Part shown: positions 1 to 64,000 of the stretch, piece after piece
Numbering within the stretch: the stretch's first letter is position 1
Layout: each line of letters begins with the position of its first letter
Source of the DNA: Marivita sp.
Lineage (GTDB): Bacteria > Pseudomonadota > Alphaproteobacteria > Rhodobacterales > Rhodobacteraceae
DNA: 64,000 nucleotides
Direction: 5' to 3'
NCBI RefSeq assembly: GCF_022763305.1
Contig: NZ_JALEGT010000017.1
Span: 1 to 64,000 of the forward strand
Program-made: the position numbers and the translations under genes
Notes under the pieces: model-generated
Database searches by the model: none
Told to the model about the DNA's origin: nothing
Seen by the model: the letters and a program-made list of their open reading frames with translations, nothing else

Positions 1-84
1 CGCGTGGCGACACGCTATGACCGCTGTCCCAAGGTCTTCCTCTCAGCCATCGCACTCGCTGCTGTCGTGATCTACTGGTTATGA
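1..84 (+). mobile_element. 3' end of an IS5-family transposase gene (partial)
   Basis: The first 84 bases read in frame 1 as the last 27 residues of a protein ending in TRYDRCPKVFLSAIALAAV plus a few more residues and a TGA stop. The TRYD-x4-FL-x(3-4)-A pattern at the extreme C-terminus is typical of IS5-family DDE transposases. The rest of the element lies outside the window. A tetranucleotide CTAA at 94-97 fits the C(T/A)A(A/G) target duplication known for IS5-group elements, so the right end may be near position 93. The inverted repeat cannot be checked because the left end is missing. Confidence 0.6.
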
Positions 85-163
85 ATCCTGACCCTAATGC
101 ATCGGAGAGTGCTACCTGAATCTCTTGAGATACGTTGCTAACCTCGTTGCCCATGTCGATTTC

Positions 164-1069
164 TTAACCCAACAACCCCTCAAACTCCCGCCATTCCCCC
201 TTGGACATGCCGGAATTCTCCTGCGTCACGGTCTCGCCCTTAAGCATGCGCCGCACGCAATCCAGCGCGGTCGAGGAGAGCGTTGCCCCCCCCATGCGGT
301 AGTCCTCGAAGGCGCGGTAGGCGAAGGGGACCCAGTCGGCGACGACTTTGCAAATCTCTTCGGCGTAAACCCTTATTTCATACTGCGCGTGCGAATCTGC
401 CCTGAGTCGGAGGAAATGGAGCAGGTTGTGCAGATCGACCTTCCAGTACCATTGCGTGTAGATGTTCGCGGGCAGGTTCATCCGGGCCAGTTCGCGGGCC
501 AGTCCCTGCTGGCCCTCCTGGCTGATCATCTCTTCGTAATGATCATAGCAGCGCATCGCATCATCGCGCAGGTAGCGCAGCACGCGGTCCGCTTCCTCGC
601 CTTCCAAAGCCGCCCCGCGCCCCTGATTGTTGATCACCGACTGCGCCGCCAGATGTTCGGGCGCCGGGATATAGAACTCCCGGTCAAGGATCGAATACCG
701 CGCCGAATATTCGTTCACATTGGCGGTGCGGTGCCGGATCCACTGGCGCGCCACAAAGACCGGCAGTTTGACATGCAGCTTGATGTCGCACATCTCGAAC
801 GGGGTCGAATGCCAGTGCCGCATCAGATACCGGATCAGCCCTTCGTCATTCTGCACCGATTTGGTGCCCTTGCCGTAGGACACCCGTGCCGCCTGACAGA
901 TGGCGGCGTCGTCGCCCATGTAATCCACCACCCGGATGAACCCGTGATCCAGCACCGGATAGGCTGTGTAAAGATGCCGCTCCATGCCGTCGCTGACCGC
1001 GCGCAGCGTCTGTTGCGGCGCACTGCGCTGTTCGGTGATTTCGGCCTCTTGTTCGGGCGACAGGGGCAT
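164..1069 (-). CDS. thyX: Flavin-dependent thymidylate synthase ThyX
   Basis: This 301-residue protein makes dTMP from dUMP using methylenetetrahydrofolate, NADPH and FAD in the cytoplasm. The ThyX signature [11 protein letters not shown] is at residues 112-122, and the following SARYS segment also fits. The length is at the upper end for the family, with a roughly 35-residue N-terminal extension. The ATG start is preceded by an AGGA ribosome site. The gene stands alone: an IS end lies downstream and a divergent lipoprotein gene upstream, separated by 216 bp. An open frame on the plus strand that runs antisense through the whole gene is a shadow. Confidence 0.95.
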
Positions 1070-1285
1070 GGCGAATCCTTTCCCACTAGGATGAGTCGGT
1101 CTCGACTATATCTCGGGGCTATGCGCCACGGAACCACCAAGGATGGTGTCTTGCGCCGAGGCCTCAGTCACGGGCTTTTTTCACCATGCGCGCGGTGCTT
1201 TGCGTTGACTTTCAAATCCTGCTGCCGGATTTTTGCAGGCGAACGGTCGCGAAGAAGACCAGAACAAGCCGGGGCAGTATATTCC

Positions 1286-2431
1286 ATGACGCGCATTCTC
1301 CTTCTCATCCTCTGTTTGGGTTTCGTGGCCGCCTGCGACAGCGGCGGTGGCGACGTCCTTCAGTCTCCGACCACAGGTGACGGCACTGGCGGCGGCACCG
1401 ACGGGGGCGACGGCACGGATGCGGAACCGATTGTCAGCGATCGCGGCACACCGGAACTGCCTCCCGGCACGACGAACCCGACGCCCAATTCGCAGATCGT
1501 GCGACGCGAGGAACGGGATGAGGAAACCGGCGGCGGCTACGCCACCAACATCCGTTATCTGAACGATGAGGGGCAGGACGAATTCTTCGTCGACAACATC
1601 GCTTTCGACGGCGACAACGTCTACACGCGCGGCGATCCCGTGACAGGTGTTGCGCAACTCGGTTCCTTCGCCGTCTACGAAGGCGCGGAAAGCACGACCG
1701 ACCCGGTCACCGGCACGACGCTGCGCACCTTCACATACCGTGCGATCTACGGTCGGAGCACCAATGGCGAAACCGAATTCGCGATTGTGCGCTCAGGGTC
1801 TTATGTCGATTACGGGTTTGGCGGCTTCGTCTATCAACGCAACGGCTTTGATGACGACGGCAACGAGGTGCGCCTTGTCCTGCCCGAGGATGGCGACGCA
1901 CGCTATACTGGTGATTATGCGGGGATTCGCGTCTTCACCGGGAGAGGCGGTCTGGAATATGTCGGAGGCGACGCCGAGATGATCGTCGACTTCAAGGACT
2001 TCAACGACGGCAATCGCGGTGTGGCGCTCTTCGTGAGCAACCGTCGTCTCTATGACATCAACGGAACCGAGATCACACGTGCCTATCTCGACGCGCTTGG
2101 CCGCGGTGATGAGGCCGACGATACAGGGTCCTCGCGATCGCTGGTTCAGGATACGGATGCCGATGGCAACCCGGTCCTCCCGCGCATCCGCCCGGTGATT
2201 TCACCCGATGACGCCGATTCCAACGGCGAAATCGCAGGTGACATCTTCGAGATCGCAGAGTTCGACAACGGCGAAACCATCGAAAGCGGTGAAGGTACCT
2301 ACTATGCCATCATGTCAGGTGAGGATGCCGGCGAAATCGTGGGCGTGCTGGTGATGACAGGCAACGATCCGCGCTTCGACGACAGCACCACCTACCAGGA
2401 AACCGGTGGGTTCATCGTCTACCGCCGATGA
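1286..2431 (+). CDS. TbpB-like surface lipoprotein (Slam substrate candidate)
   Basis: This 381-residue protein starts with a short signal peptide and a lipobox ending FVAAC, giving lipidated Cys17. A flexible Gly/Asp/Thr-rich linker (about residues 19-45) follows. The rest is beta-rich and ends with a GGFIVYR segment, resembling the C-terminal beta-barrel half of transferrin-binding protein B-type lipoproteins. I chose the ATG at 1286 because it begins the signal peptide; the same frame stays open far upstream only because it runs antisense to thyX. The stop overlaps the start of the next gene (ATGA), so the two are probably translationally coupled. That neighbour is a Slam-like exporter, which suggests display on the outer surface. 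The ligand is unknown; iron or haem binding is only an analogy. Confidence 0.75.
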   Translation: MTRILLLILCLGFVAACDSGGGDVLQSPTTGDGTGGGTDGGDGTDAEPIVSDRGTPELPPGTTNPTPNSQIVRREERDEETGGGYATNIRYLNDEGQDEFFVDNIAFDGDNVYTRGDPVTGVAQLGSFAVYEGAESTTDPVTGTTLRTFTYRAIYGRSTNGETEFAIVRSGSYVDYGFGGFVYQRNGFDDDGNEVRLVLPEDGDARYTGDYAGIRVFTGRGGLEYVGGDAEMIVDFKDFNDGNRGVALFVSNRRLYDINGTEITRAYLDALGRGDEADDTGSSRSLVQDTDADGNPVLPRIRPVISPDDADSNGEIAGDIFEIAEFDNGETIESGEGTYYAIMSGEDAGEIVGVLVMTGNDPRFDDSTTYQETGGFIVYRR

Positions 2432-3795
2432 CGCCACGCAGGTTCCGCAGCTTCGGCTTTGCCCTTGCCGCGCTTGTCCTTGTCTCGGCGCAGGCAAGCG
2501 CGCAGGCGGTTCTGACACCTGATCAAATGCGCGACCTGGCCGGACAAGCCGTTGTGCAGGGACAGGCCGGACTGGCCTATGACCTGACCGGTGCACTGAT
2601 CCAGCGTGACGCGGCGGACCTTGATGCCCATCTGATCCGCTCGCGCGCCGCCCGCAATCTCGGCCGGAATGACGATGCTCTGACCCATGCTCGACGTGCT
2701 TGGGCCCTGGCCGAAAGCGAGACAGCGCGATACGCCGCAGCATTGGCAACTGCGCAGGCGCTGTCTTCGTCCGGACGGCGCACTGCGGCACAGCTCTGGT
2801 TGCGCCGTGCTGTCCAAATTGCGCCGAATGACGCGTTGAAGGCTCGCGCGGCAGAGGATTTCCGTTATGTGCGCCGCCAGAACCCTTGGGCGACATCACT
2901 CCGCTTTTCGGTGGCCCCCAGTTCCAACATCAACAATGGCAGCCGCAACGAAACCTCCGAGCTTTTCGGTCTGCCCTTCGAATTTGCGCTGCAAGGCGAG
3001 GCGCGTGCGCTGTCAGGTATCGAAATCTCGGGCGGTCTGAGCACGCGATATCGACTGATCGACACCGATCGCAAACGGACTGACCTGCTCTTTGGCCTCT
3101 CTCATCGCACTTACGTGCTGTCTGACGAAGCGCGTGACATTGCACCGGAGGCCGAAGGGTCGGATTTTTCGACGAGCACAGCATTTGTGGGCGCGCAGGA
3201 GGATTACGCGCTTCCCGGCGGACGCGCCCGGCTTGGGTGGGACGCACGGTTTGGACGCACTTGGTATGCCGGCGATCCGCTTCTGTCCTACACGCGCATC
3301 GGAACGACGTACCGTCGGGCGGCGGGCAAGAACGGGATGGTCAGCCTGTCGCTTAATCGCGAGGCGCAAAAGGGCGAGGGCACGCGGCAGGACGCGACGA
3401 TCTGGAGCGGGCATCTGGGCTATGGCATGGCACTTGCCGGAGGCAACACGCTGTCGGTGGCAGCGACCCTCACGCAGTCCGAAAGTGACGCGGACTATCT
3501 TGATTACACCCAGCGGGCGATTTCGGCACGCTACGGGCTGGCCAAACCGGTTGGACCGGCACAGCTCGATTTCGGGCTGACGATCTCGGACAAACAGCAT
3601 GACCGGTCGACCCTCGCCGCAGGCGGGCGTGACGAGCGCAGTATTTCGCTCAGCGTCACAGCGGCGTTGCCAGACATGGATTTCTATGGGTTCATACCGA
3701 CGATCACTCTGAATGCAGAGCGGACCGAGGCCAATATCGACCTCTATGAGACCGAAACCTTCGGGTTTCAGGTCGGGATCCGCTCTGCCTTCTGA
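2428..3795 (+). CDS. Slam-like surface lipoprotein assembly modifier (TPR plus outer-membrane barrel)
   Basis: This 455-residue protein has a cleavable signal peptide (about residues 1-24, ending ASA), a helical TPR-like region (about 30-145) and a C-terminal region of alternating beta-strands (about 155-455) that ends in Phe, the usual last residue of outer-membrane barrels. The segment NPWATSLRFSVAPSSNINNG at the start of the barrel matches the style of DUF560/Slam proteins. In Neisseria, Slam proteins move TbpB-type lipoproteins to the cell surface. Here the gene overlaps a TbpB-like lipoprotein gene by four bases, which strongly supports that role. The substrate pairing is inference from adjacency. 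Confidence 0.8.
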   Translation: MTPRRFRSFGFALAALVLVSAQASAQAVLTPDQMRDLAGQAVVQGQAGLAYDLTGALIQRDAADLDAHLIRSRAARNLGRNDDALTHARRAWALAESETARYAAALATAQALSSSGRRTAAQLWLRRAVQIAPNDALKARAAEDFRYVRRQNPWATSLRFSVAPSSNINNGSRNETSELFGLPFEFALQGEARALSGIEISGGLSTRYRLIDTDRKRTDLLFGLSHRTYVLSDEARDIAPEAEGSDFSTSTAFVGAQEDYALPGGRARLGWDARFGRTWYAGDPLLSYTRIGTTYRRAAGKNGMVSLSLNREAQKGEGTRQDATIWSGHLGYGMALAGGNTLSVAATLTQSESDADYLDYTQRAISARYGLAKPVGPAQLDFGLTISDKQHDRSTLAAGGRDERSISLSVTAALPDMDFYGFIPTITLNAERTEANIDLYETETFGFQVGIRSAF

Positions 3796-3863
3796 GACCG
3801 CTTTCGCACTCGACATCCCGGTGAATTGGCCTAGCCTCTGGGCGAACAAATCGGGAGAACATC

Positions 3864-4292
3864 ATGCCGCTTCGCTATCTTCACACCATGGTCCGCGTCA
3901 AAGACCTGGACGCGTCGATGAAATTCTATGGCCTGCTTGGGCTCAAAGAGACCCGCCGCATGGACAACGAAAAAGGCCGGTTCACCCTGATCTTCATGGC
4001 ACCCGAAGGCCAGGAAGACTGCCCGGTGGAGTTGACCTACAACTGGGACGGTGATGACGGGTTGCCGTCGGACAGCCGTCATTTCGGCCATCTGGCCTAC
4101 CGCGTCGACAACATCTACGACACATGCCAGCACCTGATGGACAATGGCATCACGATCAACCGTCCTCCGCGCGACGGCCACATGGCGTTCGTTCGGTCGC
4201 CCGACAATATCTCGATCGAACTGTTGCAGGCGGGCGACGCCCTGCCCCCGCAGGAACCTTGGGCCAGCATGGAAAATACCGGCCACTGGTAG
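3864..4292 (+). CDS. gloA: Lactoylglutathione lyase (glyoxalase I)
   Basis: This 142-residue VOC-fold enzyme converts the methylglyoxal-glutathione hemithioacetal to S-lactoylglutathione. It begins with the family opening RYLHTMVRVKDLDASMKFY. Expected metal ligands are visible: His7, a Glu in CPVELTYNW, His in HFGHLAY and Glu in ISIELLQ. The length is normal for the bacterial single-domain form. A good ribosome site (GGGAGAACATC) precedes the ATG. The next gene begins two bases after the stop, so a short operon with the VWA gene is likely. Confidence 0.92.
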   Translation: MPLRYLHTMVRVKDLDASMKFYGLLGLKETRRMDNEKGRFTLIFMAPEGQEDCPVELTYNWDGDDGLPSDSRHFGHLAYRVDNIYDTCQHLMDNGITINRPPRDGHMAFVRSPDNISIELLQAGDALPPQEPWASMENTGHW

Positions 4293-4293
4293 G

Positions 4294-5010
4294 ATGATGC
4301 GGCGCATTTCGGCAGCCGTGGCGCTGGCGCTGACTGTCGGAGCAGCAGCCCCGGCCACAGCCCAGTCCGACCATTGCCGACTTGCGCTGCTTCTCGCACT
4401 GGATGTGTCATCTTCCGTCGATGCCGAGGAATACATCCTGCAACGTGACGGGCTCGCGGCGGCGTTGAGTGATCCGCTGGTCCGAAGGGCGATCCTTGAT
4501 GGTGAAGGCCACGTGTCGATCGCCATCTATGAATGGAGCGGCCGGCGGCAAAGCTCATTGGTTAGTCCCTGGGTCGCTCTCATCGATGACGCCACCATCG
4601 ACGGGGTGATCGCGGCCCTGCTGTCTGCTCCGCGGAGCCACACGCGGTTCCCGACCGCGATGGGCTATGCTCTTGGCTATGGGGCAACCCTTCTTGCGCG
4701 TGGACCCAGATGCGAACGACAGGTGATCGACGTGTCTGGCGATGGTGAGAACAATGACGGGTTCTCGCCGCGCCTCGCCTACAAGAATTTTCCTTTTTCC
4801 AACGTCACGGTCAACGGATTGGCAGTGCTTGGCGGGTCGGACGACGTCGTGGATTATTTTCAGCGAGAGGTGCGATACGGATTTGGAGCATTCGTGGAAA
4901 CCTCGGAAGGCTATCAAGGCTACCGCGATGCGATGACCCGAAAACTTCTTCGCGAATTGAACGACATGATCCTTGGCGCGCGCCCCGTGACGGACCAGAG
5001 GCCCGGCTAG
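4294..5010 (+). CDS. DUF1194 family protein with a VWA fold, exported
   Basis: This 238-residue protein has an N-terminal signal peptide ending about APATA (residue 23). A von Willebrand factor A fold follows, with the MIDAS motif DVSSS at residues 37-41 and a later DVSGDGENN segment. The family is common in Rhodobacterales and its biochemical role is unknown; VWA folds usually bind a partner through a divalent metal. I chose the tandem ATG at 4294, right after the gloA stop, because it begins the signal peptide. The 3' end overlaps the end of the convergent MarR gene by four bases. Confidence 0.82.
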   Translation: MMRRISAAVALALTVGAAAPATAQSDHCRLALLLALDVSSSVDAEEYILQRDGLAAALSDPLVRRAILDGEGHVSIAIYEWSGRRQSSLVSPWVALIDDATIDGVIAALLSAPRSHTRFPTAMGYALGYGATLLARGPRCERQVIDVSGDGENNDGFSPRLAYKNFPFSNVTVNGLAVLGGSDDVVDYFQREVRYGFGAFVETSEGYQGYRDAMTRKLLRELNDMILGARPVTDQRPG

Positions 5011-5504
5011 TAGATGTAGCGGATTTGGTCTGTCCAGTATCGTTCCATCCGGCGCAGAGTGCTGCTCATCTCGTTCAGTGTGCCATGGTCGATCACGTTC
5101 TTGGCAATCAGACCATCAGCGTGGCGGGCGAAGAGTGCTGAAATCAGGTCCCGGATTTCGCGTCCGCGAGGTGTCAGCCGCACACGGACGGAGCGGCGGT
5201 CGATTTCGCAGCGCTGGTGATGCATGTATCCCATGTCGACCAGTTTCTTGAGATTGTAGCTGACATTGCTGCCCTGATAGTACCCGCGGGTCTTCAATTC
5301 CCCCGCCGTCACCTCGTTATCTCCGATGTTGAACAGCAACAGCGCCTGCACCGCGTTGATTTCGATGATGCCGACGCGTTCGAATTCGTCCTTGATCACA
5401 TCCAAGAGAAGCCGGTGAAGCCGCTCCACCAGCGCCAGCGCCTCGAGATATCCGTCCAGCATGCCACCGCTGCCGACCCGATCCACAGATGCATGAATGC
5501 TCAT
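5007..5504 (-). CDS. MarR-family transcriptional regulator (possibly LdtR-like)
   Basis: This 165-residue protein has a winged-helix core (about residues 40-125) including the segment YYQGSNVSYNLKKLVDMGYM, the recognition-helix region, followed by a DRRSVRVRLTPRG wing. From memory this resembles the LdtR group of alphaproteobacterial MarR proteins, which affect cell-wall and stress genes; I could not check this by alignment. The start at 5504 is an ATG with a GGAG site upstream; a TTG codon lies directly before it. The gene stands alone between a convergent VWA gene and sdhE. Confidence 0.8.
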   Translation of the reverse strand: MSIHASVDRVGSGGMLDGYLEALALVERLHRLLLDVIKDEFERVGIIEINAVQALLLFNIGDNEVTAGELKTRGYYQGSNVSYNLKKLVDMGYMHHQRCEIDRRSVRVRLTPRGREIRDLISALFARHADGLIAKNVIDHGTLNEMSSTLRRMERYWTDQIRYIY

Positions 5505-5586
5505 CAACGTCTCCGCCTTATCCGTCAGGCGGCAGAATCGTCCAAAAGTCCAAATAATCGGTTAAGGTGATGAATCTCTTTGCGGA

Positions 5587-5847
5587 TCAGCGCTGGAACG
5601 CGACGGTCGAGATATCGTCGATCATGTCCCGAAGGCCCTCGGGCGGCGGCTTCTGGCCGCTCACCCATTGATAGAGGTCCTGATCGTTTTCGGACAGCAA
5701 CGCATCATAGCGATCGAGCATCGCGTCGTCGAACCCATCCAGCCGCGCCTCGGCATAGCGCGACAGGATGATGTCCATCTCCTTGATCCCACGGCGCATG
5801 GAGCGCATGGACAGGCGTTTCAGACGATGTTCGCGGGGTTCGCTCAT
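5587..5847 (-). CDS. sdhE: Succinate dehydrogenase flavinylation factor SdhE
   Basis: This 86-residue protein helps attach FAD covalently to the SdhA subunit of succinate dehydrogenase. The defining motif RGIKEMD is at residues 19-25, followed by a short helical region with LSENDQDLYQWV. Length and motif are typical of the SdhE/SDHAF2 family. Its ATG overlaps the stop of the upstream HTH gene (ATGA at 5844-5847), so the two are probably co-translated. Confidence 0.9.
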   Translation of the reverse strand: MSEPREHRLKRLSMRSMRRGIKEMDIILSRYAEARLDGFDDAMLDRYDALLSENDQDLYQWVSGQKPPPEGLRDMIDDISTVAFQR

Positions 5848-6236
5848 GTGGGGCTCACCATCACCTTGCGCAGTCGCTTCTCCAGACGGGCCAGCTGTTC
5901 CGCCTTGGCGTGAAGGTCTGATTTCATCTCGCGGATTTCAAGAATGATGTCGTTGAGTTCGGTCGGTGCCGGCTCAGAATCCGGCCCGTCGACCCCTTCG
6001 CCCTCACCATTGATGAGCCACATCATCGACACGTTCAGCATACCCGCAAGCATAGACAGACGGTTGGCCCGTGGTTCGGCCACGTCGTTTTCCCAATTCC
6101 GCAGGGTGCTTTTCTTGACGCCGAGACGCTTTGCCAGCGACTCCTGGGTCATGCCGGCAGCCTCACGTGCGGCCGTCATGCGGTCGCCGAATGTCGCAAT
6201 CTCAGCAGCATACCAGTTCTGATCGGTTTCGGTCAT
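5844..6236 (-). CDS. XRE-type helix-turn-helix regulator
   Basis: This 130-residue protein has an XRE/Cro HTH at about residues 17-75, with the core MTQESLAKRLGVKKSTLRNW, and a C-terminal coiled-coil-like stretch (LNDIILEIREMKSDLHAKAE) that could dimerise. I chose the ATG at 6236 because it is preceded by a strong AAGGAGA site; the frame opens 45 bases further up without such a site. It sits directly upstream of sdhE with a four-base overlap. The target genes are not known. Confidence 0.82.
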   Translation of the reverse strand: MTETDQNWYAAEIATFGDRMTAAREAAGMTQESLAKRLGVKKSTLRNWENDVAEPRANRLSMLAGMLNVSMMWLINGEGEGVDGPDSEPAPTELNDIILEIREMKSDLHAKAEQLARLEKRLRKVMVSPT

Positions 6237-6264
6237 CGGTTCTCCTTTCGCGATCCTCGCTTGA

Positions 6265-7524
<1,260 letters not shown>

Positions 7525-7571
7525 GTTTGATCAAAAACATTTCCCCGTACGCCAGCCTTGAGATAGGCTGG

Positions 7572-7587
7572 CTCACATTAATGTGAG
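7572..7587. promoter_or_regulatory. Perfect 16-bp palindrome, candidate operator
   Basis: The bases CTCACATTAATGTGAG form a perfect two-fold palindrome. It lies 47 bases after the aminotransferase stop and 36 bases before the ATG of the next gene. Its place in the likely promoter region suggests a binding site for a dimeric regulator. The TCACA/TGTGA halves resemble CRP-type half-sites but in the opposite order, so I do not assign a regulator. As an RNA it could also form a short stem. Confidence 0.45.
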
Positions 7588-7623
7588 GTGTTAGCCTGTC
7601 GTGAATACAGGCAAGAGGCGAAC

Positions 7624-8037
7624 ATGGCTGGAGACCTGCCAGACTATTATTTCAGGGTACGCGAAAATGGCGCGCTTGTGTTTCGTGTGGATACCGAAAA
7701 CCCGCAGCGCCGCATCGAAATGGACCAAATCGCCGTGGTCAACATCCGCAATGGCGAGATCAAACCCCATGGCGATCGGACGCTCAGCGACGAGGACGTG
7801 ACCGTCATTCGGGACTGGATGCAAAATCGGCAGGCCATTCTTGCCAATCGCGATGTGGATGACATCCTGCGCACCGTGGATCATCTGAACCTGACCACCC
7901 AATGGGCTCAGTCCCGCGCGACAAGTGAGCAGCTCGACACGGTCACGGATGCCCTGCTGCTCGCCATGCATGATCTGCGCGGTGTGCTGGTTCGCCGCAA
8001 GGCCGAACGATTGATGAAATCCGACAGCCCTGAGTGA
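7624..8037 (+). CDS. Hypothetical protein, conserved-looking, 137 residues
   Basis: I do not recognise a named family. The protein is soluble, acidic to neutral, without signal peptide or membrane segment. The N-terminal half looks beta-rich (YYFRVRENGALVFRVD) and the C-terminal half helical (residues 85-130, ending VLVRRKAERLMKS). The start at 7624 is an ATG with an AGAGG site; an upstream in-frame GTG would extend it by 12 residues but overlaps the palindrome region. Codon use matches the neighbours, so it is likely a real gene. Confidence 0.7.
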   Translation: MAGDLPDYYFRVRENGALVFRVDTENPQRRIEMDQIAVVNIRNGEIKPHGDRTLSDEDVTVIRDWMQNRQAILANRDVDDILRTVDHLNLTTQWAQSRATSEQLDTVTDALLLAMHDLRGVLVRRKAERLMKSDSPE

Positions 8038-8083
8038 CCCATAGCGCTGATCGTCACGGCCGTTGAATAGATGACCATCGAAA

Positions 8084-8099
8084 TGTATATCTGAATACA
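8084..8099. promoter_or_regulatory. Inverted repeat upstream of the antitoxin gene, candidate autoregulation site
   Basis: TGTAT and ATACA are separated by six bases, 18 bases before the antitoxin start and just upstream of its AGGAGG ribosome site. Phd-type antitoxins usually repress their own operon by binding such palindromes, so this is the natural candidate operator. The arms are only five bases long. Confidence 0.4.
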
Positions 8100-8117
8100 C
8101 ATTCAGGAGGTCATTCG

Positions 8118-8366
8118 ATGGCACGTCTGCACACTAACCACATCTGTACCATTACCGAACTGCGCGAACCGCAGAAAGTGCTGGCCCGGTCGGGCGGCAA
8201 ACCCGTGGCGATCATGAAGAACTCCAAATGCGTCGGCTATCTTGTCCCGGGAGAAGCCTCTTTGCAGGAAGAGCCGCGCGATGCGTCGACGGATGAGGTG
8301 ATGAGATATATCGAGGAAACACGCGATCAAACGCAGCCTGTGCTCGACTATCTCAGAGACAAATGA
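8118..8366 (+). CDS. Phd-family antitoxin
   Basis: This 82-residue protein has the Phd/YefM N-terminal DNA-binding pattern (TITELREPQKVLARSGGKPV then IMKNSKCVGYLVPG), and a charged, probably disordered C-terminus that would bind and block the toxin. A strong AGGAGG site precedes the ATG. Its stop overlaps the toxin start (ATGA at 8363-8366), the standard arrangement that keeps antitoxin in excess. It probably represses its own promoter. Confidence 0.85.
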   Translation: MARLHTNHICTITELREPQKVLARSGGKPVAIMKNSKCVGYLVPGEASLQEEPRDASTDEVMRYIEETRDQTQPVLDYLRDK

Positions 8367-8740
8367 CGTTCTCACTCCTGTCGACCGAGGTCGTTATTGC
8401 CTTGCACGATGCGGCGCTGAATGACGGTGAGATTCCGGGTCTTGCAAAAGACAAATCGCTCGACGGGGCCTTGCGGCGCGTCGACAACCGGCTTGTCTAT
8501 GGCATGATCGGCGACGTCTTCGACTTGGCCGCAGCTTATGCAACGGCCATCTCACGCGGGCATTGCTTCAATGATGGCAACAAGCGCACGGCGTTCGAAA
8601 GCATGAACTTTTGCCTGTATCTGCATGGTATCAATATCACCTGGGACACCGAAGACGTCGGCGACAGGATCATCGCGCTGGCACAGGGCGTCCTCCAAGA
8701 GGAAGACTTGGCAGACTGGCTGCGGATCAAGGCACGCTGA
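8363..8740 (+). CDS. doc: Doc-type (Fic fold) toxin
   Basis: This 125-residue Fic-fold protein carries the motif HCFNDGNKRTAF at residues 67-78. That is the Doc variant, with Asp-Gly before Asn-Lys-Arg, as in phage P1 Doc. P1 Doc phosphorylates and inactivates elongation factor Tu, so this protein is expected to stop translation when the antitoxin is degraded. The length matches Doc (about 126 residues). Key residues His67, Phe69, Asn73, Lys74 and Arg75 are present, so it looks active. It lies just upstream of parE, with 65 bp between them. Confidence 0.9.
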   Translation: MTFSLLSTEVVIALHDAALNDGEIPGLAKDKSLDGALRRVDNRLVYGMIGDVFDLAAAYATAISRGHCFNDGNKRTAFESMNFCLYLHGINITWDTEDVGDRIIALAQGVLQEEDLADWLRIKAR

Positions 8741-8805
8741 CGCTTCCCCCCTGCCCGCGCCTCTGCCATACTGGCGCGCAAAGCAACAAAGACAGAGCAG
8801 CTGCC

Positions 8806-10764
8806 ATGGCCGAAGACCTTCTCTCCGGACACGAACCGACCGACTATGACGCGTCCTCGATCGAGGTGCTCGAAGGGCTCGAACCGGTCCGCAAGCGCCC
8901 CGGCATGTATATCGGCGGCACGGATGAACGCGCGCTGCATCACCTTGTGGCCGAGGTTCTGGACAACTCCATGGACGAGGCGGTGGCGGGACACGCCAAC
9001 CGGATCGAGGTCGAACTGCACGAGGATTACGCCGTCACCATCCGCGACAACGGGCGCGGCATCCCGATTGATCCGCATCCCAAGTTTCCGGGCAAATCCG
9101 CGCTTGAGGTGATCCTCTGCACGCTGCACGCGGGCGGCAAGTTCTCGGGCAAGGCCTACGAGACCTCGGGTGGTCTGCACGGGGTCGGTGCCTCGGTGGT
9201 GAATGCGCTGTCGGATTCGATGGTGGTACAGGTCGCGCGCAACAAGGAATTGTTCGAACAGCGTTTCTCGCGCGGGGTGCCGCTGGGGCCGGTGGCCAAG
9301 GTGGGTCAAGCACCCAATCGGCGGGGCACCACGGTCACCTTTCATGCCGACGAACAGATCTTCGGCTCGCACCGCTTCAAGCCCGCGCGGCTGTTCAAGA
9401 TGGTCCGCTCCAAGGCCTACCTGTTTTCGGGTGTCGAGATCCGCTGGAAATCCGCGATCAACGACGGTGAAACCCCGACCGAGGCCACGTTCCACTTCCC
9501 CGGCGGTCTGGCGGATTACCTGACCGAGAGCCTGGGCGGCGCGTCGACCTATGCCGACAAACCCTTTGCCGGGATGGTCGAGTTCCGCGAGAAGTTCGGT
9601 GCACCGGGCAAGGTCGAATGGGCGATCAACTGGACGCCGTCGCGCGACGGGTTCATCCAGTCCTACTGCAACACCGTCCCCACGCCCGAAGGCGGCACAC
9701 ACGAGGCCGGGTTCTGGGCCGCGATCCTCAAGGGCATCCGCGCCTATGGCGAGCTGTCGAACAACAAGAAGGCGGCACAGATCACCCGCGACGACCTGAT
9801 CACGGGCGGATGTGCGCTGGTGTCCTGCTTCATCCGGGAGCCGGAATTCGTCGGCCAGACCAAGGACCGGCTGGCCACCACCGAGGCACAGCGCATGGTC
9901 GAAGGCGCGGTGCGCGACCATTTCGACAACTGGCTGGCGGCGGATACGAAATCGGCTGGGGCAATCCTGGATTTTCTGGTGCTCCGCGCCGAGGAACGGC
10001 TGAGACGGAGGGCCGAGAAGGAAACACAACGCAAGTCCGCCACGAAGAAACTACGCCTTCCCGGCAAGCTGGTGGACTGCGCCTCGTCAACGCGCGAAGG
10101 GACCGAATTGTTCATCGTCGAGGGCGATTCGGCTGGCGGATCGGCCAAGATGGCGAGGGATCGCAAGACGCAGGCCCTGTTGCCGCTGCGCGGGAAAATC
10201 CTGAACGTGCTGGGGGCCGCGTCGTCCAAACTGGGCACCAATGCCGAGATCAGCGACCTCACGCAGGCGCTGGGTGTGGGCCTCGGGACGAAGTTCAATG
10301 TCGATGATCTGCGCTACGAAAAGGTCATCATCATGACCGACGCCGATGTCGATGGCGCGCATATCGCCTCGCTTCTCATGACTTTCTTCTTCACCCAGAT
10401 GCGCCCGATGATCGACGCGGGCCATCTCTACCTCGCCTGCCCGCCTCTGTATCGCCTGACCCAGGGGGCCAAGCGCCTTTATGTGGCCGACGATGCCGAG
10501 AAGGACCGCATGATGGAAAAGGGCCTTGGCGGCAAAGGCAAGATCGACGTCCAGCGCTTCAAGGGTCTGGGCGAGATGGACGCGAAGGATTTGAAAGAAA
10601 CCACGATGGACCCGGCCTCGCGCAAGCTGATCCGCGTGACCATCGACGAGGACGAACCCGGCGAGACCGGCGATCTGGTGGAACGGCTGATGGGCAAGAA
10701 GCCGGAGCTGCGGTTCCAATATATTCAGGAGAACGCCCGGTTTGTCGAGGAGTTGGATGTATAG
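8806..10764 (+). CDS. parE: DNA topoisomerase IV subunit B
   Basis: This 652-residue ATPase subunit of topoisomerase IV pairs with ParC to unlink daughter chromosomes. The GHKL ATPase motifs are visible: LDNSMDEA, DNGRGIP and GGLHGVGASVVNALS in the first 150 residues. The TOPRIM motifs EGDSAGG and DADVDGAHI are in the second half, and the C-terminal RFKGLGEM-x-LxETTMDP segment is typical. I favour the ATG at 8806, which begins the usual MAEDLLSG opening; the open frame further upstream overlaps doc. The last eight bases overlap the next gene, which is of different composition. Confidence 0.95.
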   Translation: MAEDLLSGHEPTDYDASSIEVLEGLEPVRKRPGMYIGGTDERALHHLVAEVLDNSMDEAVAGHANRIEVELHEDYAVTIRDNGRGIPIDPHPKFPGKSALEVILCTLHAGGKFSGKAYETSGGLHGVGASVVNALSDSMVVQVARNKELFEQRFSRGVPLGPVAKVGQAPNRRGTTVTFHADEQIFGSHRFKPARLFKMVRSKAYLFSGVEIRWKSAINDGETPTEATFHFPGGLADYLTESLGGASTYADKPFAGMVEFREKFGAPGKVEWAINWTPSRDGFIQSYCNTVPTPEGGTHEAGFWAAILKGIRAYGELSNNKKAAQITRDDLITGGCALVSCFIREPEFVGQTKDRLATTEAQRMVEGAVRDHFDNWLAADTKSAGAILDFLVLRAEERLRRRAEKETQRKSATKKLRLPGKLVDCASSTREGTELFIVEGDSAGGSAKMARDRKTQALLPLRGKILNVLGAASSKLGTNAEISDLTQALGVGLGTKFNVDDLRYEKVIIMTDADVDGAHIASLLMTFFFTQMRPMIDAGHLYLACPPLYRLTQGAKRLYVADDAEKDRMMEKGLGGKGKIDVQRFKGLGEMDAKDLKETTMDPASRKLIRVTIDEDEPGETGDLVERLMGKKPELRFQYIQENARFVEELDV

Positions 10765-11434
10765 TCTGTGTGAGTTACCGTCTCACGGCGAGTGTCCACA
10801 TTGCGGGGCTTTTTCAAGGTTTGAGTTGCTTTACCGAGAAGACGATCAAACCTCGCGAGACGAACATATCCTGATGGAGAAATGCGGAGCACTCATGCGA
10901 TGCGGTGCCTGCGACGATCTCTTTGCAATTTTTGGCTGGGCTTGGGAAGAAAAAGACAATTCAGAGATACCCGAGAACGCTCGCTTCAAGCTAAAGAATG
11001 ATGATCAGGGCTATACGTATGCACCCACACAAAAACGCTATCAGAAGAGATACAAAGCACTCGGTCTGGATAGGTTCGATCCAAACCAAGAGGCTCTGCA
11101 AAACGTATTAGAGCAGAGCTACACTGCAGCTGATAATGGATTGAACATTTTAGCTGCAACAGGCTTACGCAGTGTCGTTGAAGCGTTTGCTGTCTTGCGT
11201 GGCGCAGACAAGCGCACCAGCTTTTCGGAGAAGGTTGCTGAACTCGCCAAGCAGCAATGGATTTCACATCGAGATACGAAAACAGTACTTCACGTAATTC
11301 AATGGGGAAACAGGTCTGCGCACGAACAAGTCGGTCCCGATGACAAGCAACTCGACCAATTGTTCAAAATAGTCGAAGCAATGCTTTTTCGTGATCAAGC
11401 AAGTCGAGACGCCAGTCTTTTTTTGGAAGATTGA
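10757..11434 (+). CDS. DUF4145-like protein with N-terminal zinc-ribbon cysteines
   Basis: This 225-residue protein has paired cysteines CPHC (13-16) and CGAC (49-52), suggesting a zinc ribbon. A helical C-terminal region (LNILAATGLRSVVEAF ... ALF) resembles DUF4145 proteins, which often sit in mobile or restriction/defence islands. The function is unknown. The ATG at 10757 lies inside the last codons of parE, with the parE GAGGAG serving as ribosome site; an in-frame TTG at 10742 is a weaker choice. The base composition is clearly more AT-rich than its neighbours, with many AAA, TTT and ATT codons, so it is probably an acquired gene. Confidence 0.7.
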   Translation: MYSLCELPSHGECPHCGAFSRFELLYREDDQTSRDEHILMEKCGALMRCGACDDLFAIFGWAWEEKDNSEIPENARFKLKNDDQGYTYAPTQKRYQKRYKALGLDRFDPNQEALQNVLEQSYTAADNGLNILAATGLRSVVEAFAVLRGADKRTSFSEKVAELAKQQWISHRDTKTVLHVIQWGNRSAHEQVGPDDKQLDQLFKIVEAMLFRDQASRDASLFLED

Positions 11435-12098
11435 TTTAATGCAGGTCGTGCAAATGATGCAATCAACAGCGCCCGACTCTGGGTGGGCGCATGCGACCGC
11501 CGAACGATGCAAGTCGGCGGCACGCGTATGACGGTGGTTCTGAGCAAACGGCACGCCAATGCGCCCTCCCGGGGGGAGGGTCGGGCGCGGCCCGTCCTTC
11601 GGACGGGCTGAATTGCACGAACCGTGTAACTTTCTCATGTGGCGGAATGGTGCATTTTGCACGGTTCAACCGAGGAACCAACAAACAGTTGCTAGGGCGC
11701 GTGCTTGCGCGCACCAGAGGGACAGAGAATTACCACCCGCCCAAGATGCACCACGGCGCAGCCTGAACCATCCTGAAGCTTCACCGCCCCGCGTTCGGAG
11801 CGGTGAGCCACGCTAATATACAAAAACCAATCAGTCCTGCGTCTAGATCGAATGGATCATGACGGACAGACCTGTACCTACAATTCCACCGACAATGCTG
11901 GAAAGCCATGCAATTTCCTTGAAGCCCATGTCGAAAACCCCTGTTTTGCCATGATTGGAGGAACTTGACGTAGAGTAAACAACGGCAGGTCACTCCGGAG
12001 TTTTAGCACTTTCCCACATGGAAAATCGGGGGCTGCCCCGCCCGTGTCAGGTTTGCCCCCGGATTCTTACCTGACCGTTGTCCGCGTCCGCGCAGAGG
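11435..12098. other. Gene-free 0.66 kb stretch with several hairpins
   Basis: No convincing gene is seen: the small open frames here have no ribosome site and no family resemblance. The stretch holds at least five inverted repeats: 11469-11490 (6-bp stem), 11497-11520 (7-bp), 11564-11580 (7-bp, CCCTCCC/GGGAGGG), 11590-11608 (8-bp) and 11781-11806 (7-bp). GAACCGTG near 11619 and CACGGTTC near 11660 form another inverted pair. It may be a scar of past insertion, a set of terminators, or a structured RNA. Confidence 0.5.
11590..11608. terminator. Strong hairpin, possible terminator
   Basis: GCCCGTCC and GGACGGGC pair perfectly around a TTC loop. There is no T run on either side, so termination would be weak or the element has another role. 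It lies 155 bases after the DUF4145 stop. Confidence 0.35.
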
Positions 12099-13040
12099 TC
12101 AACCAGCCGCTTCGTTCCGTTCAGCAAGCCAGTCCGCCATTCCGCGCAGGTTGGAGGCGGCTTCCTCGCAAAACTCCATCGCGCGCAGGTATCCGTGAAT
12201 CATGCCGGCTCCTTGATGAAGCACAACCGGCACATCTGCCGCTCTCAGAACCTCCGCATAAGCGATGCCGCTGTCGCGCAAGGGATCATGTTCGGCGACC
12301 GCGATATAGGCTGGCGGCAGGCCCGAATGATCCGACGCATGCAGCGGTGCCGCTTTTGGATTGGTAAGGTCGTCAGGGTTCGGGCAGTACATGGCGTTCA
12401 CACGCGGCATGTCCCGCACGAAGATGAGCGGGCCATCCGCGTTTTCGATCATCGACGGGCGATCCTGAACAAAATCGCACGCCGGATAAATCAAAAGCTG
12501 CGCGATCAGCCCCATACCCCGGTCGCGCATTTCAAGAGCAACGGCCGCTGCAAGATTTCCACCGGCGCTGTCGCCACCAATGGCAATCCGCGCGGGGTCC
12601 ACGTTCAAGTAATCCGCGTTGTCATGGAGCCATTGAGTGACTGCGACACACTGCTCGAATGCCTGTGGGAAGGGTCGTTCAGGAGCCTTGGCATAGTCCA
12701 CGCTGATAACGGTTTGCCTGTTCCACGACGCAAGGCGCGCGGTGATGTCCCAATGGGTTTCGGGACTCCCCTGCATCCACGCACCGCCATGCATGTAGAC
12801 AAGACCGGGCTGAACGCCGCCGGAGGTGTGCCGGAACACGCGCACGCGAACGGGCCCGACCGGGGTGTCGATGTGATGCTCCGTAGTCGCGTCGACATCA
12901 GAGGGTTCGGCCAACCGCATGTCCCGCGCGATCTGTTCGAAATGCACCCGGCGTTCGACCGGCCCAGACCCAACCGGAAGCGTTGCCCATTTTTCATCCC
13001 AAACGCGCAGAAAATCATTCAGTTTCGGGTTAATCGTCAC
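12099..13040 (-). CDS. Alpha/beta hydrolase, hormone-sensitive-lipase-like esterase
   Basis: This 313-residue cytoplasmic esterase has the oxyanion motif HGGAW at 84-88 and the nucleophile elbow GDSAGG at 156-161 with Ser158. Asp in AEHDPLRD and His in GMIHGY complete the catalytic triad. It belongs to the HSL-type carboxylesterases that cut small esters. It shares a four-base overlap with the upstream TetR gene, and the divergent operon handles quinate/shikimate. One reasonable inference is that it frees quinate or a related acid from an ester such as a hydroxycinnamoyl quinate; the substrate cannot be read from the sequence. Confidence 0.88.
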   Translation of the reverse strand: MTINPKLNDFLRVWDEKWATLPVGSGPVERRVHFEQIARDMRLAEPSDVDATTEHHIDTPVGPVRVRVFRHTSGGVQPGLVYMHGGAWMQGSPETHWDITARLASWNRQTVISVDYAKAPERPFPQAFEQCVAVTQWLHDNADYLNVDPARIAIGGDSAGGNLAAAVALEMRDRGMGLIAQLLIYPACDFVQDRPSMIENADGPLIFVRDMPRVNAMYCPNPDDLTNPKAAPLHASDHSGLPPAYIAVAEHDPLRDSGIAYAEVLRAADVPVVLHQGAGMIHGYLRAMEFCEEAASNLRGMADWLAERNEAAG

Positions 13041-13714
13041 GGTCTGTCCTTTGATTTGTAGACACTCGCCAGGACCATGTGGACAACCTGCTCGCGCAGG
13101 GCTGCCTGGCCTGCCTCCGCAAAGAGCTGGTCACCGAAAAGCGCCGAAAATGTTGGCCGGTTGGAGACATTGAAGAAGCTCAGCGCGCTGATCTGCCAAT
13201 GCAGAACGGTCGGATCGACATCCGTGCGGAAGATGCCGTCTGCCTGGCCGCGCGTGCAGATGGCAGCGAGTTTCTCGATCACCGGGATATTGAGCTTCTG
13301 GATCGCTTCGGATTTCGCAAGCGTTTCGGCATGATGAACATTCTCGATCATGACCATGCGAATGAAATCGGGATGATTGCGATGGTGATCGAAGGTGAAG
13401 GCGACAAGCTTTGCCAGCGCGTCCTGCGGCGACAGATGATCCAGCTGCAGCGCGTTTTCCCCCTGTCTGACCTGAGCATACGCTGCTTCCAACGCATGTT
13501 CATACAGGGTCTGCTTGTCGTCGAAATAGTAGTAGATCATCCGCTTCGACGTTTTCGTCTTGGCCGCGATATCGTCGACGCGTGCAGTCGATAGTCCCTT
13601 CTCCGCGAACTCGGCAATGGCCGCGTGCAGGATGTCCTGACGCACGGCCTCGGGGTTCTGTTTCCAGCCGGATTTCCGCCCGGACGGCGGGTCCGCATTT
13701 TCAATATTCATCAC
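13037..13714 (-). CDS. TetR-family transcriptional regulator
   Basis: This 225-residue protein has a TetR HTH at about residues 24-70 (ARVDDIAAKTKTSKRMIYYYF) and a larger helical ligand domain. The C-terminal half resembles regulators of aromatic-acid genes. It is translated with the esterase gene (four-base overlap) and faces the quinate/shikimate operon. Two direct repeats lie in the shared upstream region and are the natural operator candidates. The inducer is likely a hydroaromatic or aromatic acid (inference). Confidence 0.9.
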   Translation of the reverse strand: MMNIENADPPSGRKSGWKQNPEAVRQDILHAAIAEFAEKGLSTARVDDIAAKTKTSKRMIYYYFDDKQTLYEHALEAAYAQVRQGENALQLDHLSPQDALAKLVAFTFDHHRNHPDFIRMVMIENVHHAETLAKSEAIQKLNIPVIEKLAAICTRGQADGIFRTDVDPTVLHWQISALSFFNVSNRPTFSALFGDQLFAEAGQAALREQVVHMVLASVYKSKDRP

Positions 13715-13747
13715 GCAAGTCTCCTCGGATGCAGGCTACCACCCCCC

Positions 13748-13798
13748 AATTTAACTCTCCAGTACAAAATCCTTGACGAATTTAACTCGTGAGTACAA
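13748..13798. promoter_or_regulatory. Two direct copies of a TetR-type operator candidate
   Basis: The 20-base units at 13748-13767 and 13779-13798 share AATTTAACTC at the left and AGTACAA at the right. The second copy is itself nearly two-fold symmetric (ACTC-GT-GAGT core). Start-to-start spacing is 31 bases, about three helical turns, so bound dimers would lie on the same face. They sit 34-85 bases from the TetR start and 44-94 bases from the aroE-like start, and so could control both directions. Confidence 0.6.
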
Positions 13799-13841
13799 TT
13801 TGCACTCAAGCAGACGATTCTGCTGTCTGGGAGGACACAAC

Positions 13842-14729
13842 TTGGCGACCACGCGTTCGGAGAAAGTGCTTTGCACTGACCAGGCAGGCATGCGGGTTCA
13901 GGTCGGTCTGGTCGGTTGCGGCATCCAGAAATCCAGAACGCCTGCCATGCACGAAGCCGAGGGCGAAGCCCTTGGAGTGACCTATTCGTACAGCCTCTTC
14001 GACCCGGAAGCCGAAGAGCTGGGCACGCTCTCGGACATTATCGCGCGCGCCGAGGCAGACGGCTTTGCCGGGCTGAACATTACCTATCCTTTCAAGCAGG
14101 AGGTCCTGTCACATCTCGACACGCTTTCGGAGGCCGCAAAACGTGTTGGCGCCGTGAACACGGTTGTCTTTCGAAATGGCTCCCGCAGCGGCCACAACAC
14201 CGACTACTGGGGGTATTCGGAAAGTTTCCGCAGAGGTCTGACAGATGCGCCAAGATCAACCGTCCTGCAGATTGGCGCCGGGGGTGCAGGCGGCGCTCTG
14301 GCCCATGCCCTTGTTGATCTGGGGACCAACACACTCCTGATCCACGATACAAGGACCGGCGCGGCAGAGGCGCTTGCCCAGGCTGTAAATGCGGTTCATG
14401 CGCGTCAGATCGCACACCCGGTCGACAGCCTGGAAAAGGCTGCGGAACGATCGGATGGCATCGTGAACGCAACGCCCGTCGGCATGGCAAAACTTCCGGG
14501 CATGCCGATCGACCCCAGCCTGATCCGCCCGGATCACTGGGTCTCCGAGATCGTCTATTTCCCGCGCGAGACCTTGCTGCTGCGCACCGCCAAAGCCAAA
14601 GGCTGCCGCACGCTCGACGGCAGCGGCATGGCCGTTTTTCAAGCGGTTCGTGCCTTCAAACTCTTCACGGAACTCGACCCAAGCGCGGACCGCATGCGCG
14701 CAACATTCGAGGCCTTGGACGCACCTTGA
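13842..14729 (+). CDS. Quinate/shikimate dehydrogenase, QsuD-like
   Basis: This 295-residue AroE-fold enzyme probably oxidises quinate and/or shikimate with NAD(P). The N-terminal substrate motif reads SRTPAMHE (31-38), the form seen in catabolic quinate/shikimate dehydrogenases such as actinobacterial QsuD rather than biosynthetic AroE. Catalytic Lys85 (TYPFKQ) and Asp121 (HNTDYWG) are present, and GAGGAGG at 145-151 is the nucleotide loop. I chose the TTG at 13842 because a GGGAGG site precedes it at good spacing; an ATG at 13890 (279 residues) is the alternative. It heads an operon with a TRAP transporter and a dehydroshikimate dehydratase, which fits catabolism. Confidence 0.82.
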   Translation: MATTRSEKVLCTDQAGMRVQVGLVGCGIQKSRTPAMHEAEGEALGVTYSYSLFDPEAEELGTLSDIIARAEADGFAGLNITYPFKQEVLSHLDTLSEAAKRVGAVNTVVFRNGSRSGHNTDYWGYSESFRRGLTDAPRSTVLQIGAGGAGGALAHALVDLGTNTLLIHDTRTGAAEALAQAVNAVHARQIAHPVDSLEKAAERSDGIVNATPVGMAKLPGMPIDPSLIRPDHWVSEIVYFPRETLLLRTAKAKGCRTLDGSGMAVFQAVRAFKLFTELDPSADRMRATFEALDAP

Positions 14730-14783
14730 ACACCCGGCGCACCCGGCGCCACGTCATAAACGCGATATGGGAGGACACCACAA

Positions 14784-15770
14784 ATGCGTAAGACACTCAA
14801 AACCCTTCTGGCTGGCACAGCCGCGCTCAGCGTTCTTGCCGGCGCAGCGACAGCTCAGGACAAGGTCGAGCTGATCTACTCCGACACCGTTGCAGAAGGC
14901 GATATCCGCACCACGACTCTTCGCGAGACTTTTGGCGCCTGCCTTGGCGATGGCTTTGATTTCCAGTCCTATCACGGCGCCACGCTGTTTGCTCAGGGAA
15001 CCGAGCTGACTGCCATGCAACGCGGCAACCTCGACATGGGCAACCTGGCGATTTTCGATTTCTACAACCAGGTACCGTCAACCAAGGTTCTGGGCGCACC
15101 GTTCCTCTTCCGCGACTACGAGCACATGCGCGCCGTCTACAACAGCGATCTTCTGGACGAGATGCTCGCCGAGATCGAAGAGAACGTGAACGTCAAAATC
15201 CTCGCGTTTCCCTATATTGGCGCGCGCCATCTTGGCTACAAAGGCGACAAGGAAATCATGACGCCTGCGGATCTCGAAGGCGTGAAACTGCGCATGCCCC
15301 CGGGGGAAGGCTGGCAGCTTGTTGGCCGTGCCATGGGCGCCACGACGGTGCCTGTGCCGTTCACCGAGGTGTATACCGCGTTGCAAACAGGCGCGATCGA
15401 CGGACAGGACAATGGCTTTCCGGCAACCCGGTCGATGAAATTCGACGAAGTGCTGACCCATATCGGCAAGACCGCGCATCTCGTGGCGTCGAACCTGTTC
15501 ACAATTTCCCTCGACAAGTGGAATGCGATGACGCCAGAGCAACAGGCAACAGTGCAGGGCTGTGCTGACAATTTCGAGGCCGCACTGGACCAGATCACAT
15601 TGGCGCAGGAAACCGAACTCGAAGCGGATATGGCGGCCAATGGAATGGTTATCTATACGCCTGACCTGAGCGCGTTCGTTGAGAACGTGAAAGCCGTCTA
15701 CGCCGCTGAAGGTGAAGACGCCGATTGGCCTGAAGGGCTGTTCGACGCGATTGTCGCCTACGGTCAATGA
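14784..15770 (+). CDS. TRAP transporter substrate-binding protein, DctP family
   Basis: This 328-residue periplasmic protein has a clean signal peptide ending GAATA (about residue 23). The family segment KLRMPPGEGWQLVGRAMGATTVPVPFTEVYTALQTGAIDGQDNG is recognisable, including the Arg that contacts substrate carboxylate. It delivers an organic acid to the DctQM permease encoded by the next two genes. Context points to quinate, shikimate or a similar acid. A GGGAGG site precedes the ATG. Confidence 0.92.
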   Translation: MRKTLKTLLAGTAALSVLAGAATAQDKVELIYSDTVAEGDIRTTTLRETFGACLGDGFDFQSYHGATLFAQGTELTAMQRGNLDMGNLAIFDFYNQVPSTKVLGAPFLFRDYEHMRAVYNSDLLDEMLAEIEENVNVKILAFPYIGARHLGYKGDKEIMTPADLEGVKLRMPPGEGWQLVGRAMGATTVPVPFTEVYTALQTGAIDGQDNGFPATRSMKFDEVLTHIGKTAHLVASNLFTISLDKWNAMTPEQQATVQGCADNFEAALDQITLAQETELEADMAANGMVIYTPDLSAFVENVKAVYAAEGEDADWPEGLFDAIVAYGQ

Positions 15771-15834
15771 CGTCCTGACTTAAGGACAGGAGCCTGAAGC
15801 CAGGCTTCTGTCTGCGACAGGAAGGAGGCCCGCC

Positions 15835-16356
15835 ATGGACCGCGTTCACCGCATCGCAGATCGAATTTCGGGATATGCGAACCACGTAACGGCTGCCTTG
15901 TTGCTGTCGATGTTCGTCGTATTCCTGCTGCAGATCATCTTTCGCTACCTGCTGGGCTGGCCGGTTCTCTGGACGGTGGAATGGGTAACGATCGCGTGGC
16001 TTTGGGGTATTCTCTTCGGCTTTGCCTTTGTCCTCAAATCCGCAGACATGATCCGCCTGGACATTCTCTACAACGCGGTGTCCAGACCAATACGGCGCGC
16101 CATGGACGTCGGTGTCGGCGTAACGGTGGCCGCGATATTCGGCTACACGCTTCCGCATGCCTGGGACTATGTGAGCTTCATGGGCATCGAGCGGACCGCC
16201 GCGTTTCGCTGGCCCTTCGACATTGTCTTCGCCATCTACATTCCGTTCCACATCGCCGTGATCGTTCGGATGCTGCTTCTGGCGTGGGGCGGCATCACTG
16301 GCACGCGGCGACCGGAAGATCTCGAGCGCCACCCCGAGGGTCACGACCATGATTGA
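15835..16356 (+). CDS. TRAP transporter small permease subunit, DctQ family
   Basis: This 173-residue membrane protein has four predicted transmembrane segments (about residues 17-37, 50-68, 88-108 and 130-155). It bridges the binding protein and the large permease in TRAP transporters. The WTVEWVTIAWLWGI segment is typical. A GGAGG site precedes the ATG and its end overlaps the dctM-like gene by eight bases. Confidence 0.9.
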   Translation: MDRVHRIADRISGYANHVTAALLLSMFVVFLLQIIFRYLLGWPVLWTVEWVTIAWLWGILFGFAFVLKSADMIRLDILYNAVSRPIRRAMDVGVGVTVAAIFGYTLPHAWDYVSFMGIERTAAFRWPFDIVFAIYIPFHIAVIVRMLLLAWGGITGTRRPEDLERHPEGHDHD

Positions 16357-17662
16357 TCCATTTACGCTTTCCATGGTGCTGATCGTGGCATTGGCGCTCG
16401 CAGGCCTGTCAGTCGGGCTCGCGATGATGAGCGGTTCCATGCTCTATCTCATCCTGATGGACATGCAGTTTCCGCGTGGGTTTGACCCGTCCATCGGCAC
16501 CGAGCAAATGCTTCAGGGGCTGTTCAACGGCTACACCCTTCTTGCGATCCCGCTTTTCATCCTCGCGGCAGACATCATGAATGTCGGCTCTCTGGCGGAC
16601 CGTCTGCTTGCGTTCTGCCAAGCTTTGGTCGGACGGTTCCGAGGCGGGCTGGGCCACGTGAACGTCGTGAGCTCGGTGATCTTTTCAGGGATGTCGGGCT
16701 CCGCCGTCGCCGATGCCGTGGGCATGGGCAAAATCATCATCGGCCTCATGACGAAAGACGGCAAATACACGCCAGCCTATGCTGCGGCGATCACCGCCGC
16801 CACCGCAACCGTCGGACCGATCATTCCGCCTTCCATTCCGATGGTGCTCTACGCCCTCGTTTCCGACCAATCGGTCGGCTATCTTTTTGCAGCGGGTATG
16901 GTGCCGGGTTTGTTGATGGCCCTGATGATGGGGATGACAAACTATCTTGTGGCCCGCAAACGCGGCTTTCCGGTTGATGATGCCGTGCCTGCGCGGGACC
17001 TGCCCCGCGTGACCTATCAGGCGGCGCCGGCACTGCTTCTGCCGGTCATCCTGTTGGGCGGCATCTATGGCGGCATCATGACGCCGACAGAAGCTGCAGC
17101 GGTCGCCGCCTTTTACGCGCTCTTCATTTCTGTCGCGCTCTATCGGTCAGTGACGCTCCGTGCCTTTTGGGACACCCTGCTTGCTGGCTCTCGTTCTGCA
17201 GCCGCGATCGGCGTTTTGATTGGTGGGTCACTGACTTTCAATTACGTGCTTGCGCGCGAAAACATCCCCAGCGAACTGGCCGCCTTTCTGGCCGGGTTCG
17301 ACCTTGGGCCCATCGGATTCCTGATAGCGGTCAATCTGCTCCTACTGGTTCTGGGCTGCGTCCTTGAGGGGGGCGCGATCATTCTGATCGTGCTGCCACT
17401 CTTGATCCCGACCGCGTCTGCACTCGGCATTGACCTTGTTCATTTCGGCGTGATCGCTGTCGTCAATGCCATGATCGGTCTCATCACTCCGCCCTACGGG
17501 CTCTTGCTCTTCATCGTGTCAAATATCACCAAGCAGCCCGTCGGACGCGTAATCGCGGAAATCTGGCCCTTCATCATCGCCTTGTTCCTCGCACTCGCGT
17601 TGATCACCTTTGTTCCAGACTTCGTTTTGTGGTTCCCGCGGCTGCTTGGATATCAAGGGTGA
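16349..17662 (+). CDS. TRAP transporter large permease subunit, DctM family
   Basis: This 437-residue protein is the sodium-coupled transport subunit, with about 12 hydrophobic segments. Typical motifs include FSGMSGSAVADAVGMGKIII near residue 112, ATVGPIIPPSIPMVLYAL near 153, and LITPPYGLLLFI near the C-terminus. It overlaps dctQ at its start, and its stop is five bases before the next ATG, so all four genes form one transcript. Confidence 0.93.
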   Translation: MIDPFTLSMVLIVALALAGLSVGLAMMSGSMLYLILMDMQFPRGFDPSIGTEQMLQGLFNGYTLLAIPLFILAADIMNVGSLADRLLAFCQALVGRFRGGLGHVNVVSSVIFSGMSGSAVADAVGMGKIIIGLMTKDGKYTPAYAAAITAATATVGPIIPPSIPMVLYALVSDQSVGYLFAAGMVPGLLMALMMGMTNYLVARKRGFPVDDAVPARDLPRVTYQAAPALLLPVILLGGIYGGIMTPTEAAAVAAFYALFISVALYRSVTLRAFWDTLLAGSRSAAAIGVLIGGSLTFNYVLARENIPSELAAFLAGFDLGPIGFLIAVNLLLLVLGCVLEGGAIILIVLPLLIPTASALGIDLVHFGVIAVVNAMIGLITPPYGLLLFIVSNITKQPVGRVIAEIWPFIIALFLALALITFVPDFVLWFPRLLGYQG

Positions 17663-17666
17663 CAAA

Positions 17667-19553
17667 ATGAAAACCTCGATTGCCACGATATCAATCTCCG
17701 GGAACTTTCCTGAAAAACTCGAGGCCATCGCGGCTGCCGGTTTCGATGGCCTCGAGATCTTCGAGCAGGATTTCATCGCTCATGATGGTGATCCCAGAGA
17801 CGTGGGCCAAATGATCCGCGACATGGGACTCGAGATTACCCTGTTTCAGCCTTTTCGCGATTTTGAAGGCTTGCCGGAACCACTGCGAGCCAAAGCCTTT
17901 GACCGGGCGGAACGCAAATTCGACCTGATGCAGGAGCTTGGAACAGACCTTGTCCTGATCTGTTCGTCCTGCCACCCGGCGGCTCTGGGCGGAATAGACA
18001 GGGCAGCCGCCGATTTCCACGAACTTGGCGAACGTGCCGCAAAGCGGGGTCTGCGCATCGGGTTCGAGGCTCTTGCGTGGGGGCGTCACATCAACGATCA
18101 CCGCGATGCGTGGGAGGTTGTGCGGCGGGCCGAACATGACAGTGTCGGGATCATTCTCGACAGCTTTCACACGCTCGCTCGCAAGATCGATCCTGACACG
18201 ATCCGGCGCATTCCTGGCGACAAGATCTTCTTTGTGCAGTTGGCCGATGCTCCTGCCATTGACATGGACCTTCTTTATTGGTCGCGGCACTTCCGAAATA
18301 TGCCGGGCGAAGGCGATCTGGACGTGACAGCCTTCATGCGCGCGGTGATGGCCACTGGATATGACGGGCCAATAAGTCTTGAGATTTTCAACGACCAGTT
18401 CCGCGGCGGCCATCCGAAGACAATCGCTCGGGATGGGCATCGCTCATTGCTTGCACTGATGGACGATGTGATCCGGCAGTCAGCCGGCTTGCCGAACTCA
18501 GCGGCGACCATGCCGGCGCGAGCCAAAGCAACCGGCGTTTCATTTGTTGAATTCGCAAGCGCAGGTCCGGAGGCGCAACACCTCGAAGCCTTGCTCGCCA
18601 CGCTCGGTTTCACCCATGCGGCCAACCACAAGAGCAAGAACCTTTCGCTTTGGACGCAGGGTGAGATCCGCATTCTCATCAATTGCGAAGTCAGGGGTTA
18701 TTCCAGCAGCGCGTACAACATGCATGGAACATCTGTCTGCGATATCGGCATCTCGGTCGAGAACGCCAGCGAAGCGGTTGAAAGGGCCAAAGCTCTTGGT
18801 GCCGTTGCCTTCCAGCAACCCATTGATCCGGGCCAGCTCAATATTCCGGCCATTCGCGGGCAAAGTGGAAGCGTTCTTCATTTCATCGATGAGACAAGTG
18901 GGCCGTCATCGGTCTGGGACGTGGAGTTCACTGAACATCCGCGCTCTTCAAAGGGCGCGGGGCTTACGCGGGTCGATCACATCGCCCAGACCATGAGCTA
19001 TGACGAAATGCTCAGCGGGTCGCTGTTCTACACGACGCTGTTCGACATGGGCAAAACCCCGATGGTCGATGTCATCGATCCCGATGGGCTGGTGCGATCT
19101 CAGGCCCTCGCATCGCCGGATGGGGCGTTGCGCATCACACTGAACGGTGCGGAAACCCATCGTACCATGGCCGGAAGTTTTCTTGCTGAAAGCTTCAACG
19201 CCTCGGTGCAGCACATTGCCCTTGCGACCGAGGATATATTTACGACGGCCGAGCTGTTGTCCGAGAATGGGTTTCAGCCCCTGCCAATATCGTCAAACTA
19301 CTATGCTGACCTGGCAGCCCGGTTCGATCTGGGGGCGGCGACCCTGCAGGAATTGCAAAGAAACAACATCCTATATGACGAGGATGGACAGGGGGCCTTC
19401 TACCAAATGTATTCCCGCCCGTTTGCAGGCGGAATGTTCTTTGAAATCGTTCAACGGACATCCGAATACGCGGGATATGGCGGTCCCAATGCGCCGTTTC
19501 GCATTGCCGCGCAGAAACGGCTTATGCGTCCAAAGGGAATGCCTCGCAAATAA
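17667..19553 (+). CDS. quiC: 3-Dehydroshikimate dehydratase fused to an HPPD-like domain (QuiC type)
   Basis: This 628-residue fusion converts 3-dehydroshikimate to protocatechuate through its N-terminal TIM-barrel domain (about 1-275). Metal ligands in the family order Glu134, Asp165, Gln191 and Glu239 are visible. The C-terminal part (about 290-620) has the fold pattern of 4-hydroxyphenylpyruvate dioxygenase, with His438 (VDHIAQ), His516 (QHIALATEDI) and Glu593 (FFEIVQR), a complete two-His one-Glu triad. This two-domain plan is known in Pseudomonas QuiC and Corynebacterium QsuB. The ATG at 17667 lies five bases after the dctM stop. It completes quinate/shikimate to protocatechuate with the dehydrogenase at the head of the operon. 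Confidence 0.9.
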   Translation: MKTSIATISISGNFPEKLEAIAAAGFDGLEIFEQDFIAHDGDPRDVGQMIRDMGLEITLFQPFRDFEGLPEPLRAKAFDRAERKFDLMQELGTDLVLICSSCHPAALGGIDRAAADFHELGERAAKRGLRIGFEALAWGRHINDHRDAWEVVRRAEHDSVGIILDSFHTLARKIDPDTIRRIPGDKIFFVQLADAPAIDMDLLYWSRHFRNMPGEGDLDVTAFMRAVMATGYDGPISLEIFNDQFRGGHPKTIARDGHRSLLALMDDVIRQSAGLPNSAATMPARAKATGVSFVEFASAGPEAQHLEALLATLGFTHAANHKSKNLSLWTQGEIRILINCEVRGYSSSAYNMHGTSVCDIGISVENASEAVERAKALGAVAFQQPIDPGQLNIPAIRGQSGSVLHFIDETSGPSSVWDVEFTEHPRSSKGAGLTRVDHIAQTMSYDEMLSGSLFYTTLFDMGKTPMVDVIDPDGLVRSQALASPDGALRITLNGAETHRTMAGSFLAESFNASVQHIALATEDIFTTAELLSENGFQPLPISSNYYADLAARFDLGAATLQELQRNNILYDEDGQGAFYQMYSRPFAGGMFFEIVQRTSEYAGYGGPNAPFRIAAQKRLMRPKGMPRK

Positions 19554-19675
19554 AGACACATCGCATGACGCCGGAATTCGGCGCCCAATCGCCAATCCAA
19601 TGGCTCTGCTTTTTCCGGAAACAAAACGGATTCATGACCCGACACGTCGGACCGGCCCCCGGCCAGATCAACCGG

Positions 19676-21343
19676 TCAGGTGCCTGACAGGATCCAGCCG
19701 GCCGCTTTCTCGGCAATCATGAGTGTCGGAGCATTGGTGTTTCCACTGGTGATCTCTGGCATGACCGAGGCATCAACGACACGCAGATTCACAATCCCTT
19801 TCACGCGTAGATGCGCATCCAGAACAGCACTGGGATCATCCTCGCGCCCCATTTTGATGGTGCCCACCGGGTGGAATATCGTGCTTGCGATATCCCCCGC
19901 CAGTCGCGCCAAATCTTCGTCGGTTTGATATTGGACGCCGGGCTTGAATTCCTCGGGCTGGTATTTCTGCATGGCCGGTTGCTGCATGATCTGTCGAACT
20001 TGACGCAGACTTTCGGCTGCAACCTGGCGATCCTCTTCTGTATCGAGATAATTCGGCGTGATCTTGGGGTGATCGCGACAGTCAGAGGACGCAATGCGCA
20101 CATGCCCGCGGCTGGTCGGGTTCAAATTGCACACGCTGACGGTCATTGCCGGGAAGTCGTGCAGGTTCTCCCCAAAAGCCTCGAGGCTCAGAGGCTGGAT
20201 ATGGTACTCGAGGTTGGCGTGTTTTCTGTTTTCGTTGGAGCGGGCAAATGCACCAAGCTGGCTGGGTGACATGCTCATCGGACCAGATCGCGTCAACAGG
20301 TATTGCAGGGCGATGCTGGCTTTTCCGAACAGGGAATTGGCCAAGGTGTTCAGGGTCCTTGTGCCACGAACCTTATAGACCGCGCGGATTTGCAGGTGGT
20401 CTTGCAGGTTTTCCCCGACGAATGGCGCATCCAGAACCACATCGATGCCGTGACGCTTCAATAAAGCTCCCGAACCGACACCCGACAATTGCAGGATCTG
20501 CGGAGAATTGATCGCCCCGGCCGACAGGATCACGTCGTTCGCAGAACTGGCCGTCACTGTGTGGCCCGCACGAAGGACCGTGACTCCTGTGCATTTCGGC
20601 AGACCATTGTCGTCTTTTGTGAAGTTCAGTTTCTCGACCTGAGCTTCGGTCCAGATGGTCAGGTTTTCACGAGACTTTATAGGCCGAAGGAAGGCTTTGG
20701 CAGTGTTCCAGCGCCAACCAGATCGTTGATTGACGTCGAAATACCCCACCCCGGAATTGTCACCGGTGTTGAAATCATCCGTCCTTTCAATTCCGGCTTG
20801 GACGGCCGCATCTGCGAAGCTGTCAAGCACGTCCCACCGAAGACGTTGCTTTTCGACACGCCACTCTCCGCCGGAGCCGTGCATATCCGAGAAGCGACTG
20901 TTGTCTCCTGTGGCCGGATCGGACCCACCATCAAGTTTGTAATGGTCTTCGTGGGCTTTGAAGTCGGGTAGCGCATTTTCCCAGCTCCACGCATCCTCAC
21001 CGGTGAGCTTGGCCCAATTGTCGTAATCCCGGGCTTGGCCCCGCATGTAGATCATGCCGTTGATCGACGAACATCCGCCCAAGGTCTTGCCTCGGGGATA
21101 GATCAAGGATCGTCCGTTCAGCCCCTTGTCTGCCTCTGTCCTGTACATCCAGTCGGCTCTCGGGTTCCCGATGCAGTAGAGGTAGCCGACGGGAATATGG
21201 ATCCATGGGTACGTGTCGGGTTTACCCGCCTCCAACAGCAAAACGCGGTTCTTTGGATTTGCACTCAGCCGGTTCGCCAAGAGACAGCCAGCAGAGCCAG
21301 CGCCTACCACGATGTAATCGAACTGATTGGCTGCATCACTCAT
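19676..21343 (-). CDS. GMC-family FAD oxidoreductase (choline/alcohol dehydrogenase-like)
   Basis: This 555-residue flavoprotein begins with the FAD-binding loop VVGAGSAGCLLANRL (12-26). The GMC active-site His is in FHPVGTIKMG and the Asn in GNTNAPTLMIAEKAAGW near the C-terminus. The family oxidises alcohols to aldehydes or ketones; choline dehydrogenases, glucose dehydrogenases and others share the fold, and the substrate cannot be told here. I chose the ATG at 21343 because the FAD motif starts just after it; the frame stays open for 66 more codons without family sequence. It is convergent to quiC and might serve the same locus or be independent. Confidence 0.85.
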   Translation of the reverse strand: MSDAANQFDYIVVGAGSAGCLLANRLSANPKNRVLLLEAGKPDTYPWIHIPVGYLYCIGNPRADWMYRTEADKGLNGRSLIYPRGKTLGGCSSINGMIYMRGQARDYDNWAKLTGEDAWSWENALPDFKAHEDHYKLDGGSDPATGDNSRFSDMHGSGGEWRVEKQRLRWDVLDSFADAAVQAGIERTDDFNTGDNSGVGYFDVNQRSGWRWNTAKAFLRPIKSRENLTIWTEAQVEKLNFTKDDNGLPKCTGVTVLRAGHTVTASSANDVILSAGAINSPQILQLSGVGSGALLKRHGIDVVLDAPFVGENLQDHLQIRAVYKVRGTRTLNTLANSLFGKASIALQYLLTRSGPMSMSPSQLGAFARSNENRKHANLEYHIQPLSLEAFGENLHDFPAMTVSVCNLNPTSRGHVRIASSDCRDHPKITPNYLDTEEDRQVAAESLRQVRQIMQQPAMQKYQPEEFKPGVQYQTDEDLARLAGDIASTIFHPVGTIKMGREDDPSAVLDAHLRVKGIVNLRVVDASVMPEITSGNTNAPTLMIAEKAAGWILSGT

Positions 21344-21792
21344 CTTGGCGACCCCCTGTTTGATAGTCTCGACACAACCCGGATCTGCCGAGACAGGACG
21401 TGCTGCGTTGCAGCCGCTGAGATACCCCGCCGAACAGGCGCTGCCAAACATGATCTTGACGGTCCTTGATGCGCGAACCGGACGCGGGCAACACGGGCCG
21501 CGTTGGCTGACGGAAAAACAACGCGCGTTGGACCTGCGCAATTCCGACGGCTGTCAGGCGGTTCAGCGAGCAGTATGCCATATCACTTTCGGTGGTCTGT
21601 CTCTCTGGTTTGTTGGGACCGAATGCCCGCGACAGGTCATTGGCCATTCCGCTGTTATCTACCTCTTTTCAGAAAGGTGGTTTCTCATCCGGACACCATT
21701 TTTTGGATCAATGGCGGCGCAGGATGTGCGGCTTGAACGGCAAGCGTCGAACTGGCTCGGTCAACCGAGTGTTCCCGCTAAAGGTATTCAGA
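21344..21792. other. 449-bp stretch without a clear gene
   Basis: This lies between the CoA-transferase stop and the GMC oxidoreductase start, both on the minus strand. Small open frames on both strands lack ribosome sites and family sequence. It presumably holds the promoter of the GMC gene. I see no strong hairpin or repeat. Confidence 0.5.
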
Positions 21793-23313
21793 TCACATGA
21801 AATGGGTCTGGTCCATGCGTACAGGCGCGTCTGAAACCGGGGCAAAATCCATCCGGTCCAAGACATCCAACTGTATGTCTACACCCGGCGCGACCTCGAT
21901 CAAGGCAAGGCCGTCCTCGGTCAGCCGGAAGACCGCGCGTTCAGTGACATAAAGTACCTGCTGCCCCTGCCGCATGGCCTGCGCGCCGGAGAACGTGATC
22001 TGATCCACGCGCCGCACGAATTTTCGCACGTCTCCATGACGCTCGATGGTCAGATTGCCATCTCCCGATTTGATGCGGGTGCCCTTGGCATCGAAGGTTC
22101 CGACAAAGACCACCGTCCGGGCGTTCTGCGCAATATCGATGAATCCGCCGGGACCAACAGGCATACCGCCCAGCTTGGACGCGTTCACATTGCCCGCCGC
22201 ATCCACCTGTCCAAAGCCGAGAAACGCGATATCCAGTCCACCACCCGCGTAAAAATCAAACTGCGAGGGCCCGTCGATCATACAAGAGGCATTCTGCGCA
22301 TAGCCGAACAGGGAACCCGTCAAAAGTCGTCCGCCATAAGTGCCGTGTTCGATCGTCTGGTAATAGAGATGCTGTTCACCGCGTGCAGCCACAATGGTGG
22401 CAATCTCGTCAGGAATGCCAAAGCCATAGTTGACGATGGCCCCCTCGCGCAGCTCTGTCCGGGCGCGGTTCGCCACGATACGCCGCGCCGAAAAGGCAGG
22501 CACGTCCGGTGCCGGAAGCGGCGCCCGCTTCTGGCCCGAGATCGAGGGATCATACGCAATCTCGTAGCCCTGCGTCTGCTCCGGATCGACGACAATGGCA
22601 TCGACGATAGCCGCCGGAACCCGAACCTGCCGAGCGCCGAGCGTGCCCATGGGCACCTTTTCCCGAACCTGAAAGATCACCGTGCCACCGGAATTGTGAA
22701 CCGCCGCCGCAACCGCATAAGTGTCTACGTTGGCAGGCTCTTCATCAAGTGAGATATTGCCTTCCTCGTCTGCGATGGACCCTTTGAGAAGACAGGCATG
22801 GATCGGAAAAGGGAAATACCGGAGATATTCGCGCCCGTCGATCTGGATGACCTCGCACAGCGCATCCTGAGCCGCGTCATTCATGCGACCGCCATCTACA
22901 CGAGGGTCGATGAACGTACCGAGACCGACATGGGTGATCAGCCCCGGACGACCTGCTGCAATCTCGCGCATGAGCTGCATGGCCACACCGCCCGGTAGGA
23001 CATGTGCTGCAATCTCGTTCCTGGCGGCCATTTCCTGCATTTTCGGCGACCAGACCCAGTGCCCACCGATCACCTTTCGCACCATCCCAGCATGCGCGAA
23101 ACGTCCGACTCCGGTGCCTTGCCGATTGCCGATGCCAAGCGCGTGAACCAGTGTCAGGTTGCGAGGATGCCCGGTCTGGAGGAAACGCGCTTCGATGGCT
23201 TCCTGCAGGCACATCGCTTCGCACAGACCGCCGCCGCCACCGGTGATGGACAGCGTTGCATCGTCCGGAACCAGCGCGACCGCTTCGGCGGCCGACATGA
23301 ACTTGGATTTCAT
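21793..23313 (-). CDS. Acyl-CoA:carboxylate CoA-transferase (family I, YdiF-like)
   Basis: This 506-residue protein is a fused two-half CoA-transferase that moves CoA between acids without ATP. The catalytic Glu322 is in YYQTIEHGTYGG, and the N-terminal GGGGGLCEA loop and LGTFIDPR segment fit the family. Its ATG overlaps the TGA of the upstream acyl-CoA dehydrogenase (TGATG), so the two are co-translated. It may activate the acid handled by the dehydrogenase, or a ring-opened acid; the acyl group is unknown. Confidence 0.9.
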   Translation of the reverse strand: MKSKFMSAAEAVALVPDDATLSITGGGGGLCEAMCLQEAIEARFLQTGHPRNLTLVHALGIGNRQGTGVGRFAHAGMVRKVIGGHWVWSPKMQEMAARNEIAAHVLPGGVAMQLMREIAAGRPGLITHVGLGTFIDPRVDGGRMNDAAQDALCEVIQIDGREYLRYFPFPIHACLLKGSIADEEGNISLDEEPANVDTYAVAAAVHNSGGTVIFQVREKVPMGTLGARQVRVPAAIVDAIVVDPEQTQGYEIAYDPSISGQKRAPLPAPDVPAFSARRIVANRARTELREGAIVNYGFGIPDEIATIVAARGEQHLYYQTIEHGTYGGRLLTGSLFGYAQNASCMIDGPSQFDFYAGGGLDIAFLGFGQVDAAGNVNASKLGGMPVGPGGFIDIAQNARTVVFVGTFDAKGTRIKSGDGNLTIERHGDVRKFVRRVDQITFSGAQAMRQGQQVLYVTERAVFRLTEDGLALIEVAPGVDIQLDVLDRMDFAPVSDAPVRMDQTHFM

Positions 23314-24488
23314 CAGGCGCTCCACGGATCGAAAAGCTCGGTACTGCCCTTGAGCAGCGCGCGCGCAACGACGCTGCGATGCACCTCGCTGGCACCGTCG
23401 AAGATCCGATAAATTCGGGCATCACGATAATAGCGCTCTATGGGCAGGTCCTTGGAATAACCCATACCTCCGAAAATCTGCACCGCGCGGTCCACGACAC
23501 GTCCAAGCAACTCGGCCCCTTGCACCTTGAGCGCGGAAATATTGGCGCGTGGATCGCGACCCGCGTCGATATCCGCTGCACATTGCCAAAGCGCCATACG
23601 TGTTGCGTTGATCTCCATCGCACTGTCGGCCAGCATCTGCTGGACCATCTGGAAATCTCCCAAAGGCTGTCCGAACTGGTGACGGTCGCGCGCGTGATCA
23701 AGCGTCATCTGCAAGATCTTTGTGGACTTGCCCACAGCACGGGCCGCCACCTGGGCCAGCCGCACGCGCCCCAACACCGACAGCGCCAGCTTGAGCCCTT
23801 CGCCTTCGCGCCCCAAGAGATGCTCGTCCGTCAGCTCAACCTCGTCGAAATGCAGATCAAGATGTGAGGTGCCGCGGATGCCCATCATCTGCTGATCCCG
23901 GCCAAGGCTGAAACCGGGCATCCCCTTGTCGACCATGAACATGGAAATCCCGCGATGACCCTTGTCGGGATCGGTGACGGCGGTCACGACGAAGAAATCA
24001 GAAAACGCCCCGTCCGAGATGTAGTGCTTCATGCCCGACAGCACCCATGTATCACCCCGGCGTACGGCCTTTGTCTTGATCCCTGCCGCATCAGACCCGG
24101 CACCGGGCTCTGTAAATGCGATTGAGCAGACGCGTTCGCCCTTGACGGCGGGTGTCAACCAACGGTCAATCTGCGCGCCTTCGCAAGACAGAAGAACCTC
24201 GTACACATTTCCAAAGGCGCGGCGGATGAGGATATCGGTCGTATGCCCGAACTGTTCCTCACACATTATCTGATCAAGGCAGGACAGCCCGCCCCCGCCA
24301 TACTGCTCGGGAATGTTCATGCCATAAAGGCCAAGCGCCGAGGACTTCTCGAAGATCGCCTGCGCAACCTTGTCGGACAGGGTGCCCGTTTCCTCGATCT
24401 CTTGTTCCAGCGGAGCAAGCTCGTTCTTGATGAAGTCGCGCACCGTGTCGACAAGCAGGCGTTGTTCGTGGCTGATCTCAAAGGTCAT
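23313..24488 (-). CDS. Acyl-CoA dehydrogenase
   Basis: This 391-residue flavoprotein adds a double bond alpha-beta to an acyl-CoA and passes electrons to ETF. FAD-binding segments CSIAFTEPGAGSDAAGI and WVLSGMKHYISDGAFSDFFVV are visible, as is the C-terminal GGMGYSKDLPIERYYRDARI. At the usual catalytic-base position the motif reads IFDGASEVHR, with Asp instead of Glu, as in ACAD10/11-like members. It lies between a NIPSNAP gene and the CoA-transferase on one strand. Confidence 0.92.
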   Translation of the reverse strand: MTFEISHEQRLLVDTVRDFIKNELAPLEQEIEETGTLSDKVAQAIFEKSSALGLYGMNIPEQYGGGGLSCLDQIMCEEQFGHTTDILIRRAFGNVYEVLLSCEGAQIDRWLTPAVKGERVCSIAFTEPGAGSDAAGIKTKAVRRGDTWVLSGMKHYISDGAFSDFFVVTAVTDPDKGHRGISMFMVDKGMPGFSLGRDQQMMGIRGTSHLDLHFDEVELTDEHLLGREGEGLKLALSVLGRVRLAQVAARAVGKSTKILQMTLDHARDRHQFGQPLGDFQMVQQMLADSAMEINATRMALWQCAADIDAGRDPRANISALKVQGAELLGRVVDRAVQIFGGMGYSKDLPIERYYRDARIYRIFDGASEVHRSVVARALLKGSTELFDPWSA

Positions 24489-24509
24489 GACGGCTCTCTT
24501 GGAGGTGGT

Positions 24510-25088
24510 TCATTGCAGGGGGGACAGGTGCAGTGGCCTGAGGATTTCGTGCGACACGATGCCGGGTGCATACGTACAAAGCCTCTCGAACGACCCCGTC
24601 GCAAGCGTCACACGGGTGCCCGGCGCAGGGCCGGACAGAACGGTGAACGCCCCAAGACACTCGCCAGCTTCATGGATGTTTTCTCCAAGGCTCAGCGCGT
24701 GCAGTCCGCGCGCGAACATGGGGGCGTCGGATGTCTGATCGGGATGCGCAGTCTTGCGACGCTCGACAACGCGAGACAGAAGGTCGGACCCTTCATCAAG
24801 CCGAAGGATGCGACTTTCCTGTGCAACCACGTCAGCAAAAGCCTTGGGCACAAAATCGACCATCCATTCCGTCTCGGAGAGTAGGCCCGCACGACAGGCG
24901 TCGCGCTCTTCAAAGCTGTCATAGGCCCAGAGATGCTCAATGCGGTTGAGGCGACCGCTTTCGACCTGCCAATAGCCGATCATCGGGAGGTGGCGTGTCA
25001 CTCTCGACACCCCGAAGGTCCTGAAGAAATCCAGATATACCGGGGCCTTGCCCGGTTTCAGGTCGTAGGTTCGCAATTCGAAGAACAC
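24510..25088 (-). CDS. NIPSNAP-family protein (first copy)
   Basis: This 192-residue protein opens with MFFELRTYDLKPGKAPVYLD, the hallmark of the NIPSNAP/ferredoxin-like fold (dimeric alpha-beta barrel). Two such repeats are expected; the second begins near FARGLHALSL. Bacterial members are small cytoplasmic proteins of mostly unknown role, often next to catabolic flavoproteins. Here it stands 21 bases upstream of the acyl-CoA dehydrogenase and downstream of an AraC gene. A second NIPSNAP gene lies at 40.1 kb in the same island. Confidence 0.85.
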   Translation of the reverse strand: MFFELRTYDLKPGKAPVYLDFFRTFGVSRVTRHLPMIGYWQVESGRLNRIEHLWAYDSFEERDACRAGLLSETEWMVDFVPKAFADVVAQESRILRLDEGSDLLSRVVERRKTAHPDQTSDAPMFARGLHALSLGENIHEAGECLGAFTVLSGPAPGTRVTLATGSFERLCTYAPGIVSHEILRPLHLSPLQ

Positions 25089-25155
25089 CTGTCCGAGCCT
25101 CCCGTTTCAGACAGGGCCCAAGGTGCAAAGTGGCCGGTTTGTTTTAAATGGACGA

Positions 25156-26085
25156 TCAGAAATTTGTATTGGACGATCCATCCGCAACCACACGCCGCGT
25201 CGTCGCGGCGTTGGCGCGGAAGGTTCCGGGTGGACAACCGACGCGCTGTGAAAAGAAGCGGTTGAAATAGGCGGGATCGTCATATCCGATGGCATGCCCG
25301 ATCTCGGCCACCGTCATTTCGGTATATAGCAGATTGCGTTTTGCTTCGATCACGATGCGCTCATAAAGCACCTCGGACGCTGTCTTGCCCGCGCGCGCTT
25401 TGCACGCCGCGTTGAGCCGTTGCGGAGACACGCCCAAGACATCTGCGTAGTAACCCAACGACTTTTCCGTCCGAAACCCGCGCTCAAGCGCCTCGCGATA
25501 GCGCGACACGAGTTCGTAATCCCGGTCACGATGCGCGGGACCACTTTCTGCCTGGCTTTCGCTGACGCGCAGTAGCGACACTAGGACCGACAGGAAATGC
25601 GCCCGGAGCGCCATCCGTCGGCCCGGGCTGTTGCTGTTGGTCTCCAGCAGCACTTCATCCATGGCATGCCGCACATTGGCGAGCACTTGCTCATCCGTGA
25701 TGGGATAACTGCCAGCGCGCCGAGTGGCATCAATGAGCCGAGGGTCGTCGCGCGCAATGCTGTTGACAAAGGACGTCGCAGCAGTGATCACCCGCCCCTC
25801 GGTGCCCGGGCGAAACAGAATCTCGTGGATCATCCCGGCAGGTTGCACCACAAATGAATGCGCGGTGGCGTCGTACCGGCCCTCCTCGATCTGAAAGACA
25901 GCGCCCCCCTCGGAAATCCACAGGATCTGCGTGTGGTCCGGGTGGACGTGGGGATGAATCGTCCAATCATGCCGTTTGGATCGCTCGCGGATCGGCTCGA
26001 CATGCAGCGTGTCAAGATCATCGTCCTGCTGCTCATCGCCATAAAGATAAAAGCTCGGGATTGGCACGCTTTGCCGTCTGGTCAC
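25156..26085 (-). CDS. AraC-family regulator, PobR-like
   Basis: This 309-residue regulator has an N-terminal cupin sensor (SVPIPSFYLYGDE ... HDWTIHPHVHPDHTQIL) and a C-terminal double HTH (MTVAEIGHAIGYDDPAYFNRFF). The opening VPIPSFYLYG and the HDW-x2-HPH pattern resemble AraC-type PobR regulators of 4-hydroxybenzoate genes. I chose the GTG at 26085 because AGGAGG lies eight bases before it; the open frame continues to 26439 without family sequence. It faces the first KstD-like gene and probably controls it and its own operon. Confidence 0.82.
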   Translation of the reverse strand: MTRRQSVPIPSFYLYGDEQQDDDLDTLHVEPIRERSKRHDWTIHPHVHPDHTQILWISEGGAVFQIEEGRYDATAHSFVVQPAGMIHEILFRPGTEGRVITAATSFVNSIARDDPRLIDATRRAGSYPITDEQVLANVRHAMDEVLLETNSNSPGRRMALRAHFLSVLVSLLRVSESQAESGPAHRDRDYELVSRYREALERGFRTEKSLGYYADVLGVSPQRLNAACKARAGKTASEVLYERIVIEAKRNLLYTEMTVAEIGHAIGYDDPAYFNRFFSQRVGCPPGTFRANAATTRRVVADGSSNTNF

Positions 26086-26209
26086 GATCAAGCCCTCCTC
26101 GCTCACGCGTCCAACTGGAACGAATAGTCCAATATATTCCGCACCCTGTCCATTGGCGATTTGGCACGCACACGGCGTAATCCGGCTCAGTTTCGGAGGG
26201 AGGAGCACC

Positions 26210-27922
26210 ATGAAGACGCGGCCGGATCGAACGGAAACCCACGACATCCTCGTGATTGGATCGGGGGCCGGCGGCATGTCCACGGCAATCACCGCCAAAA
26301 AGCACGGGGCCTCCGTCGCCATCCTCGAGAAAGAGCCGGTCTTTGGCGGCACGACAGCGTTCTCGGGCGGTGTTCTGTGGATCCCGCTGAACAAGCACGC
26401 CAAAGCGGCGGGCGTGGACGACAGCCGCGAGGCCGCCATCCGCTACATGAAAGAGGAAACCGGCAATTTCTATTCCGCCGATGCGGTCGAAGCGTTCATC
26501 GACACCGGTCCCGAGATGGTCGACTGGTTTGAACGCGAGACAAGCATGAAATTCGTCCCGACACTCTATCCCGATTATCACCCCGACGTGCCGGGTGGGG
26601 TGGATGTCGGTCGATCGATCCTCGCGGCGCCTTTTGACACCTCGGTTCTGGGCGAAAATCTCAAGCGGCTGAAATCACCCCTCGCAACCATCACCTTTAT
26701 GGGGATGATGTTCAATTCCTCGAATGCCGACATCAAACATTTCTTCAACGCAACCAAGAGCCTGAAGAGCTTTGGCTATGTGACCAAGCGGATGCTCAAA
26801 CATTTCGGAGAGGTTGCCCGCTATGGCAAGGGAGTGCAGGTGACCAGCGGGAATGCTCTGGCCGCGCGACTTGCAAAAAGCGTGTTTGATCTGGGTATCC
26901 CGATCTACACCGAAACGCCGGCAGACGAACTGATGGTTGAAGGAGGCCGCGTTGTCGGCGTGCGCTCGGGCAACAGCGTTCTGCGGGCGCGCAGAGCTGT
27001 CGTGCTGGCGACTGGTGGCTTTGCCCATGACGTGGAAAAGCTGAAGAAGGCCTATCCCCATCTGCGGCGCGGCGGCGAACATTTCTCCCCCGTGCCCCAA
27101 AGCAATACCGGAGACGGCATACGTCTGGCCGAAGCCGTGGGTGGCCACGCTCCGATCGAATTCAGCGACACCTCGGCCTGGATGCCGGTGTCGAAAGTCC
27201 CGATGGGCGGTGGAACCTTCGGCGCGTTCCCGCATCTGCTGGACCGCTACAAGCCCGGCATCATCGCCGTGCTGAAATCCGGCAAACGTTTCACGAACGA
27301 AAGTGAAAGCTATCATGATGTCGGCGCGGCATTGATGCGCGCCTGTGACGGAGAGACGGAAACAGCGGCCTGGCTGATCTGTGATCATCCGACGATCCGC
27401 AAATACGGTCTTGGCTATGCCAAACCGGCCCCTGTGCCGCTGGGGCGACACATCTCGAACGGGTACATCCAGAAAGGCGATACGCTGGCAGAGCTTGCGC
27501 GCAAGACCGGTATTGACCCCGCCGGACTGGAGGCGACGGTCGCCGCCTATAATGGACCCGCCGCACAGGGCGAGGATCCCGAATTCGGGCGCGGGACAAC
27601 CAGCTTCAACCGATATCTTGCCGACCCCGAGAACCGTCCGAACCCGTGCGTCGCTCCGATCGGCAAAGGGCCTTACTATGCGCTCAGGATCATTATGGGC
27701 GACCTCGGCACATTCGACGGTCTGCGCACGGATGTGTCGGGTCAGGTGCTCGACAAGGAAGGGCAGCCAGTGTTGGGCCTCTACGCGGTGGGCAATGACC
27801 GAGCGTCCATCATGGGCGGCAATTATCCCGGCGCCGGGATCACTCTGGGTCCTGCCATGGTCTTCGGCTACATCACCGGTCGGCACCTTGCCGGGATCAG
27901 CGTCAAGGGTGCGGCTGCATGA
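26210..27922 (+). CDS. KstD-like FAD dehydrogenase (copy 1)
   Basis: This 570-residue flavoprotein belongs to the fumarate reductase/3-ketosteroid delta-1-dehydrogenase superfamily. The FAD loop GSGAGG is at 17-22, followed by EKEPVFGGTTAFSGG. Near the C-terminus the pattern ASIMGGNYPGAGITLGPAMVFGY keeps the KstD Tyr and Gly that act on the enone. Such enzymes desaturate a ring next to a ketone. GGAGGGAGG precedes the ATG. It overlaps the next SDR gene by four bases, giving an alcohol dehydrogenase plus desaturase pair. A steroid substrate is not supported by any other gene here. Confidence 0.88.
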   Translation: MKTRPDRTETHDILVIGSGAGGMSTAITAKKHGASVAILEKEPVFGGTTAFSGGVLWIPLNKHAKAAGVDDSREAAIRYMKEETGNFYSADAVEAFIDTGPEMVDWFERETSMKFVPTLYPDYHPDVPGGVDVGRSILAAPFDTSVLGENLKRLKSPLATITFMGMMFNSSNADIKHFFNATKSLKSFGYVTKRMLKHFGEVARYGKGVQVTSGNALAARLAKSVFDLGIPIYTETPADELMVEGGRVVGVRSGNSVLRARRAVVLATGGFAHDVEKLKKAYPHLRRGGEHFSPVPQSNTGDGIRLAEAVGGHAPIEFSDTSAWMPVSKVPMGGGTFGAFPHLLDRYKPGIIAVLKSGKRFTNESESYHDVGAALMRACDGETETAAWLICDHPTIRKYGLGYAKPAPVPLGRHISNGYIQKGDTLAELARKTGIDPAGLEATVAAYNGPAAQGEDPEFGRGTTSFNRYLADPENRPNPCVAPIGKGPYYALRIIMGDLGTFDGLRTDVSGQVLDKEGQPVLGLYAVGNDRASIMGGNYPGAGITLGPAMVFGYITGRHLAGISVKGAAA

Positions 27923-28701
27923 GTTGGCTGGGTCTGGAAGGCAGGGTCGCGGTTGTCACCGGCGCTGGAGGCGGCATCGGCAAGGCAATTGCTGCCGCGT
28001 TTGCCGAACAGGGTGCGCAGGTCGCCTTGCTTGACATCAATGCCGAGACCGTCGCCGCCTCCGCTTCAGACATCGGTGGTCTTGGGATTGCCTGTGATGT
28101 CACGGAGTCTGCAAGCGTCGCCGCCGCCCTCTCGCGTGTCGAGACCGCGTTCGGACACGCCGATATTCTCGTCAACAATGCAGCCTATCTGAGCCCGGGT
28201 GCACTGGACGAGGTCGAGGTCTCGGCCTGGCAAAGGATGCTCGACGTCAACCTCACAGGCTACCTGCGCTGCGCGCAAGCTTTTGGAAAGGCGATGCTCT
28301 CCCGGGGCAGCGGCGCGCTTGTGCATGTGGGCTCCATCTCGGGTCACAACCAACAGGCGTTTTCGAATGCCTATTCCGCGTCCAAGGCCGGAGTGTCGAT
28401 GCTCTCACGGCAACTCGCCTTCGAATGGGGGCCACGCGGCGTGCGGTCGAACGTGGTGGCGCCGGGCCTGGTCCGCACACCGCTCTCAGAAGCGTTCTAT
28501 GCGGACCCCAAAACCAAGGCGGCGCGCGAAGCGGTTGTACCACTTCGCCGGATTGGACAGGTTTCGGACATTGCGGACGCCGTGCTTTTCTTCGCATCGG
28601 ACCGGGCCAGCTATATCAGCGGTCAGGAGGTGATCGTCGATGGCGGGTATAATCAGACCTTGATGAGCCATGTGCCGCGGCCGGGCTACTCGGATGACTA
28701 G
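27919..28701 (+). CDS. Short-chain dehydrogenase/reductase (SDR)
   Basis: This 260-residue classical SDR has the cofactor loop GAGGGIG at 15-21, NNAA at 87-90, and catalytic Ser139, Tyr152 and Lys156 (AYSASKAG). Asp39 after the second strand suggests NAD rather than NADP. It likely interconverts a ring alcohol and ketone for the overlapping KstD-like enzyme. Its stop overlaps the start of a decayed second SDR. Confidence 0.92.
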   Translation: MSWLGLEGRVAVVTGAGGGIGKAIAAAFAEQGAQVALLDINAETVAASASDIGGLGIACDVTESASVAAALSRVETAFGHADILVNNAAYLSPGALDEVEVSAWQRMLDVNLTGYLRCAQAFGKAMLSRGSGALVHVGSISGHNQQAFSNAYSASKAGVSMLSRQLAFEWGPRGVRSNVVAPGLVRTPLSEAFYADPKTKAAREAVVPLRRIGQVSDIADAVLFFASDRASYISGQEVIVDGGYNQTLMSHVPRPGYSDD

Positions 28702-28860
28702 GACCGTTCTGGTGAACGATGGTACGTCCGGCATCGGTTGGGCGACCGCGCAGCTATCTGCATCACACCGCAGCCAGCGCCATCACAGGTGTTGCGTTGT
28801 CGGTCGACGGGGGTGGGCCGCCTTGGATGGTCTTGGGGATGCTTTTGCCGGCTGAGGCGC
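28694..28860 (+). pseudogene. Remnant of a second SDR gene with a large internal deletion and frameshift
   Basis: An ATG at 28694 opens a frame reading MTRTVLVNDGTSGIGWATAQ, a normal SDR N-terminus with the GTSGIG cofactor loop. About 70 bases later the reading shifts by one frame to SAITGVALSVDGGG (from about 28776), which is the usual SDR C-terminal segment. Roughly 170 central residues, including the Ser-Tyr-Lys site, are absent. The relic overlaps the stop of the intact SDR as a coupled gene would, so it was probably a third gene of that operon before it decayed. Confidence 0.75.
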
Positions 28861-28864
28861 CGGG

Positions 28865-29299
28865 CTACGTCGCCAGAAGCCGGTACATCGCCTGCACCGC
28901 GACAGGGTATCCCTGTGCGCCCAAACCCGCGATCACGGCGGTCACACCCTGCGACATGACAGAATGCCGATGCGCTGCGTCCCGGGCATGGATGTTCGAG
29001 ATGTGCAATTCGATCACCGGGCCGTCAAAGGCCTTGAGTGCATCGAGTATCGCGATCGACGAAAAGGACCAACCCGCCGGGTTGATGATGATGCCACCGC
29101 CCGTCTCGCGCGCCGCGTGGATGAGGTCGATCATCACGCCTTCATGGTTGGTCTGGTGAAACTCAAGCCGACCGGATGCGACGTCCCGGCACATCGCCTC
29201 GATATCTGCCAGAGTTGTGGTTCCGTAGATATGTGGCTCACGCACCCCGAGAAGATCGAGGTTCGGACCATTCAGAACATGGACGGTGGCATGGCTCAC
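28865..29299 (-). CDS. aroQ: Type II 3-dehydroquinate dehydratase family protein with altered active site
   Basis: This 144-residue protein has the AroQ/QutE fold and matches its length. Conserved residues are Asn10 (LNGPN), Arg20 and Tyr25 (REPHIYG), Asn73 (INP), Glu97 and His99 (ELHISN). Two usual active-site residues differ: the His of the xTHTS loop is Phe79, and the Arg of the ARExFRR segment is His110. It may act on 3-dehydroquinate in a catabolic path or on a related hydroaromatic ketone. The start is GTG at 29299 in a GTGA overlap with livF; it is the last gene of a nine-gene minus-strand operon. Confidence 0.85.
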   Translation of the reverse strand: MSHATVHVLNGPNLDLLGVREPHIYGTTTLADIEAMCRDVASGRLEFHQTNHEGVMIDLIHAARETGGGIIINPAGWSFSSIAILDALKAFDGPVIELHISNIHARDAAHRHSVMSQGVTAVIAGLGAQGYPVAVQAMYRLLAT

Positions 29300-30024
29300 G
29301 CGGTTTCTTCCTCGTCGATATGTCCACCAAGGAACAGGTGGCCCACCTTGGGATCGTTCAGAAGGACATCGGCACGATCATGCATCCGGGTCTGCCCGAG
29401 TTCCAGCACGATCCCGAAATCGGACATCGCAAGAGCGGATTTCGCGTTCTGTTCCACCATCAGGATCGTCACACCCTGATCCCGCAACCGTTGGAGCGTG
29501 CGGAAGACTTCTTGAACAAGACTGGGCGACAAACCGATTGAGGGCTCGTCAATCAGGATCAACTTGGGATCGAGAAGAAGCGCCCGCGCCACCTCGAGCT
29601 GTTTCTGCTGCCCCCCGGACAATTCGATCGCCTTGCGGTCGCGGAATTCGCGCAGCATCGGAAACTGGTCCATCACCTGTTCGATACGTGCCCGGACCTT
29701 GGCCTGATCCCGCGACGTGATCCCGCCCAGTTCGAGATTGTGATATACCGACAACTGCGGCACCACGTTTCGCCCTTGCGGCACATAGGTGACGCCGTGG
29801 TCGATCATCTGTTTCGGGCTCTGGCCGGTCACGTCTTTTCCATCAAGAAGCACCTGGCCTGAACTGATGTTCAAGAGACCGAAAATCGCCTTGAATACAG
29901 TCGACTTGCCTGCGCCGTTGGGTCCGATCACTGTGGTAATCGAGGCCTTGGGGATCGTGAAGGATGTACCGTTCAGGATCGTGATCTTGCCGTAGCCGCC
30001 GTAGATATCCTTGAGTTCCAGCAT
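29296..30024 (-). CDS. livF: Branched-chain-type ABC transporter ATPase (LivF)
   Basis: This 242-residue ATPase has Walker A GPNGAGKS (about 34-41), the signature LSGGQQKQLEVARALL and Walker B KLILIDEPS. It pairs with LivG to power uptake by the LivHM permease at the inner membrane. HAAT-family importers of this kind often carry aromatic or alicyclic acids in catabolic clusters. It lies three bases after livG and overlaps aroQ. Confidence 0.93.
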   Translation of the reverse strand: MLELKDIYGGYGKITILNGTSFTIPKASITTVIGPNGAGKSTVFKAIFGLLNISSGQVLLDGKDVTGQSPKQMIDHGVTYVPQGRNVVPQLSVYHNLELGGITSRDQAKVRARIEQVMDQFPMLREFRDRKAIELSGGQQKQLEVARALLLDPKLILIDEPSIGLSPSLVQEVFRTLQRLRDQGVTILMVEQNAKSALAMSDFGIVLELGQTRMHDRADVLLNDPKVGHLFLGGHIDEEETA

Positions 30025-30027
30025 CCC

Positions 30028-30774
30028 TCAGCCCCCCAGATACGCGTCGATGACCTGTTGGTTCGACCGGATGTCATCGGGGCTGCCTTCGGCAATGATG
30101 GCGCCTTCGGCCAGCACGATGATCCGCGTGCAAAGGCTCATCACGAATTCCATGTTGTGTTCGATCACCACGAACGTCGTGCCATGCTCGCGATTGTAGG
30201 TCTGGAGCCGGTCCTTCAGGTGCCCCAGCATCGTCAGGTTTACACCCCCGGCCGGTTCGTCAAGCAGCACAAGGTCGGGACCGGCCATGAAGGCCATTGC
30301 CGCATCAAGAAGCTTTTGCTGACCATAGGACAGGCTTCCTGCCATCTCGTCGCGCAGATGCTCCAGTCGGAAAAACGCAATCATCTGCTCGGCTTCTCCG
30401 GTGAGCCCGGCATCGGAAGGCCCGAAAAGGCGCGACACCATGCTTCCATGATGCTCCTGTCCGGCAAGAATGATGTTTTCGATCACGCTCATCTGCGGAA
30501 AGACGGACAGTTGCTGAAACGTACGGCCGACCCCAAGCTTGTTGAGGTCTGCCGCGCGCATCCCCGAGACGGAAGTGCCCTTGACGGTGACTTGGCCGGT
30601 GTCAGGTCGCAATTGACCCAGAACGCAGTTGAAGAGTGTCGACTTGCCCGATCCGTTCGGACCGATCAGACCAAGAACTTCTCCCGGCTGAACATCGAAA
30701 CTGACGTCCCGAACCGCCTTGATGCCGCCAAACGACTTCGAGATGTTTCGGATGCTCAGGACAGACTGGCTCAC
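30028..30774 (-). CDS. livG: Branched-chain-type ABC transporter ATPase (LivG)
   Basis: This 248-residue ATPase has Walker A GPNGSGKS, a LivG-style segment GVGRTFQQLSVFPQMSVIENI, the signature LSYGQQKLLDAAMAFM and Walker B DLVLLDEPAGG. I chose the GTG at 30774, which overlaps the livM stop (GTGA) and begins the usual SQSVLSIRNISKSFGG; the frame is open much further upstream only as a shadow of livM. Confidence 0.93.
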   Translation of the reverse strand: MSQSVLSIRNISKSFGGIKAVRDVSFDVQPGEVLGLIGPNGSGKSTLFNCVLGQLRPDTGQVTVKGTSVSGMRAADLNKLGVGRTFQQLSVFPQMSVIENIILAGQEHHGSMVSRLFGPSDAGLTGEAEQMIAFFRLEHLRDEMAGSLSYGQQKLLDAAMAFMAGPDLVLLDEPAGGVNLTMLGHLKDRLQTYNREHGTTFVVIEHNMEFVMSLCTRIIVLAEGAIIAEGSPDDIRSNQQVIDAYLGG

Positions 30775-31745
30775 AGCTGTGCCCCCTTCTGCATGTCCTT
30801 TCGCACCTCCTGCTGCGGCTTGAGGCGCGCCATCAGCTTCTGGCCCAGACCGATCAGGCCGTTCGGCGAATAGACCATCAACACGATCACCAGGAAGGCA
30901 TAGATCATCAGGTAATACCCTTCGGTGAAGCGCAGAAACTCCGGAAGAATGATCACCACCGCAGCACCCAGCATCGGGCCATAGAAAAACCCTGCACCGC
31001 CCACGACGACCATCAGAAGGATCTTGAGCGAGTGGATGAGGGAAAACGACCCCGGTTCGATGAACTGCACGAGCGGCGCCATGATCGCCCCTGCCCCACC
31101 GCCAAAGGCACACCCGATCCCAAAGGCCAGGAGCGTGATGCGACGGGTGTCGACACCCAACGACTCCGCCCGGATCGGGTTTTCGCGCAGAGCCTTGAAT
31201 GCACGTCCCCACGGCGAATTGACGATCCACCAGAACACGAAAGCCGAGATCAGGAACAGAACCAGCGTGAAGTAGTAGAAATTGATCTGCTGCATCGTCT
31301 GGATGCCAAAGAATTCCGGGCGCGGCATGCCCACCAGACCGAATGACCCGCCGGTAATCTCTTCCTCGTTGCGGAACACAAGGAACACGATGGTGTTGAA
31401 CGCCAGCGTGACGAAGGCAAGGAAGTGGTGTTGCACCCGCAGCGCCGGATACCCAAGGATCAGGCCAATCACAAAGGTCGCCCCCATCGCCGCCAGCCAG
31501 CCCAGCACCCAATGATAGCCCGCCAATGTAATGAGCGACGTGATATAGGCCCCAATACCCACAAAGCTTGCCTGCGCAAGGCTCACCTGACCGGCATAGC
31601 CAAGCGTCAGGTTCAGCCCCATGGCCGCTACCGAGAACATCAGCCAAGAGCACATGACATAGATGATGTAGTTCTTCTGGCCCAGCGGCGCGAGGATCAG
31701 CACCGCGATGGCAAGAATGACAAAGAACAGATGCTTGCGGCTCAT
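30771..31745 (-). CDS. livM: Branched-chain-type ABC transporter permease (LivM)
   Basis: This 324-residue membrane protein has about nine hydrophobic segments and the family stretch GYAGQVSLAQASFVGIGAY near residue 50. It forms the channel together with LivH. It overlaps livH by four bases upstream and livG by four bases downstream. A hydrophilic C-terminal tail (KLMARLKPQQEVRKDMQKG) is cytoplasmic. Confidence 0.93.
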   Translation of the reverse strand: MSRKHLFFVILAIAVLILAPLGQKNYIIYVMCSWLMFSVAAMGLNLTLGYAGQVSLAQASFVGIGAYITSLITLAGYHWVLGWLAAMGATFVIGLILGYPALRVQHHFLAFVTLAFNTIVFLVFRNEEEITGGSFGLVGMPRPEFFGIQTMQQINFYYFTLVLFLISAFVFWWIVNSPWGRAFKALRENPIRAESLGVDTRRITLLAFGIGCAFGGGAGAIMAPLVQFIEPGSFSLIHSLKILLMVVVGGAGFFYGPMLGAAVVIILPEFLRFTEGYYLMIYAFLVIVLMVYSPNGLIGLGQKLMARLKPQQEVRKDMQKGAQL

Positions 31746-32620
31746 ACGGTACGGCCCTCCGTCGTGCCCAGAAGACCTTGCGGCCGGACCATGATGATGA
31801 AGATCAAAAGCAGCATCGGCACGGCTTGCCGGTATTCCGCCGAAACATAGGCGGCCGACAGGTTGTCGATCACGCCGATAAGCAAGCCGCCCACAAGCGC
31901 TCCGCGGATCTGGTTGAAGCCACCGACAATGGCGGCAATGAAGGCAACAAGGCCCAGCACTTCACCATTCGAGAACTTGGCAAGGTAGATCGGGGTGATC
32001 AGCACCGACGCGATGGCCGCCAGCGCGCCGTTGATCAGAAAAGTGTACATCACCATACGCTTGATATCGACGCCAAGTATCTTGGCCACTTCCGGGTTCT
32101 GCGCTGTGGCCTGCATGCAGCGCCCGGTGCGGGTCCGGCTCAGGAAGAGCTGCAGGATGATGATCGTCCCCATGGCAATGACGAAGTTTGCAAAATCCGC
32201 GACAGAAATTTTTGCACCTAGGATCGACATGACGTCATGCGGGAAAAGGCCCGGAAACGGCTGGCCCAAGGGCGAATAGAACTCCTTGACCATCTCTTTC
32301 ATCAGCAGGCCAAGCGCGATCGTCGCAATCACCAAAGGCAAAACGCCATGGCTCAGCATAGGCTCGACGATCAGTTTCTTGAACAGCGCGCCCAACAGAA
32401 GCACCGACAGGAACAGGGCCAGCACGATGGCGATAGACATCGGCAAACCCATTTTGACCGTGAAAACCAGCACGAAAAAGGCAGGCAGCATCACGAACTC
32501 GCCCTGCGCAAAGTTGATCGTCTGTGACGCCTGCCAAAGGAGCGTAAACCCCACGGCGGCCAAGGCATAGATCGACCCGGCCGACAGGCCCGAGATCAGG
32601 ATTTGAAGAAATTCAGCCAT
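31742..32620 (-). CDS. livH: Branched-chain-type ABC transporter permease (LivH)
   Basis: This 292-residue membrane protein carries the LivH motif GLSAGSIYALAAVGFTLLWQASQTINFAQGEFVML at its N-terminus, and about eight hydrophobic segments. It is the partner permease of LivM. It starts 87 bases after the binding-protein gene, with a hairpin between them that may lower expression of the membrane genes. Confidence 0.93.
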   Translation of the reverse strand: MAEFLQILISGLSAGSIYALAAVGFTLLWQASQTINFAQGEFVMLPAFFVLVFTVKMGLPMSIAIVLALFLSVLLLGALFKKLIVEPMLSHGVLPLVIATIALGLLMKEMVKEFYSPLGQPFPGLFPHDVMSILGAKISVADFANFVIAMGTIIILQLFLSRTRTGRCMQATAQNPEVAKILGVDIKRMVMYTFLINGALAAIASVLITPIYLAKFSNGEVLGLVAFIAAIVGGFNQIRGALVGGLLIGVIDNLSAAYVSAEYRQAVPMLLLIFIIMVRPQGLLGTTEGRTV

Positions 32621-32663
32621 GCGCTTACGCCTTCCGATGATGTCTCGGGGTGGTGGATAAACG

Positions 32664-32694
32664 AAGGGCGGCGCAGATGTCCCGCGCCGCCCTT
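32664..32694 (-). terminator. Intra-operon hairpin between binding-protein and livH genes
   Basis: AAGGGCGGCGC and its exact complement form an 11-bp stem with a nine-base loop. On the minus strand the stem runs into TTCGTTTATCC, a weak T-rich tail. This is the typical place for a partial terminator or mRNA-stabilising stem that gives more binding protein than permease. Confidence 0.65.
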
Positions 32695-32707
32695 TTGATC
32701 CGTCAGA

Positions 32708-33835
32708 TCAGTTGGCCGGCAGGGTCTTGGTGATTTTCTGCTGACCGTCGACCACTTCGACAAGGAAGCTCTCGCGCGACATCTCGCCCGTGTCGTCCCA
32801 GCAGACATCCATCAGAACACCGGGATATTCCGATGCGTTCAGGCACAGGCCGTGCAATGTGTCTGCAAAGGCCTGACGGTCGAAAGACCCGACCTTTTCC
32901 GTGACATATTTGATCATGTACGCGCCGATGTAGCCCTTGATCGCGTTGTGGTCCGCGCCGTAGCCGAATTTCTCCTGAAACTTCGCAGCCATCTCCTGGA
33001 TCGCCGGGATCGGTGCTTCGGCTGTCAGTCCCACATGTGACGCGACACCGTTTGCAGCTTCACCGGCAAGGTCGATAACCTTCTGCGAGGCGACCACCGT
33101 ATCGCCGACGATCGGCAGTCCGAGGTCTTGCTTTGCCGCCTCAATCAGAAAGCGTGCCGACTCTTCCTCGGTCATGTACGAGAACACGGCCTCTGCGCCC
33201 GAAGACTTGAGCTTGGCCACATCGGCAGCGAAATCCACCTGCGCCTGCTCGGTCGGGATATTCGCCACGATCTCGATCCCCTGAGCCTCTGCAACGCTGA
33301 GGAAGGCATCATGCCCGCCTTTGCCGAATTCGGTATTGGCCCAGATCACGGCGACCTTCGACGCGCCAAGATCATTCTTGATGTAGGACCCCAGCTTCGG
33401 CAGACCTTTCTGCGCTCCGAATGCGGTCCGGAAGATATAGGGATTCCCTTTGGCGGTGATCGTCGGGCTTTCCGAACCGGTGATCTGCGGCACGCCGTTT
33501 TGTTGCGCAACCAGCATGTTTACGACCGTGGACGAGGAATAGACGGTGCCGAGCAGCACAAATGTCTCTTCGTCGATGGCCTTTTGGACCATCGCGCGGC
33601 TGTTCTGCGGATCCGTCTGACTGTCGTATTCCACAAGGTCGATCTGCTCGCCCAAGATACCGCCTGCGGCGTTGATTTCCTCGACAGCCATCTTGATGCC
33701 GTCATGCCAGACGGCGCCCGCCGCCGCACCAGCGCCCGAGAGTTCGGCCACGCTTGCGATGCGAACGTCGGCAGTCGCCATTCCTGCGCAGAACGCAGCC
33801 ACGGCGGTTGTTGTCAGTGCCAGTTTCCGGATCAT
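32708..33835 (-). CDS. ABC transporter periplasmic binding protein, LivK/HAAT family
   Basis: This 375-residue protein has a signal peptide ending GMATA (about residue 22). The Leu/Ile/Val-binding fold follows, with the segments VEEINAAGGILGEQIDLVEYDSQTDP and VFLLGTVYSSSTV. HAAT binding proteins in catabolic islands often bind aromatic or cyclic acids. It lies 25 bases after the aroE-like gene and has its own GGGAGGAAA site. Confidence 0.9.
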   Translation of the reverse strand: MIRKLALTTTAVAAFCAGMATADVRIASVAELSGAGAAAGAVWHDGIKMAVEEINAAGGILGEQIDLVEYDSQTDPQNSRAMVQKAIDEETFVLLGTVYSSSTVVNMLVAQQNGVPQITGSESPTITAKGNPYIFRTAFGAQKGLPKLGSYIKNDLGASKVAVIWANTEFGKGGHDAFLSVAEAQGIEIVANIPTEQAQVDFAADVAKLKSSGAEAVFSYMTEEESARFLIEAAKQDLGLPIVGDTVVASQKVIDLAGEAANGVASHVGLTAEAPIPAIQEMAAKFQEKFGYGADHNAIKGYIGAYMIKYVTEKVGSFDRQAFADTLHGLCLNASEYPGVLMDVCWDDTGEMSRESFLVEVVDGQQKITKTLPAN

Positions 33836-33860
33836 CAGTTTCCTCCCGTTTGATTATCCG

Positions 33861-34718
33861 TCAGTTTCCAAGATGCAGCAGTGCATCCACCAAGAGTGCT
33901 TCTTGCGCCTTGAACATCCCGAGCCCCGCCATGGTCGCGCAGCCCTTCGACCGGGCCGCGACGATAAACGGAGACGCTTCGGGTTTCGTGATCGGGCAGG
34001 CCGCGAACTGACCTGCATGAAGCCGGTCCACCAGGACCGGCATCGGGTCTCCGTCGCGCATGCCCAACGGCGTCGCGTTTGCGATGACGTCGAACCCGGT
34101 CGGGTCCTCCGTTCCAACAGAAAGCCGACCTGCAAACGGTGTCTCAAGCCGTGCGATCAGCCCGTCACGCCGGCCGGCATCAACGTCATGCACCGCAAGA
34201 TGAGCTGCGCCCTGCAGCAGAAATTCGTACGCAATAGCCGATCCAGCTCCGCCCGCGCCCACAAGCAGAACCCGTTTGCCTTCGATGGCGCACCCTTCGG
34301 CACGGATGCCATTCACATACCCCATGCCGTCGGTGTTGTCGCCGATCCAGCCGCCTTCCCGGCGCCGCAGGACGTTGGCGGCACCGGCATAGCGGGCGCG
34401 CTCGGTCACCTCGGCGCAATAGTCCATCATGGCCTGTTTGTGCGGCACCGTGATCACGAGACCCGGCGCATTCCGCAGACTTTGCAGGCCCGCCATGAAG
34501 ACCGGAATATCCTTGGGGCTCACATGACCCGGCACGACCACGGTGTTGACTCCGCGCGCAGCAAAACGACGCGTGAGCAGCGACGGCGACTTCACCTGGG
34601 CGATCGGGTCGCCAATCACGAAGACAACCTGTGTCTCGCCGTCCAAACCAGCCACCCTTACACCGCCCTGATCCGAGGTGCAGGTTGCCGATTGCACTTT
34701 TGCCATTGCGCTGGCCAT
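33861..34718 (-). CDS. AroE-like dehydrogenase (shikimate dehydrogenase family) with altered substrate motif
   Basis: This 285-residue protein has the AroE fold. The catalytic pair is present: Lys94 in VPHKQ and Asp130 in DNTDG; the cofactor loop is GAGGAGS at 154-160. The substrate-carboxylate motif usually written HSxSP reads QVKSP (41-45), so the first Ser is Val42. This predicts a substrate other than plain shikimate. The ATG at 34718 starts the protein after a 148-bp gap from the epimerase gene. The neighbouring aroQ, Liv importer and KstD-like genes suggest it oxidises a ring hydroxyl of a hydroaromatic acid. Confidence 0.85.
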   Translation of the reverse strand: MASAMAKVQSATCTSDQGGVRVAGLDGETQVVFVIGDPIAQVKSPSLLTRRFAARGVNTVVVPGHVSPKDIPVFMAGLQSLRNAPGLVITVPHKQAMMDYCAEVTERARYAGAANVLRRREGGWIGDNTDGMGYVNGIRAEGCAIEGKRVLLVGAGGAGSAIAYEFLLQGAAHLAVHDVDAGRRDGLIARLETPFAGRLSVGTEDPTGFDVIANATPLGMRDGDPMPVLVDRLHAGQFAACPITKPEASPFIVAARSKGCATMAGLGMFKAQEALLVDALLHLGN

Positions 34719-34866
34719 GTCAGCACCGCCCTGGTCCTGGTTCCTCCTGCACGGCCAATTGCGTTGTGGCCATGCACTCCTAGGACAAAATTTCTGGGTT
34801 TTCCCGCGTCGAATGAAAATGGATGAAGCCAAGCAATGATTGGACAATTCGATTGCGGAACCCGGA

Positions 34867-35766
34867 TCATGCCGAGGCCCGGCTGCGGTAATGCGCAAGA
34901 GTCGCTGCAATACCATCGGCAATGTCGGTTACAGGCAGACCCGCCAACTCTTGAGGCAAAGGGCTGTTGGCAAGGTCAGGCGGGCTGCGCAACGGCACCC
35001 CGGTGATTTCGACCTTGGCATCCGGCACGTGGTCAAGAAGCGCCGAGCGAAACGCTTCCATTTCCGCGCTTTCGCCGCACAGGTTGTAGGCTTCGGCTCC
35101 GCTCGTTTCGCCTAACAGCGCCGCAACCATGTATCTCGCTACATCGAACACATGCACGAAACCGACACGGCCGGTAAACGCAATCCGGGCAGGCTTGCCT
35201 TCGAGGGCAGAGGAAATGGCAATGGACGGACCTGCGGCAATACCGGAACTGCGTCCGGGACCGTAAACAACGTAGGGGCGGAACCCGACTGACGTGATAC
35301 CATGATCGAGATGATAGGCCCGCGCCATGCCTTCGATGGCCAACTTGTGTGCACCATAAAGCGAAAGCGGCTTCGGGTGCACCGGATCGTCATAGCCAAA
35401 GACGGCTGAGGACGAGACATATACCAGCCGCGCCATGCCCTGTTCGCGCGCAGCTTCGAACACATGGGCTGCCCCCATCACGTTGATCTCGGCTGACCGG
35501 ATGGGCGCTTCCGCGGCCGCCATCGTCAGGACACCGGCAAGATGCACGATTCCATCGCATCCCTGTGCTGCCTGCCGGACAGACCCGTCGGCAATATCGC
35601 CCTGAACAATCTGCACCTTGCTCGAAAGCCCGGGCCGCGCGTCGTCGAGCACGGCCGGATTGGGCACGGCGTCGAAGACCCGAACGTCACACCCGCGGTT
35701 CGCCAAACCGTCCACGACCCAACGGCCGATAAAGCCGGTGCCACCCGTTACAAGAACCCGTTTCAT
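34867..35766 (-). CDS. NAD-dependent epimerase/dehydratase family protein (extended SDR)
   Basis: This 299-residue enzyme has the cofactor loop GGTGFIG (8-14), SSSAVFG and the catalytic Tyr-Lys pair in YGAHK. The family acts on sugar nucleotides and on many small alcohols and ketones; no nucleotide-sugar gene is near, so a role in ring-alcohol oxidation or epimerisation is more likely (inference). Its ATG overlaps the stop of the second KstD-like gene by four bases. Confidence 0.88.
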   Translation of the reverse strand: MKRVLVTGGTGFIGRWVVDGLANRGCDVRVFDAVPNPAVLDDARPGLSSKVQIVQGDIADGSVRQAAQGCDGIVHLAGVLTMAAAEAPIRSAEINVMGAAHVFEAAREQGMARLVYVSSSAVFGYDDPVHPKPLSLYGAHKLAIEGMARAYHLDHGITSVGFRPYVVYGPGRSSGIAAGPSIAISSALEGKPARIAFTGRVGFVHVFDVARYMVAALLGETSGAEAYNLCGESAEMEAFRSALLDHVPDAKVEITGVPLRSPPDLANSPLPQELAGLPVTDIADGIAATLAHYRSRASA

Positions 35767-37457
35767 GCTGCGCTCCGAGCCACCGCGTCCATTGCGGCGA
35801 TATATCCAAAGGTGATGGCCGGCCCGATCGTGATGCCGGGCCCGGGATAGACGCCGCCCATGATTGACTGCATGTCATTTCCGCAGGCGTACAGGCCTGA
35901 AATGGGCTGGCCATCGCCATCCAGAAGCCGTGCTTTTTCGTCCGTCAGAAGACCCGTCGCGGCACCAATATCCGCAGGCCAAAGCGTGACGGCATAGAAT
36001 GGCGCTGTTGCGATGGGACCAAGCGTCGGGTTGGGCGCGTGCGAAGGATCTCCGTTGTGTCGCTCGTAAGCGGTCTCGCCCCGGTGGAAGGCTGTATCGA
36101 GACCGGTTTTGGCAAAGACGTTCATCTGCGCGACCGTGGCTTCAAGCCCGGCCGCATCAATACCAAGCGCCGATGCCAGCGCGGTCAGGCTGGGAGCTTC
36201 GGTCAGATAGCCGTCTTTGACAAGTGCGGCCTTGCCCATGCCGCCTGGACGAACCAGACCGAGACCGTAGGACTTGAGCCCCACCGCATCGGTGATCAGA
36301 TACGCCGGGATCGTCCCCGTCTCATACTGCGCAAGTGCGAATTCATGGTAGGATCGGCTTTCATTTGTGAACCGCTTTCCAGTTTTGCCCACGCAGACCG
36401 TGCCTGGCTTGGAGCGGTCAAAGACGAAATGCGGGAAAATGGCCATGCTGCCATCCGGGCGTGTTTTTTTCGACACCGGAGCCATGAAGACATGGCTGGC
36501 GCCACCTTCCCCATAGCGCGCGCCCAGCTCGAGAACGATGTCATGCAGCGCACCAGTATGGCCGGGCGCAGAGGGGCTGTGTTCTGGCACCGGATCAGGG
36601 AGCAGTTCTGCCCGCCGCGTCAGATGACGGGCAAATCCGCCTGTTGCCAAGATCACACCCCCGGTTGCGCACAGCGTCTTGCCGTCATCAAGCGTCAACC
36701 GGGTGCCGTCTTGCTTCGATGCAAGTCCGGTCACTCTGGTGTTCATCCGAAGCTCGACCCCAGCCTCGCGCGCGGACAACAGGAGCCGACCAATCAGAGC
36801 ATTGCCCATAACCATCCGCGCAGAGCGCCCGTATCGCAGCCGGTCCCTCGCATAGCCGCCGACAAGGCGCACCGCATGCCGGAGGGACGTCATGGATCGG
36901 GTCATACCCAGCAAGTGCGTGATGTCGGTCCGGTCGACCATCAATCCGCCCAGAATGGTGAATTCAGGGATCGGCGGACGGACAAGAGCCATGTCCTTTC
37001 CCAAGACAGACGCATCAAAGGGAAGTGGCTCTATCGCCCGACCCTTGACGGCGCTGCCATCCAACTCGCTCAGGTAATCCGGATGGCGCGGATAGGCGCG
37101 GAACTGGGTCTTGGTGCAGTCCATCAAGGTGTGAATTGCGGCAGGCGCGTTGGCGACGAAGGCTTCCCGCAAGGCGCGCGGAGAGCGGTTTCCAACGGCA
37201 TTATCCAGATAACGCAGAACTGTCTCAGGGCTGTCCTCCGCGCCGACCGTTGCTGCAAGCCGGGTGTTCGGCGCCCAGACCGTGCCTGCGGAATATGCGG
37301 ACGTCCCGCCAACATAATCCGTGCTTTCAACAAGAAGGGTCCGCACGCCCTGCAACGCGGCAAAGGTCGCGGCGGCAAGCCCGCCCGCGCCTGCTCCGAT
37401 CACGACGACATCATATGTGCCGCTGTCTGCGATGATGGCCTCCCCCGATTTCCCCAC
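35763..37457 (-). CDS. KstD-like FAD dehydrogenase (copy 2)
   Basis: This 564-residue flavoprotein has the FAD loop GAGAGG (22-27) and ESTDYVGGTSAYSAGTVW. The C-terminal pattern SIMGGVYPGPGITIGPAITFGY keeps the KstD Tyr and Gly. It heads the minus-strand operon that runs through the epimerase, AroE-like, Liv and AroQ genes. The start is a GTG at 37457 with no strong ribosome site; a 7-2-7 palindrome lies five bases upstream. It differs clearly from copies 1 and 3, so it probably acts at another ring position or on another substrate. Confidence 0.87.
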   Translation of the reverse strand: MGKSGEAIIADSGTYDVVVIGAGAGGLAAATFAALQGVRTLLVESTDYVGGTSAYSAGTVWAPNTRLAATVGAEDSPETVLRYLDNAVGNRSPRALREAFVANAPAAIHTLMDCTKTQFRAYPRHPDYLSELDGSAVKGRAIEPLPFDASVLGKDMALVRPPIPEFTILGGLMVDRTDITHLLGMTRSMTSLRHAVRLVGGYARDRLRYGRSARMVMGNALIGRLLLSAREAGVELRMNTRVTGLASKQDGTRLTLDDGKTLCATGGVILATGGFARHLTRRAELLPDPVPEHSPSAPGHTGALHDIVLELGARYGEGGASHVFMAPVSKKTRPDGSMAIFPHFVFDRSKPGTVCVGKTGKRFTNESRSYHEFALAQYETGTIPAYLITDAVGLKSYGLGLVRPGGMGKAALVKDGYLTEAPSLTALASALGIDAAGLEATVAQMNVFAKTGLDTAFHRGETAYERHNGDPSHAPNPTLGPIATAPFYAVTLWPADIGAATGLLTDEKARLLDGDGQPISGLYACGNDMQSIMGGVYPGPGITIGPAITFGYIAAMDAVARSAA

Positions 37458-37461
37458 GAAT

Positions 37462-37509
37462 CCATCGGAACCGATGGCAGTGGTGATCAGAGTTTCCGCA
37501 ATTTGGAAA
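37462..37509. promoter_or_regulatory. Divergent control region of the IclR gene and KstD-like copy 2: two inverted repeats
   Basis: CCATCGGAACCGATGG at 37462-37477 is a perfect seven-base inverted repeat around AA, just upstream of the KstD copy 2 start. TTTCC-N7-GGAAA at 37493-37509 is a second inverted repeat, of a kind often bound by IclR proteins. Both lie in the 131-bp region between the two divergent starts and are candidate IclR operators. Confidence 0.45.
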
Positions 37510-37588
37510 GTCTTTCAAGATTTAAATAAACTTCCAATTCTTGATCGTGCCACCTATAATTCGTGGTGAACCGATCAAAGGCGTCCGC

Positions 37589-38395
37589 ATGTCAAGCGTT
37601 CTGGAAAAGTCACTGGCCATCCTCGAACTGATGGTGGAACACCCCGAGGGCCTTCAGGTCTCTGCCATCGCACGCCAACTCGACATGCCGGTCTCCGGCG
37701 TTCATCGCCAACTGCGTGAACTGGCCCGCCTGGGCTATGTCCGGCAAGCGCGTGATCAGGGCGATTACACCCTGACGCTGAGGCTTGCGGCATTGGGGCT
37801 TGGCTTTCTCGGCCGGTCCGGTGTGACCGACATCGCCCAGCCAATCCTTGACCGGCTGGGCAGCGTGTCCGGCGAATTGATCCGGCTGTCCGTGCTGGAA
37901 AACGGAGGCCTTACCTGGGTGGCCGTCGCACAGGGCGCAACGGTCGGCCTGCGCTACGATCCGGGCCGCGAACAGGGCATGCGTGTGCATCCCGCCTCGA
38001 CCGCCGGCGGACAGGCATTGCTGGCCACGCTGAGTGATGATGAGATCCTCTCGGTTGTGGGCGACACCGGTTTGCGGCCGCCCGGTATGCCCGCCACGTC
38101 AAAAGCGCCGTCGACCATCGCCGAATTGATGCGCATCATCGAAGAGACGCGACAGCGAGGCTACTCTGTCGCCATAGACAGCTACATCGAAGGCATGGGC
38201 GCAATGGCGGTTGCAGTTCGGGCCGGCGGAACGCTTGACGGCCCGGTCATCGGGTGCCTGTCCATTGCCGGGCCCGCAGTGCGATTTCCGACGCCACGGA
38301 TGGAAGAATTGGCTCCTTCACTCTTTGACGCTGCCGCCGAATTGGGCGTGGCAGCACCCGCCTCTCATTTCTTTGCCGGGATCGCGAAGGGATGA
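37589..38395 (+). CDS. IclR-family transcriptional regulator
   Basis: This 268-residue regulator has a winged HTH at about residues 4-65 (LQVSAIARQLDMPVSGVHRQLRELARLGYV) and an IclR effector domain with HPASTAGGQALLA and GYSVAIDSYIEGMGAMAVAV. IclR proteins commonly control aromatic-acid catabolism. The ATG at 37589 fits the usual MSSVLEKSLAILE opening. It is divergent from the long minus-strand operon and overlaps the next flavoprotein gene by four bases, so it probably controls both. Confidence 0.9.
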   Translation: MSSVLEKSLAILELMVEHPEGLQVSAIARQLDMPVSGVHRQLRELARLGYVRQARDQGDYTLTLRLAALGLGFLGRSGVTDIAQPILDRLGSVSGELIRLSVLENGGLTWVAVAQGATVGLRYDPGREQGMRVHPASTAGGQALLATLSDDEILSVVGDTGLRPPGMPATSKAPSTIAELMRIIEETRQRGYSVAIDSYIEGMGAMAVAVRAGGTLDGPVIGCLSIAGPAVRFPTPRMEELAPSLFDAAAELGVAAPASHFFAGIAKG

Positions 38396-40086
38396 GCACG
38401 TGCGACGTGCTCGTTATTGGCTCGGGCGCCGGAGGGTTGAGCACGGCGGTCACCGCAGCGCATTTTGGCGCGCGGGTCATTGTCGTCGAGAAACACCATC
38501 AGGTCGGGGGCACGTCCGCCTGGTCGGGTGGCTGGCTCTGGATCCCGCGCAACCCACTTGCGGTCGCGGCAGGGATCGTCGAAGACGACGAGGCCCCGAT
38601 GCGCTACCTGCGCGCGGAGTTGGGCAACCGCGCGTCCGATCCGCGTCTGCCGGTCTATCTTCAGGTCGGTCCAGAAATGGTCCGCTTCTTCCGGGATCAC
38701 ACGGCCGTCGAATGGATTGACGGAAATCGTGTTCCGGATTTTCACATGAGCGAAGGCGCTCGGGACGGCGGCCGCTCGGTCTGTGCCGCACCGTTCGATG
38801 GACGGGAACTGGGTGAGTGGGCCGCGCGGTTGCGTCCTCCTCTGGAGGTCGCCTCGCTTTGGGGCATGGGCATCGCAGCCGGTCCGGACATGGCACATTT
38901 TTTCAATGCCAAACGTCACCCTGGATCGGCCCTGCATGTGGCCAGAAGGATTGGACGTCATGCTGCCGATGTGGTCCGCAATGGGCGGGGCAGCCAGTTG
39001 GTCAATGGCAATGCGCTGGTGGCGAGACTCCTGAAGTCAGCCATTGATCTGGGTGTCGACATTCGGCTGTCAGCCGCCGCCGAAGCCCTGATCGAGTGCA
39101 ACGGCAGAGTGATCGGTGCGCGTGTGGCCGGACAAGACCTGCAGGCCAGTTCTGGTGTTGTGCTGGCTGCCGGTGGCTTTCCGCACGACAGGGGGCGGAT
39201 CGCCGCGCTCTTTCCGCATGCTCCGACGGGCACCGAACATCATTCCGCGGCCCCCCCGGAAAACACCGGAGATGGGCTGCGCCTGGCCGAAACGCTCGGG
39301 GGGCAATGCGACGAAGAGTTGACCGAACCCGGCGCATGGGCCCCTGTCTCGCTTGTCCCGACACGGGCGGGCGTTGCGCGGTTCCCGCACCTGGTGGAGC
39401 GGGCGAAACCCGGCTTCATACTTGTCGGCCCGGACGGGCGACGTTTTGCGAATGAAGCGAACAGCTACCATGACGTCATGAAAGCGCTGTTTCGCACCTA
39501 TTCCGGTACACCACACGCATGGCTGGTCGGCGATGCTGCAGCTGTTGCACGTTTCGGCATTGGCGCGGTGAAACCTTGGCCTTTCCCCAAGACACGGCAC
39601 ATTGCATCGGGGTATCTCCACAAGGCGAAAACGATTGCGGAACTTGCGCAGTTCATCGGCCTCCCCAACACTGTCCTTGCGCAAACCCTCAAGCGGTTCA
39701 ACTCACATGCCGCGCGCGGCGAGGACCCGGATTTTGGACGCGGCACGTCGCCCTACAACCGTATTCAAGGCGATGGTGGACAAAGCGTGCGCCCCTTGTA
39801 CAGAAGCCCCTTCTATGCCGTGAAAATCGTGCCGGGATCGCTGGGGACTTTTGTTGGCCTGAAGACCACAGCCGGCGCTCAGGTTCTTGATAGATCGAAC
39901 CGGCCAATCCCCGGTCTTTATGCAGTGGGCAATGACGCGGCGTCGATTATGGGCGGACATTACCCGTCGGGCGGGATCACGCTCGGGCCAGCCATGACAT
40001 TCGGCTACATCGCCGGTCGCGCTCTGTCCGGACAACCGGTCCGAGGGCTTGATCAGAAAAAGGAGCAAGCATTTGAAGTTTTATGA
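38392..40086 (+). CDS. KstD-like FAD dehydrogenase (copy 3)
   Basis: This 564-residue flavoprotein has the FAD loop GSGAGG (9-14) and EKHHQVGGTSAWSGGWLWIP, close in style to copy 1. The C-terminal pattern SIMGGHYPSGGITLGPAMTFGY keeps the Tyr, but the PGxG turn of the others is PSGG. It begins inside the iclR stop (ATGA) and its end overlaps a NIPSNAP gene. Copies 1 and 3 are both near a NIPSNAP gene, which hints at a working pair. Confidence 0.88.
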   Translation: MSTCDVLVIGSGAGGLSTAVTAAHFGARVIVVEKHHQVGGTSAWSGGWLWIPRNPLAVAAGIVEDDEAPMRYLRAELGNRASDPRLPVYLQVGPEMVRFFRDHTAVEWIDGNRVPDFHMSEGARDGGRSVCAAPFDGRELGEWAARLRPPLEVASLWGMGIAAGPDMAHFFNAKRHPGSALHVARRIGRHAADVVRNGRGSQLVNGNALVARLLKSAIDLGVDIRLSAAAEALIECNGRVIGARVAGQDLQASSGVVLAAGGFPHDRGRIAALFPHAPTGTEHHSAAPPENTGDGLRLAETLGGQCDEELTEPGAWAPVSLVPTRAGVARFPHLVERAKPGFILVGPDGRRFANEANSYHDVMKALFRTYSGTPHAWLVGDAAAVARFGIGAVKPWPFPKTRHIASGYLHKAKTIAELAQFIGLPNTVLAQTLKRFNSHAARGEDPDFGRGTSPYNRIQGDGGQSVRPLYRSPFYAVKIVPGSLGTFVGLKTTAGAQVLDRSNRPIPGLYAVGNDAASIMGGHYPSGGITLGPAMTFGYIAGRALSGQPVRGLDQKKEQAFEVL

Positions 40087-40684
40087 AATCTCCACGCTTT
40101 CAACGGTGATTTTCGGGGCCGCCGCCGCCACCAAAGGCATCGAGGACTGGGTCGCACAGGGCGCAGGCACGCTTTTTGGCGCATGGTTCTCGGATATCGG
40201 ATCGCTGAACGAGGTTTACCTGCTGCGTGGCTATGACTCGGCAGACGACATGCTGGGAGAACGCGAAAGATTGGCACGCTCCGACAACCCGTTTGGCTGT
40301 CTTGAACAATTGGTCAATTACCGGATCGACAGCTATCGGCCTCTGGATTTCATGGGCCCGATCGAGACCGGGGCGCACGGCCCGGTCTATGAGCTGCGCA
40401 GCTATCGAATGAAGCTGAACGGATTGATGCCGACCATGGAGAAGTGGGCCGCGGCCTTGCCGAAACGCACTGCGTATTCGACCTGCAGCATTGCGATGTA
40501 CGGACTCGATGGCTCCCCCCGCCTGACGCAGGTTTGGCCCTATGCCAGCCTTGCTGAGCGGAGCAAAGCGCGCGGTCAATCCATCTCTGATGGCAATTGG
40601 CCACCGCAAGGCGGTCCGGACTGGCTGACGCCGGAGATGACGTCGACCATTGCTTTGCCTCTGGGCTTTTCACCATTGAAATAA
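40073..40684 (+). CDS. NIPSNAP-family protein (second copy)
   Basis: This 203-residue protein has two ferredoxin-like repeats; the second begins GPVYELRSYRMKLNG, the classic NIPSNAP opening. I chose a TTG start at 40073 because AAGGAG lies at good spacing and LKFYEISTL is the natural opening; it overlaps the flavoprotein gene by 14 bases. The biochemical role is unknown. Tight overlap suggests it binds or assists the KstD-like enzyme or its product. Confidence 0.82.
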   Translation: MKFYEISTLSTVIFGAAAATKGIEDWVAQGAGTLFGAWFSDIGSLNEVYLLRGYDSADDMLGERERLARSDNPFGCLEQLVNYRIDSYRPLDFMGPIETGAHGPVYELRSYRMKLNGLMPTMEKWAAALPKRTAYSTCSIAMYGLDGSPRLTQVWPYASLAERSKARGQSISDGNWPPQGGPDWLTPEMTSTIALPLGFSPLK

Positions 40685-40692
40685 GGACCGCG

Positions 40693-41502
40693 ATGTCACG
40701 CATCTATTCCATGGCCTATCTGACGGCCAACGGACTGCCCCCCGTCGAAGCAGTGACACTTGCGGCCCGGCTTGGGTTCGACCGGATCAGTTTCCGTCTG
40801 CTCCCCGCCGGGCCGGGCGATACGCCGCCGCCGCTTTTGTCCGACGATCACCTCGTCCGAGAGGTTATGGCGGCACTGGCGGACACGGGCCTGACGATGG
40901 CCGATGCCGAGATGATCCGGCTCGACGCGGACCCCGATCTTGATCGGTTTCGCCCCTTTCTGGCGCGGTGCGCGCAGATGGGTGCGCGCCACGTTCTCGT
41001 CGCAGGCGACGATAAAGATCGCTCCCGGATCATCGACACCTACGGCCGACTTTGCGAATTGACATGGGACTACGGCCTCACGGCGGATCTCGAATTCATG
41101 CCGTGGACCGGCATCCGCAATATTGCCGATGCACGCGAGCTGGTAGAGGCTGCAGCCCATCCTGCGGCGGCAATCCTGTTCGACTGCCTGCATTTCGACA
41201 GGTCGGACAGCACACTGGAAGACATCGCAAGCGTGCCTTCAGACATGTTCAATTACGTCCAGATTTGCGATGGCCCGGTGCCCTATGACCCGGATGGAAC
41301 AGCGATGATGGTGTTGGGCCGGACCGCACGCCTGATCCCCGGCGATGGCGGCATCGACATTCCTGCCATCATCGCTCGCCTGCCGAAACAGGTTCCTGTC
41401 AGCGTGGAAGTGCCGAACGTAGACATCGCATCGAAGGTCGGGGTCGCGCATTTGGTCAAGCGCGCCCTTGAAGCGACCAAGGCAATGATGGGTGACGCCT
41501 GA
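40693..41502 (+). CDS. Sugar-phosphate isomerase/epimerase-like TIM-barrel protein
   Basis: This 269-residue xylose-isomerase-like TIM barrel has candidate metal ligands Glu in TADLEFMPW, Asp in AAILFDCLHFDRSD, and Glu in VSVEVPN, with a VQICDGP segment in between. The family includes epimerases, 2-keto-myo-inositol dehydratases and 3-dehydroshikimate dehydratases. Given AroQ- and AroE-like genes in the same island, a ring dehydratase leading to an aromatic acid is a fair guess, but isomerase is equally possible. It closes the plus-strand iclR operon. Confidence 0.82.
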   Translation: MSRIYSMAYLTANGLPPVEAVTLAARLGFDRISFRLLPAGPGDTPPPLLSDDHLVREVMAALADTGLTMADAEMIRLDADPDLDRFRPFLARCAQMGARHVLVAGDDKDRSRIIDTYGRLCELTWDYGLTADLEFMPWTGIRNIADARELVEAAAHPAAAILFDCLHFDRSDSTLEDIASVPSDMFNYVQICDGPVPYDPDGTAMMVLGRTARLIPGDGGIDIPAIIARLPKQVPVSVEVPNVDIASKVGVAHLVKRALEATKAMMGDA

Positions 41503-41524
41503 ATTCGGTCAGCGCGGATCAGCA

Positions 41525-41546
41525 GGATTGCAACATATTGCAATCC
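41525..41546. terminator. Perfect inverted repeat between convergent genes
   Basis: GGATTGCAA and TTGCAATCC pair perfectly around a CATA loop, midway between the convergent TIM-barrel and GntR stops. No T run follows on either strand, so it may be a weak two-way terminator or a binding site. Confidence 0.5.
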
Positions 41547-41557
41547 CGCAAGACCGC

Positions 41558-42268
41558 CTAGGCAGACGCGCGGTCGATCAGGGCGAGCGTTCGAAGCAGA
41601 TGGTCCCGCATGGCGCGGCGGGCGGACTCGGCGTTGCCATCAGAAATCGCTGCAAGGATCACGGCGTGTTCTCGGACCGACTGTTCCAGATTGCCATCCC
41701 CGGTCGCTCCGGGCGTTGGCGGCAACGGCATGCGTTTGCGGGGCATCAGCAGAGGCCCGAGGTAGTCAAGAAGATCGAGCAGGTAGGAATTGTCGCTTGC
41801 TGATGCGATGGCGCGATGAAACCGGATGTCTGCCTGTGCGGCGGTTTCAGCCGGCGCGTCCTCAAAGGCGGCGGCAGCGGCTTCGATCTCGGCCAGGTGC
41901 ATGGCAGTGCGCCGTTCGGCTGCAAGCGATGCCGAAACGGTTTCAAGGCCCAACCGCAATTCAAGAATGGACCGGACATCCTGCATGGTCTGGGCTGGCG
42001 AGATCGCAAAGCCATCACTCGTTGGCGGGTTCATTGCCACAACGAATCCTGATCCCGAGGCGACAAGAACCCCCTCCTCGGCCAGATCGTCCAGCGCGCG
42101 ATCGATCACGGACGTCGAGGTGACGAACTCGGCGGCCAGTGCGTCGCGCGTTCCGGGCGACTGCCCCGGCCGCACCGTGCCCTCTGCAATCCGACGGCGG
42201 ACCTGCGTTGCGACTTCGTCGGCGATTTTCTGAAGCCAAAGAGCACGGCGGGAGGTTGCGGTCGCCAT
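41558..42268 (-). CDS. GntR-family regulator, FadR/FCD subfamily
   Basis: This 236-residue protein has an N-terminal winged HTH (about 12-80; LAAEFVTSTSVIDRALDDLAEEGVLVA) and a C-terminal FCD ligand domain with the metal-binding pattern D-x-RFHRAIASAS and a late EHAVILAAI. Its start lies one base after the DUF475 stop, so it belongs to the operon of the peptide-type ABC importer and probably regulates it. The ATG at 42268 has an AAGG site. Confidence 0.88.
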   Translation of the reverse strand: MATATSRRALWLQKIADEVATQVRRRIAEGTVRPGQSPGTRDALAAEFVTSTSVIDRALDDLAEEGVLVASGSGFVVAMNPPTSDGFAISPAQTMQDVRSILELRLGLETVSASLAAERRTAMHLAEIEAAAAAFEDAPAETAAQADIRFHRAIASASDNSYLLDLLDYLGPLLMPRKRMPLPPTPGATGDGNLEQSVREHAVILAAISDGNAESARRAMRDHLLRTLALIDRASA

Positions 42269-42269
42269 G

Positions 42270-43310
42270 TCAGTGCCCTTCAGCGTGACGTTCGTAACGG
42301 ATCGACGCCACAAGCGAGACCCCGATCAGGCAGGCGCCGATCAGCCCGGTGATCACTTCGGGAATATGGGCGACGGACTGGACGAACATGATGATCGACA
42401 GCACCAGCACCGAATAGAACGCTCCGTGTTCCAGATATCGGAATTGCGCCAGCGTCTTGCGTTCAACCAGCATGAGCGTCATCGACCGGACATACATCGC
42501 GCCGATCCCAAGTCCAATGGCAATCAGAAACAGGTTCTGCGTCAGCGCGAAGGCTCCGATGACTCCGTCAAAGGAGAAGCTCGCATCCAGCACTTCGAGG
42601 TAAAGAAACGCACCCAGACCACCCTGCGCTGCAGCGCTGGCCGCCTTTTCCTGCGCGTCGAGAATGTGTCCGATCAGCTCCACGGCAAGGAAGGTCAGCA
42701 AACCGCAGACCGACGCAAAAAGAAAAGATGCGCTTTCGTGGTCGGGCAGCAAGGCGGCAAAGACCACGGCAATGCCAAGAACCAGCGCCACTTCCAGCCC
42801 TTTGACGGACGCCCAGTCACGCAGACGGGACTCGACTATGCGCAGCCAGTCCACGTCCTTTTCCTGATCCATGAAGTAGTTCAGCGCCACCATCATCAGA
42901 AATGTGCCGCCAAAGGCCGAAATCGACAGATGCGCTTCGCCGATGATGCGCGCATATTCCTGCGGTTCGCGGGCGGCGAGGAGCACCGCCTCGATCGGTC
43001 CGATATGCGCCGCGATGACCACAACGGCCAACGGGAAGACGATCCGCATTCCGAACACCGCGATGAGGATGCCCCATGTCAGAAAGCGGCGCTGCCAGAC
43101 AGGTGTCATGTCCTTGAGCTTGTTGGCATTGACGATGGCGTTGTCAAAGCTCAGCGAGATCTCGAGCACAGCCAGGACAAAGCCGATCAGCAGAAAGGAA
43201 GAGGCTCCACCCACCGTTCCCACTGTCTGCCAGCCCAACCAGCCTGCCAGCACCAGACCGAGCGCCGTCACGATGAAAGACCACTTGAAATAGCCGAGGG
43301 CGGTGCTCAT
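42270..43310 (-). CDS. DUF475 membrane protein, TerC-like
   Basis: This 346-residue protein has about nine hydrophobic segments and the paired TerC-type motifs SFDNAIVNA (near 55) and SFDGVIGAFA (near 240), whose acidic residues lie in the membrane and may bind a metal ion such as manganese. Its ATG overlaps the stop of the ABC ATPase gene (43307-43310). DUF475 proteins are often annotated as tellurium resistance, but no other ter genes are here. Confidence 0.85.
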   Translation of the reverse strand: MSTALGYFKWSFIVTALGLVLAGWLGWQTVGTVGGASSFLLIGFVLAVLEISLSFDNAIVNANKLKDMTPVWQRRFLTWGILIAVFGMRIVFPLAVVVIAAHIGPIEAVLLAAREPQEYARIIGEAHLSISAFGGTFLMMVALNYFMDQEKDVDWLRIVESRLRDWASVKGLEVALVLGIAVVFAALLPDHESASFLFASVCGLLTFLAVELIGHILDAQEKAASAAAQGGLGAFLYLEVLDASFSFDGVIGAFALTQNLFLIAIGLGIGAMYVRSMTLMLVERKTLAQFRYLEHGAFYSVLVLSIIMFVQSVAHIPEVITGLIGACLIGVSLVASIRYERHAEGH

Positions 43311-44944
43311 GCCGGTGCCCCTGTCGTCTGGGTCAAGTGTTGGCGCGCCGCGCGCCGTTCGGCCTGAACATCCGGGTCGGCATCGAGACCTGCCGCCAGC
43401 AAGCGTTGCGTATAGGCTTCGCGGGGGGCCTCGAAAATCTGCCGAACGGTCCCCTGCTCGACAATTCTGCCGCGCTGCATGACCAGCACGCGGTCGGCAA
43501 AATCGCGCACGACGGGAAGATCATGGGCGATAAAGATAAACGCGATGCCCAGCCGGTCACGCAGTTCACCCAGAAGCGCGATCACCTGCGCCTGGATCGA
43601 CACATCCAACGCCGAGACCGCTTCATCGCAGATGATCAGCTCGGGTTCGAGCGCCAGTGCCCGCGCAATCGCGATGCGCTGACGTTGTCCGCCCGAGAAC
43701 TGGTGCGGATAGCGCAGCGCGTGTTCCGGCAATAGGCCTACCTGTTCCAGAAGCTCGGCCACGCGCGCGCGCCATTTCGCTTTGGGAAGGATGTCCGGAT
43801 GGATCACCCATGCCTCGGAAATGATGTCATAGATCGACATATGCGGGTTGAGCGACTGCGTCGGGTCCTGAAACACCATCTGCAATTGACGTCGCAGCTT
43901 GGCCATGTCGCGGGGGGATTTCTTTAGAATGTCCTCGCCCTTCCATGTTACAGAGCCGGCGCTTGCCGCTTCGAGGCGCAGCATCAGACGGGCAATCGTC
44001 GATTTTCCGGATCCGGATTCACCGACAACGGCAAGTGTCTCTCCGGCGTGCAGGTCGAATTCCGCGCCACGCAGCGCGTCGAAAGAGCCATAGCTCTTGG
44101 TCAGACCGCGGACTTCGAGGATCGGTTGCCGACCATTTTCGGCTGACCGCATCTCGCCTTTGCCCGGAGCAGCAGCAAGAAGCTTTTGCGTGTAAGGGTG
44201 CTGCGCGTTGTGATAGAGGTCGCGCGGGGTCCCGCTTTCGACGATCCGCCCACCTTCCATCACCACCGCCCGGTCGCAGGCTTCGGCCACCACACCAAGG
44301 TCATGAGTGATCAGCAGAAGACCCATGCCGGTTTCTTCCTGCAGTTCTTCGAGCAGAGACAGAACCTCGGCCTGCACCGTTACATCAAGCGCGGTGGTCG
44401 GCTCATCCGCGATCAGGATGTCCGGCTTCAACACCAGCGCCATAGCGATCATCAGGCGCTGACGCTGCCCGCCCGAGAACTGGTGCGGGTACTTGTGCAT
44501 TGCGGTCTTGGCATCGGGGATGCCGACACGTTGCATCAATTGCAGCGCACGGTCATACGCGTCGGTTTTCGACACGCCATGCGCCATCGCGGTTTCCGCG
44601 ATCTGCCAGCCGACCGGGTAGACCGGATTGAGATGGCCCAACGGGTCCTGAAAGATCATCGAGATCCGCTTGCCGTTGAGACGACGGCGCTCTTCGTCAG
44701 TGGCTTTCAAAAGGTCCTGTCCGTCAAACAGAATCTGCCCGCTTGTGATCTCGCCCGGGGGCGTGTCGATCAGGTTCATGATGGCCGAGGCCGAGACGGA
44801 TTTGCCTGATCCGCTTTCACCGAGAATGCCCAGTGTTTCGCCACGGTCGAGATGCCAGGAAATGCCATTGACGGCGTTGACCACACCATGTGCGGTGTGA
44901 AACCGCACAGACAGGTCACGCACTTCAAGAAGGTGGTCAGCCAC
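43307..44944 (-). CDS. Peptide/nickel-type ABC transporter ATPase, DppD-DppF fusion
   Basis: This 545-residue protein carries two complete ATPase domains. The first has Walker A GESGSGKS near 39 and signature FSGGQRQRLMIAMAL; the second has GESGSGKS near 315 and FSGGQRQRIAIARAL. A KxxHPYTQKLLAA segment between them is the usual DppD tail. It powers the importer formed by the next two genes upstream. It overlaps the dppC-like gene by eight bases. Confidence 0.93.
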   Translation of the reverse strand: MADHLLEVRDLSVRFHTAHGVVNAVNGISWHLDRGETLGILGESGSGKSVSASAIMNLIDTPPGEITSGQILFDGQDLLKATDEERRRLNGKRISMIFQDPLGHLNPVYPVGWQIAETAMAHGVSKTDAYDRALQLMQRVGIPDAKTAMHKYPHQFSGGQRQRLMIAMALVLKPDILIADEPTTALDVTVQAEVLSLLEELQEETGMGLLLITHDLGVVAEACDRAVVMEGGRIVESGTPRDLYHNAQHPYTQKLLAAAPGKGEMRSAENGRQPILEVRGLTKSYGSFDALRGAEFDLHAGETLAVVGESGSGKSTIARLMLRLEAASAGSVTWKGEDILKKSPRDMAKLRRQLQMVFQDPTQSLNPHMSIYDIISEAWVIHPDILPKAKWRARVAELLEQVGLLPEHALRYPHQFSGGQRQRIAIARALALEPELIICDEAVSALDVSIQAQVIALLGELRDRLGIAFIFIAHDLPVVRDFADRVLVMQRGRIVEQGTVRQIFEAPREAYTQRLLAAGLDADPDVQAERRAARQHLTQTTGAPA

Positions 44945-45863
44945 GGGCCTTGCCTCCGATCTCGAGCCGCCAGCGCTGCGTCGGGTTCAATGCGACCCGC
45001 ATCCAGCTGGACAGGAGGTTCAATGACATCGTTGTCAGGATGATCGCGAGCCCCGGCCAGAATGCCAGCCACCACGCGTTGGTGAGGTATTGCCGCCCCT
45101 GGCTCACCATCAGCCCCCAGGTGATCTCGGGCGGCTGGATGCCGATCCCGAGGAACGAGAGCGCCGATTCCGCCAGCATCACGAAGGCGAAATCGAGCGT
45201 CGCGATGGTCAGAAGTGTCGGCAGGATCACGGGCAGGATGTGCTTGAAGATGATCCGACTGCTGGACGCGCCCATGACGGTTGCGGCCTGTACGAACATC
45301 CGTTCGCGCACTTCGAGCACCTCGGCCCGTGTGGTCCGCAGGTAGATCGGGATGCGTGTGATCGCAAGGACCAGAACGAGGTTGGCGATGGACGGCGCCA
45401 GCACGTATAGCACGATCACCGCCAGAAGGAGCGAGGGGAACGACATGATCACATCCGCCAACCGCATGATGACCTCGCCAGTCCAGCGCCCGGCATAGCC
45501 TGCGATCAGGCCCAGGGTCGAACCGATCAGAAGGGACGCCACAACGGCGCTTGCGGCAATCACCATGGTGTTCTGCGCCGCGACAATGATCCGGGCCAGC
45601 AGAGGACGGCCCAGCGCGTCGCCGCCCAGAATGAAGAAGAACCCGCGATCCATCTGGAAGGGGGGCGCGTTCCGGGCGCGCAGGTTGGCGCCCGAGGCCA
45701 TGTCCTCAAGGAACATCGGCCCGAAGACCGCACAGAGCGCAACGATGATCAGAAAGATCGCGGCCATGAAGGCCAGCTTGTCGGCCCAAAGCATGCGCAG
45801 GACCATGCGTGGGCCGATGCGGCCGGGCGCTTTGACATCCACAGGGGTGGCTGCGTCGCTCAT
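44937..45863 (-). CDS. Peptide/nickel-type ABC transporter permease (DppC)
   Basis: This 308-residue membrane protein has an N-terminal segment (about 34-54), a domain opening with LGGDALGRPLLARIIVAA, and the EAA-like loop AATVMGASSSRIIFKHILPVILP. It pairs with the DppB subunit. I chose the ATG at 45863 because a GAGG site precedes it; the open frame extends 11 codons further. Confidence 0.92.
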   Translation of the reverse strand: MSDAATPVDVKAPGRIGPRMVLRMLWADKLAFMAAIFLIIVALCAVFGPMFLEDMASGANLRARNAPPFQMDRGFFFILGGDALGRPLLARIIVAAQNTMVIAASAVVASLLIGSTLGLIAGYAGRWTGEVIMRLADVIMSFPSLLLAVIVLYVLAPSIANLVLVLAITRIPIYLRTTRAEVLEVRERMFVQAATVMGASSSRIIFKHILPVILPTLLTIATLDFAFVMLAESALSFLGIGIQPPEITWGLMVSQGRQYLTNAWWLAFWPGLAIILTTMSLNLLSSWMRVALNPTQRWRLEIGGKARG

Positions 45864-45873
45864 GGGTACGTCC

Positions 45874-46788
45874 TCACGATCTGATCCGGGGATCAAGCAG
45901 CGCGTAGGCGATGTCGATCAGGATGTTCATGATGAAAATGGCAATCGCAGTCACCATGATGGAGGCGAGGATCACGTTGAAATCGCGCTGCAGGATGGAA
46001 TCGATCATCAGTTTGCCGACCCCCGGAAAGCCGAAGATCGTTTCAACCACGACAGCGCCGTTAAGAAGTGCCGCCGCCTGATCGCCGATCACGGTGATGA
46101 CGGGAAGCATGGCATTGCGCAGCGTGTGAACAAAGATGATGGGCCGGTTGCGGACGCCCTTCGCCCTTGCGGTCTTGACATAGGCCGCGCCAAGCGCCGT
46201 GATCATCGATCCGCGCACGATCTGCAGGATCAGACCGAAGGGTCGGATGAACAGAACCGAAATCGGCAGAACCCAATGCCAGATAGTCCCCGTGCCAGAG
46301 GTTGGCAGCCAGCCGAAGCTGACCGAAAACACGACGATGCCGACAATGGCGATCCAGAAGTCGGGTGCCGATGCGCCGATCAGGGACAGCACGGATGCAA
46401 ATCGGTCGAAGGGTTTGCCAACATTGAAAGCCGCGATGGAGCCCACGACAATGGCTGCGACGGTGACCAGCAGCATGGTGATGAGCGCCAGCCATAGAGT
46501 CCAGACAAAGGCTTCCAGAACCACTTCGAGCGCCGGACGCGCCTTGCGCAGGCTGTCACCGAAATCAAGCTGGACCAGATCGACCAGATAGCGGCCGAAC
46601 TGGGTCAGGACCGGATCGTTCAGTCCGTGAATTTCGCGGAAGTTGTTGCGCATCTCATCCGAGGCATCGACCGGCAGGTAAAGCGTTGCCGGGTCGCCGG
46701 TGAGGCGCGACAGGAAGAACACCAGAACGATCAACACGAAGAGCGATACAAAGCTCGACAGCGCGCGTTTTCCCAACATTGATCTCAT
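45874..46788 (-). CDS. Peptide/nickel-type ABC transporter permease (DppB)
   Basis: This 304-residue membrane protein begins with the single N-terminal segment and the SRLTGDPATLYLP stretch of DppB permeases, followed by a periplasmic loop and five more segments. The EAA loop reads VKTARAKGVRNRPIIFVHTLRNAMLP. The ATG at 46788 gives the usual MRSMLGKR opening; an upstream in-frame TTG lies in the hairpin region and is unlikely. Confidence 0.92.
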   Translation of the reverse strand: MRSMLGKRALSSFVSLFVLIVLVFFLSRLTGDPATLYLPVDASDEMRNNFREIHGLNDPVLTQFGRYLVDLVQLDFGDSLRKARPALEVVLEAFVWTLWLALITMLLVTVAAIVVGSIAAFNVGKPFDRFASVLSLIGASAPDFWIAIVGIVVFSVSFGWLPTSGTGTIWHWVLPISVLFIRPFGLILQIVRGSMITALGAAYVKTARAKGVRNRPIIFVHTLRNAMLPVITVIGDQAAALLNGAVVVETIFGFPGVGKLMIDSILQRDFNVILASIMVTAIAIFIMNILIDIAYALLDPRIRS

Positions 46789-46811
46789 GTCTGGTGCTCC
46801 GGTCAAAAAGG

Positions 46812-46841
46812 ACCACGCGCAGAGCAAGCTCCGCGCGTGGT
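46812..46841 (-). terminator. Intra-operon terminator after the binding-protein gene
   Basis: ACCACGCGC and GCGCGTGGT form a perfect nine-base stem with a 12-base loop. On the minus strand it is followed by CCTTTTTGACC, giving a real T run. It sits between the binding-protein stop and the dppB start, the usual place for partial termination that raises binding-protein level. Confidence 0.75.
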
Positions 46842-46855
46842 ACGAATAGGCGGGA

Positions 46856-48352
46856 TTACTTCAGGCCGATTTCAGCCAGCTGAAGTTGGCTGTTGGTCGC
46901 GATGGTCGGCGTGAAGTCGACATCGCCGCCAACGCGGGCATGGCCCACCATGTGGAACAGCAGAACATCCGCGATCACGTCGTCATGCAGATAGGCAAAC
47001 AGTTCCGACCACAGTGCCTCACGCTCTTCGCCGGTTGCAGCTGTGGCGCGGTCGATCAGATCATCGACCTTGCTGTCAGCAATACCCGACTGACGGCCGT
47101 CGGAATGGTACTTGAAGTACATCGAGAAGACCGGGTCGCCACGCGAATTGTCATGCTGGGCGCCCACGAGGATCGGCTGATCCTGAACATAGGGCTTCGA
47201 GTAGTACTGCTCGTGCTCGGCGACTTCGACCATCTGAAGACGCACGTTGAAACCGGCATCGGACAGCATGGATTGGATCGCCTCGTAGGTCTCGGTTGCG
47301 CCCGGGAAATTCGCGGTGCGGCCGACCAGTAGGATCTCGGTATCCACCGGCACCCCATCCGCCTTGGCTGCGGCCAGCAGTTCCTTGGCGCGGTCCACGT
47401 CATAGCCGAACGGCTCGACATTCGCGTTCCAGCCCAGCGTTGTCGGCGGGGTCATCGCTGTCGCGAGCTCTGTGCCTTCTGACAGGATGGTACCCACAAA
47501 TGCCTCGCGATCAATCGCGAGGTTCAGCGCCTCACGCACGCGGATGTCGTTGAGCGGCGCCATGGAGTGGTCGACACGGAGATAGGTGGTTTCCGAGTTC
47601 GGATAGGCCACATCCATATCGGTCGTGGCATCAATGGCCGAAATCGACGGCGCGATGTCCGCCTCGCCTGCAGCCACCATCGCGGCGCGCACCGAGGGAT
47701 CGGCACGGAAGACATAGGTTGCTGTGGCGACTTCGGGCTGGTCGCCCCAGTAGTCGGCACGGCGCTCGAGGGTGATGCTTTGACCCGGAGCCCAGTTTGA
47801 CAGAACGTACGGGCCGGTTCCAACCGGTTCACGTGTGAACTCGATCGCGGTTTCTGACGGAACGATTGTCAGCAGGGACATCAGCAGCGGCAGAATCGGC
47901 TGCGCCGGTTCAGTTGTAAAGTCGATGGTGTTTGCATCGACGACCCTGGGCGTGATCGAGATGCCTTCATAGTAGCGCGAAATCTCGCATGTGATCTGAT
48001 CGCTGCCAGCACGCTCGAACGAGTGCTTTACATCTTCGGCATCGAAGCTCGATCCGTCAGAGAAGGTCACACCCTGGCGCAGGTTGAACCGCCATGTGTT
48101 GTCATCGACCAGTTCCCAGCTTTCTGCGAGACGTGGCTTGAGACCTTCGTCACCGCGCACATCAAGCTCGGTGAGTGTTTCGCTGATGTTTCCCAGAACA
48201 ATGCGCCCGATATTCGACCGGGTCGCCATGCAGGGCTCGACCAGATCGGGTTCTTCTCCAAGAACGATGGTCACACCCGCGTCCTGAGCGAATGCAGGGG
48301 TCAGCGCCGTCGTCGCAGCGAACAGGCCCCCAAGAATGAATGACTTTTTCAT
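46856..48352 (-). CDS. Peptide/nickel-type ABC transporter substrate-binding protein
   Basis: This 498-residue periplasmic protein of the SBP_bac_5 family has a signal peptide ending PAFA (about residue 22). The family segments ISETLTELD, WRFNLRQGVTFSDGSSFDAEDV, GTGPYVLSNW and NDIRVREALNLAIDREA are visible. Ligands in this family range from peptides to glycosides and metals. A GGAGGAAAC site precedes the ATG. It is the first gene of the operon that ends with DUF475 and GntR, and faces the sialidase-like gene. Confidence 0.92.
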   Translation of the reverse strand: MKKSFILGGLFAATTALTPAFAQDAGVTIVLGEEPDLVEPCMATRSNIGRIVLGNISETLTELDVRGDEGLKPRLAESWELVDDNTWRFNLRQGVTFSDGSSFDAEDVKHSFERAGSDQITCEISRYYEGISITPRVVDANTIDFTTEPAQPILPLLMSLLTIVPSETAIEFTREPVGTGPYVLSNWAPGQSITLERRADYWGDQPEVATATYVFRADPSVRAAMVAAGEADIAPSISAIDATTDMDVAYPNSETTYLRVDHSMAPLNDIRVREALNLAIDREAFVGTILSEGTELATAMTPPTTLGWNANVEPFGYDVDRAKELLAAAKADGVPVDTEILLVGRTANFPGATETYEAIQSMLSDAGFNVRLQMVEVAEHEQYYSKPYVQDQPILVGAQHDNSRGDPVFSMYFKYHSDGRQSGIADSKVDDLIDRATAATGEEREALWSELFAYLHDDVIADVLLFHMVGHARVGGDVDFTPTIATNSQLQLAEIGLK

Positions 48353-48675
48353 GTTTCCTCCCATTTGAGGCACCTTGCCTCGATAGCAACCGGAACAGCG
48401 CAGGGCCCTGACCGGCCACGAGCGCCGTTGCCGCACAAGATCGACGAGCATAACGCCCCCGACGACAGCAGCGCCATATTGGTAAACTTGAAAATATGTG
48501 TCAACTGGAACTTCTTGTTTTGATATTTATCATGTAATTACAATAATTTGATGACATTTTTTCTTGTCATTGCACCGACAATTCCCCGACCTAACCCCGA
48601 TCAACAAACAAACTTGACAACTTGTAAGCTATCAATCACGGTCCAACGCCATGACGAAACCGGGAGGAACCGCGG
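48353..48675. promoter_or_regulatory. 323-bp divergent control region, AT-rich, with an inverted repeat
   Basis: This region separates the divergent binding-protein and sialidase-like genes and is much richer in A and T than the genes around it. ATGACA-N8-TGTCAT at 48551-48570 is a perfect six-base inverted repeat and a candidate operator. ACTTGACAACTTG near 48612 gives a short direct repeat. I see no gene in it. Confidence 0.5.
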
Positions 48676-49851
48676 ATGACGCCGGATGAGATTGCCGCTG
48701 GCATGGATGGCACGCTCGCACCACGCGATGACGGGCATTGGGCGATTCTGCCGGCCGAAACAATCCAGAACCATGCCGCATTCCTGTCCCGCCTGCCCGA
48801 CGGCGCACTGGTCTGCGCGTGGTTCGGCGGGACGCTTGAAGGCAAATCCGACATCTCGATTTACGCAACGGTTCTCGACGAAGGTGCTGACCGCTGGGGG
48901 CCGGTCTCGCGCCTGACCGCCGATCCGAACCGGTCAGAGCAGAATCCGGTGCTCTTTTCCGCACCAGACGGCACGGTCTGGCTGTTCAACACGGCGCAGC
49001 CAGCTGGCAACCAGGACGAAGCACGCGTCTACATGCGCAAGATCACGCGGGACGGGGCGGCTTTGGTCGCAGGTGAGGGCCGCGATACCGGGCTGCCCAA
49101 TGGCACGTTCATCCGCGCGCGCCCGTTCCTGCGCGACGATGGCGCATGGGTGCTGCCACTGTTCCGCTGCAACCCGCGGGACGGCATTCGCTGGACTGGT
49201 GCGTTCGACACGGCGGCCATCGCGGTCAGCACGGATGGCGGCCAAAGCTGGGCCGTCACGGATGTCCCGCAATCCCCTGGCTGCGTGCACATGACTCCGG
49301 TCACCACCCAGGATGGCATGGCAGCATTTTACCGACGCCGACAATCGGATCACGTGCACCGTTCGGAAAGCCATGATGGCGGTCGCACCTGGAGCGCGCC
49401 CGTCCCCACGGATGTGCCAAACAACAACAGCTCCATCGGGGTCGCGGCATTGACCGCATCGGTGCTTGGCATGGTCTGCAATCCGACCTCGGCGGCAACC
49501 TCCACATCGCGGCGCGCGTCGCTTTATGACGAGCTTGAGGAACAGGATGATCGCCCCGAGGCGGAAGATGGCTGCACGCCCATCTGGGGCGTCGAAAGGG
49601 CACCGTTGTCGCTGTGTCTATCCACCGATGGCGGCAAGACTTTCCCTGTCCGCTATGTCGTCGAAACCAGCCCCGGCACATGCCTGTCCAACAACTCGAT
49701 TGATGGCAAGAACAAGGAATTGTCTTACCCGGTTCTGCTGCCTCGCGCCGATGGAGGTCTTGATATCGCCTATACCCTTTACCGTCGGGCTATCCGGCAT
49801 GTGCGCCTCAATGCCGAGACCGTTGCCCGGCTTGTCGCGCAAATCACCTGA
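48676..49851 (+). CDS. Sialidase-like BNR-repeat protein, cytoplasmic
   Basis: This 391-residue beta-propeller protein has Asp-box repeats STDGGQSW (near 179), SHDGGRTW (near 233) and STDGGKTF (near 316), plus an early RLPDGALVCAWFGGTLEGKSDI segment. Such proteins hydrolyse terminal sugars or act as related glycan enzymes. There is no signal peptide, so it acts inside the cell on an imported compound. The neighbouring ABC importer (divergent), alcohol dehydrogenase and acid-sugar genes support that. A GGGAGGAACC site precedes the ATG. Actual sialidase activity is unproven. Confidence 0.8.
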   Translation: MTPDEIAAGMDGTLAPRDDGHWAILPAETIQNHAAFLSRLPDGALVCAWFGGTLEGKSDISIYATVLDEGADRWGPVSRLTADPNRSEQNPVLFSAPDGTVWLFNTAQPAGNQDEARVYMRKITRDGAALVAGEGRDTGLPNGTFIRARPFLRDDGAWVLPLFRCNPRDGIRWTGAFDTAAIAVSTDGGQSWAVTDVPQSPGCVHMTPVTTQDGMAAFYRRRQSDHVHRSESHDGGRTWSAPVPTDVPNNNSSIGVAALTASVLGMVCNPTSAATSTSRRASLYDELEEQDDRPEAEDGCTPIWGVERAPLSLCLSTDGGKTFPVRYVVETSPGTCLSNNSIDGKNKELSYPVLLPRADGGLDIAYTLYRRAIRHVRLNAETVARLVAQIT

Positions 49852-49863
49852 AAGGAACGCCGC

Positions 49864-50988
49864 ATGTCCACCATGGATCGCCTCATCACAATCCATCAAC
49901 CGAAGCGGCTGGAAATCGGTGTCGGCGCCGCAGCGCGCGTGGGCGATCTCGCTGTCGGTGCGACACGCCCGGTGGTGATCGCGTCCGGCCCCACGCGTCA
50001 ATATGTTGACCGGCTGGGACTCTCGGGCGACGTGCTTGTGATCGACGATGTCCCGCCCGAACCGGACATCCCCGCGTTTGAGGCCGTTCTCGAGGCGACA
50101 CGCGCCCACGAGCCCGATCTTGTCGTCGGGCTTGGCGGCGGATCGGTTCTGGATATCGCCAAGCTTGTCGCGGCGCTGTGGAACGCAGATCAAGCGCTGC
50201 GCGATGTTGCCGGACCGAACAAGGTTTCGGGTCGCACAACGCGGCTGTTCCAGGTCGCGACAACCGCCGGGACAGGGTCCGAAGCCGGAATTCGCGCGCT
50301 TGTGACGGACCCTGACACAAAATCCAAGGTGGCCGTCGAAAGCCCGCACCTCATCGCGGATCTCGCAGTGCTGGATCCCGAGCTGACCTATTCCGTTCCA
50401 CCTGCGGTCACCGCCGCCACGGGCGTTGATGCGATGGCGCATTGCGTCGAAGCCTTTACCAATATCAAGGCGCATGACCTGATCGACGGCTATGCGCGTA
50501 TGGGTTTTTCACTGGTGGGCAAGTACCTCAGGCGCGCAGTGGAGGATGGCACCGATAGCGAGGCCCGTGCGGGTATGATGCTCGCATCCTACTACGGCGG
50601 CATATGCCTTGGGCCGGTCAACACGGCTGCGGGACATGCACTTGCCTATCCGCTTGGCACCCGCCTGTCGCTGCCGCACGGTCTGGCGAATGCGATCATC
50701 TTCCCGCATGTACTGGCCTATAACCTGCCGGTGGCGCCTGAAAAGACCGCCGAGGTGGCTGATGCCCTTGGCCTCAAGAACGCGGGCAGCCAGGATGCGC
50801 TCAAGGCGGCAGCGTTCGAGTTCTGCCGTAGTCTGGGAATCGAGATGAAACTGAAGGCACATGGCGCGGACGTGGACGCGCTTGCCGGTTGGGCCGACGA
50901 GGCCCACGCAATCCGGAGACTGATGGACAACAATCCGCGCGACCTGGCGGTGTCCGACGTTCTGGCAATCTACCAGGATGCGTACTGA
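49864..50988 (+). CDS. Iron-containing alcohol dehydrogenase
   Basis: This 374-residue group III alcohol dehydrogenase has the cofactor segment GLGGGSVLDIAK near 95 and metal-binding residues Asp in IADLAVLDPE, His in GVDAMAHCVEAF, His in LSLPHGLANAIIFPH and a later His in WADEAHAIRR. It reduces an aldehyde or oxidises an alcohol with NAD(P). It follows the sialidase-like gene by 12 bases. The substrate is unknown; a short hydroxy-aldehyde from the acid-sugar path is plausible. Confidence 0.9.
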   Translation: MSTMDRLITIHQPKRLEIGVGAAARVGDLAVGATRPVVIASGPTRQYVDRLGLSGDVLVIDDVPPEPDIPAFEAVLEATRAHEPDLVVGLGGGSVLDIAKLVAALWNADQALRDVAGPNKVSGRTTRLFQVATTAGTGSEAGIRALVTDPDTKSKVAVESPHLIADLAVLDPELTYSVPPAVTAATGVDAMAHCVEAFTNIKAHDLIDGYARMGFSLVGKYLRRAVEDGTDSEARAGMMLASYYGGICLGPVNTAAGHALAYPLGTRLSLPHGLANAIIFPHVLAYNLPVAPEKTAEVADALGLKNAGSQDALKAAAFEFCRSLGIEMKLKAHGADVDALAGWADEAHAIRRLMDNNPRDLAVSDVLAIYQDAY

Positions 50989-51009
50989 GCTGATTGACTG
51001 AGACCGCGT

Positions 51010-51030
51010 CCGAGGCCACTCAGGCCTCGG
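51010..51030. terminator. Two-way hairpin overlapping the GntR stop codon
   Basis: CCGAGGCC and GGCCTCGG pair perfectly around ACTCA, between the convergent alcohol dehydrogenase and GntR genes. The loop contains the complement of the GntR stop codon, so the stem starts inside that gene. T-run support is weak on both strands. Confidence 0.55.
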
Positions 51031-51757
51031 GCATCGACAGGTCGAGCATCCCTGCCCCGAAGAGGCGCTCTCGCGAGTGGACAATATGGACGCGCATCGC
51101 ATTGCGCGCGCGCTCCGAGTCCCCCTCGACAATGGAATTGTAGATCTCGCGATGTTCTTCGAGCACGCGCTCCAGCGCGGTGGCTCCGTCGGACATCAGC
51201 GCATCGCCGTGCATCTTCATCCCGACATAGATATGCGCCCGCAGCGCCTTGAGTGTTTCGGCGTAGTATTGATTGTTCGACGCCCGGGCGATGGCAAGGT
51301 GGAACGCGAAATCCGCATCCTCCCGGTGCAGCCGCGACCCAGTCGCGTCAGACAGCAGGTCCAATGCCTGGGACATCTCGTCAAGAATGTCCTGATTGCG
51401 CCGCTGACAGGCGAGCCCGGCCCCGTCGACCTCGACTGTCAGGCGGAATTCGTAACAGCGCTGAATATCCGCAATGGTCTCGACCGGGGTATAGCCCAGC
51501 GCCGTCTCGCGGGACATTCGGACAAAATTGCCAGCACCCTGACGGGACACGATCAACCCGTCCTCGCGCAGTTGCTCAAGCGCGGCGCGCAGCACCGGAC
51601 GGGACACACCGAACTGAACCGACAGATCCTTTTCAGCCGGGAGCTTTTCGTTTGCCCCGTAATGCCCCCGCGTGATGCGGCTTTTGAGGGATTGATAGAT
51701 TTTCTCGGACAATGGAGGGCGGCCGTTCCGCACGGGTTCTTGCGCCTGTTGTGTCAT
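51020..51757 (-). CDS. GntR-family regulator, FCD subfamily, of the acid-sugar module
   Basis: This 245-residue regulator has a winged HTH (about 20-85; LSVQFGVSRPVLRAALEQLREDGLIVSRQG) and an FCD domain with DADFAFHLAIARAS and LEEHREIYNSI. The ATG at 51757 gives the usual opening; the frame continues upstream without family sequence. It lies 11 bases after the kinase gene and shares its direction. The TTACCTAT motifs in the kinase/pdxA region are its likely targets. Confidence 0.9.
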   Translation of the reverse strand: MTQQAQEPVRNGRPPLSEKIYQSLKSRITRGHYGANEKLPAEKDLSVQFGVSRPVLRAALEQLREDGLIVSRQGAGNFVRMSRETALGYTPVETIADIQRCYEFRLTVEVDGAGLACQRRNQDILDEMSQALDLLSDATGSRLHREDADFAFHLAIARASNNQYYAETLKALRAHIYVGMKMHGDALMSDGATALERVLEEHREIYNSIVEGDSERARNAMRVHIVHSRERLFGAGMLDLSMPEA

Positions 51758-51768
51758 GTTCGCCTCTT

Positions 51769-52806
51769 TCACACCCTGCCCCCCGTCTCTTTGACGATAT
51801 CCGCCAATAGGTCTGCCGCACCGAAACCGCCGGACTTTGTCACAATCTGTATCTGCCCCCATCCAAGGTCCGCCTCGCAGACCGGCAGTCCGGGCCGAAG
51901 TTCCGCCTTCACTCGTAAACTGTTGAGCCCGAACTGGTCCAGACAAGCCTGCGCCGTTTCCCCTCCGCAGATCAGAAGCGCGGCAGGCTGGCAACGTCTG
52001 GCCAACTTTGCCGCGCCTTCCGCAAAACGCTCTGCCACGATCGGCCCGGACAAGTTGGCGCCTCCGTCGGTCAGGTCCAGTAAGGTTGTGGCACTCTGTG
52101 GTGTGGTGTCCGGCACCATGCCATCCGGCGCAGATACGATGGCACTGATATCCTTAAGTGCTTCAACCTGGGCAAGTGTCACCGGGTCGCGCGAGCCGTT
52201 GAGGATCAGGATCGGTTCCTTCAGGCTGGCGGAGGCCGGGGCAGCAACACCGAGCGACCGGGCGAGCGCAAAAGACAGCCCACGCGCACCGATCCACAAG
52301 GTGTCTGACACGGAACCCACACAAAGCGCATCGAGGTCTTCGTCCGAATGGACATCAGGGACTTCGACAGGATGATCGAAGCACGCAGCAACGGGGATCG
52401 GGGTGGCGACACCGGAACCGGACAGGGCACCCCTTTCAACCCTGCGCCCCATGCCGGGAATGGCGGGGCACGCAAGGCTCCGGGACCGCCCTGCCCATTC
52501 TGCCAAAGCGGCTGTTTCGATCCCGACATTGCCTTTCAGGCGTGAATCCACCTTCTTGAACACCAAAGAGATGTGGGCAGGGTCGAGGTGCGCCAGGGCC
52601 GCTGCGATACGTTCCGCCGCCCGTTCAGGTGCGATTTCGCGGCTGGATGTATTGACGGACAGCACATCGGGCCGCTGATCCAGCGCCACAGGGATCGCGT
52701 CGGCGCTGCGCGCGACGAGCACGGTCACGTCTGGATCGGCAAACCCGACCGCAGAGTCGAGCGCACCCGTCAGATCATCGGCAAGAATCAACGACGTGAT
52801 TGGCAT
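51769..52806 (-). CDS. Four-carbon acid sugar kinase family protein (DUF1537)
   Basis: This 345-residue kinase has the N-terminal ADDLTGALDSAVGF motif, FKKVDSRLKGNVG (near 84) and the C-terminal GGETA ... TKSGGFGAAD nucleotide motifs. Family members phosphorylate D-threonate, L-threonate, D-erythronate and similar acids at C4. It is divergent from a PdxA2-like gene, the partner that oxidises and decarboxylates the phosphorylated acid to dihydroxyacetone phosphate. At 345 residues it is shorter than most members (about 400-430). Confidence 0.9.
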   Translation of the reverse strand: MPITSLILADDLTGALDSAVGFADPDVTVLVARSADAIPVALDQRPDVLSVNTSSREIAPERAAERIAAALAHLDPAHISLVFKKVDSRLKGNVGIETAALAEWAGRSRSLACPAIPGMGRRVERGALSGSGVATPIPVAACFDHPVEVPDVHSDEDLDALCVGSVSDTLWIGARGLSFALARSLGVAAPASASLKEPILILNGSRDPVTLAQVEALKDISAIVSAPDGMVPDTTPQSATTLLDLTDGGANLSGPIVAERFAEGAAKLARRCQPAALLICGGETAQACLDQFGLNSLRVKAELRPGLPVCEADLGWGQIQIVTKSGGFGAADLLADIVKETGGRV

Positions 52807-52807
52807 G

Positions 52808-52932
52808 TTTACCTATTTTTGCAAGTTTCACCCAAACCATACCGAGAATTGCCGGAATAAGATAGAAATTTTGAAACTTTTAATGCCTTTACATGATCCG
52901 TTTCGCTGGTTGATGTTTTTTTACCTATAGGT
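52808..52932. promoter_or_regulatory. Repeated TTACCTAT motif and palindrome in the kinase/pdxA divergent region
   Basis: TTTACCTAT at 52808-52816 lies beside the kinase start, and the same letters recur at about 52919-52927 within the perfect 10-base palindrome ACCTATAGGT (52923-52932), 38 bases before the pdxA-like ATG. The region is AT-rich. A GntR gene belongs to the kinase operon, so these are its probable operators. Confidence 0.5.
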
Positions 52933-52969
52933 TAAGTGCTCAAAGAGTTGTTAATTCGGGAGCCGAGCC

Positions 52970-53944
52970 ATGAACGCGCCAATTGTCATCACCATGGGTG
53001 ATCCATCCGGCGTCGGGGCCGAAGTGACGGTCAAGGCTCTGGCCAGCTGCGACGCCGCCTTGCGGGCTCAGACCGTTGTCATCGGCGACCGCGATACCCT
53101 GCAACGTGCGATAACGCAGTCGAACGTGAGCCTCCCCCTGCTGGAACCCAAGGACGAGGGCGATGGAATCCGCGTCGATCATGTTGCGGTTGATGGCTTG
53201 CCGGGAAAATTTGGCGTTCTCTCTCCGGCCTGCGGCGAAGCGTCATTTCGTTATATCGAACGCGCGGTGCAGAAGACGATGGCGGGTGAGGCGGCCTGCA
53301 TTGTCACCGCACCGATCAATAAAGAGGCGCTTAACGCAGCCGGGCATCATTACGACGGGCATACCGGCATGCTGGCTCATTTGACGGGGTCCAGATCGTC
53401 CTGGATGTTGCTGGCCTCCGAACGGCTGAACGTCGTGCATGTGTCGACCCATGTTTCGCTCAAGGACGCGATTGGCCGCGCCACGACGGAACGGGTCCTT
53501 GAAACCATCCGCACCGGTCACCGGCACCTGATCCGCATGGGTCTTGAGTCCCCGCGCATCGCTGTGGCCGGCATCAATCCGCATTGCGGCGAAAACGGAT
53601 TGTTCGGCACGGAAGACGATGACCACATCGCGCCCGCGGTCGCAAAAGCGAAAGCGGAAGGCGTCAATGTTGTCGGGCCCATTTCGGCTGACACCGTATA
53701 CCACCGGGCCTACCAGGGAGCCTTTGATCTGGTCATTGCGCAGTACCACGATCAGGGACATATCCCGATCAAGCTTGTGGCTTTTGACACCGCAGTAAAC
53801 GTGTCGCTGGGCCTTCCCATCGACCGCTGTTCGGTTGATCACGGCACTGCCTTTGACATTGCTGGCACCGGCAAGGCCAACCACGAGAACATGATCTGCG
53901 CCCTTGACTACGGGGCAAAGCTGGCTGCGGCCAAGAGAGGATGA
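52970..53944 (+). CDS. pdxA2: PdxA2-like 4-phospho-acid-sugar dehydrogenase
   Basis: This 324-residue enzyme is a PdxA homologue with [11 protein letters not shown] (9-19), TAPINKEAL, the His-rich [10 protein letters not shown] and [22 protein letters not shown] and [10 protein letters not shown]. The paired DUF1537 kinase makes a pathway role more likely than vitamin B6 synthesis: PdxA2 proteins convert 4-phospho-threonate or -erythronate to dihydroxyacetone phosphate and CO2. No other vitamin B6 gene is near. It starts a two-gene operon with a DapA-like gene. Confidence 0.88.
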
Positions 53945-53948
53945 TCGA

Positions 53949-54833
53949 ATGACCCGGACCGCAGAAGCCTTTGTCGCGCTTGTGACCTGCTTCAACGAAG
54001 ATGAGACGATCAACTACACCGCCACCCGTGCACAGGTGCGCCGCCAGATCGACGCTGGCAACCAGATCATGTGCGCCGGGACAAATGGCGATTTCTCGGC
54101 CCTGACCTTTGACGAGAAGGTGCGGTTGTGCGGTGAAGTGGTGGACGAGGTCGGCGGAGCCGCCAAGGTCATCGTCAACGCCGGCATGCCCGCCACCTAC
54201 GAAACCCGGCTACTGGCACGGGAATTCGACAGGATCGGCGTGGACGGGATTGCGGTCATCACCCCATTCTTCATCGACTGCACGCAGGAAGGGCTGATTC
54301 GCCACTTCACCTCGGTGGCCGATGCCGTGGAAACACCGATCTACCTGTACGACATTCCCGCGCGCACGCAGAACCATATCGAACCGGACACGGCGTGCAG
54401 ACTTGCGCAGCATGGCAATATCGCAGGCATCAAGGATTCCGGCGGGGCGCAGGATACGCTCGAGGCCTATATGGCTGTGGGGCAAGAGGTTGATGGGTTC
54501 GACGTGTATTCCGGACCGGACCACCTTGTGCATTGGGCCCTGACCCATGGTGCGCGCGGGTGCATCTCTGGCCTGGGCAATGTGCTGCCTGACGTCCTGG
54601 CACGGATCATCCGCTGTGTGAATGCCGGGGACGAGGCCGGCGCCGCCGATGCGCAGGCGACCTACACGAATTTCCGCACCGATCTCTACAAGCTCGGCTA
54701 CCCGCCAGCTCTGGTCAAACGGGCGCTGTTCCTCCGCGATGCGTCCGTCGGCTTGTCACGCCAGCCCGCTTTGCTGCCGGACCCCGAACAGGACAAGGCG
54801 ATTGAGGCAATCCTGTCGAAATACGGCGTCTGA
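53949..54833 (+). CDS. Dihydrodipicolinate synthase (DapA/NanA) family lyase
   Basis: This 294-residue TIM-barrel aldolase has the Schiff-base Lys in IAGIKDSGG and the Tyr of YLYDIPARTQ. The family joins or splits pyruvate with an aldehyde; members include 2-keto-3-deoxy acid aldolases and N-acetylneuraminate lyase. The usual GTTGE motif reads GTNGDF, which argues against true DapA. With a sialidase-like gene and an acid-sugar module nearby, it probably cleaves a keto-deoxy acid. It follows pdxA2 by four bases. Confidence 0.87.
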   Translation: MTRTAEAFVALVTCFNEDETINYTATRAQVRRQIDAGNQIMCAGTNGDFSALTFDEKVRLCGEVVDEVGGAAKVIVNAGMPATYETRLLAREFDRIGVDGIAVITPFFIDCTQEGLIRHFTSVADAVETPIYLYDIPARTQNHIEPDTACRLAQHGNIAGIKDSGGAQDTLEAYMAVGQEVDGFDVYSGPDHLVHWALTHGARGCISGLGNVLPDVLARIIRCVNAGDEAGAADAQATYTNFRTDLYKLGYPPALVKRALFLRDASVGLSRQPALLPDPEQDKAIEAILSKYGV

Positions 54834-54871
54834 CACTCAGGCCGTGTTGAGTCACATCTCACAGATAATGT

Positions 54872-54897
54872 CTGGCCTGCAATAAGCTGCAGGCCAG
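54872..54897. terminator. Strong two-way hairpin between convergent operons
   Basis: CTGGCCTGCA and TGCAGGCCAG form a perfect 10-bp stem around a six-base loop, between the DapA-like stop and the TRAP permease stop. T runs are weak, but position and stem strength suggest a shared terminator. Confidence 0.65.
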
Positions 54898-54916
54898 TTC
54901 CGATGTCGTCCCAAGG

Positions 54917-56854
54917 TCACTCGGCAGGGTTCTTCCCGTCTTCAATCGATCCAGACGCGATCACGTTCTCTGGCGCGCGGGTCAGAAGGACATACGACAA
55001 TACTGCCGTGCCAAGAATGCCCAGCGTGGCCACCAGCAGATTTGGTGCAACCGAGGCGGCTGCGCCAGCCAGCAGCACCGCCCGCAATGGCCAGGCAAGT
55101 CGCCCGTTCTGCTGCTTGCCCACCCACTCGAACGACAAGGCGATTGCAGTCGCTCCGGCGATGCCGCCCGCGCAGACCATGGCGATCTCGAGCACCGAGC
55201 CGCTGCCCAGGATCGCAGGGTTCCACAGGAACACGAAGGGCATCAGGAACCCGACGGCGGCGAGACGTACTGCGTCAAAGGCAATGATGAACGGGTCCTC
55301 GTTCGCAATCGCGGCTGCCGCCAATGCCGCCACGGCAATGGGCGGGGTCAGCGCCGAGAGGATTGCGTAATAGAGCAGGAACATGTGGCTCTCGAGAATC
55401 GGCAGGCCAACCTTGACCAGCGCAGGCCCGACCAGCACGGCGGCGAGGATATAGGCTGACGGTGTCGGCATCCCCAGCCCAAGGACAATGGTCACAACCG
55501 CAGCGAGGATGAGCGTCCAGCCCAGTTCACCGCCAGAGAGCGTGATAATCACATTGGCTGCCTTCATACCAAGACCGGTCATTGACAGGCCGCCGATGAC
55601 AAGGCCAGCCGCGGCGCAGGCGCCTGCTACCGGCAGGATACGCAGCGTCGTTTCGCCAAGAGCATCGATCAGATTCCAGAGCGTCATGCGGGTCCGTGCC
55701 GACAGGGCTGTGCCGATGACAACCCCGAGCGCCCCCGCGCCCGCCGTCATGACCGGAGAATAGCCAACCCAGAGCATTCCGATGATCACGGCTATGGGAA
55801 TGATGAACGGCCATCCCAAAGCAAACGTGCGGGACAGTCTCGGAATTTCACCGTTGTAGGGGCGCAGGTCGCGTCGCACCGCGCGCAGGTGGACCTGCAG
55901 GAACACCCCGACATAATAGAGCATCGCCGGGATCAGCGCGGCATAGACCACGTCACGGTAAGCCGTACCGGTATATTCCGCCAGAATGAACGCGGCAGAG
56001 CCCATGATTGGCGGCATCGCGCTGCCTCCGGTCGAGGCGGCAACCTCAACCGCGCCCGAGAAGCGTTTGGAATATCCGAGCCGTTTCATGATCGGGATCG
56101 TGATCGACCCGGTCGCCACGACATCGGATGTCGGGCTGCCCGACATGGTGCCATAAAGACCGGACGAGATCACCGCGACCTTCGCCGGGCCACCCCGGCT
56201 GTTGCCTGTCGCGGCGGACGCCAGATTGAAGAAGAACTCTCCGCCTCCGGCTTTGGACAGCAGAGTGCCGAACATCACGAACAGGAAGACATAGCTTGCG
56301 ACCACCTGAATAGGCACGCCGAACACGCCATCAGTGGTGAAGACGAGGATATCAAGCAGATACGAGAAATCGGAGATGCCATGCCCGAAGGGCGGCGGCA
56401 GCAGATAACCGAACCAGTTGTAGACGAGGAACAGCACGACAATGCCGGTCAGGCCCGCACCAGTCGTGCGACGCGTCGCTTCGAGCGTCAGCAACAGAAT
56501 GGCCGTGCCGAAAAAGAACTGCGGACCGGTGAATTCGTCGAGCAGGGTAATGCGGTTCGAAATGGCCTCGGCGTTGAGGAAAAAGAAGATGCCCGAGGCA
56601 AGGCTCAAACCACAAAGCAGCCAGTCGATGATTGTAGGATTGGCCGGTGCGTTCTGCGAATGGCCGACGACCGGAAAGAGCAGCGTGAGGATGCCGGACA
56701 CAAACAGGATGCCCAGCACCAGCGGATCGGAAATGACAAAGACGTTTGCATAGATCACCCAACAGGCAAAGCCAGCCGCCAGGAGCGTCAGAATGCGCGC
56801 CGGCGTTCCCTCAAAGGAACGCCGACGACCTGTTGAGACGAGCGCTGCAATCAC
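54917..56854 (-). CDS. TRAP transporter fused 4TM/12TM permease (TAXI type)
   Basis: This 645-residue membrane protein joins the small and large TRAP permease subunits. About five N-terminal segments are followed by the large domain, with SSGLYGTMSGSPTSDVVATGSITIPIMKRLGY and VEVAASTGGSAMPPIMGSAAFILAEY. Such fusions work with TAXI binding proteins, and one is encoded just upstream with a four-base overlap. It is the last gene of the minus strand that begins with the phthalate-type oxygenase, so it may import that aromatic acid. Confidence 0.93.
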   Translation of the reverse strand: MIAALVSTGRRRSFEGTPARILTLLAAGFACWVIYANVFVISDPLVLGILFVSGILTLLFPVVGHSQNAPANPTIIDWLLCGLSLASGIFFFLNAEAISNRITLLDEFTGPQFFFGTAILLLTLEATRRTTGAGLTGIVVLFLVYNWFGYLLPPPFGHGISDFSYLLDILVFTTDGVFGVPIQVVASYVFLFVMFGTLLSKAGGGEFFFNLASAATGNSRGGPAKVAVISSGLYGTMSGSPTSDVVATGSITIPIMKRLGYSKRFSGAVEVAASTGGSAMPPIMGSAAFILAEYTGTAYRDVVYAALIPAMLYYVGVFLQVHLRAVRRDLRPYNGEIPRLSRTFALGWPFIIPIAVIIGMLWVGYSPVMTAGAGALGVVIGTALSARTRMTLWNLIDALGETTLRILPVAGACAAAGLVIGGLSMTGLGMKAANVIITLSGGELGWTLILAAVVTIVLGLGMPTPSAYILAAVLVGPALVKVGLPILESHMFLLYYAILSALTPPIAVAALAAAAIANEDPFIIAFDAVRLAAVGFLMPFVFLWNPAILGSGSVLEIAMVCAGGIAGATAIALSFEWVGKQQNGRLAWPLRAVLLAGAAASVAPNLLVATLGILGTAVLSYVLLTRAPENVIASGSIEDGKNPAE

Positions 56855-57834
56855 TCAATCAGCCCCGCTTCGCGATAGACCCTTTCGGCACCCGGATGGA
56901 ACGGGAGAACCGTCTGGCTGACCATGAGTTCGGGCGTGAGCGCCTTCATCGCATTGTGAACATTGCGGATTTCGTCGATATTCTTGAGGAACCCGCTTGC
57001 CAGTTTGGCTGCCATATCGTCCGGCATGGACTCCGTGGCAACGACCATTGCTCCCAATGCCATTGTCTGTACGTCATTCGGTTGCTTGGAATAGCTGCCG
57101 CCGGGGATTGTGAAAGCCGCCGTTCCGAACGCCTCATTCGTTGCGTCGATCACGTCTTGCGGAACTGTCAACAGGACCACATCGGTGTTTTCATCAATCG
57201 CACGGAACGACGAGTGACGGATGAAGATACCGTTGGTTGCCATATCGATCCGGCCGTCCTGCATCAGATCGCCCTGTTCGTTTGCGCCCGCGCGGACAAA
57301 GGAACCGCCATTCGCTTCCAGCGTCGCCTCGTCAAGGCCGGCCTTCTCGAGCATGAACAACGCAACGTCGCTCGTGATGTTGCCCGAGCGGTTGATCCCG
57401 ATGGTGATCGGCGCGCCGGATGTGGCGATATCATCAAGGCTGTCGATATTGTATTCCTGCGCGATGGACTGGTTCAGGAAAAAGTGCATCGGCGCCCAAT
57501 TGTACATGTAGCCAATCGCCTGAAGATTGGTGATCGGCGCTTTGAACGGTTCCTGACCGTTCAAGCCAAGCTTGACCTCGGCGTCATGCACAAGCCCCAT
57601 ATCGGTCCGGTTGCTCGCCAGAAGGGCGAGGTTGGCGAAACCACCGCCAGTTGCCTGATAGGTGATCACTGCATCCGGATCGTCAGCTTTGACGGCACGG
57701 TCCATGCCTGCCCCTAGCAGCGACCACAGACCACCCGGGTTGCCTCCCGACAGGTTCATGTTGATCGACTGGGCTGATGCCATGCCGGTCGAGACGACCA
57801 GCCCCAGCGCCACAGCAAATGATGTGAGTTTCAT
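56851..57834 (-). CDS. TAXI-family TRAP substrate-binding protein
   Basis: This 327-residue periplasmic protein has a signal peptide ending GMASA (about residue 21) and the TAXI opening INMNLSGGNPGGLWSLLGAGMDRAV. It delivers substrate to the fused permease next to it. TAXI proteins bind small acids. Its operon with an aldehyde dehydrogenase and phthalate-type oxygenase favours an aromatic acid. A GGGAGG site precedes the ATG. Confidence 0.92.
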   Translation of the reverse strand: MKLTSFAVALGLVVSTGMASAQSINMNLSGGNPGGLWSLLGAGMDRAVKADDPDAVITYQATGGGFANLALLASNRTDMGLVHDAEVKLGLNGQEPFKAPITNLQAIGYMYNWAPMHFFLNQSIAQEYNIDSLDDIATSGAPITIGINRSGNITSDVALFMLEKAGLDEATLEANGGSFVRAGANEQGDLMQDGRIDMATNGIFIRHSSFRAIDENTDVVLLTVPQDVIDATNEAFGTAAFTIPGGSYSKQPNDVQTMALGAMVVATESMPDDMAAKLASGFLKNIDEIRNVHNAMKALTPELMVSQTVLPFHPGAERVYREAGLIE

Positions 57835-57874
57835 GTTTTCCTCCCTGTTCGCTCTTTAGGAACGTGTGTTGCGA

Positions 57875-59353
57875 TCACCCGCCTGAAACGACGGTGACCG
57901 TTTTGGCCTCGGTGTAGGCGAGCATCTCCTCCAGACACTCTTCCCGTCCGAGACCGGATTGCTTGACACCCCCGAAGGGCGCACCAAGGTAATGGTCGCT
58001 GGCATCGTTGACCCAGACATAGCCAGCCTGGATCCGGCGCGTCAGCCGCAGCGCGCGATCCAGATCGCGAGTCCAGACTGACGCGGTCAGTCCAACGTCG
58101 AGCCCGTTGACAATGTCGATCATGGCGTCTTCATCGCGCCATTTGAGCACGGTGAGGACAGGGCCAAAGACCTCTTCACGGGCAATCTCGAAGTCCGGAT
58201 CGACATCGCAGATCAGCGTCGGACGGACGAAGTATCCACGATCCGGGATATCTCCACGCAAACCGCCCGCCGCGATCCGCGCGCCGGCTGCCTCGGCGCG
58301 TTGGATGAAACCGCGTGTCTTGTCGTACTGGCCTTGGGTCGAGAGCGCGCCCATCTCTGTGGTCTCAAGCGTAGGATCGCCGAGGAGCACCTTGTCAAAG
58401 GCGGTAGCCACCTCTGCCACGACGCGCTCGTAATGCGCCTCGTGCACAAGAAGGCGGCTGGTCGATCCGCAGGACTGACCCGCCGTCCAACCCAGATTCA
58501 TCCCTTTGACCGCGCCGGCGATGGCACGGTCGAGATCTGCGTCCTCGCAGATGACAAGGGCGTTCTTTCCGCCAAGCTCAAGCTGGGTCCGCTTCAGCGT
58601 ATCGGCCCCGCCTCTGAGAACCGCACGTCCGGTCTGAACCGACCCGATGAGGCCAACGGCCGCGATGCCGGGATGCGCGCAGATCGCGGCCCCCAGATCG
58701 GCTCCGCCGGTCAGGACTGAAAGCAGGCCCTCCGGGAACAAATCGCCGATGAGTTCTGCCATGCGAAGAGCGGCCAACGGCGTTTCTTCAGACGGCTTCA
58801 GAATGACAGCATTGCCGGCCGCGAGCGGTGCCGCGATCTTGGCGGCGGCGAACATGACCGGATGGTTGAACGGCACCAGCCGCGCAACGACCCCCAAAGG
58901 TTCCCGTGTCACGAAAGTCAGCTTACCGCCGACCTGCGGGATGGTCTCGCCCTTGAGCTCGGTGGTGAGCCCGGCGAAAAACTCCATCAGGGTCGCGCCA
59001 AGATTGACGTCGAACCGCATACCCTTGATGGGGTTGCCACAGTCGAGCGCGTCGATCATCGCAAGCTCGTCCTCGTGCGCCCTCAGCCGAGCTGCCGCTT
59101 CCTTCAGCGTCTTGCCACGAACGACCGGCCCCAGATCGGCCCAAGTCGTTTGCGCACGCCGCGCCGCCGCCACCGCACCGTCGAGGTCCTCCGAAGACGC
59201 ATCGCGCAGGGTTGCCAGAACATCACCCGACCCCGGCGAGACCACATCCCGGGGCGCGTCCTGGCCGGTGCGCCAGACGCCGCCGGCATATTGCCCTAGG
59301 GGAGCCCAAGCCCCCGGCAAGCCCGTGTCTGCCTTTGCGTGATCGTCTGGCAT
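57875..59353 (-). CDS. NAD(P)-dependent aldehyde dehydrogenase
   Basis: This 492-residue enzyme has the catalytic Cys in GQSCGSTSRLLV, the general-base Glu in LELGGKNALV, the Asn of PFNHPV and EEVFGPVLTV. It oxidises an aldehyde to a carboxylic acid. The gene lies 107 bases after the oxygenase gene, and a copy of the shared palindrome is 45 bases upstream of its ATG. One inference is oxidation of a formyl-benzoate type aldehyde to feed the phthalate path. A GGAGGGG site precedes the ATG. Confidence 0.92.
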   Translation of the reverse strand: MPDDHAKADTGLPGAWAPLGQYAGGVWRTGQDAPRDVVSPGSGDVLATLRDASSEDLDGAVAAARRAQTTWADLGPVVRGKTLKEAAARLRAHEDELAMIDALDCGNPIKGMRFDVNLGATLMEFFAGLTTELKGETIPQVGGKLTFVTREPLGVVARLVPFNHPVMFAAAKIAAPLAAGNAVILKPSEETPLAALRMAELIGDLFPEGLLSVLTGGADLGAAICAHPGIAAVGLIGSVQTGRAVLRGGADTLKRTQLELGGKNALVICEDADLDRAIAGAVKGMNLGWTAGQSCGSTSRLLVHEAHYERVVAEVATAFDKVLLGDPTLETTEMGALSTQGQYDKTRGFIQRAEAAGARIAAGGLRGDIPDRGYFVRPTLICDVDPDFEIAREEVFGPVLTVLKWRDEDAMIDIVNGLDVGLTASVWTRDLDRALRLTRRIQAGYVWVNDASDHYLGAPFGGVKQSGLGREECLEEMLAYTEAKTVTVVSGG

Positions 59354-59397
59354 TTCCCCTCCCCGGTGCCAGGCAGCATCCGTCTTCGCTGCAACTT

Positions 59398-59410
59398 CTT
59401 AGATATCTAT
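59398..59410. promoter_or_regulatory. Shared palindrome, copy A (upstream of the aldehyde dehydrogenase)
   Basis: CTTAGATATCTA at 59398-59409 contains the perfect 10-base palindrome TAGATATCTA. The same 12 letters occur once more at 60805-60816 between the two divergent phthalate-type operons. It lies 45 bases before the aldehyde dehydrogenase ATG in an AT-rich gap. It is probably the binding site of one regulator for the whole locus. Confidence 0.65.
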
Positions 59411-59460
59411 TTTAAATGTATGTCTGACCCGACTGCGACATTCTGTCAAGCTTTTCCCGC

Positions 59461-60744
59461 TTATTCCGCGGCCGAAACCTGGTTGTCTTCCTGCCCGAGC
59501 GTGCGCCAATCCACCTCTTTCGGATACACACCCTCTTTGGACGAGATGGTGGCATGAGGCACACGCGGCTCCTCTGTTCCGATGGCCACGCCACCCTCTG
59601 CAACGCGCCGCGCGGCGTCGCTCATCAGGCGACGGAATTCCACGATGGCGAGGTCGGACGCCCCCAGAAGATCCGAGGATCGGTCGACGCGCGGTCCCAT
59701 GGACACCCACATCACGATATCCTGGTTCGGGATACCCAGAACGCCGGTGAAATTCCCCAGCTTCATCATCTGGCGATCCTGCAGGAAATCGTTCTCGAGA
59801 GTTCGGCGCGACCGCCATTTGTCGTCAAGGTCAATCCCCGGCACGGCGTGTGCGAACTTGCGCCATTCGATGGTTGACGGGCAGGCAACACCACCCCAAG
59901 CAATGAAGTGGAAGTAGGACTCCTCATCGCTGATCGGCACGATCACCGTCGCCACGTTGTAATTGTTGTTCGGCGGGATCAGCGAAGTGAAGGGCGCGAT
60001 GTATTCGGTGATGCGCAGATAGTTGTGCGTTCCCGCGTTCTTGATCGGCTTGCGGATCGCCGCGTAATGGAAACCGTAAGGCGTGGTCTGGGTTTGCATC
60101 CGGGGCGATTTGTCCGTCGACGGACGATACCACGACTTGTCGTCCGCCGACGCGCCCTTCACTCGGGCCGGTTTCATGTCCGACGAATGCAGAGACGACG
60201 AATGCGCTGAATCGATCTGGCCTTCGGTGATCTGCGCCCAGTTCGCCGGGATGCGAATCTTGAGGATCGACACCTCGGTGTCTTCCGTTGGCGCGAAAGC
60301 GGGAGGTTCGAAGTCCGGCGCATCGCGTTCGGTATCGAGCCATGCCCACACGAATCCGCCCCACTCGCGTGTCGGATAGGACCGATGTTTCACCTTGCCA
60401 TGAAGCGGTGATTCTTCCGGCTCAGACGACATCGCCACGCAATTGCCGTCCACGTCGAATTTCCACCCGTGATAAAGGCAGCGCAGACCGCATTCCTCGT
60501 TGCGGCCATAGACCAGCGACGCCTTGCGGTGCGGGCAAAGTTCGTCCAGCAGGCCAAGCCGTCCATCGGTATCCCGAAAACACACATAGTTCCGGCCAAT
60601 CGCCTCAACGCGCAGAGGAGTTCCGTCCGGTTCTTCGACTTCCTCGACCAGACAGACAGGCGTCCAGTGCTGGCGCATCAGGACAGCCATCGGCGCGTCA
60701 TTGTCGATTTTCGTCAGCAGGTCATTTTCTTCGACGGACAACAT
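59461..60744 (-). CDS. pht3: Rieske oxygenase, phthalate 4,5-dioxygenase oxygenase-component type
   Basis: This 427-residue protein has a Rieske centre with Cys70-x-His72 and Cys89-x2-His92 (LCPHRKASLVYG ... CLYHGWKFD), and mononuclear-iron residues in the GQIDSAHSSSLHSSD region. It resembles the oxygenase of phthalate 4,5-dioxygenase, which turns phthalate into the cis-4,5-dihydrodiol using electrons from the reductase. The reductase, a dihydrodiol dehydrogenase-like and a decarboxylase-like gene on the opposite strand match that pathway step by step. Related O-demethylases share the fold, so the substrate is likely but not certain. Confidence 0.85.
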   Translation of the reverse strand: MLSVEENDLLTKIDNDAPMAVLMRQHWTPVCLVEEVEEPDGTPLRVEAIGRNYVCFRDTDGRLGLLDELCPHRKASLVYGRNEECGLRCLYHGWKFDVDGNCVAMSSEPEESPLHGKVKHRSYPTREWGGFVWAWLDTERDAPDFEPPAFAPTEDTEVSILKIRIPANWAQITEGQIDSAHSSSLHSSDMKPARVKGASADDKSWYRPSTDKSPRMQTQTTPYGFHYAAIRKPIKNAGTHNYLRITEYIAPFTSLIPPNNNYNVATVIVPISDEESYFHFIAWGGVACPSTIEWRKFAHAVPGIDLDDKWRSRRTLENDFLQDRQMMKLGNFTGVLGIPNQDIVMWVSMGPRVDRSSDLLGASDLAIVEFRRLMSDAARRVAEGGVAIGTEEPRVPHATISSKEGVYPKEVDWRTLGQEDNQVSAAE

Positions 60745-60804
60745 GTGTCGGTTCCTCCCTGGCGGCTCGGAAGATGCATTGCTCTGGCATCTATTGACGA
60801 ATAG

Positions 60805-60817
60805 CTTAGATATCTAA
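60805..60817. promoter_or_regulatory. Shared palindrome, copy B (between oxygenase and reductase genes)
   Basis: TTAGATATCTAA at 60806-60817 is a perfect 12-base palindrome, preceded by C to repeat the 12 letters seen at 59398-59409. It lies 61 bases before the oxygenase ATG and 39 bases before the reductase ATG, so it could control both directions. Confidence 0.7.
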
Positions 60818-60855
60818 TATCAAAACGCAACACCCTTCGACAAGAGGACAGTTTC

Positions 60856-61800
60856 ATGGAGCTTCCCGACGACCGGATGATCCTCACCGTTACGCAGCGG
60901 AAAACTCTGACCAAGGATATCGCGGAATTCACGCTCGCCCGGGAAGACGGCGGCTCCCTTCCCCCGTTCGCACCCGGCGCCCATATCACGGTCGAAACGC
61001 CCAGCGGCGCGATGCGGCGCTATTCCCTGGTGAACGACGGCGACGCTCCGACGACATACGTGATCGCGGTGAAGAAAGAGCCGGCATCGCGCGGCGGTTC
61101 GGCGTCGATGCACGAGAGCGTAACCGAGGGCACGACACTCAACGTCGATGCGCCGGAGAACGAATTCGAACTTGTCGATGCGCCGAAGCACCTGCTGATT
61201 GCGGGCGGGATCGGCATCACGCCCATTCTGTCGATGGCGCGAAAACTTGGCGCGGATGGCAAACCGTTCACGCTCATCTACTGCACGCGCAGCGCCGAAG
61301 AGACCGCCTATCTTGATGAGGTTGCCGCCCTGCCCGGCTGTACGATTCATCATGACAACGGCGATATCGACGCCTTCTACGATTTCTGGGACCATTTCGA
61401 GACACCTGGCAAGGAACACGTCTATTGCTGCGGACCGGCCCCGCTGATGGAAGAAATCAAGGCCCTGTCGGGGCATTGGTCCGAAGGCCGCGTGCACTTC
61501 GAGGACTTCGCCGGGGTCGATGCGGTGCGCGCCGACGATATGCCTTTCATGGTCAAGCTTGCCGGCAGCGGACGGCAGATCGAGGTTCCGGCGAACCTGT
61601 CTATCCTCGAGGCACTTCGTGCCGCCGGGGAAAAGACGGTCAGTTCCTGCGAAAGCGGAACCTGCGGCACCTGCAAGTGCCGACTGATCGAAGGCGAAGC
61701 AGATCACCGCGACCTTGTTCTCATGGACGAGGAGAAAGACGACTACATCATGATCTGCGTCTCGCGCGCCAAGGCAGGGGATCTGGTTGTCGAGCTTTGA
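60856..61800 (+). CDS. pht2: Phthalate dioxygenase reductase-type FMN/2Fe-2S protein
   Basis: This 314-residue electron-transfer protein has a flavin domain with RRYSLVND (55-62), an NAD domain with AGGIGITPILSMA and CCGPAPLMEEI, and a C-terminal plant-type 2Fe-2S domain (CESGTCGTCKC ... CVSRA). The order FMN-NAD-ferredoxin is that of phthalate dioxygenase reductase and VanB. It passes electrons from NADH to the Rieske oxygenase encoded divergently. An AGAGGA site precedes the ATG. Confidence 0.9.
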   Translation: MELPDDRMILTVTQRKTLTKDIAEFTLAREDGGSLPPFAPGAHITVETPSGAMRRYSLVNDGDAPTTYVIAVKKEPASRGGSASMHESVTEGTTLNVDAPENEFELVDAPKHLLIAGGIGITPILSMARKLGADGKPFTLIYCTRSAEETAYLDEVAALPGCTIHHDNGDIDAFYDFWDHFETPGKEHVYCCGPAPLMEEIKALSGHWSEGRVHFEDFAGVDAVRADDMPFMVKLAGSGRQIEVPANLSILEALRAAGEKTVSSCESGTCGTCKCRLIEGEADHRDLVLMDEEKDDYIMICVSRAKAGDLVVEL

Positions 61801-62953
61801 CCCGATCCGTCTTGGCGTGGCGGGGCTTGGGCGCGGCTTCATGCTGACCTTGCCAAGCATCCGCCATGACCCGCATGTGCGGCTTGTCGCGTGTGCGGCC
61901 CCGCGCGAGGAAAGCCGTGCCGCGTTCGAGGCGGAATTTGGCGGGCAGGCCTATCCCGATGTGGACGCGCTTTGCGCCGACCCCGACGTAGAGGCGATCT
62001 ACATCGCGACCCCCCACCAGATGCACCGGGACCATGCGGTTGCGACGGCGCGGGCTGGGAAACATGTTCTGGTCGATAAGCCGCTCGCCATCACGATGGA
62101 CGATGCCAACGCCATCGTGGACGCCGCACGGTCAGCGGGCGTGCATCTGATCACCGGCCCAAGCCATAGTTTCGACCAGCCGGTGGACGCCGCGCGCAGG
62201 CTGGTTGCTTCCGGCCGCTTCGGCAGGGTCCGCATGATCCACGCGATGAACTACACGGATTTCCTCTATCGTCCCCGGCGCCCCGAGGAACTGGACACCG
62301 CGCAGGGCGGCGGCGTGATCTTCAGCCAGGCGATCCATCAGATCGACGTGGTATGCGCGCTGGCCGGAGAAAAACCGACCCGAGTTGTTGCCATGACTGG
62401 CAAGTGGGATCCGGACCGCGCCACGGAAGGAGCCTATTCCGCCCTGATCGCCTTCGAAAACGGCACGTTCGCGAACCTCACATATTCGGGCTATGCCCAT
62501 TACGACAGCGACACGCAGATGGGCGGGATCGGAGAGCTTGGCCATCGCAAGGACCAATCAGCCTACGGCACCTCGCGAAAGGCGCTGGCCGCACTTGTAT
62601 CTCCTGCGGATGAGCCTGCGCTGAAATCCGGGCGCACTTATGGGGCGATCGAACCACCGCCCCCAGCGCCATATGCCGAGCATTTTGGCCCCGTGGTCGT
62701 CAGCTGCGACCGAGCGGACCTGCGCCTCACGCCCGAGGGCGTTGAGATCTGGGGCGACACCGCGAAAGACTTTGTCGCCGCACCGCCCGATCCGGCCCCG
62801 CGCAGCCCGGTTCTTCGGGCTCTTCATCGGGCCATCCGGAACGGGGAACCGCCGTTGCAGTCGGGTCCGTGGGGTGCGGCCCGTCTCGAGATCTGTCACG
62901 CGATCCTGCGCTCTGCCGAAACCGGCGGGTTCGTGGACCTGAAACACCAATAA
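61787..62953 (+). CDS. pht4: Gfo/Idh/MocA oxidoreductase, probable phthalate dihydrodiol dehydrogenase
   Basis: This 388-residue enzyme has the Rossmann loop GVAGLGRG (9-16), the family DKPLA segment near 98-102 and a catalytic-type His in FSQAIHQIDVVCALAG. In phthalate clusters a protein of this family oxidises the 4,5-dihydrodiol to 4,5-dihydroxyphthalate. I take the TTG at 61787 as start: a GGGG site precedes it and it overlaps the reductase gene by 14 bases. Function is assigned mainly from context. Confidence 0.82.
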   Translation: MSSFDPIRLGVAGLGRGFMLTLPSIRHDPHVRLVACAAPREESRAAFEAEFGGQAYPDVDALCADPDVEAIYIATPHQMHRDHAVATARAGKHVLVDKPLAITMDDANAIVDAARSAGVHLITGPSHSFDQPVDAARRLVASGRFGRVRMIHAMNYTDFLYRPRRPEELDTAQGGGVIFSQAIHQIDVVCALAGEKPTRVVAMTGKWDPDRATEGAYSALIAFENGTFANLTYSGYAHYDSDTQMGGIGELGHRKDQSAYGTSRKALAALVSPADEPALKSGRTYGAIEPPPPAPYAEHFGPVVVSCDRADLRLTPEGVEIWGDTAKDFVAAPPDPAPRSPVLRALHRAIRNGEPPLQSGPWGAARLEICHAILRSAETGGFVDLKHQ

Positions 62954-62972
62954 GAAGCGAAGGGAGACCGCC

Positions 62973-63962
62973 TTGACCAACCTCACCCTCTCGATCGCCA
63001 TGGGCGACTACGACCGGACCCGGCCGATCCATGACGGGCGTGTGCAGATCGACGGCGTGACGCCGGTCACGCAGCTCTTGTCGCCGGAAGAGATGTTTTT
63101 CCGCGCTTTCCGGCATGAAGCTTTCGACATCTCGGAACTGTCATTCTCGTCCTATTGCGTGAAACGCGCCCAGGATGCATCGCCCTATGTCGCAATTCCG
63201 GTGTTTCTGTCACGCGCATTCCGCCATTCGTCGATCTATATCCGCACCGACAAGGGCATCGACCGCCCAGAAGACCTGAAGGGACGTCGGATCGGAATTG
63301 CTGAATGGCAACTCACGGCGAATGTCTGGGCGCGCGGCATCCTTGAGGACTACGGTGTCAAACCGTCAGATATCAAATGGGTCCGCGGCGGCATGCACAC
63401 GCCGGGACGTCCAGAAAAGATCGCGATCACCCTGCCCGACGACATCGACATGACCGCCGCGCCAGACGGCGCAACCCTCGACCAGATGCTGCGCGATGGC
63501 GAGATCGACGGCTTCATCGGGCCCCGCTCTCTCAACTGCTTCGACCAGGGGCATCCTAACGTCGGCCGCCTCTTCGCGAACGGCATCGAGGCCGCGTCCG
63601 AGCACTACGCGCGCACGAAAATCTTTCCGATCATGCATGTGCTGGGCATCCGGCAAAGCCTTGCCGACGCGCATCCCTGGCTGCCGGGATCGCTGCTCAA
63701 GGCCTTTTCGCAGGCCAAGGCGATGGCACAACTGGCGCTGTCGGACACGTCGGCCACAAAAGTCACCATGCCCTTCGTCGAGGACACGCTGACGACCGCC
63801 CGGCGTCTGATCGGGCCGGAAATCTGGACGTACGGCGTGCCGGGGAACGAGCACGTGCTCGACACTTTCCTTGACATGCACCACCGTCAGGGGCTCTCCA
63901 AGCGGCGGCTCAAAGTCGACGAGCTGTTTCACCCAGCAACCTATGAAGCCTATTCTCTGTGA
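62973..63962 (+). CDS. pht5: 4,5-Dihydroxyphthalate decarboxylase-like protein
   Basis: This 329-residue protein has the periplasmic-binding-protein-like fold used by 4,5-dihydroxyphthalate decarboxylases, with no signal peptide, so it is cytoplasmic. Recognisable parts are IAMGDYDRTRPIHDGRV at the start and RIGIAEWQLTANVWARGIL in the middle. It would turn 4,5-dihydroxyphthalate into protocatechuate. The TTG at 62973 has an AGGGAG site at good spacing. It follows the dihydrodiol dehydrogenase gene by 19 bases. Confidence 0.85.
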   Translation: MTNLTLSIAMGDYDRTRPIHDGRVQIDGVTPVTQLLSPEEMFFRAFRHEAFDISELSFSSYCVKRAQDASPYVAIPVFLSRAFRHSSIYIRTDKGIDRPEDLKGRRIGIAEWQLTANVWARGILEDYGVKPSDIKWVRGGMHTPGRPEKIAITLPDDIDMTAAPDGATLDQMLRDGEIDGFIGPRSLNCFDQGHPNVGRLFANGIEAASEHYARTKIFPIMHVLGIRQSLADAHPWLPGSLLKAFSQAKAMAQLALSDTSATKVTMPFVEDTLTTARRLIGPEIWTYGVPGNEHVLDTFLDMHHRQGLSKRRLKVDELFHPATYEAYSL

Positions 63963-63969
63963 GGTTGCC

Positions 63970-64000
63970 ATGACCTACCAAGACAGGACGCAAAGCTCTG
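63970..64000 (+). CDS. Start of a further gene, cut by the window edge
   Basis: An ATG at 63970 with a GTGAGG site at about 63958-63964 opens the frame MTYQDRTQSS, seven bases after the decarboxylase stop. Only ten residues are visible, so no function can be given. Position suggests one more member of the phthalate-type plus-strand operon. Confidence 0.4.
   Translation, partial: MTYQDRTQSS

Follow-up and report, generated by a model that had tools for sequence, protein, structure and literature searches.

What do three enzymes of the 3-ketosteroid 1-dehydrogenase (KstD) type do in a genomic island without steroid genes? This question is raised by a Marivita sp. contig region that was analysed as one stretch of 64,000 nucleotides (the window). 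A first-pass annotation of its sequence had described a catabolic island with four overlapping operons and no steroid genes, which was proposed to oxidise and desaturate a ring acid by a pathway not described before.

Gene content and layout of the island

HMM scans confirmed the gene calls at 21793-41502, including three FAD_binding_2/KstD-type proteins (E 8e-98, 1e-72 and 3e-96), two NIPSNAP proteins, an AroE-family and an AroQ-family protein and a xylose-isomerase-like TIM barrel. The genes form four interlocking operons: CoA-transferase-ACAD-NIPS1-AraC (minus strand), KstD1-SDR (plus), AroQ-LivFGMHK-AroE-epimerase-KstD2 (minus) and IclR-KstD3-NIPS2-TIM (plus). At eight junctions, neighbouring genes on one strand overlap, by between 1 and 38 bp, and the largest overlap depends on an uncertain start; start codons are also uncertain for AroE (probably ~34715), the TIM barrel (~40693) and KstD1 (~26210). 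Both the gene content and the overlapping operons claimed earlier were thus borne out, and no steroid genes were found among the genes scanned in the island region, as the annotation had stated. The features are as follows.

21793..23325, minus: CoA-transferase, one-chain, FadX-like (PF01144, 77 bits; NF052271, 351 bits, below the cut-off of 750)
23313..24488, minus: acyl-CoA dehydrogenase, ACAD (PF00441/PF02770/PF02771; 0 of 22 NCBIfam cut-offs reached)
24510..25088, minus: NIPSNAP protein 1, NIPS1 (PF07978, 75 bits)
25156..26439, minus: AraC-family regulator, HpaA-like (PF12833; TIGR02297, 148 bits, below the cut-off of 275); real start probably more internal
26210..27922, plus: KstD1, KstD-like FAD desaturase (PF00890, 329 bits); open reading frame from 26153, start ~26210 likely
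27919..28701, plus: SDR dehydrogenase (PF13561; above the NF005559 subfamily cut-off, 230 versus 215)
28865..29299, minus: AroQ-type dehydroquinase with two altered pocket residues (above the NF003806 cut-off, 180 versus 171; below that of TIGR01088, 145 versus 170)
29296..33835, minus: Liv-type ABC importer, LivF-LivG-LivM-LivH-LivK (PF00005, PF02653, PF13458)
33861..34715, minus: AroE-family dehydrogenase, V/T subfamily (PF08501, 65 bits; TIGR00507, 135, below the cut-off of 200); open reading frame from 34922
34867..35766, minus: NAD epimerase/dehydratase-family oxidoreductase (PF01370, 133 bits)
35763..37457, minus: KstD2, KstD-like FAD desaturase (PF00890, 246 bits; above the NF009477/PRK12843 cut-off, 774 versus 758)
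37541..38395, plus: IclR-family regulator (PF01614, PF09339; PcaR/PcaU model TIGR02431, 94, below the cut-off of 285)
38392..40086, plus: KstD3, KstD-like FAD desaturase, anchor of the conserved module (PF00890, 324 bits)
40049..40684, plus: NIPSNAP protein 2, NIPS2, two fused domains (PF07978, two stretches)
40693..41502, plus: TIM-barrel dehydratase/isomerase with a 3-dehydroshikimate dehydratase metal site (PF01261, 62 bits)

About 2 kb beyond the left border of the island lies a further operon (13773-19553) that the annotation had not mentioned. It is of the classical quinate/shikimate type.

13773..14729, plus: second AroE, quinate/shikimate-dehydrogenase type, S14 and Y215 retained (PF08501, 82 bits)
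14784..17662, plus: TRAP importer DctP-DctQ-DctM (PF03480, PF06808; DctQ assigned from position only)
17610..19553, plus: QuiC-type 3-dehydroshikimate dehydratase/HPPD fusion (PF01261 and PF14696; NF042435, 659 bits at full length, below the cut-off of 1200)

A GMC oxidoreductase gene (19676-21541) was left out of the island because it had no match in the examined stretches of the Pseudoprimorskyibacter insulae genome discussed below.

The KstD-like flavoproteins

Are the three flavoproteins steroid enzymes? The Tyr/Tyr/Gly triad that we take to be the catalytic positions of 3-ketosteroid 1-dehydrogenase (Tyr318, Tyr487 and Gly491) is invariant in 22/22 aligned KstD-like rows, with KstD1 among those retaining all three, while a fourth, Tyr119-like position holds Tyr in only 13 of the 22. 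KstD2 is homologous to the solved enzyme 7p18 over nearly its full length and shares these residues with the solved KstDs (7p18, 4c3x); 3-oxosteroid 1-dehydrogenases are its nearest solved relatives (7p18, 274 bits), and among NCBIfam models that name a function, 3-ketosteroid dehydrogenase ranks first for it, at 418 against a cut-off of 789. In contrast to true 3-ketosteroid 1-dehydrogenases, the island proteins fall below the cut-offs of the corresponding equivalogs NF009478 and NF005882 (at best 472/789 and 433/788), and their surroundings are not steroid-like. KstD2 does reach the equivalog PRK12843, an FAD-dependent oxidoreductase family that names no function (KstD2, 774/758; KstD1 and KstD3 score 554 and 507), and KstD1 stays just under NF004789 (727 versus 747).

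Altered AroE and AroQ

The island AroE belongs to the shikimate dehydrogenase superfamily by its PF08501 domain and by Lys65 and Asp102, presumably the catalytic pair of that superfamily. It falls outside biosynthetic AroE (TIGR00507, 135/200), and differs from the cell's own housekeeping gene, used as reference here and for AroQ (C45, C100), at two substrate-contact positions, S14V and Y215T, whose original residues we assume to be carboxylate contacts in the E. coli enzyme. Among 99 aligned rows, S14 is replaced by V in 85, all of which retain the catalytic Lys and Asp, and 83 of these 85 also carry Y215T. Judged by these residues and by a tree of AroE rows (limited to eight Pseudomonas AroE_b rows and to lengths of 200-420 aa), the island enzyme represents a separate subfamily. 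A solved structure, 4k28 ('Shikimate dehydrogenase family protein'), is closely related (430 bits) to the AroE that Pseudomonas has in its form of the module, with shared Q-V-K-S and V-V-T motifs; we take its source to be P. putida KT2440 and know of no substrate for it. Since Ser14 and Tyr215 are lost, the substrate may carry its acid group elsewhere than usual.

Two pocket positions likewise distinguish the island AroQ from the housekeeping copy, so that the earlier description of both enzymes as altered holds; the carboxylate-side residues are presumably kept and the hydroxyl-side ones changed. AroQ scores below the type II dehydroquinase equivalog (TIGR01088) and above three broader PRK05395 subfamily models (e.g. 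180/171).

The TIM barrel and other partners

In AsbF, the metal ligands Glu, Asp and Glu are E142, D172 and E253 (PMC9324987). The island TIM barrel has the metal-ligand set of such 3-dehydroshikimate dehydratases (QuiC/AsbF): its ligands E166, D196 and E271, located by aligning it with the window's QuiC, do not vary across the 32 rows of alignment A4, and metal and catalytic residues, including the Arg match, are retained. Its score against the QuiC model itself is low (NF042435, 31/1200). We treat it as a QuiC-like protein, with a predicted dehydratase or isomerase function. Structure models gave folds, not reactions: 2g0w, IolI and 5hmq are nearest to the TIM barrel, and NIPS2 (pLDDT 91) forms a double ferredoxin-like barrel by fold matches, the best at 11-12% identity.

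Conservation across genomes

Is this assemblage accidental? In Pseudoprimorskyibacter insulae (G097), from another genus, the island is collinear at 56-90% identity and includes the CoA-transferase, which together with ACAD also adjoins the module in two further loci (L091 and L099). We then took the best 80 of 494 KstD3 relatives as a locus set, in which Pseudomonas is over-represented; the counts therefore apply to close KstD3 relatives. Within 10 kb, these loci hold an AroE-family gene in 79/80 cases, a further KstD in 76, a NIPSNAP gene in 71 and a TIM barrel in 61. For comparison, an AroE within 10 kb would be expected at roughly 1-2% of places, because the Marivita genome has three AroE-type genes in 4.4 Mb. 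The set spans alpha-, beta- and gammaproteobacteria; going by record titles, its genera include Pseudomonas, Rhizobium, Paracoccus, Bradyrhizobium and Paraburkholderia as well as enterics. Synteny of both kinds rules out chance assembly, and the KstD-AroE-NIPSNAP linkage is conserved. It fades with distance: among KstD3 relatives at 48-56% identity, AroE was found in 0/7 regions.

The reverse check found V/T-type AroE in 7 of 385 genomes. KstD lies nearby in three (Marivita itself, G501 and G376) and on a different contig in G192; it is absent from the examined stretch of G188, and none was seen in G424 or on the 7-kb contig of G439.

Metabolic context and proposed pathway

Where would the products go? 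Outside the island, the Marivita genome encodes pcaH (340 versus a cut-off of 296) and pobA (627 versus 539). Beside the module, Paracoccus sp. MA carries a QuiC-type fusion, pcaGHCD and pobA; in L074, L104 and L107, co-oriented pca genes come after the TIM barrel (~2 kb away in L104). The pobA gene adjoins NIPS2 in L096 (TIGR02360, 658/539) and KstD1 in L154 (495/539 by that model, 584/351 by subfamily NF006091), and lies downstream of the module in L052. Five Pseudomonas loci (L070, L076, L077, L115 and L128) also hold canonical AroQ, QSDH-type AroE and QuiC. One region that lacks KstD (L149) combines V/T-type AroE with LivKHMGF, QuiC and pcaHG; L151 has this AroE together with pcaHG, a KstD2-type protein and, at some distance, a Liv importer. 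Neighbouring AAHS/PcaK-like and ShiA-like transporters and a PcaR-like regulator (277/285) all score below their cut-offs. Within the best 80 of 494 KstD3 relatives, QuiC is near in 9 loci (in L100 at only 26% identity) and pcaGH in 4. As quiC, pcaGH or pobA stands in or beside the module in this minority of loci, the outlet points to protocatechuate or 4-hydroxybenzoate.

On this gene evidence, the island rather probably serves to import a hydroaromatic or polyhydroxylated/alicyclic cyclohexane acid and to catabolise it by aromatisation. The Liv importer would take up the ring acid; AroE, the SDR or the epimerase-type dehydrogenase would turn a ring hydroxyl into a ketone; the KstD-like flavoproteins would strip hydrogens adjacent to this keto group, each introducing one C=C; and the QuiC-like TIM barrel, with AroQ for 1-hydroxy compounds, would eliminate water. 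The ring would end as protocatechuate, or as 4-hydroxybenzoate through a KstD1-SDR branch, and join the beta-ketoadipate pathway through the pobA and pcaGH genes that the genome carries outside the island. With dihydroshikimate, for example, oxidation of C3 and introduction of a C1-C2 double bond would yield 3-dehydroshikimate, which the QuiC next to the island takes as its substrate. NIPSNAP may act as a small tautomerase or a cofactor-free oxygenase.

The earlier reading of a non-steroid island that oxidises and desaturates a ring and supplies protocatechuate or 4-hydroxybenzoate agrees with related loci holding quiC, pcaGH(BCD) and pobA and with the below-cut-off ShiA-, PcaK- and PcaR-like genes. 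Its dihydroxycyclohexanecarboxylate is only a candidate for the very substrate, as AroE lacks two residues that we take to be carboxylate contacts.

The proposal resembles quinate/shikimate catabolism (QuiA/QSDH, QuiB and QuiC, leading to protocatechuate) in its AroE-, AroQ- and QuiC-type enzymes, protocatechuate outlet and acid importers, but differs in the altered pockets of AroE and AroQ; to our knowledge, the classical route uses neither KstD nor NIPSNAP. The accessible part of a study of quinate-grown Acinetobacter (PMC4213383) has no mention of keto-/oxosteroid or FAD. In the open literature searched, outside which most subscription papers lie, we found no description of a pathway with this gene set, consistent with the annotation's claim.

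Alternative readings

Could the ring be a cyclitol rather than an acid? In an oxidative cyclitol branch, Gfo/Idh, epimerase and AroE enzymes would oxidise inositol-like polyols, a TIM barrel of the IolE/IolI kind would dehydrate them, and KstDs would carry out the aromatisation to polyhydroxybenzenes, for instance hydroxyquinol. Gfo/Idh genes are near in 43/80 loci (best 80 of 494) and, like the epimerase and TIM-barrel genes, suit cyclitols; the IolI fold match, the loss of presumed carboxylate contacts in AroE and a 5-ketofructose reductase, itself an AroE-family enzyme, as second-best PDB match point the same way. On S. meliloti pRM41A, an intradiol dioxygenase, maleylacetate reductase and iolG stand beside a KstD2 relative, but this plasmid also carries pcaGHCD, pcaF and 3-oxoacid CoA-transferase. 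With pca, pobA and quiC beside the module in some loci, acid-type transporters and regulator (below cut-off) as neighbours and an AroQ that presumably keeps its carboxylate side and alters its hydroxyl side, we consider the cyclitol branch unlikely.

A proteobacterial counterpart of the chc pathway, turning unsubstituted or mono-hydroxylated cyclohexanecarboxylates into 4-hydroxybenzoate, seems slightly less likely still. In the Sinomonas cyclohexanicum pathway of Yamamoto et al. 2021, as recounted in PMC9795900, ChcB SDRs convert a ring hydroxyl to a ketone, and two successive desaturases, ChcC1 and ChcC2, lead to 4-hydroxybenzoate. The island, as predicted from its genes, would share with what is described there the oxidation of a ring hydroxyl followed by consecutive desaturations to an aromatic acid; at least two KstDs occur in 76/80 loci (best 80 of 494), ChcC2 is the first named-function model for KstD1 (543 bits) and KstD3 (472 bits), and pobA accompanies the module in L154, L096 and L052. 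Every chc cut-off is missed, however: the best of the three KstDs reaches 543/900 for ChcC2 (NF053677; the value of KstD1) and 330/1000 for ChcC1 (NF053676), the SDR scores 188/350 with ChcB2 (NF053701), only its seventh-best model, and KstD2 is first named a 3-ketosteroid dehydrogenase. Compared with that account of the chc pathway, the island has in addition the AroE subfamily, NIPSNAP, Liv import, links to the quinate pathway and the QuiC-like TIM barrel; the gene scans of the region turned up no P450, and a ring that lacks multiple hydroxyls would offer no obvious task for AroE, AroQ or a QuiC-like dehydratase.

That the KstDs have steroids, terpenoids or some other type of bulky ring ketone as substrates, beside a bystander AroE-like oxidoreductase, is very improbable: despite the steroid kinship and model name of KstD2, the AroE partner in 79 of the 80 loci (best 80 of 494) and the shikimate- and aromatic-acid-type neighbours led us to reject steroid or terpene catabolism on gene context, that is, on the region's genes.

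Implications

We therefore return to ring-acid aromatisation and tentatively propose, at somewhat less than even odds, a widespread, undescribed proteobacterial pathway by which saturated hydroaromatic acids, namely dihydroshikimate or di-/trihydroxycyclohexanecarboxylates akin to it, would become protocatechuate or 4-hydroxybenzoate, through a new catabolic shikimate dehydrogenase subfamily and non-steroid KstDs, with an enzymatic role for NIPSNAP. In eight inspected plasmid regions, chosen mostly for KstD2 and AroE matches on one record, the components of the module are labelled generically, as FAD-dependent oxidoreductase, NIPSNAP or shikimate dehydrogenase. If the proposal is true, several protein families would gain a function together, 4k28 would gain a likely pathway context and role, and many 'shikimate dehydrogenase' annotations would be wrong. 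Bacteria of soil, plants and water would then turn non-aromatic, shikimate-related ring acids into ordinary aromatic acids usable as fuel, an extra entry route of plant and microbial ring acids into the carbon cycle.

Conservation of the island and its KstD3-centred module

The 4.43 Mb draft genome carries the island (21793-41502) on its 164-kb contig C48. Pfam and NCBIfam scans bore out the gene identities named in the first-pass annotation, and its description of four interlocking overlapping operons also held, with eight same-strand joints overlapping by 1-38 bp. The genome has a housekeeping AroE (contig C45) and a housekeeping AroQ (contig C100); thus, the island AroE and AroQ are extra copies. 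Two of the genome's three NIPSNAP genes are in the island.

The co-occurrence of KstD-like, NIPSNAP, AroE-like and AroQ-like genes in other Rhodobacteraceae, proposed earlier as a check, was found in Pseudoprimorskyibacter insulae (G097), a member of the same family, in which all are present in a gene set collinear with the island (56-90% identity) and ordered as follows:

TIM (QuiC-like TIM barrel), NIPS2 (NIPSNAP), KstD3, IclR, KstD2, epimerase, AroE, LivKHMGF, AroQ, SDR, KstD1, AraC, NIPS1, ACAD (acyl-CoA dehydrogenase), CoAT (CoA-transferase)

A KstD3 alignment was used to scan one genome per species, and the best 80 of 494 relatives were kept. Within 10 kb of these best 80, an AroE-family gene was present at 79 loci (the exception, L125, has a match starting at a contig end), a further KstD at 76 and a TIM barrel at 61. 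NIPSNAP genes were found at 71 of the 80, 65 of them by tblastn and the rest as a recurrent ORF family, one member of which is a NIPSNAP according to Pfam (129 bits). Counted per genus or MAG label, the same best 80 gave 38/39 for AroE, 38/39 for the TIM barrel and 37/39 for at least two KstDs. Among eight annotated plasmid regions hand-picked from the matches, six united an AroE bearing Val14 with KstD, NIPSNAP and TIM barrel genes; the pRM41A region had no AroE match, and the only AroE of the Thioclava region was of the quinate/shikimate-dehydrogenase (QSDH)-like type. The ACAD-CoAT pair recurred beside the module at two loci (L091 and L099; 61-68% identity).

On S. meliloti pRM41A (L053:5528-13512), NIPSNAP, type II dehydroquinase, maleylacetate reductase, intradiol dioxygenase, TIM barrel and KstD2-relative genes adjoin pca genes, which points to a substrate that is related yet distinct.

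Altered AroE and the limits of its linkage to KstD

The island AroE had been called altered, and it does carry S14V and Y215T relative to the genome's own housekeeping enzyme. When 99 AroE-family rows were aligned to the latter, Ser14 was replaced by Val in 85, of which 83 had Thr for Tyr215 and two a gap there; Lys65 and Asp102 were retained in all 85. We assume for these four residues the roles that they have in E. coli AroE. Both Ser14 and Tyr215 were kept in 11 rows, of quinate/shikimate or biosynthetic type, and three rows fitted neither pattern. In the family search, Val14 by itself was not unique (six other of 27 AroE-like loci), and of those others only the G097 copy also had Thr215. 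A tree of 105 rows had a 100/99 branch setting 83 rows (island type and other AroE-like genes) apart from 22 biosynthetic and QSDH-type rows. The alpha/beta island AroE clade (54 rows) received 100/99 and the Pseudomonas/enteric clade (13 rows) 100/98, while the branch uniting the two and one additional row (68 rows) received only 96/70. The solved 'Shikimate dehydrogenase family protein' 4k28 closely matches the Pseudomonas version (430 bits).

In the reverse direction, from AroE to KstD, the linkage is weaker. Island-type AroE was detected at E < 1e-55 in 7 of 385 class-level genomes, and among these seven a KstD lay nearby in our genome, G501 (L154) and G376 (L151). In G192 the best KstD was on a different contig, in G439 (a 7-kb contig) and G424 none was seen near the AroE, and the G188 stretch (L149) had no KstD match, with pca genes, Liv importer and QuiC present. 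The V/T-type AroE can therefore occur without KstD. No AroE was found in any of seven regions around KstD3 relatives of 48-56% identity (L155-L161), one of which (L157) has NIPS2. Together, these regions and the reverse-test genomes indicate that the AroE-KstD pairing is a property of one KstD group.

The pca, V/T-type AroE, Liv and QuiC genes of L149:36-18186 may be the pathway in a naturally minimal form. An AroE of another type (S-F-R-A-P motif) accompanies AroQ and TRAP genes at L034, L040 and L041, with a TIM barrel also at L040 and L041 and no KstD match at any of these three; these loci may encode a sister pathway within the same family.

Other enzymes of the island

AroQ proved altered as well: Phe and His replace the pocket His and the second Arg of the motif, respectively, and both changes recur in G097. 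The changed positions presumably take part in binding the C4/C5 hydroxyls. Five Pseudomonas loci carry a canonical AroQ in addition to a QSDH-type AroE and QuiC. In the alignment, the TIM barrel retains the Glu/Asp/Glu metal ligands given for AsbF in PMC9324987 and, at positions aligned with QuiC, His, Arg and Gln, the last replaced by His in a few rows; the folds nearest its model (pLDDT 89) are 2g0w, IolI and QuiC 5hmq. The NIPS2 model (pLDDT 91) resembles, at ~11-12% identity, putative monooxygenases, barrel enzymes of the heme type and a protein of unknown role from a metagenome. All 22 rows (KstD1-3 and relatives) retain the KstD residues Tyr, Tyr and Gly, and the fourth position, Tyr119-like, is variable.

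Pathway genes near the module

Positions 13773-19553 of the window encode a QSDH-type AroE, a TRAP importer and a QuiC fusion, and pcaH and pobA, both above cut-offs, are present in the genome. After the module in Paracoccus sp. MA come a QuiC-type fusion, pcaGHCD and pobA; at L074, L104 and L107, pca genes are encoded on the same strand as the TIM barrel and downstream of it. A pobA gene adjoins or sits inside the module at L096 (equivalog cut-off reached) and L154 (subfamily cut-off only). The order is pca genes, two regulators, AroE, LivKHMGF and QuiC at L149, and KstD, pcaHG, a pcaB-like gene, AroE and a distant Liv importer at L151. Below cut-off, the transporters tested were AAHS/PcaK-like (L133) and ShiA-like (L055 and L052), and the one Pseudomonas-type IclR tested (L113) was PcaR/PobR-like (277 of 285). 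Against this pathway context counts the rarity of QuiC (9/80, one of them weak) and pcaGH (4/80) near the module among the best 80 of 494 relatives.

Clusters outside the island were also noted in the window. The QSDH-type AroE, TRAP DctPQM and QuiC fusion just described are a probable classical quinate/shikimate operon; within 12099-19553 they are joined by a divergent Abhydrolase_3 esterase that might free quinate from chlorogenate-like esters. Another aromatic-acid cluster (57875-63962) holds an aldehyde dehydrogenase, a LigXa-type Rieske oxygenase, a Gfo/Idh oxidoreductase and an NMT1-like protein, which could belong to the 4,5-dihydroxyphthalate-decarboxylase type. A likely sugar-acid cluster (48676-56854) has a BNR-repeat protein, an Fe-type alcohol dehydrogenase and a sugar-acid-kinase type protein (SBD_N/NBD_C), with PdxA-like, DHDPS-like and TAXI-TRAP genes recognized by sequence inspection only.

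Interpretation

Two consecutive desaturases aromatise the 4-oxo acid in the cyclohexanecarboxylate pathway (PMC9795900); the island resembles this pathway in that the ring would be aromatised by desaturases, here joined to quinate-pathway enzymes. Its enzymes did not reach the cut-offs of the chc (Sinomonas cyclohexanecarboxylate) families and by that measure are not members. Plain cyclohexanecarboxylates and cyclitols are both live alternatives as the substrate. For P. putida KT2440, PMC5449446 reports growth on quinate, shikimate and dehydroshikimate. On the best reading, the island would serve to import a hydroaromatic or alicyclic acid and aromatise it oxidatively, yielding protocatechuate or 4-hydroxybenzoate, with dihydroshikimate-like acids as candidate substrates compatible with the enzyme set.
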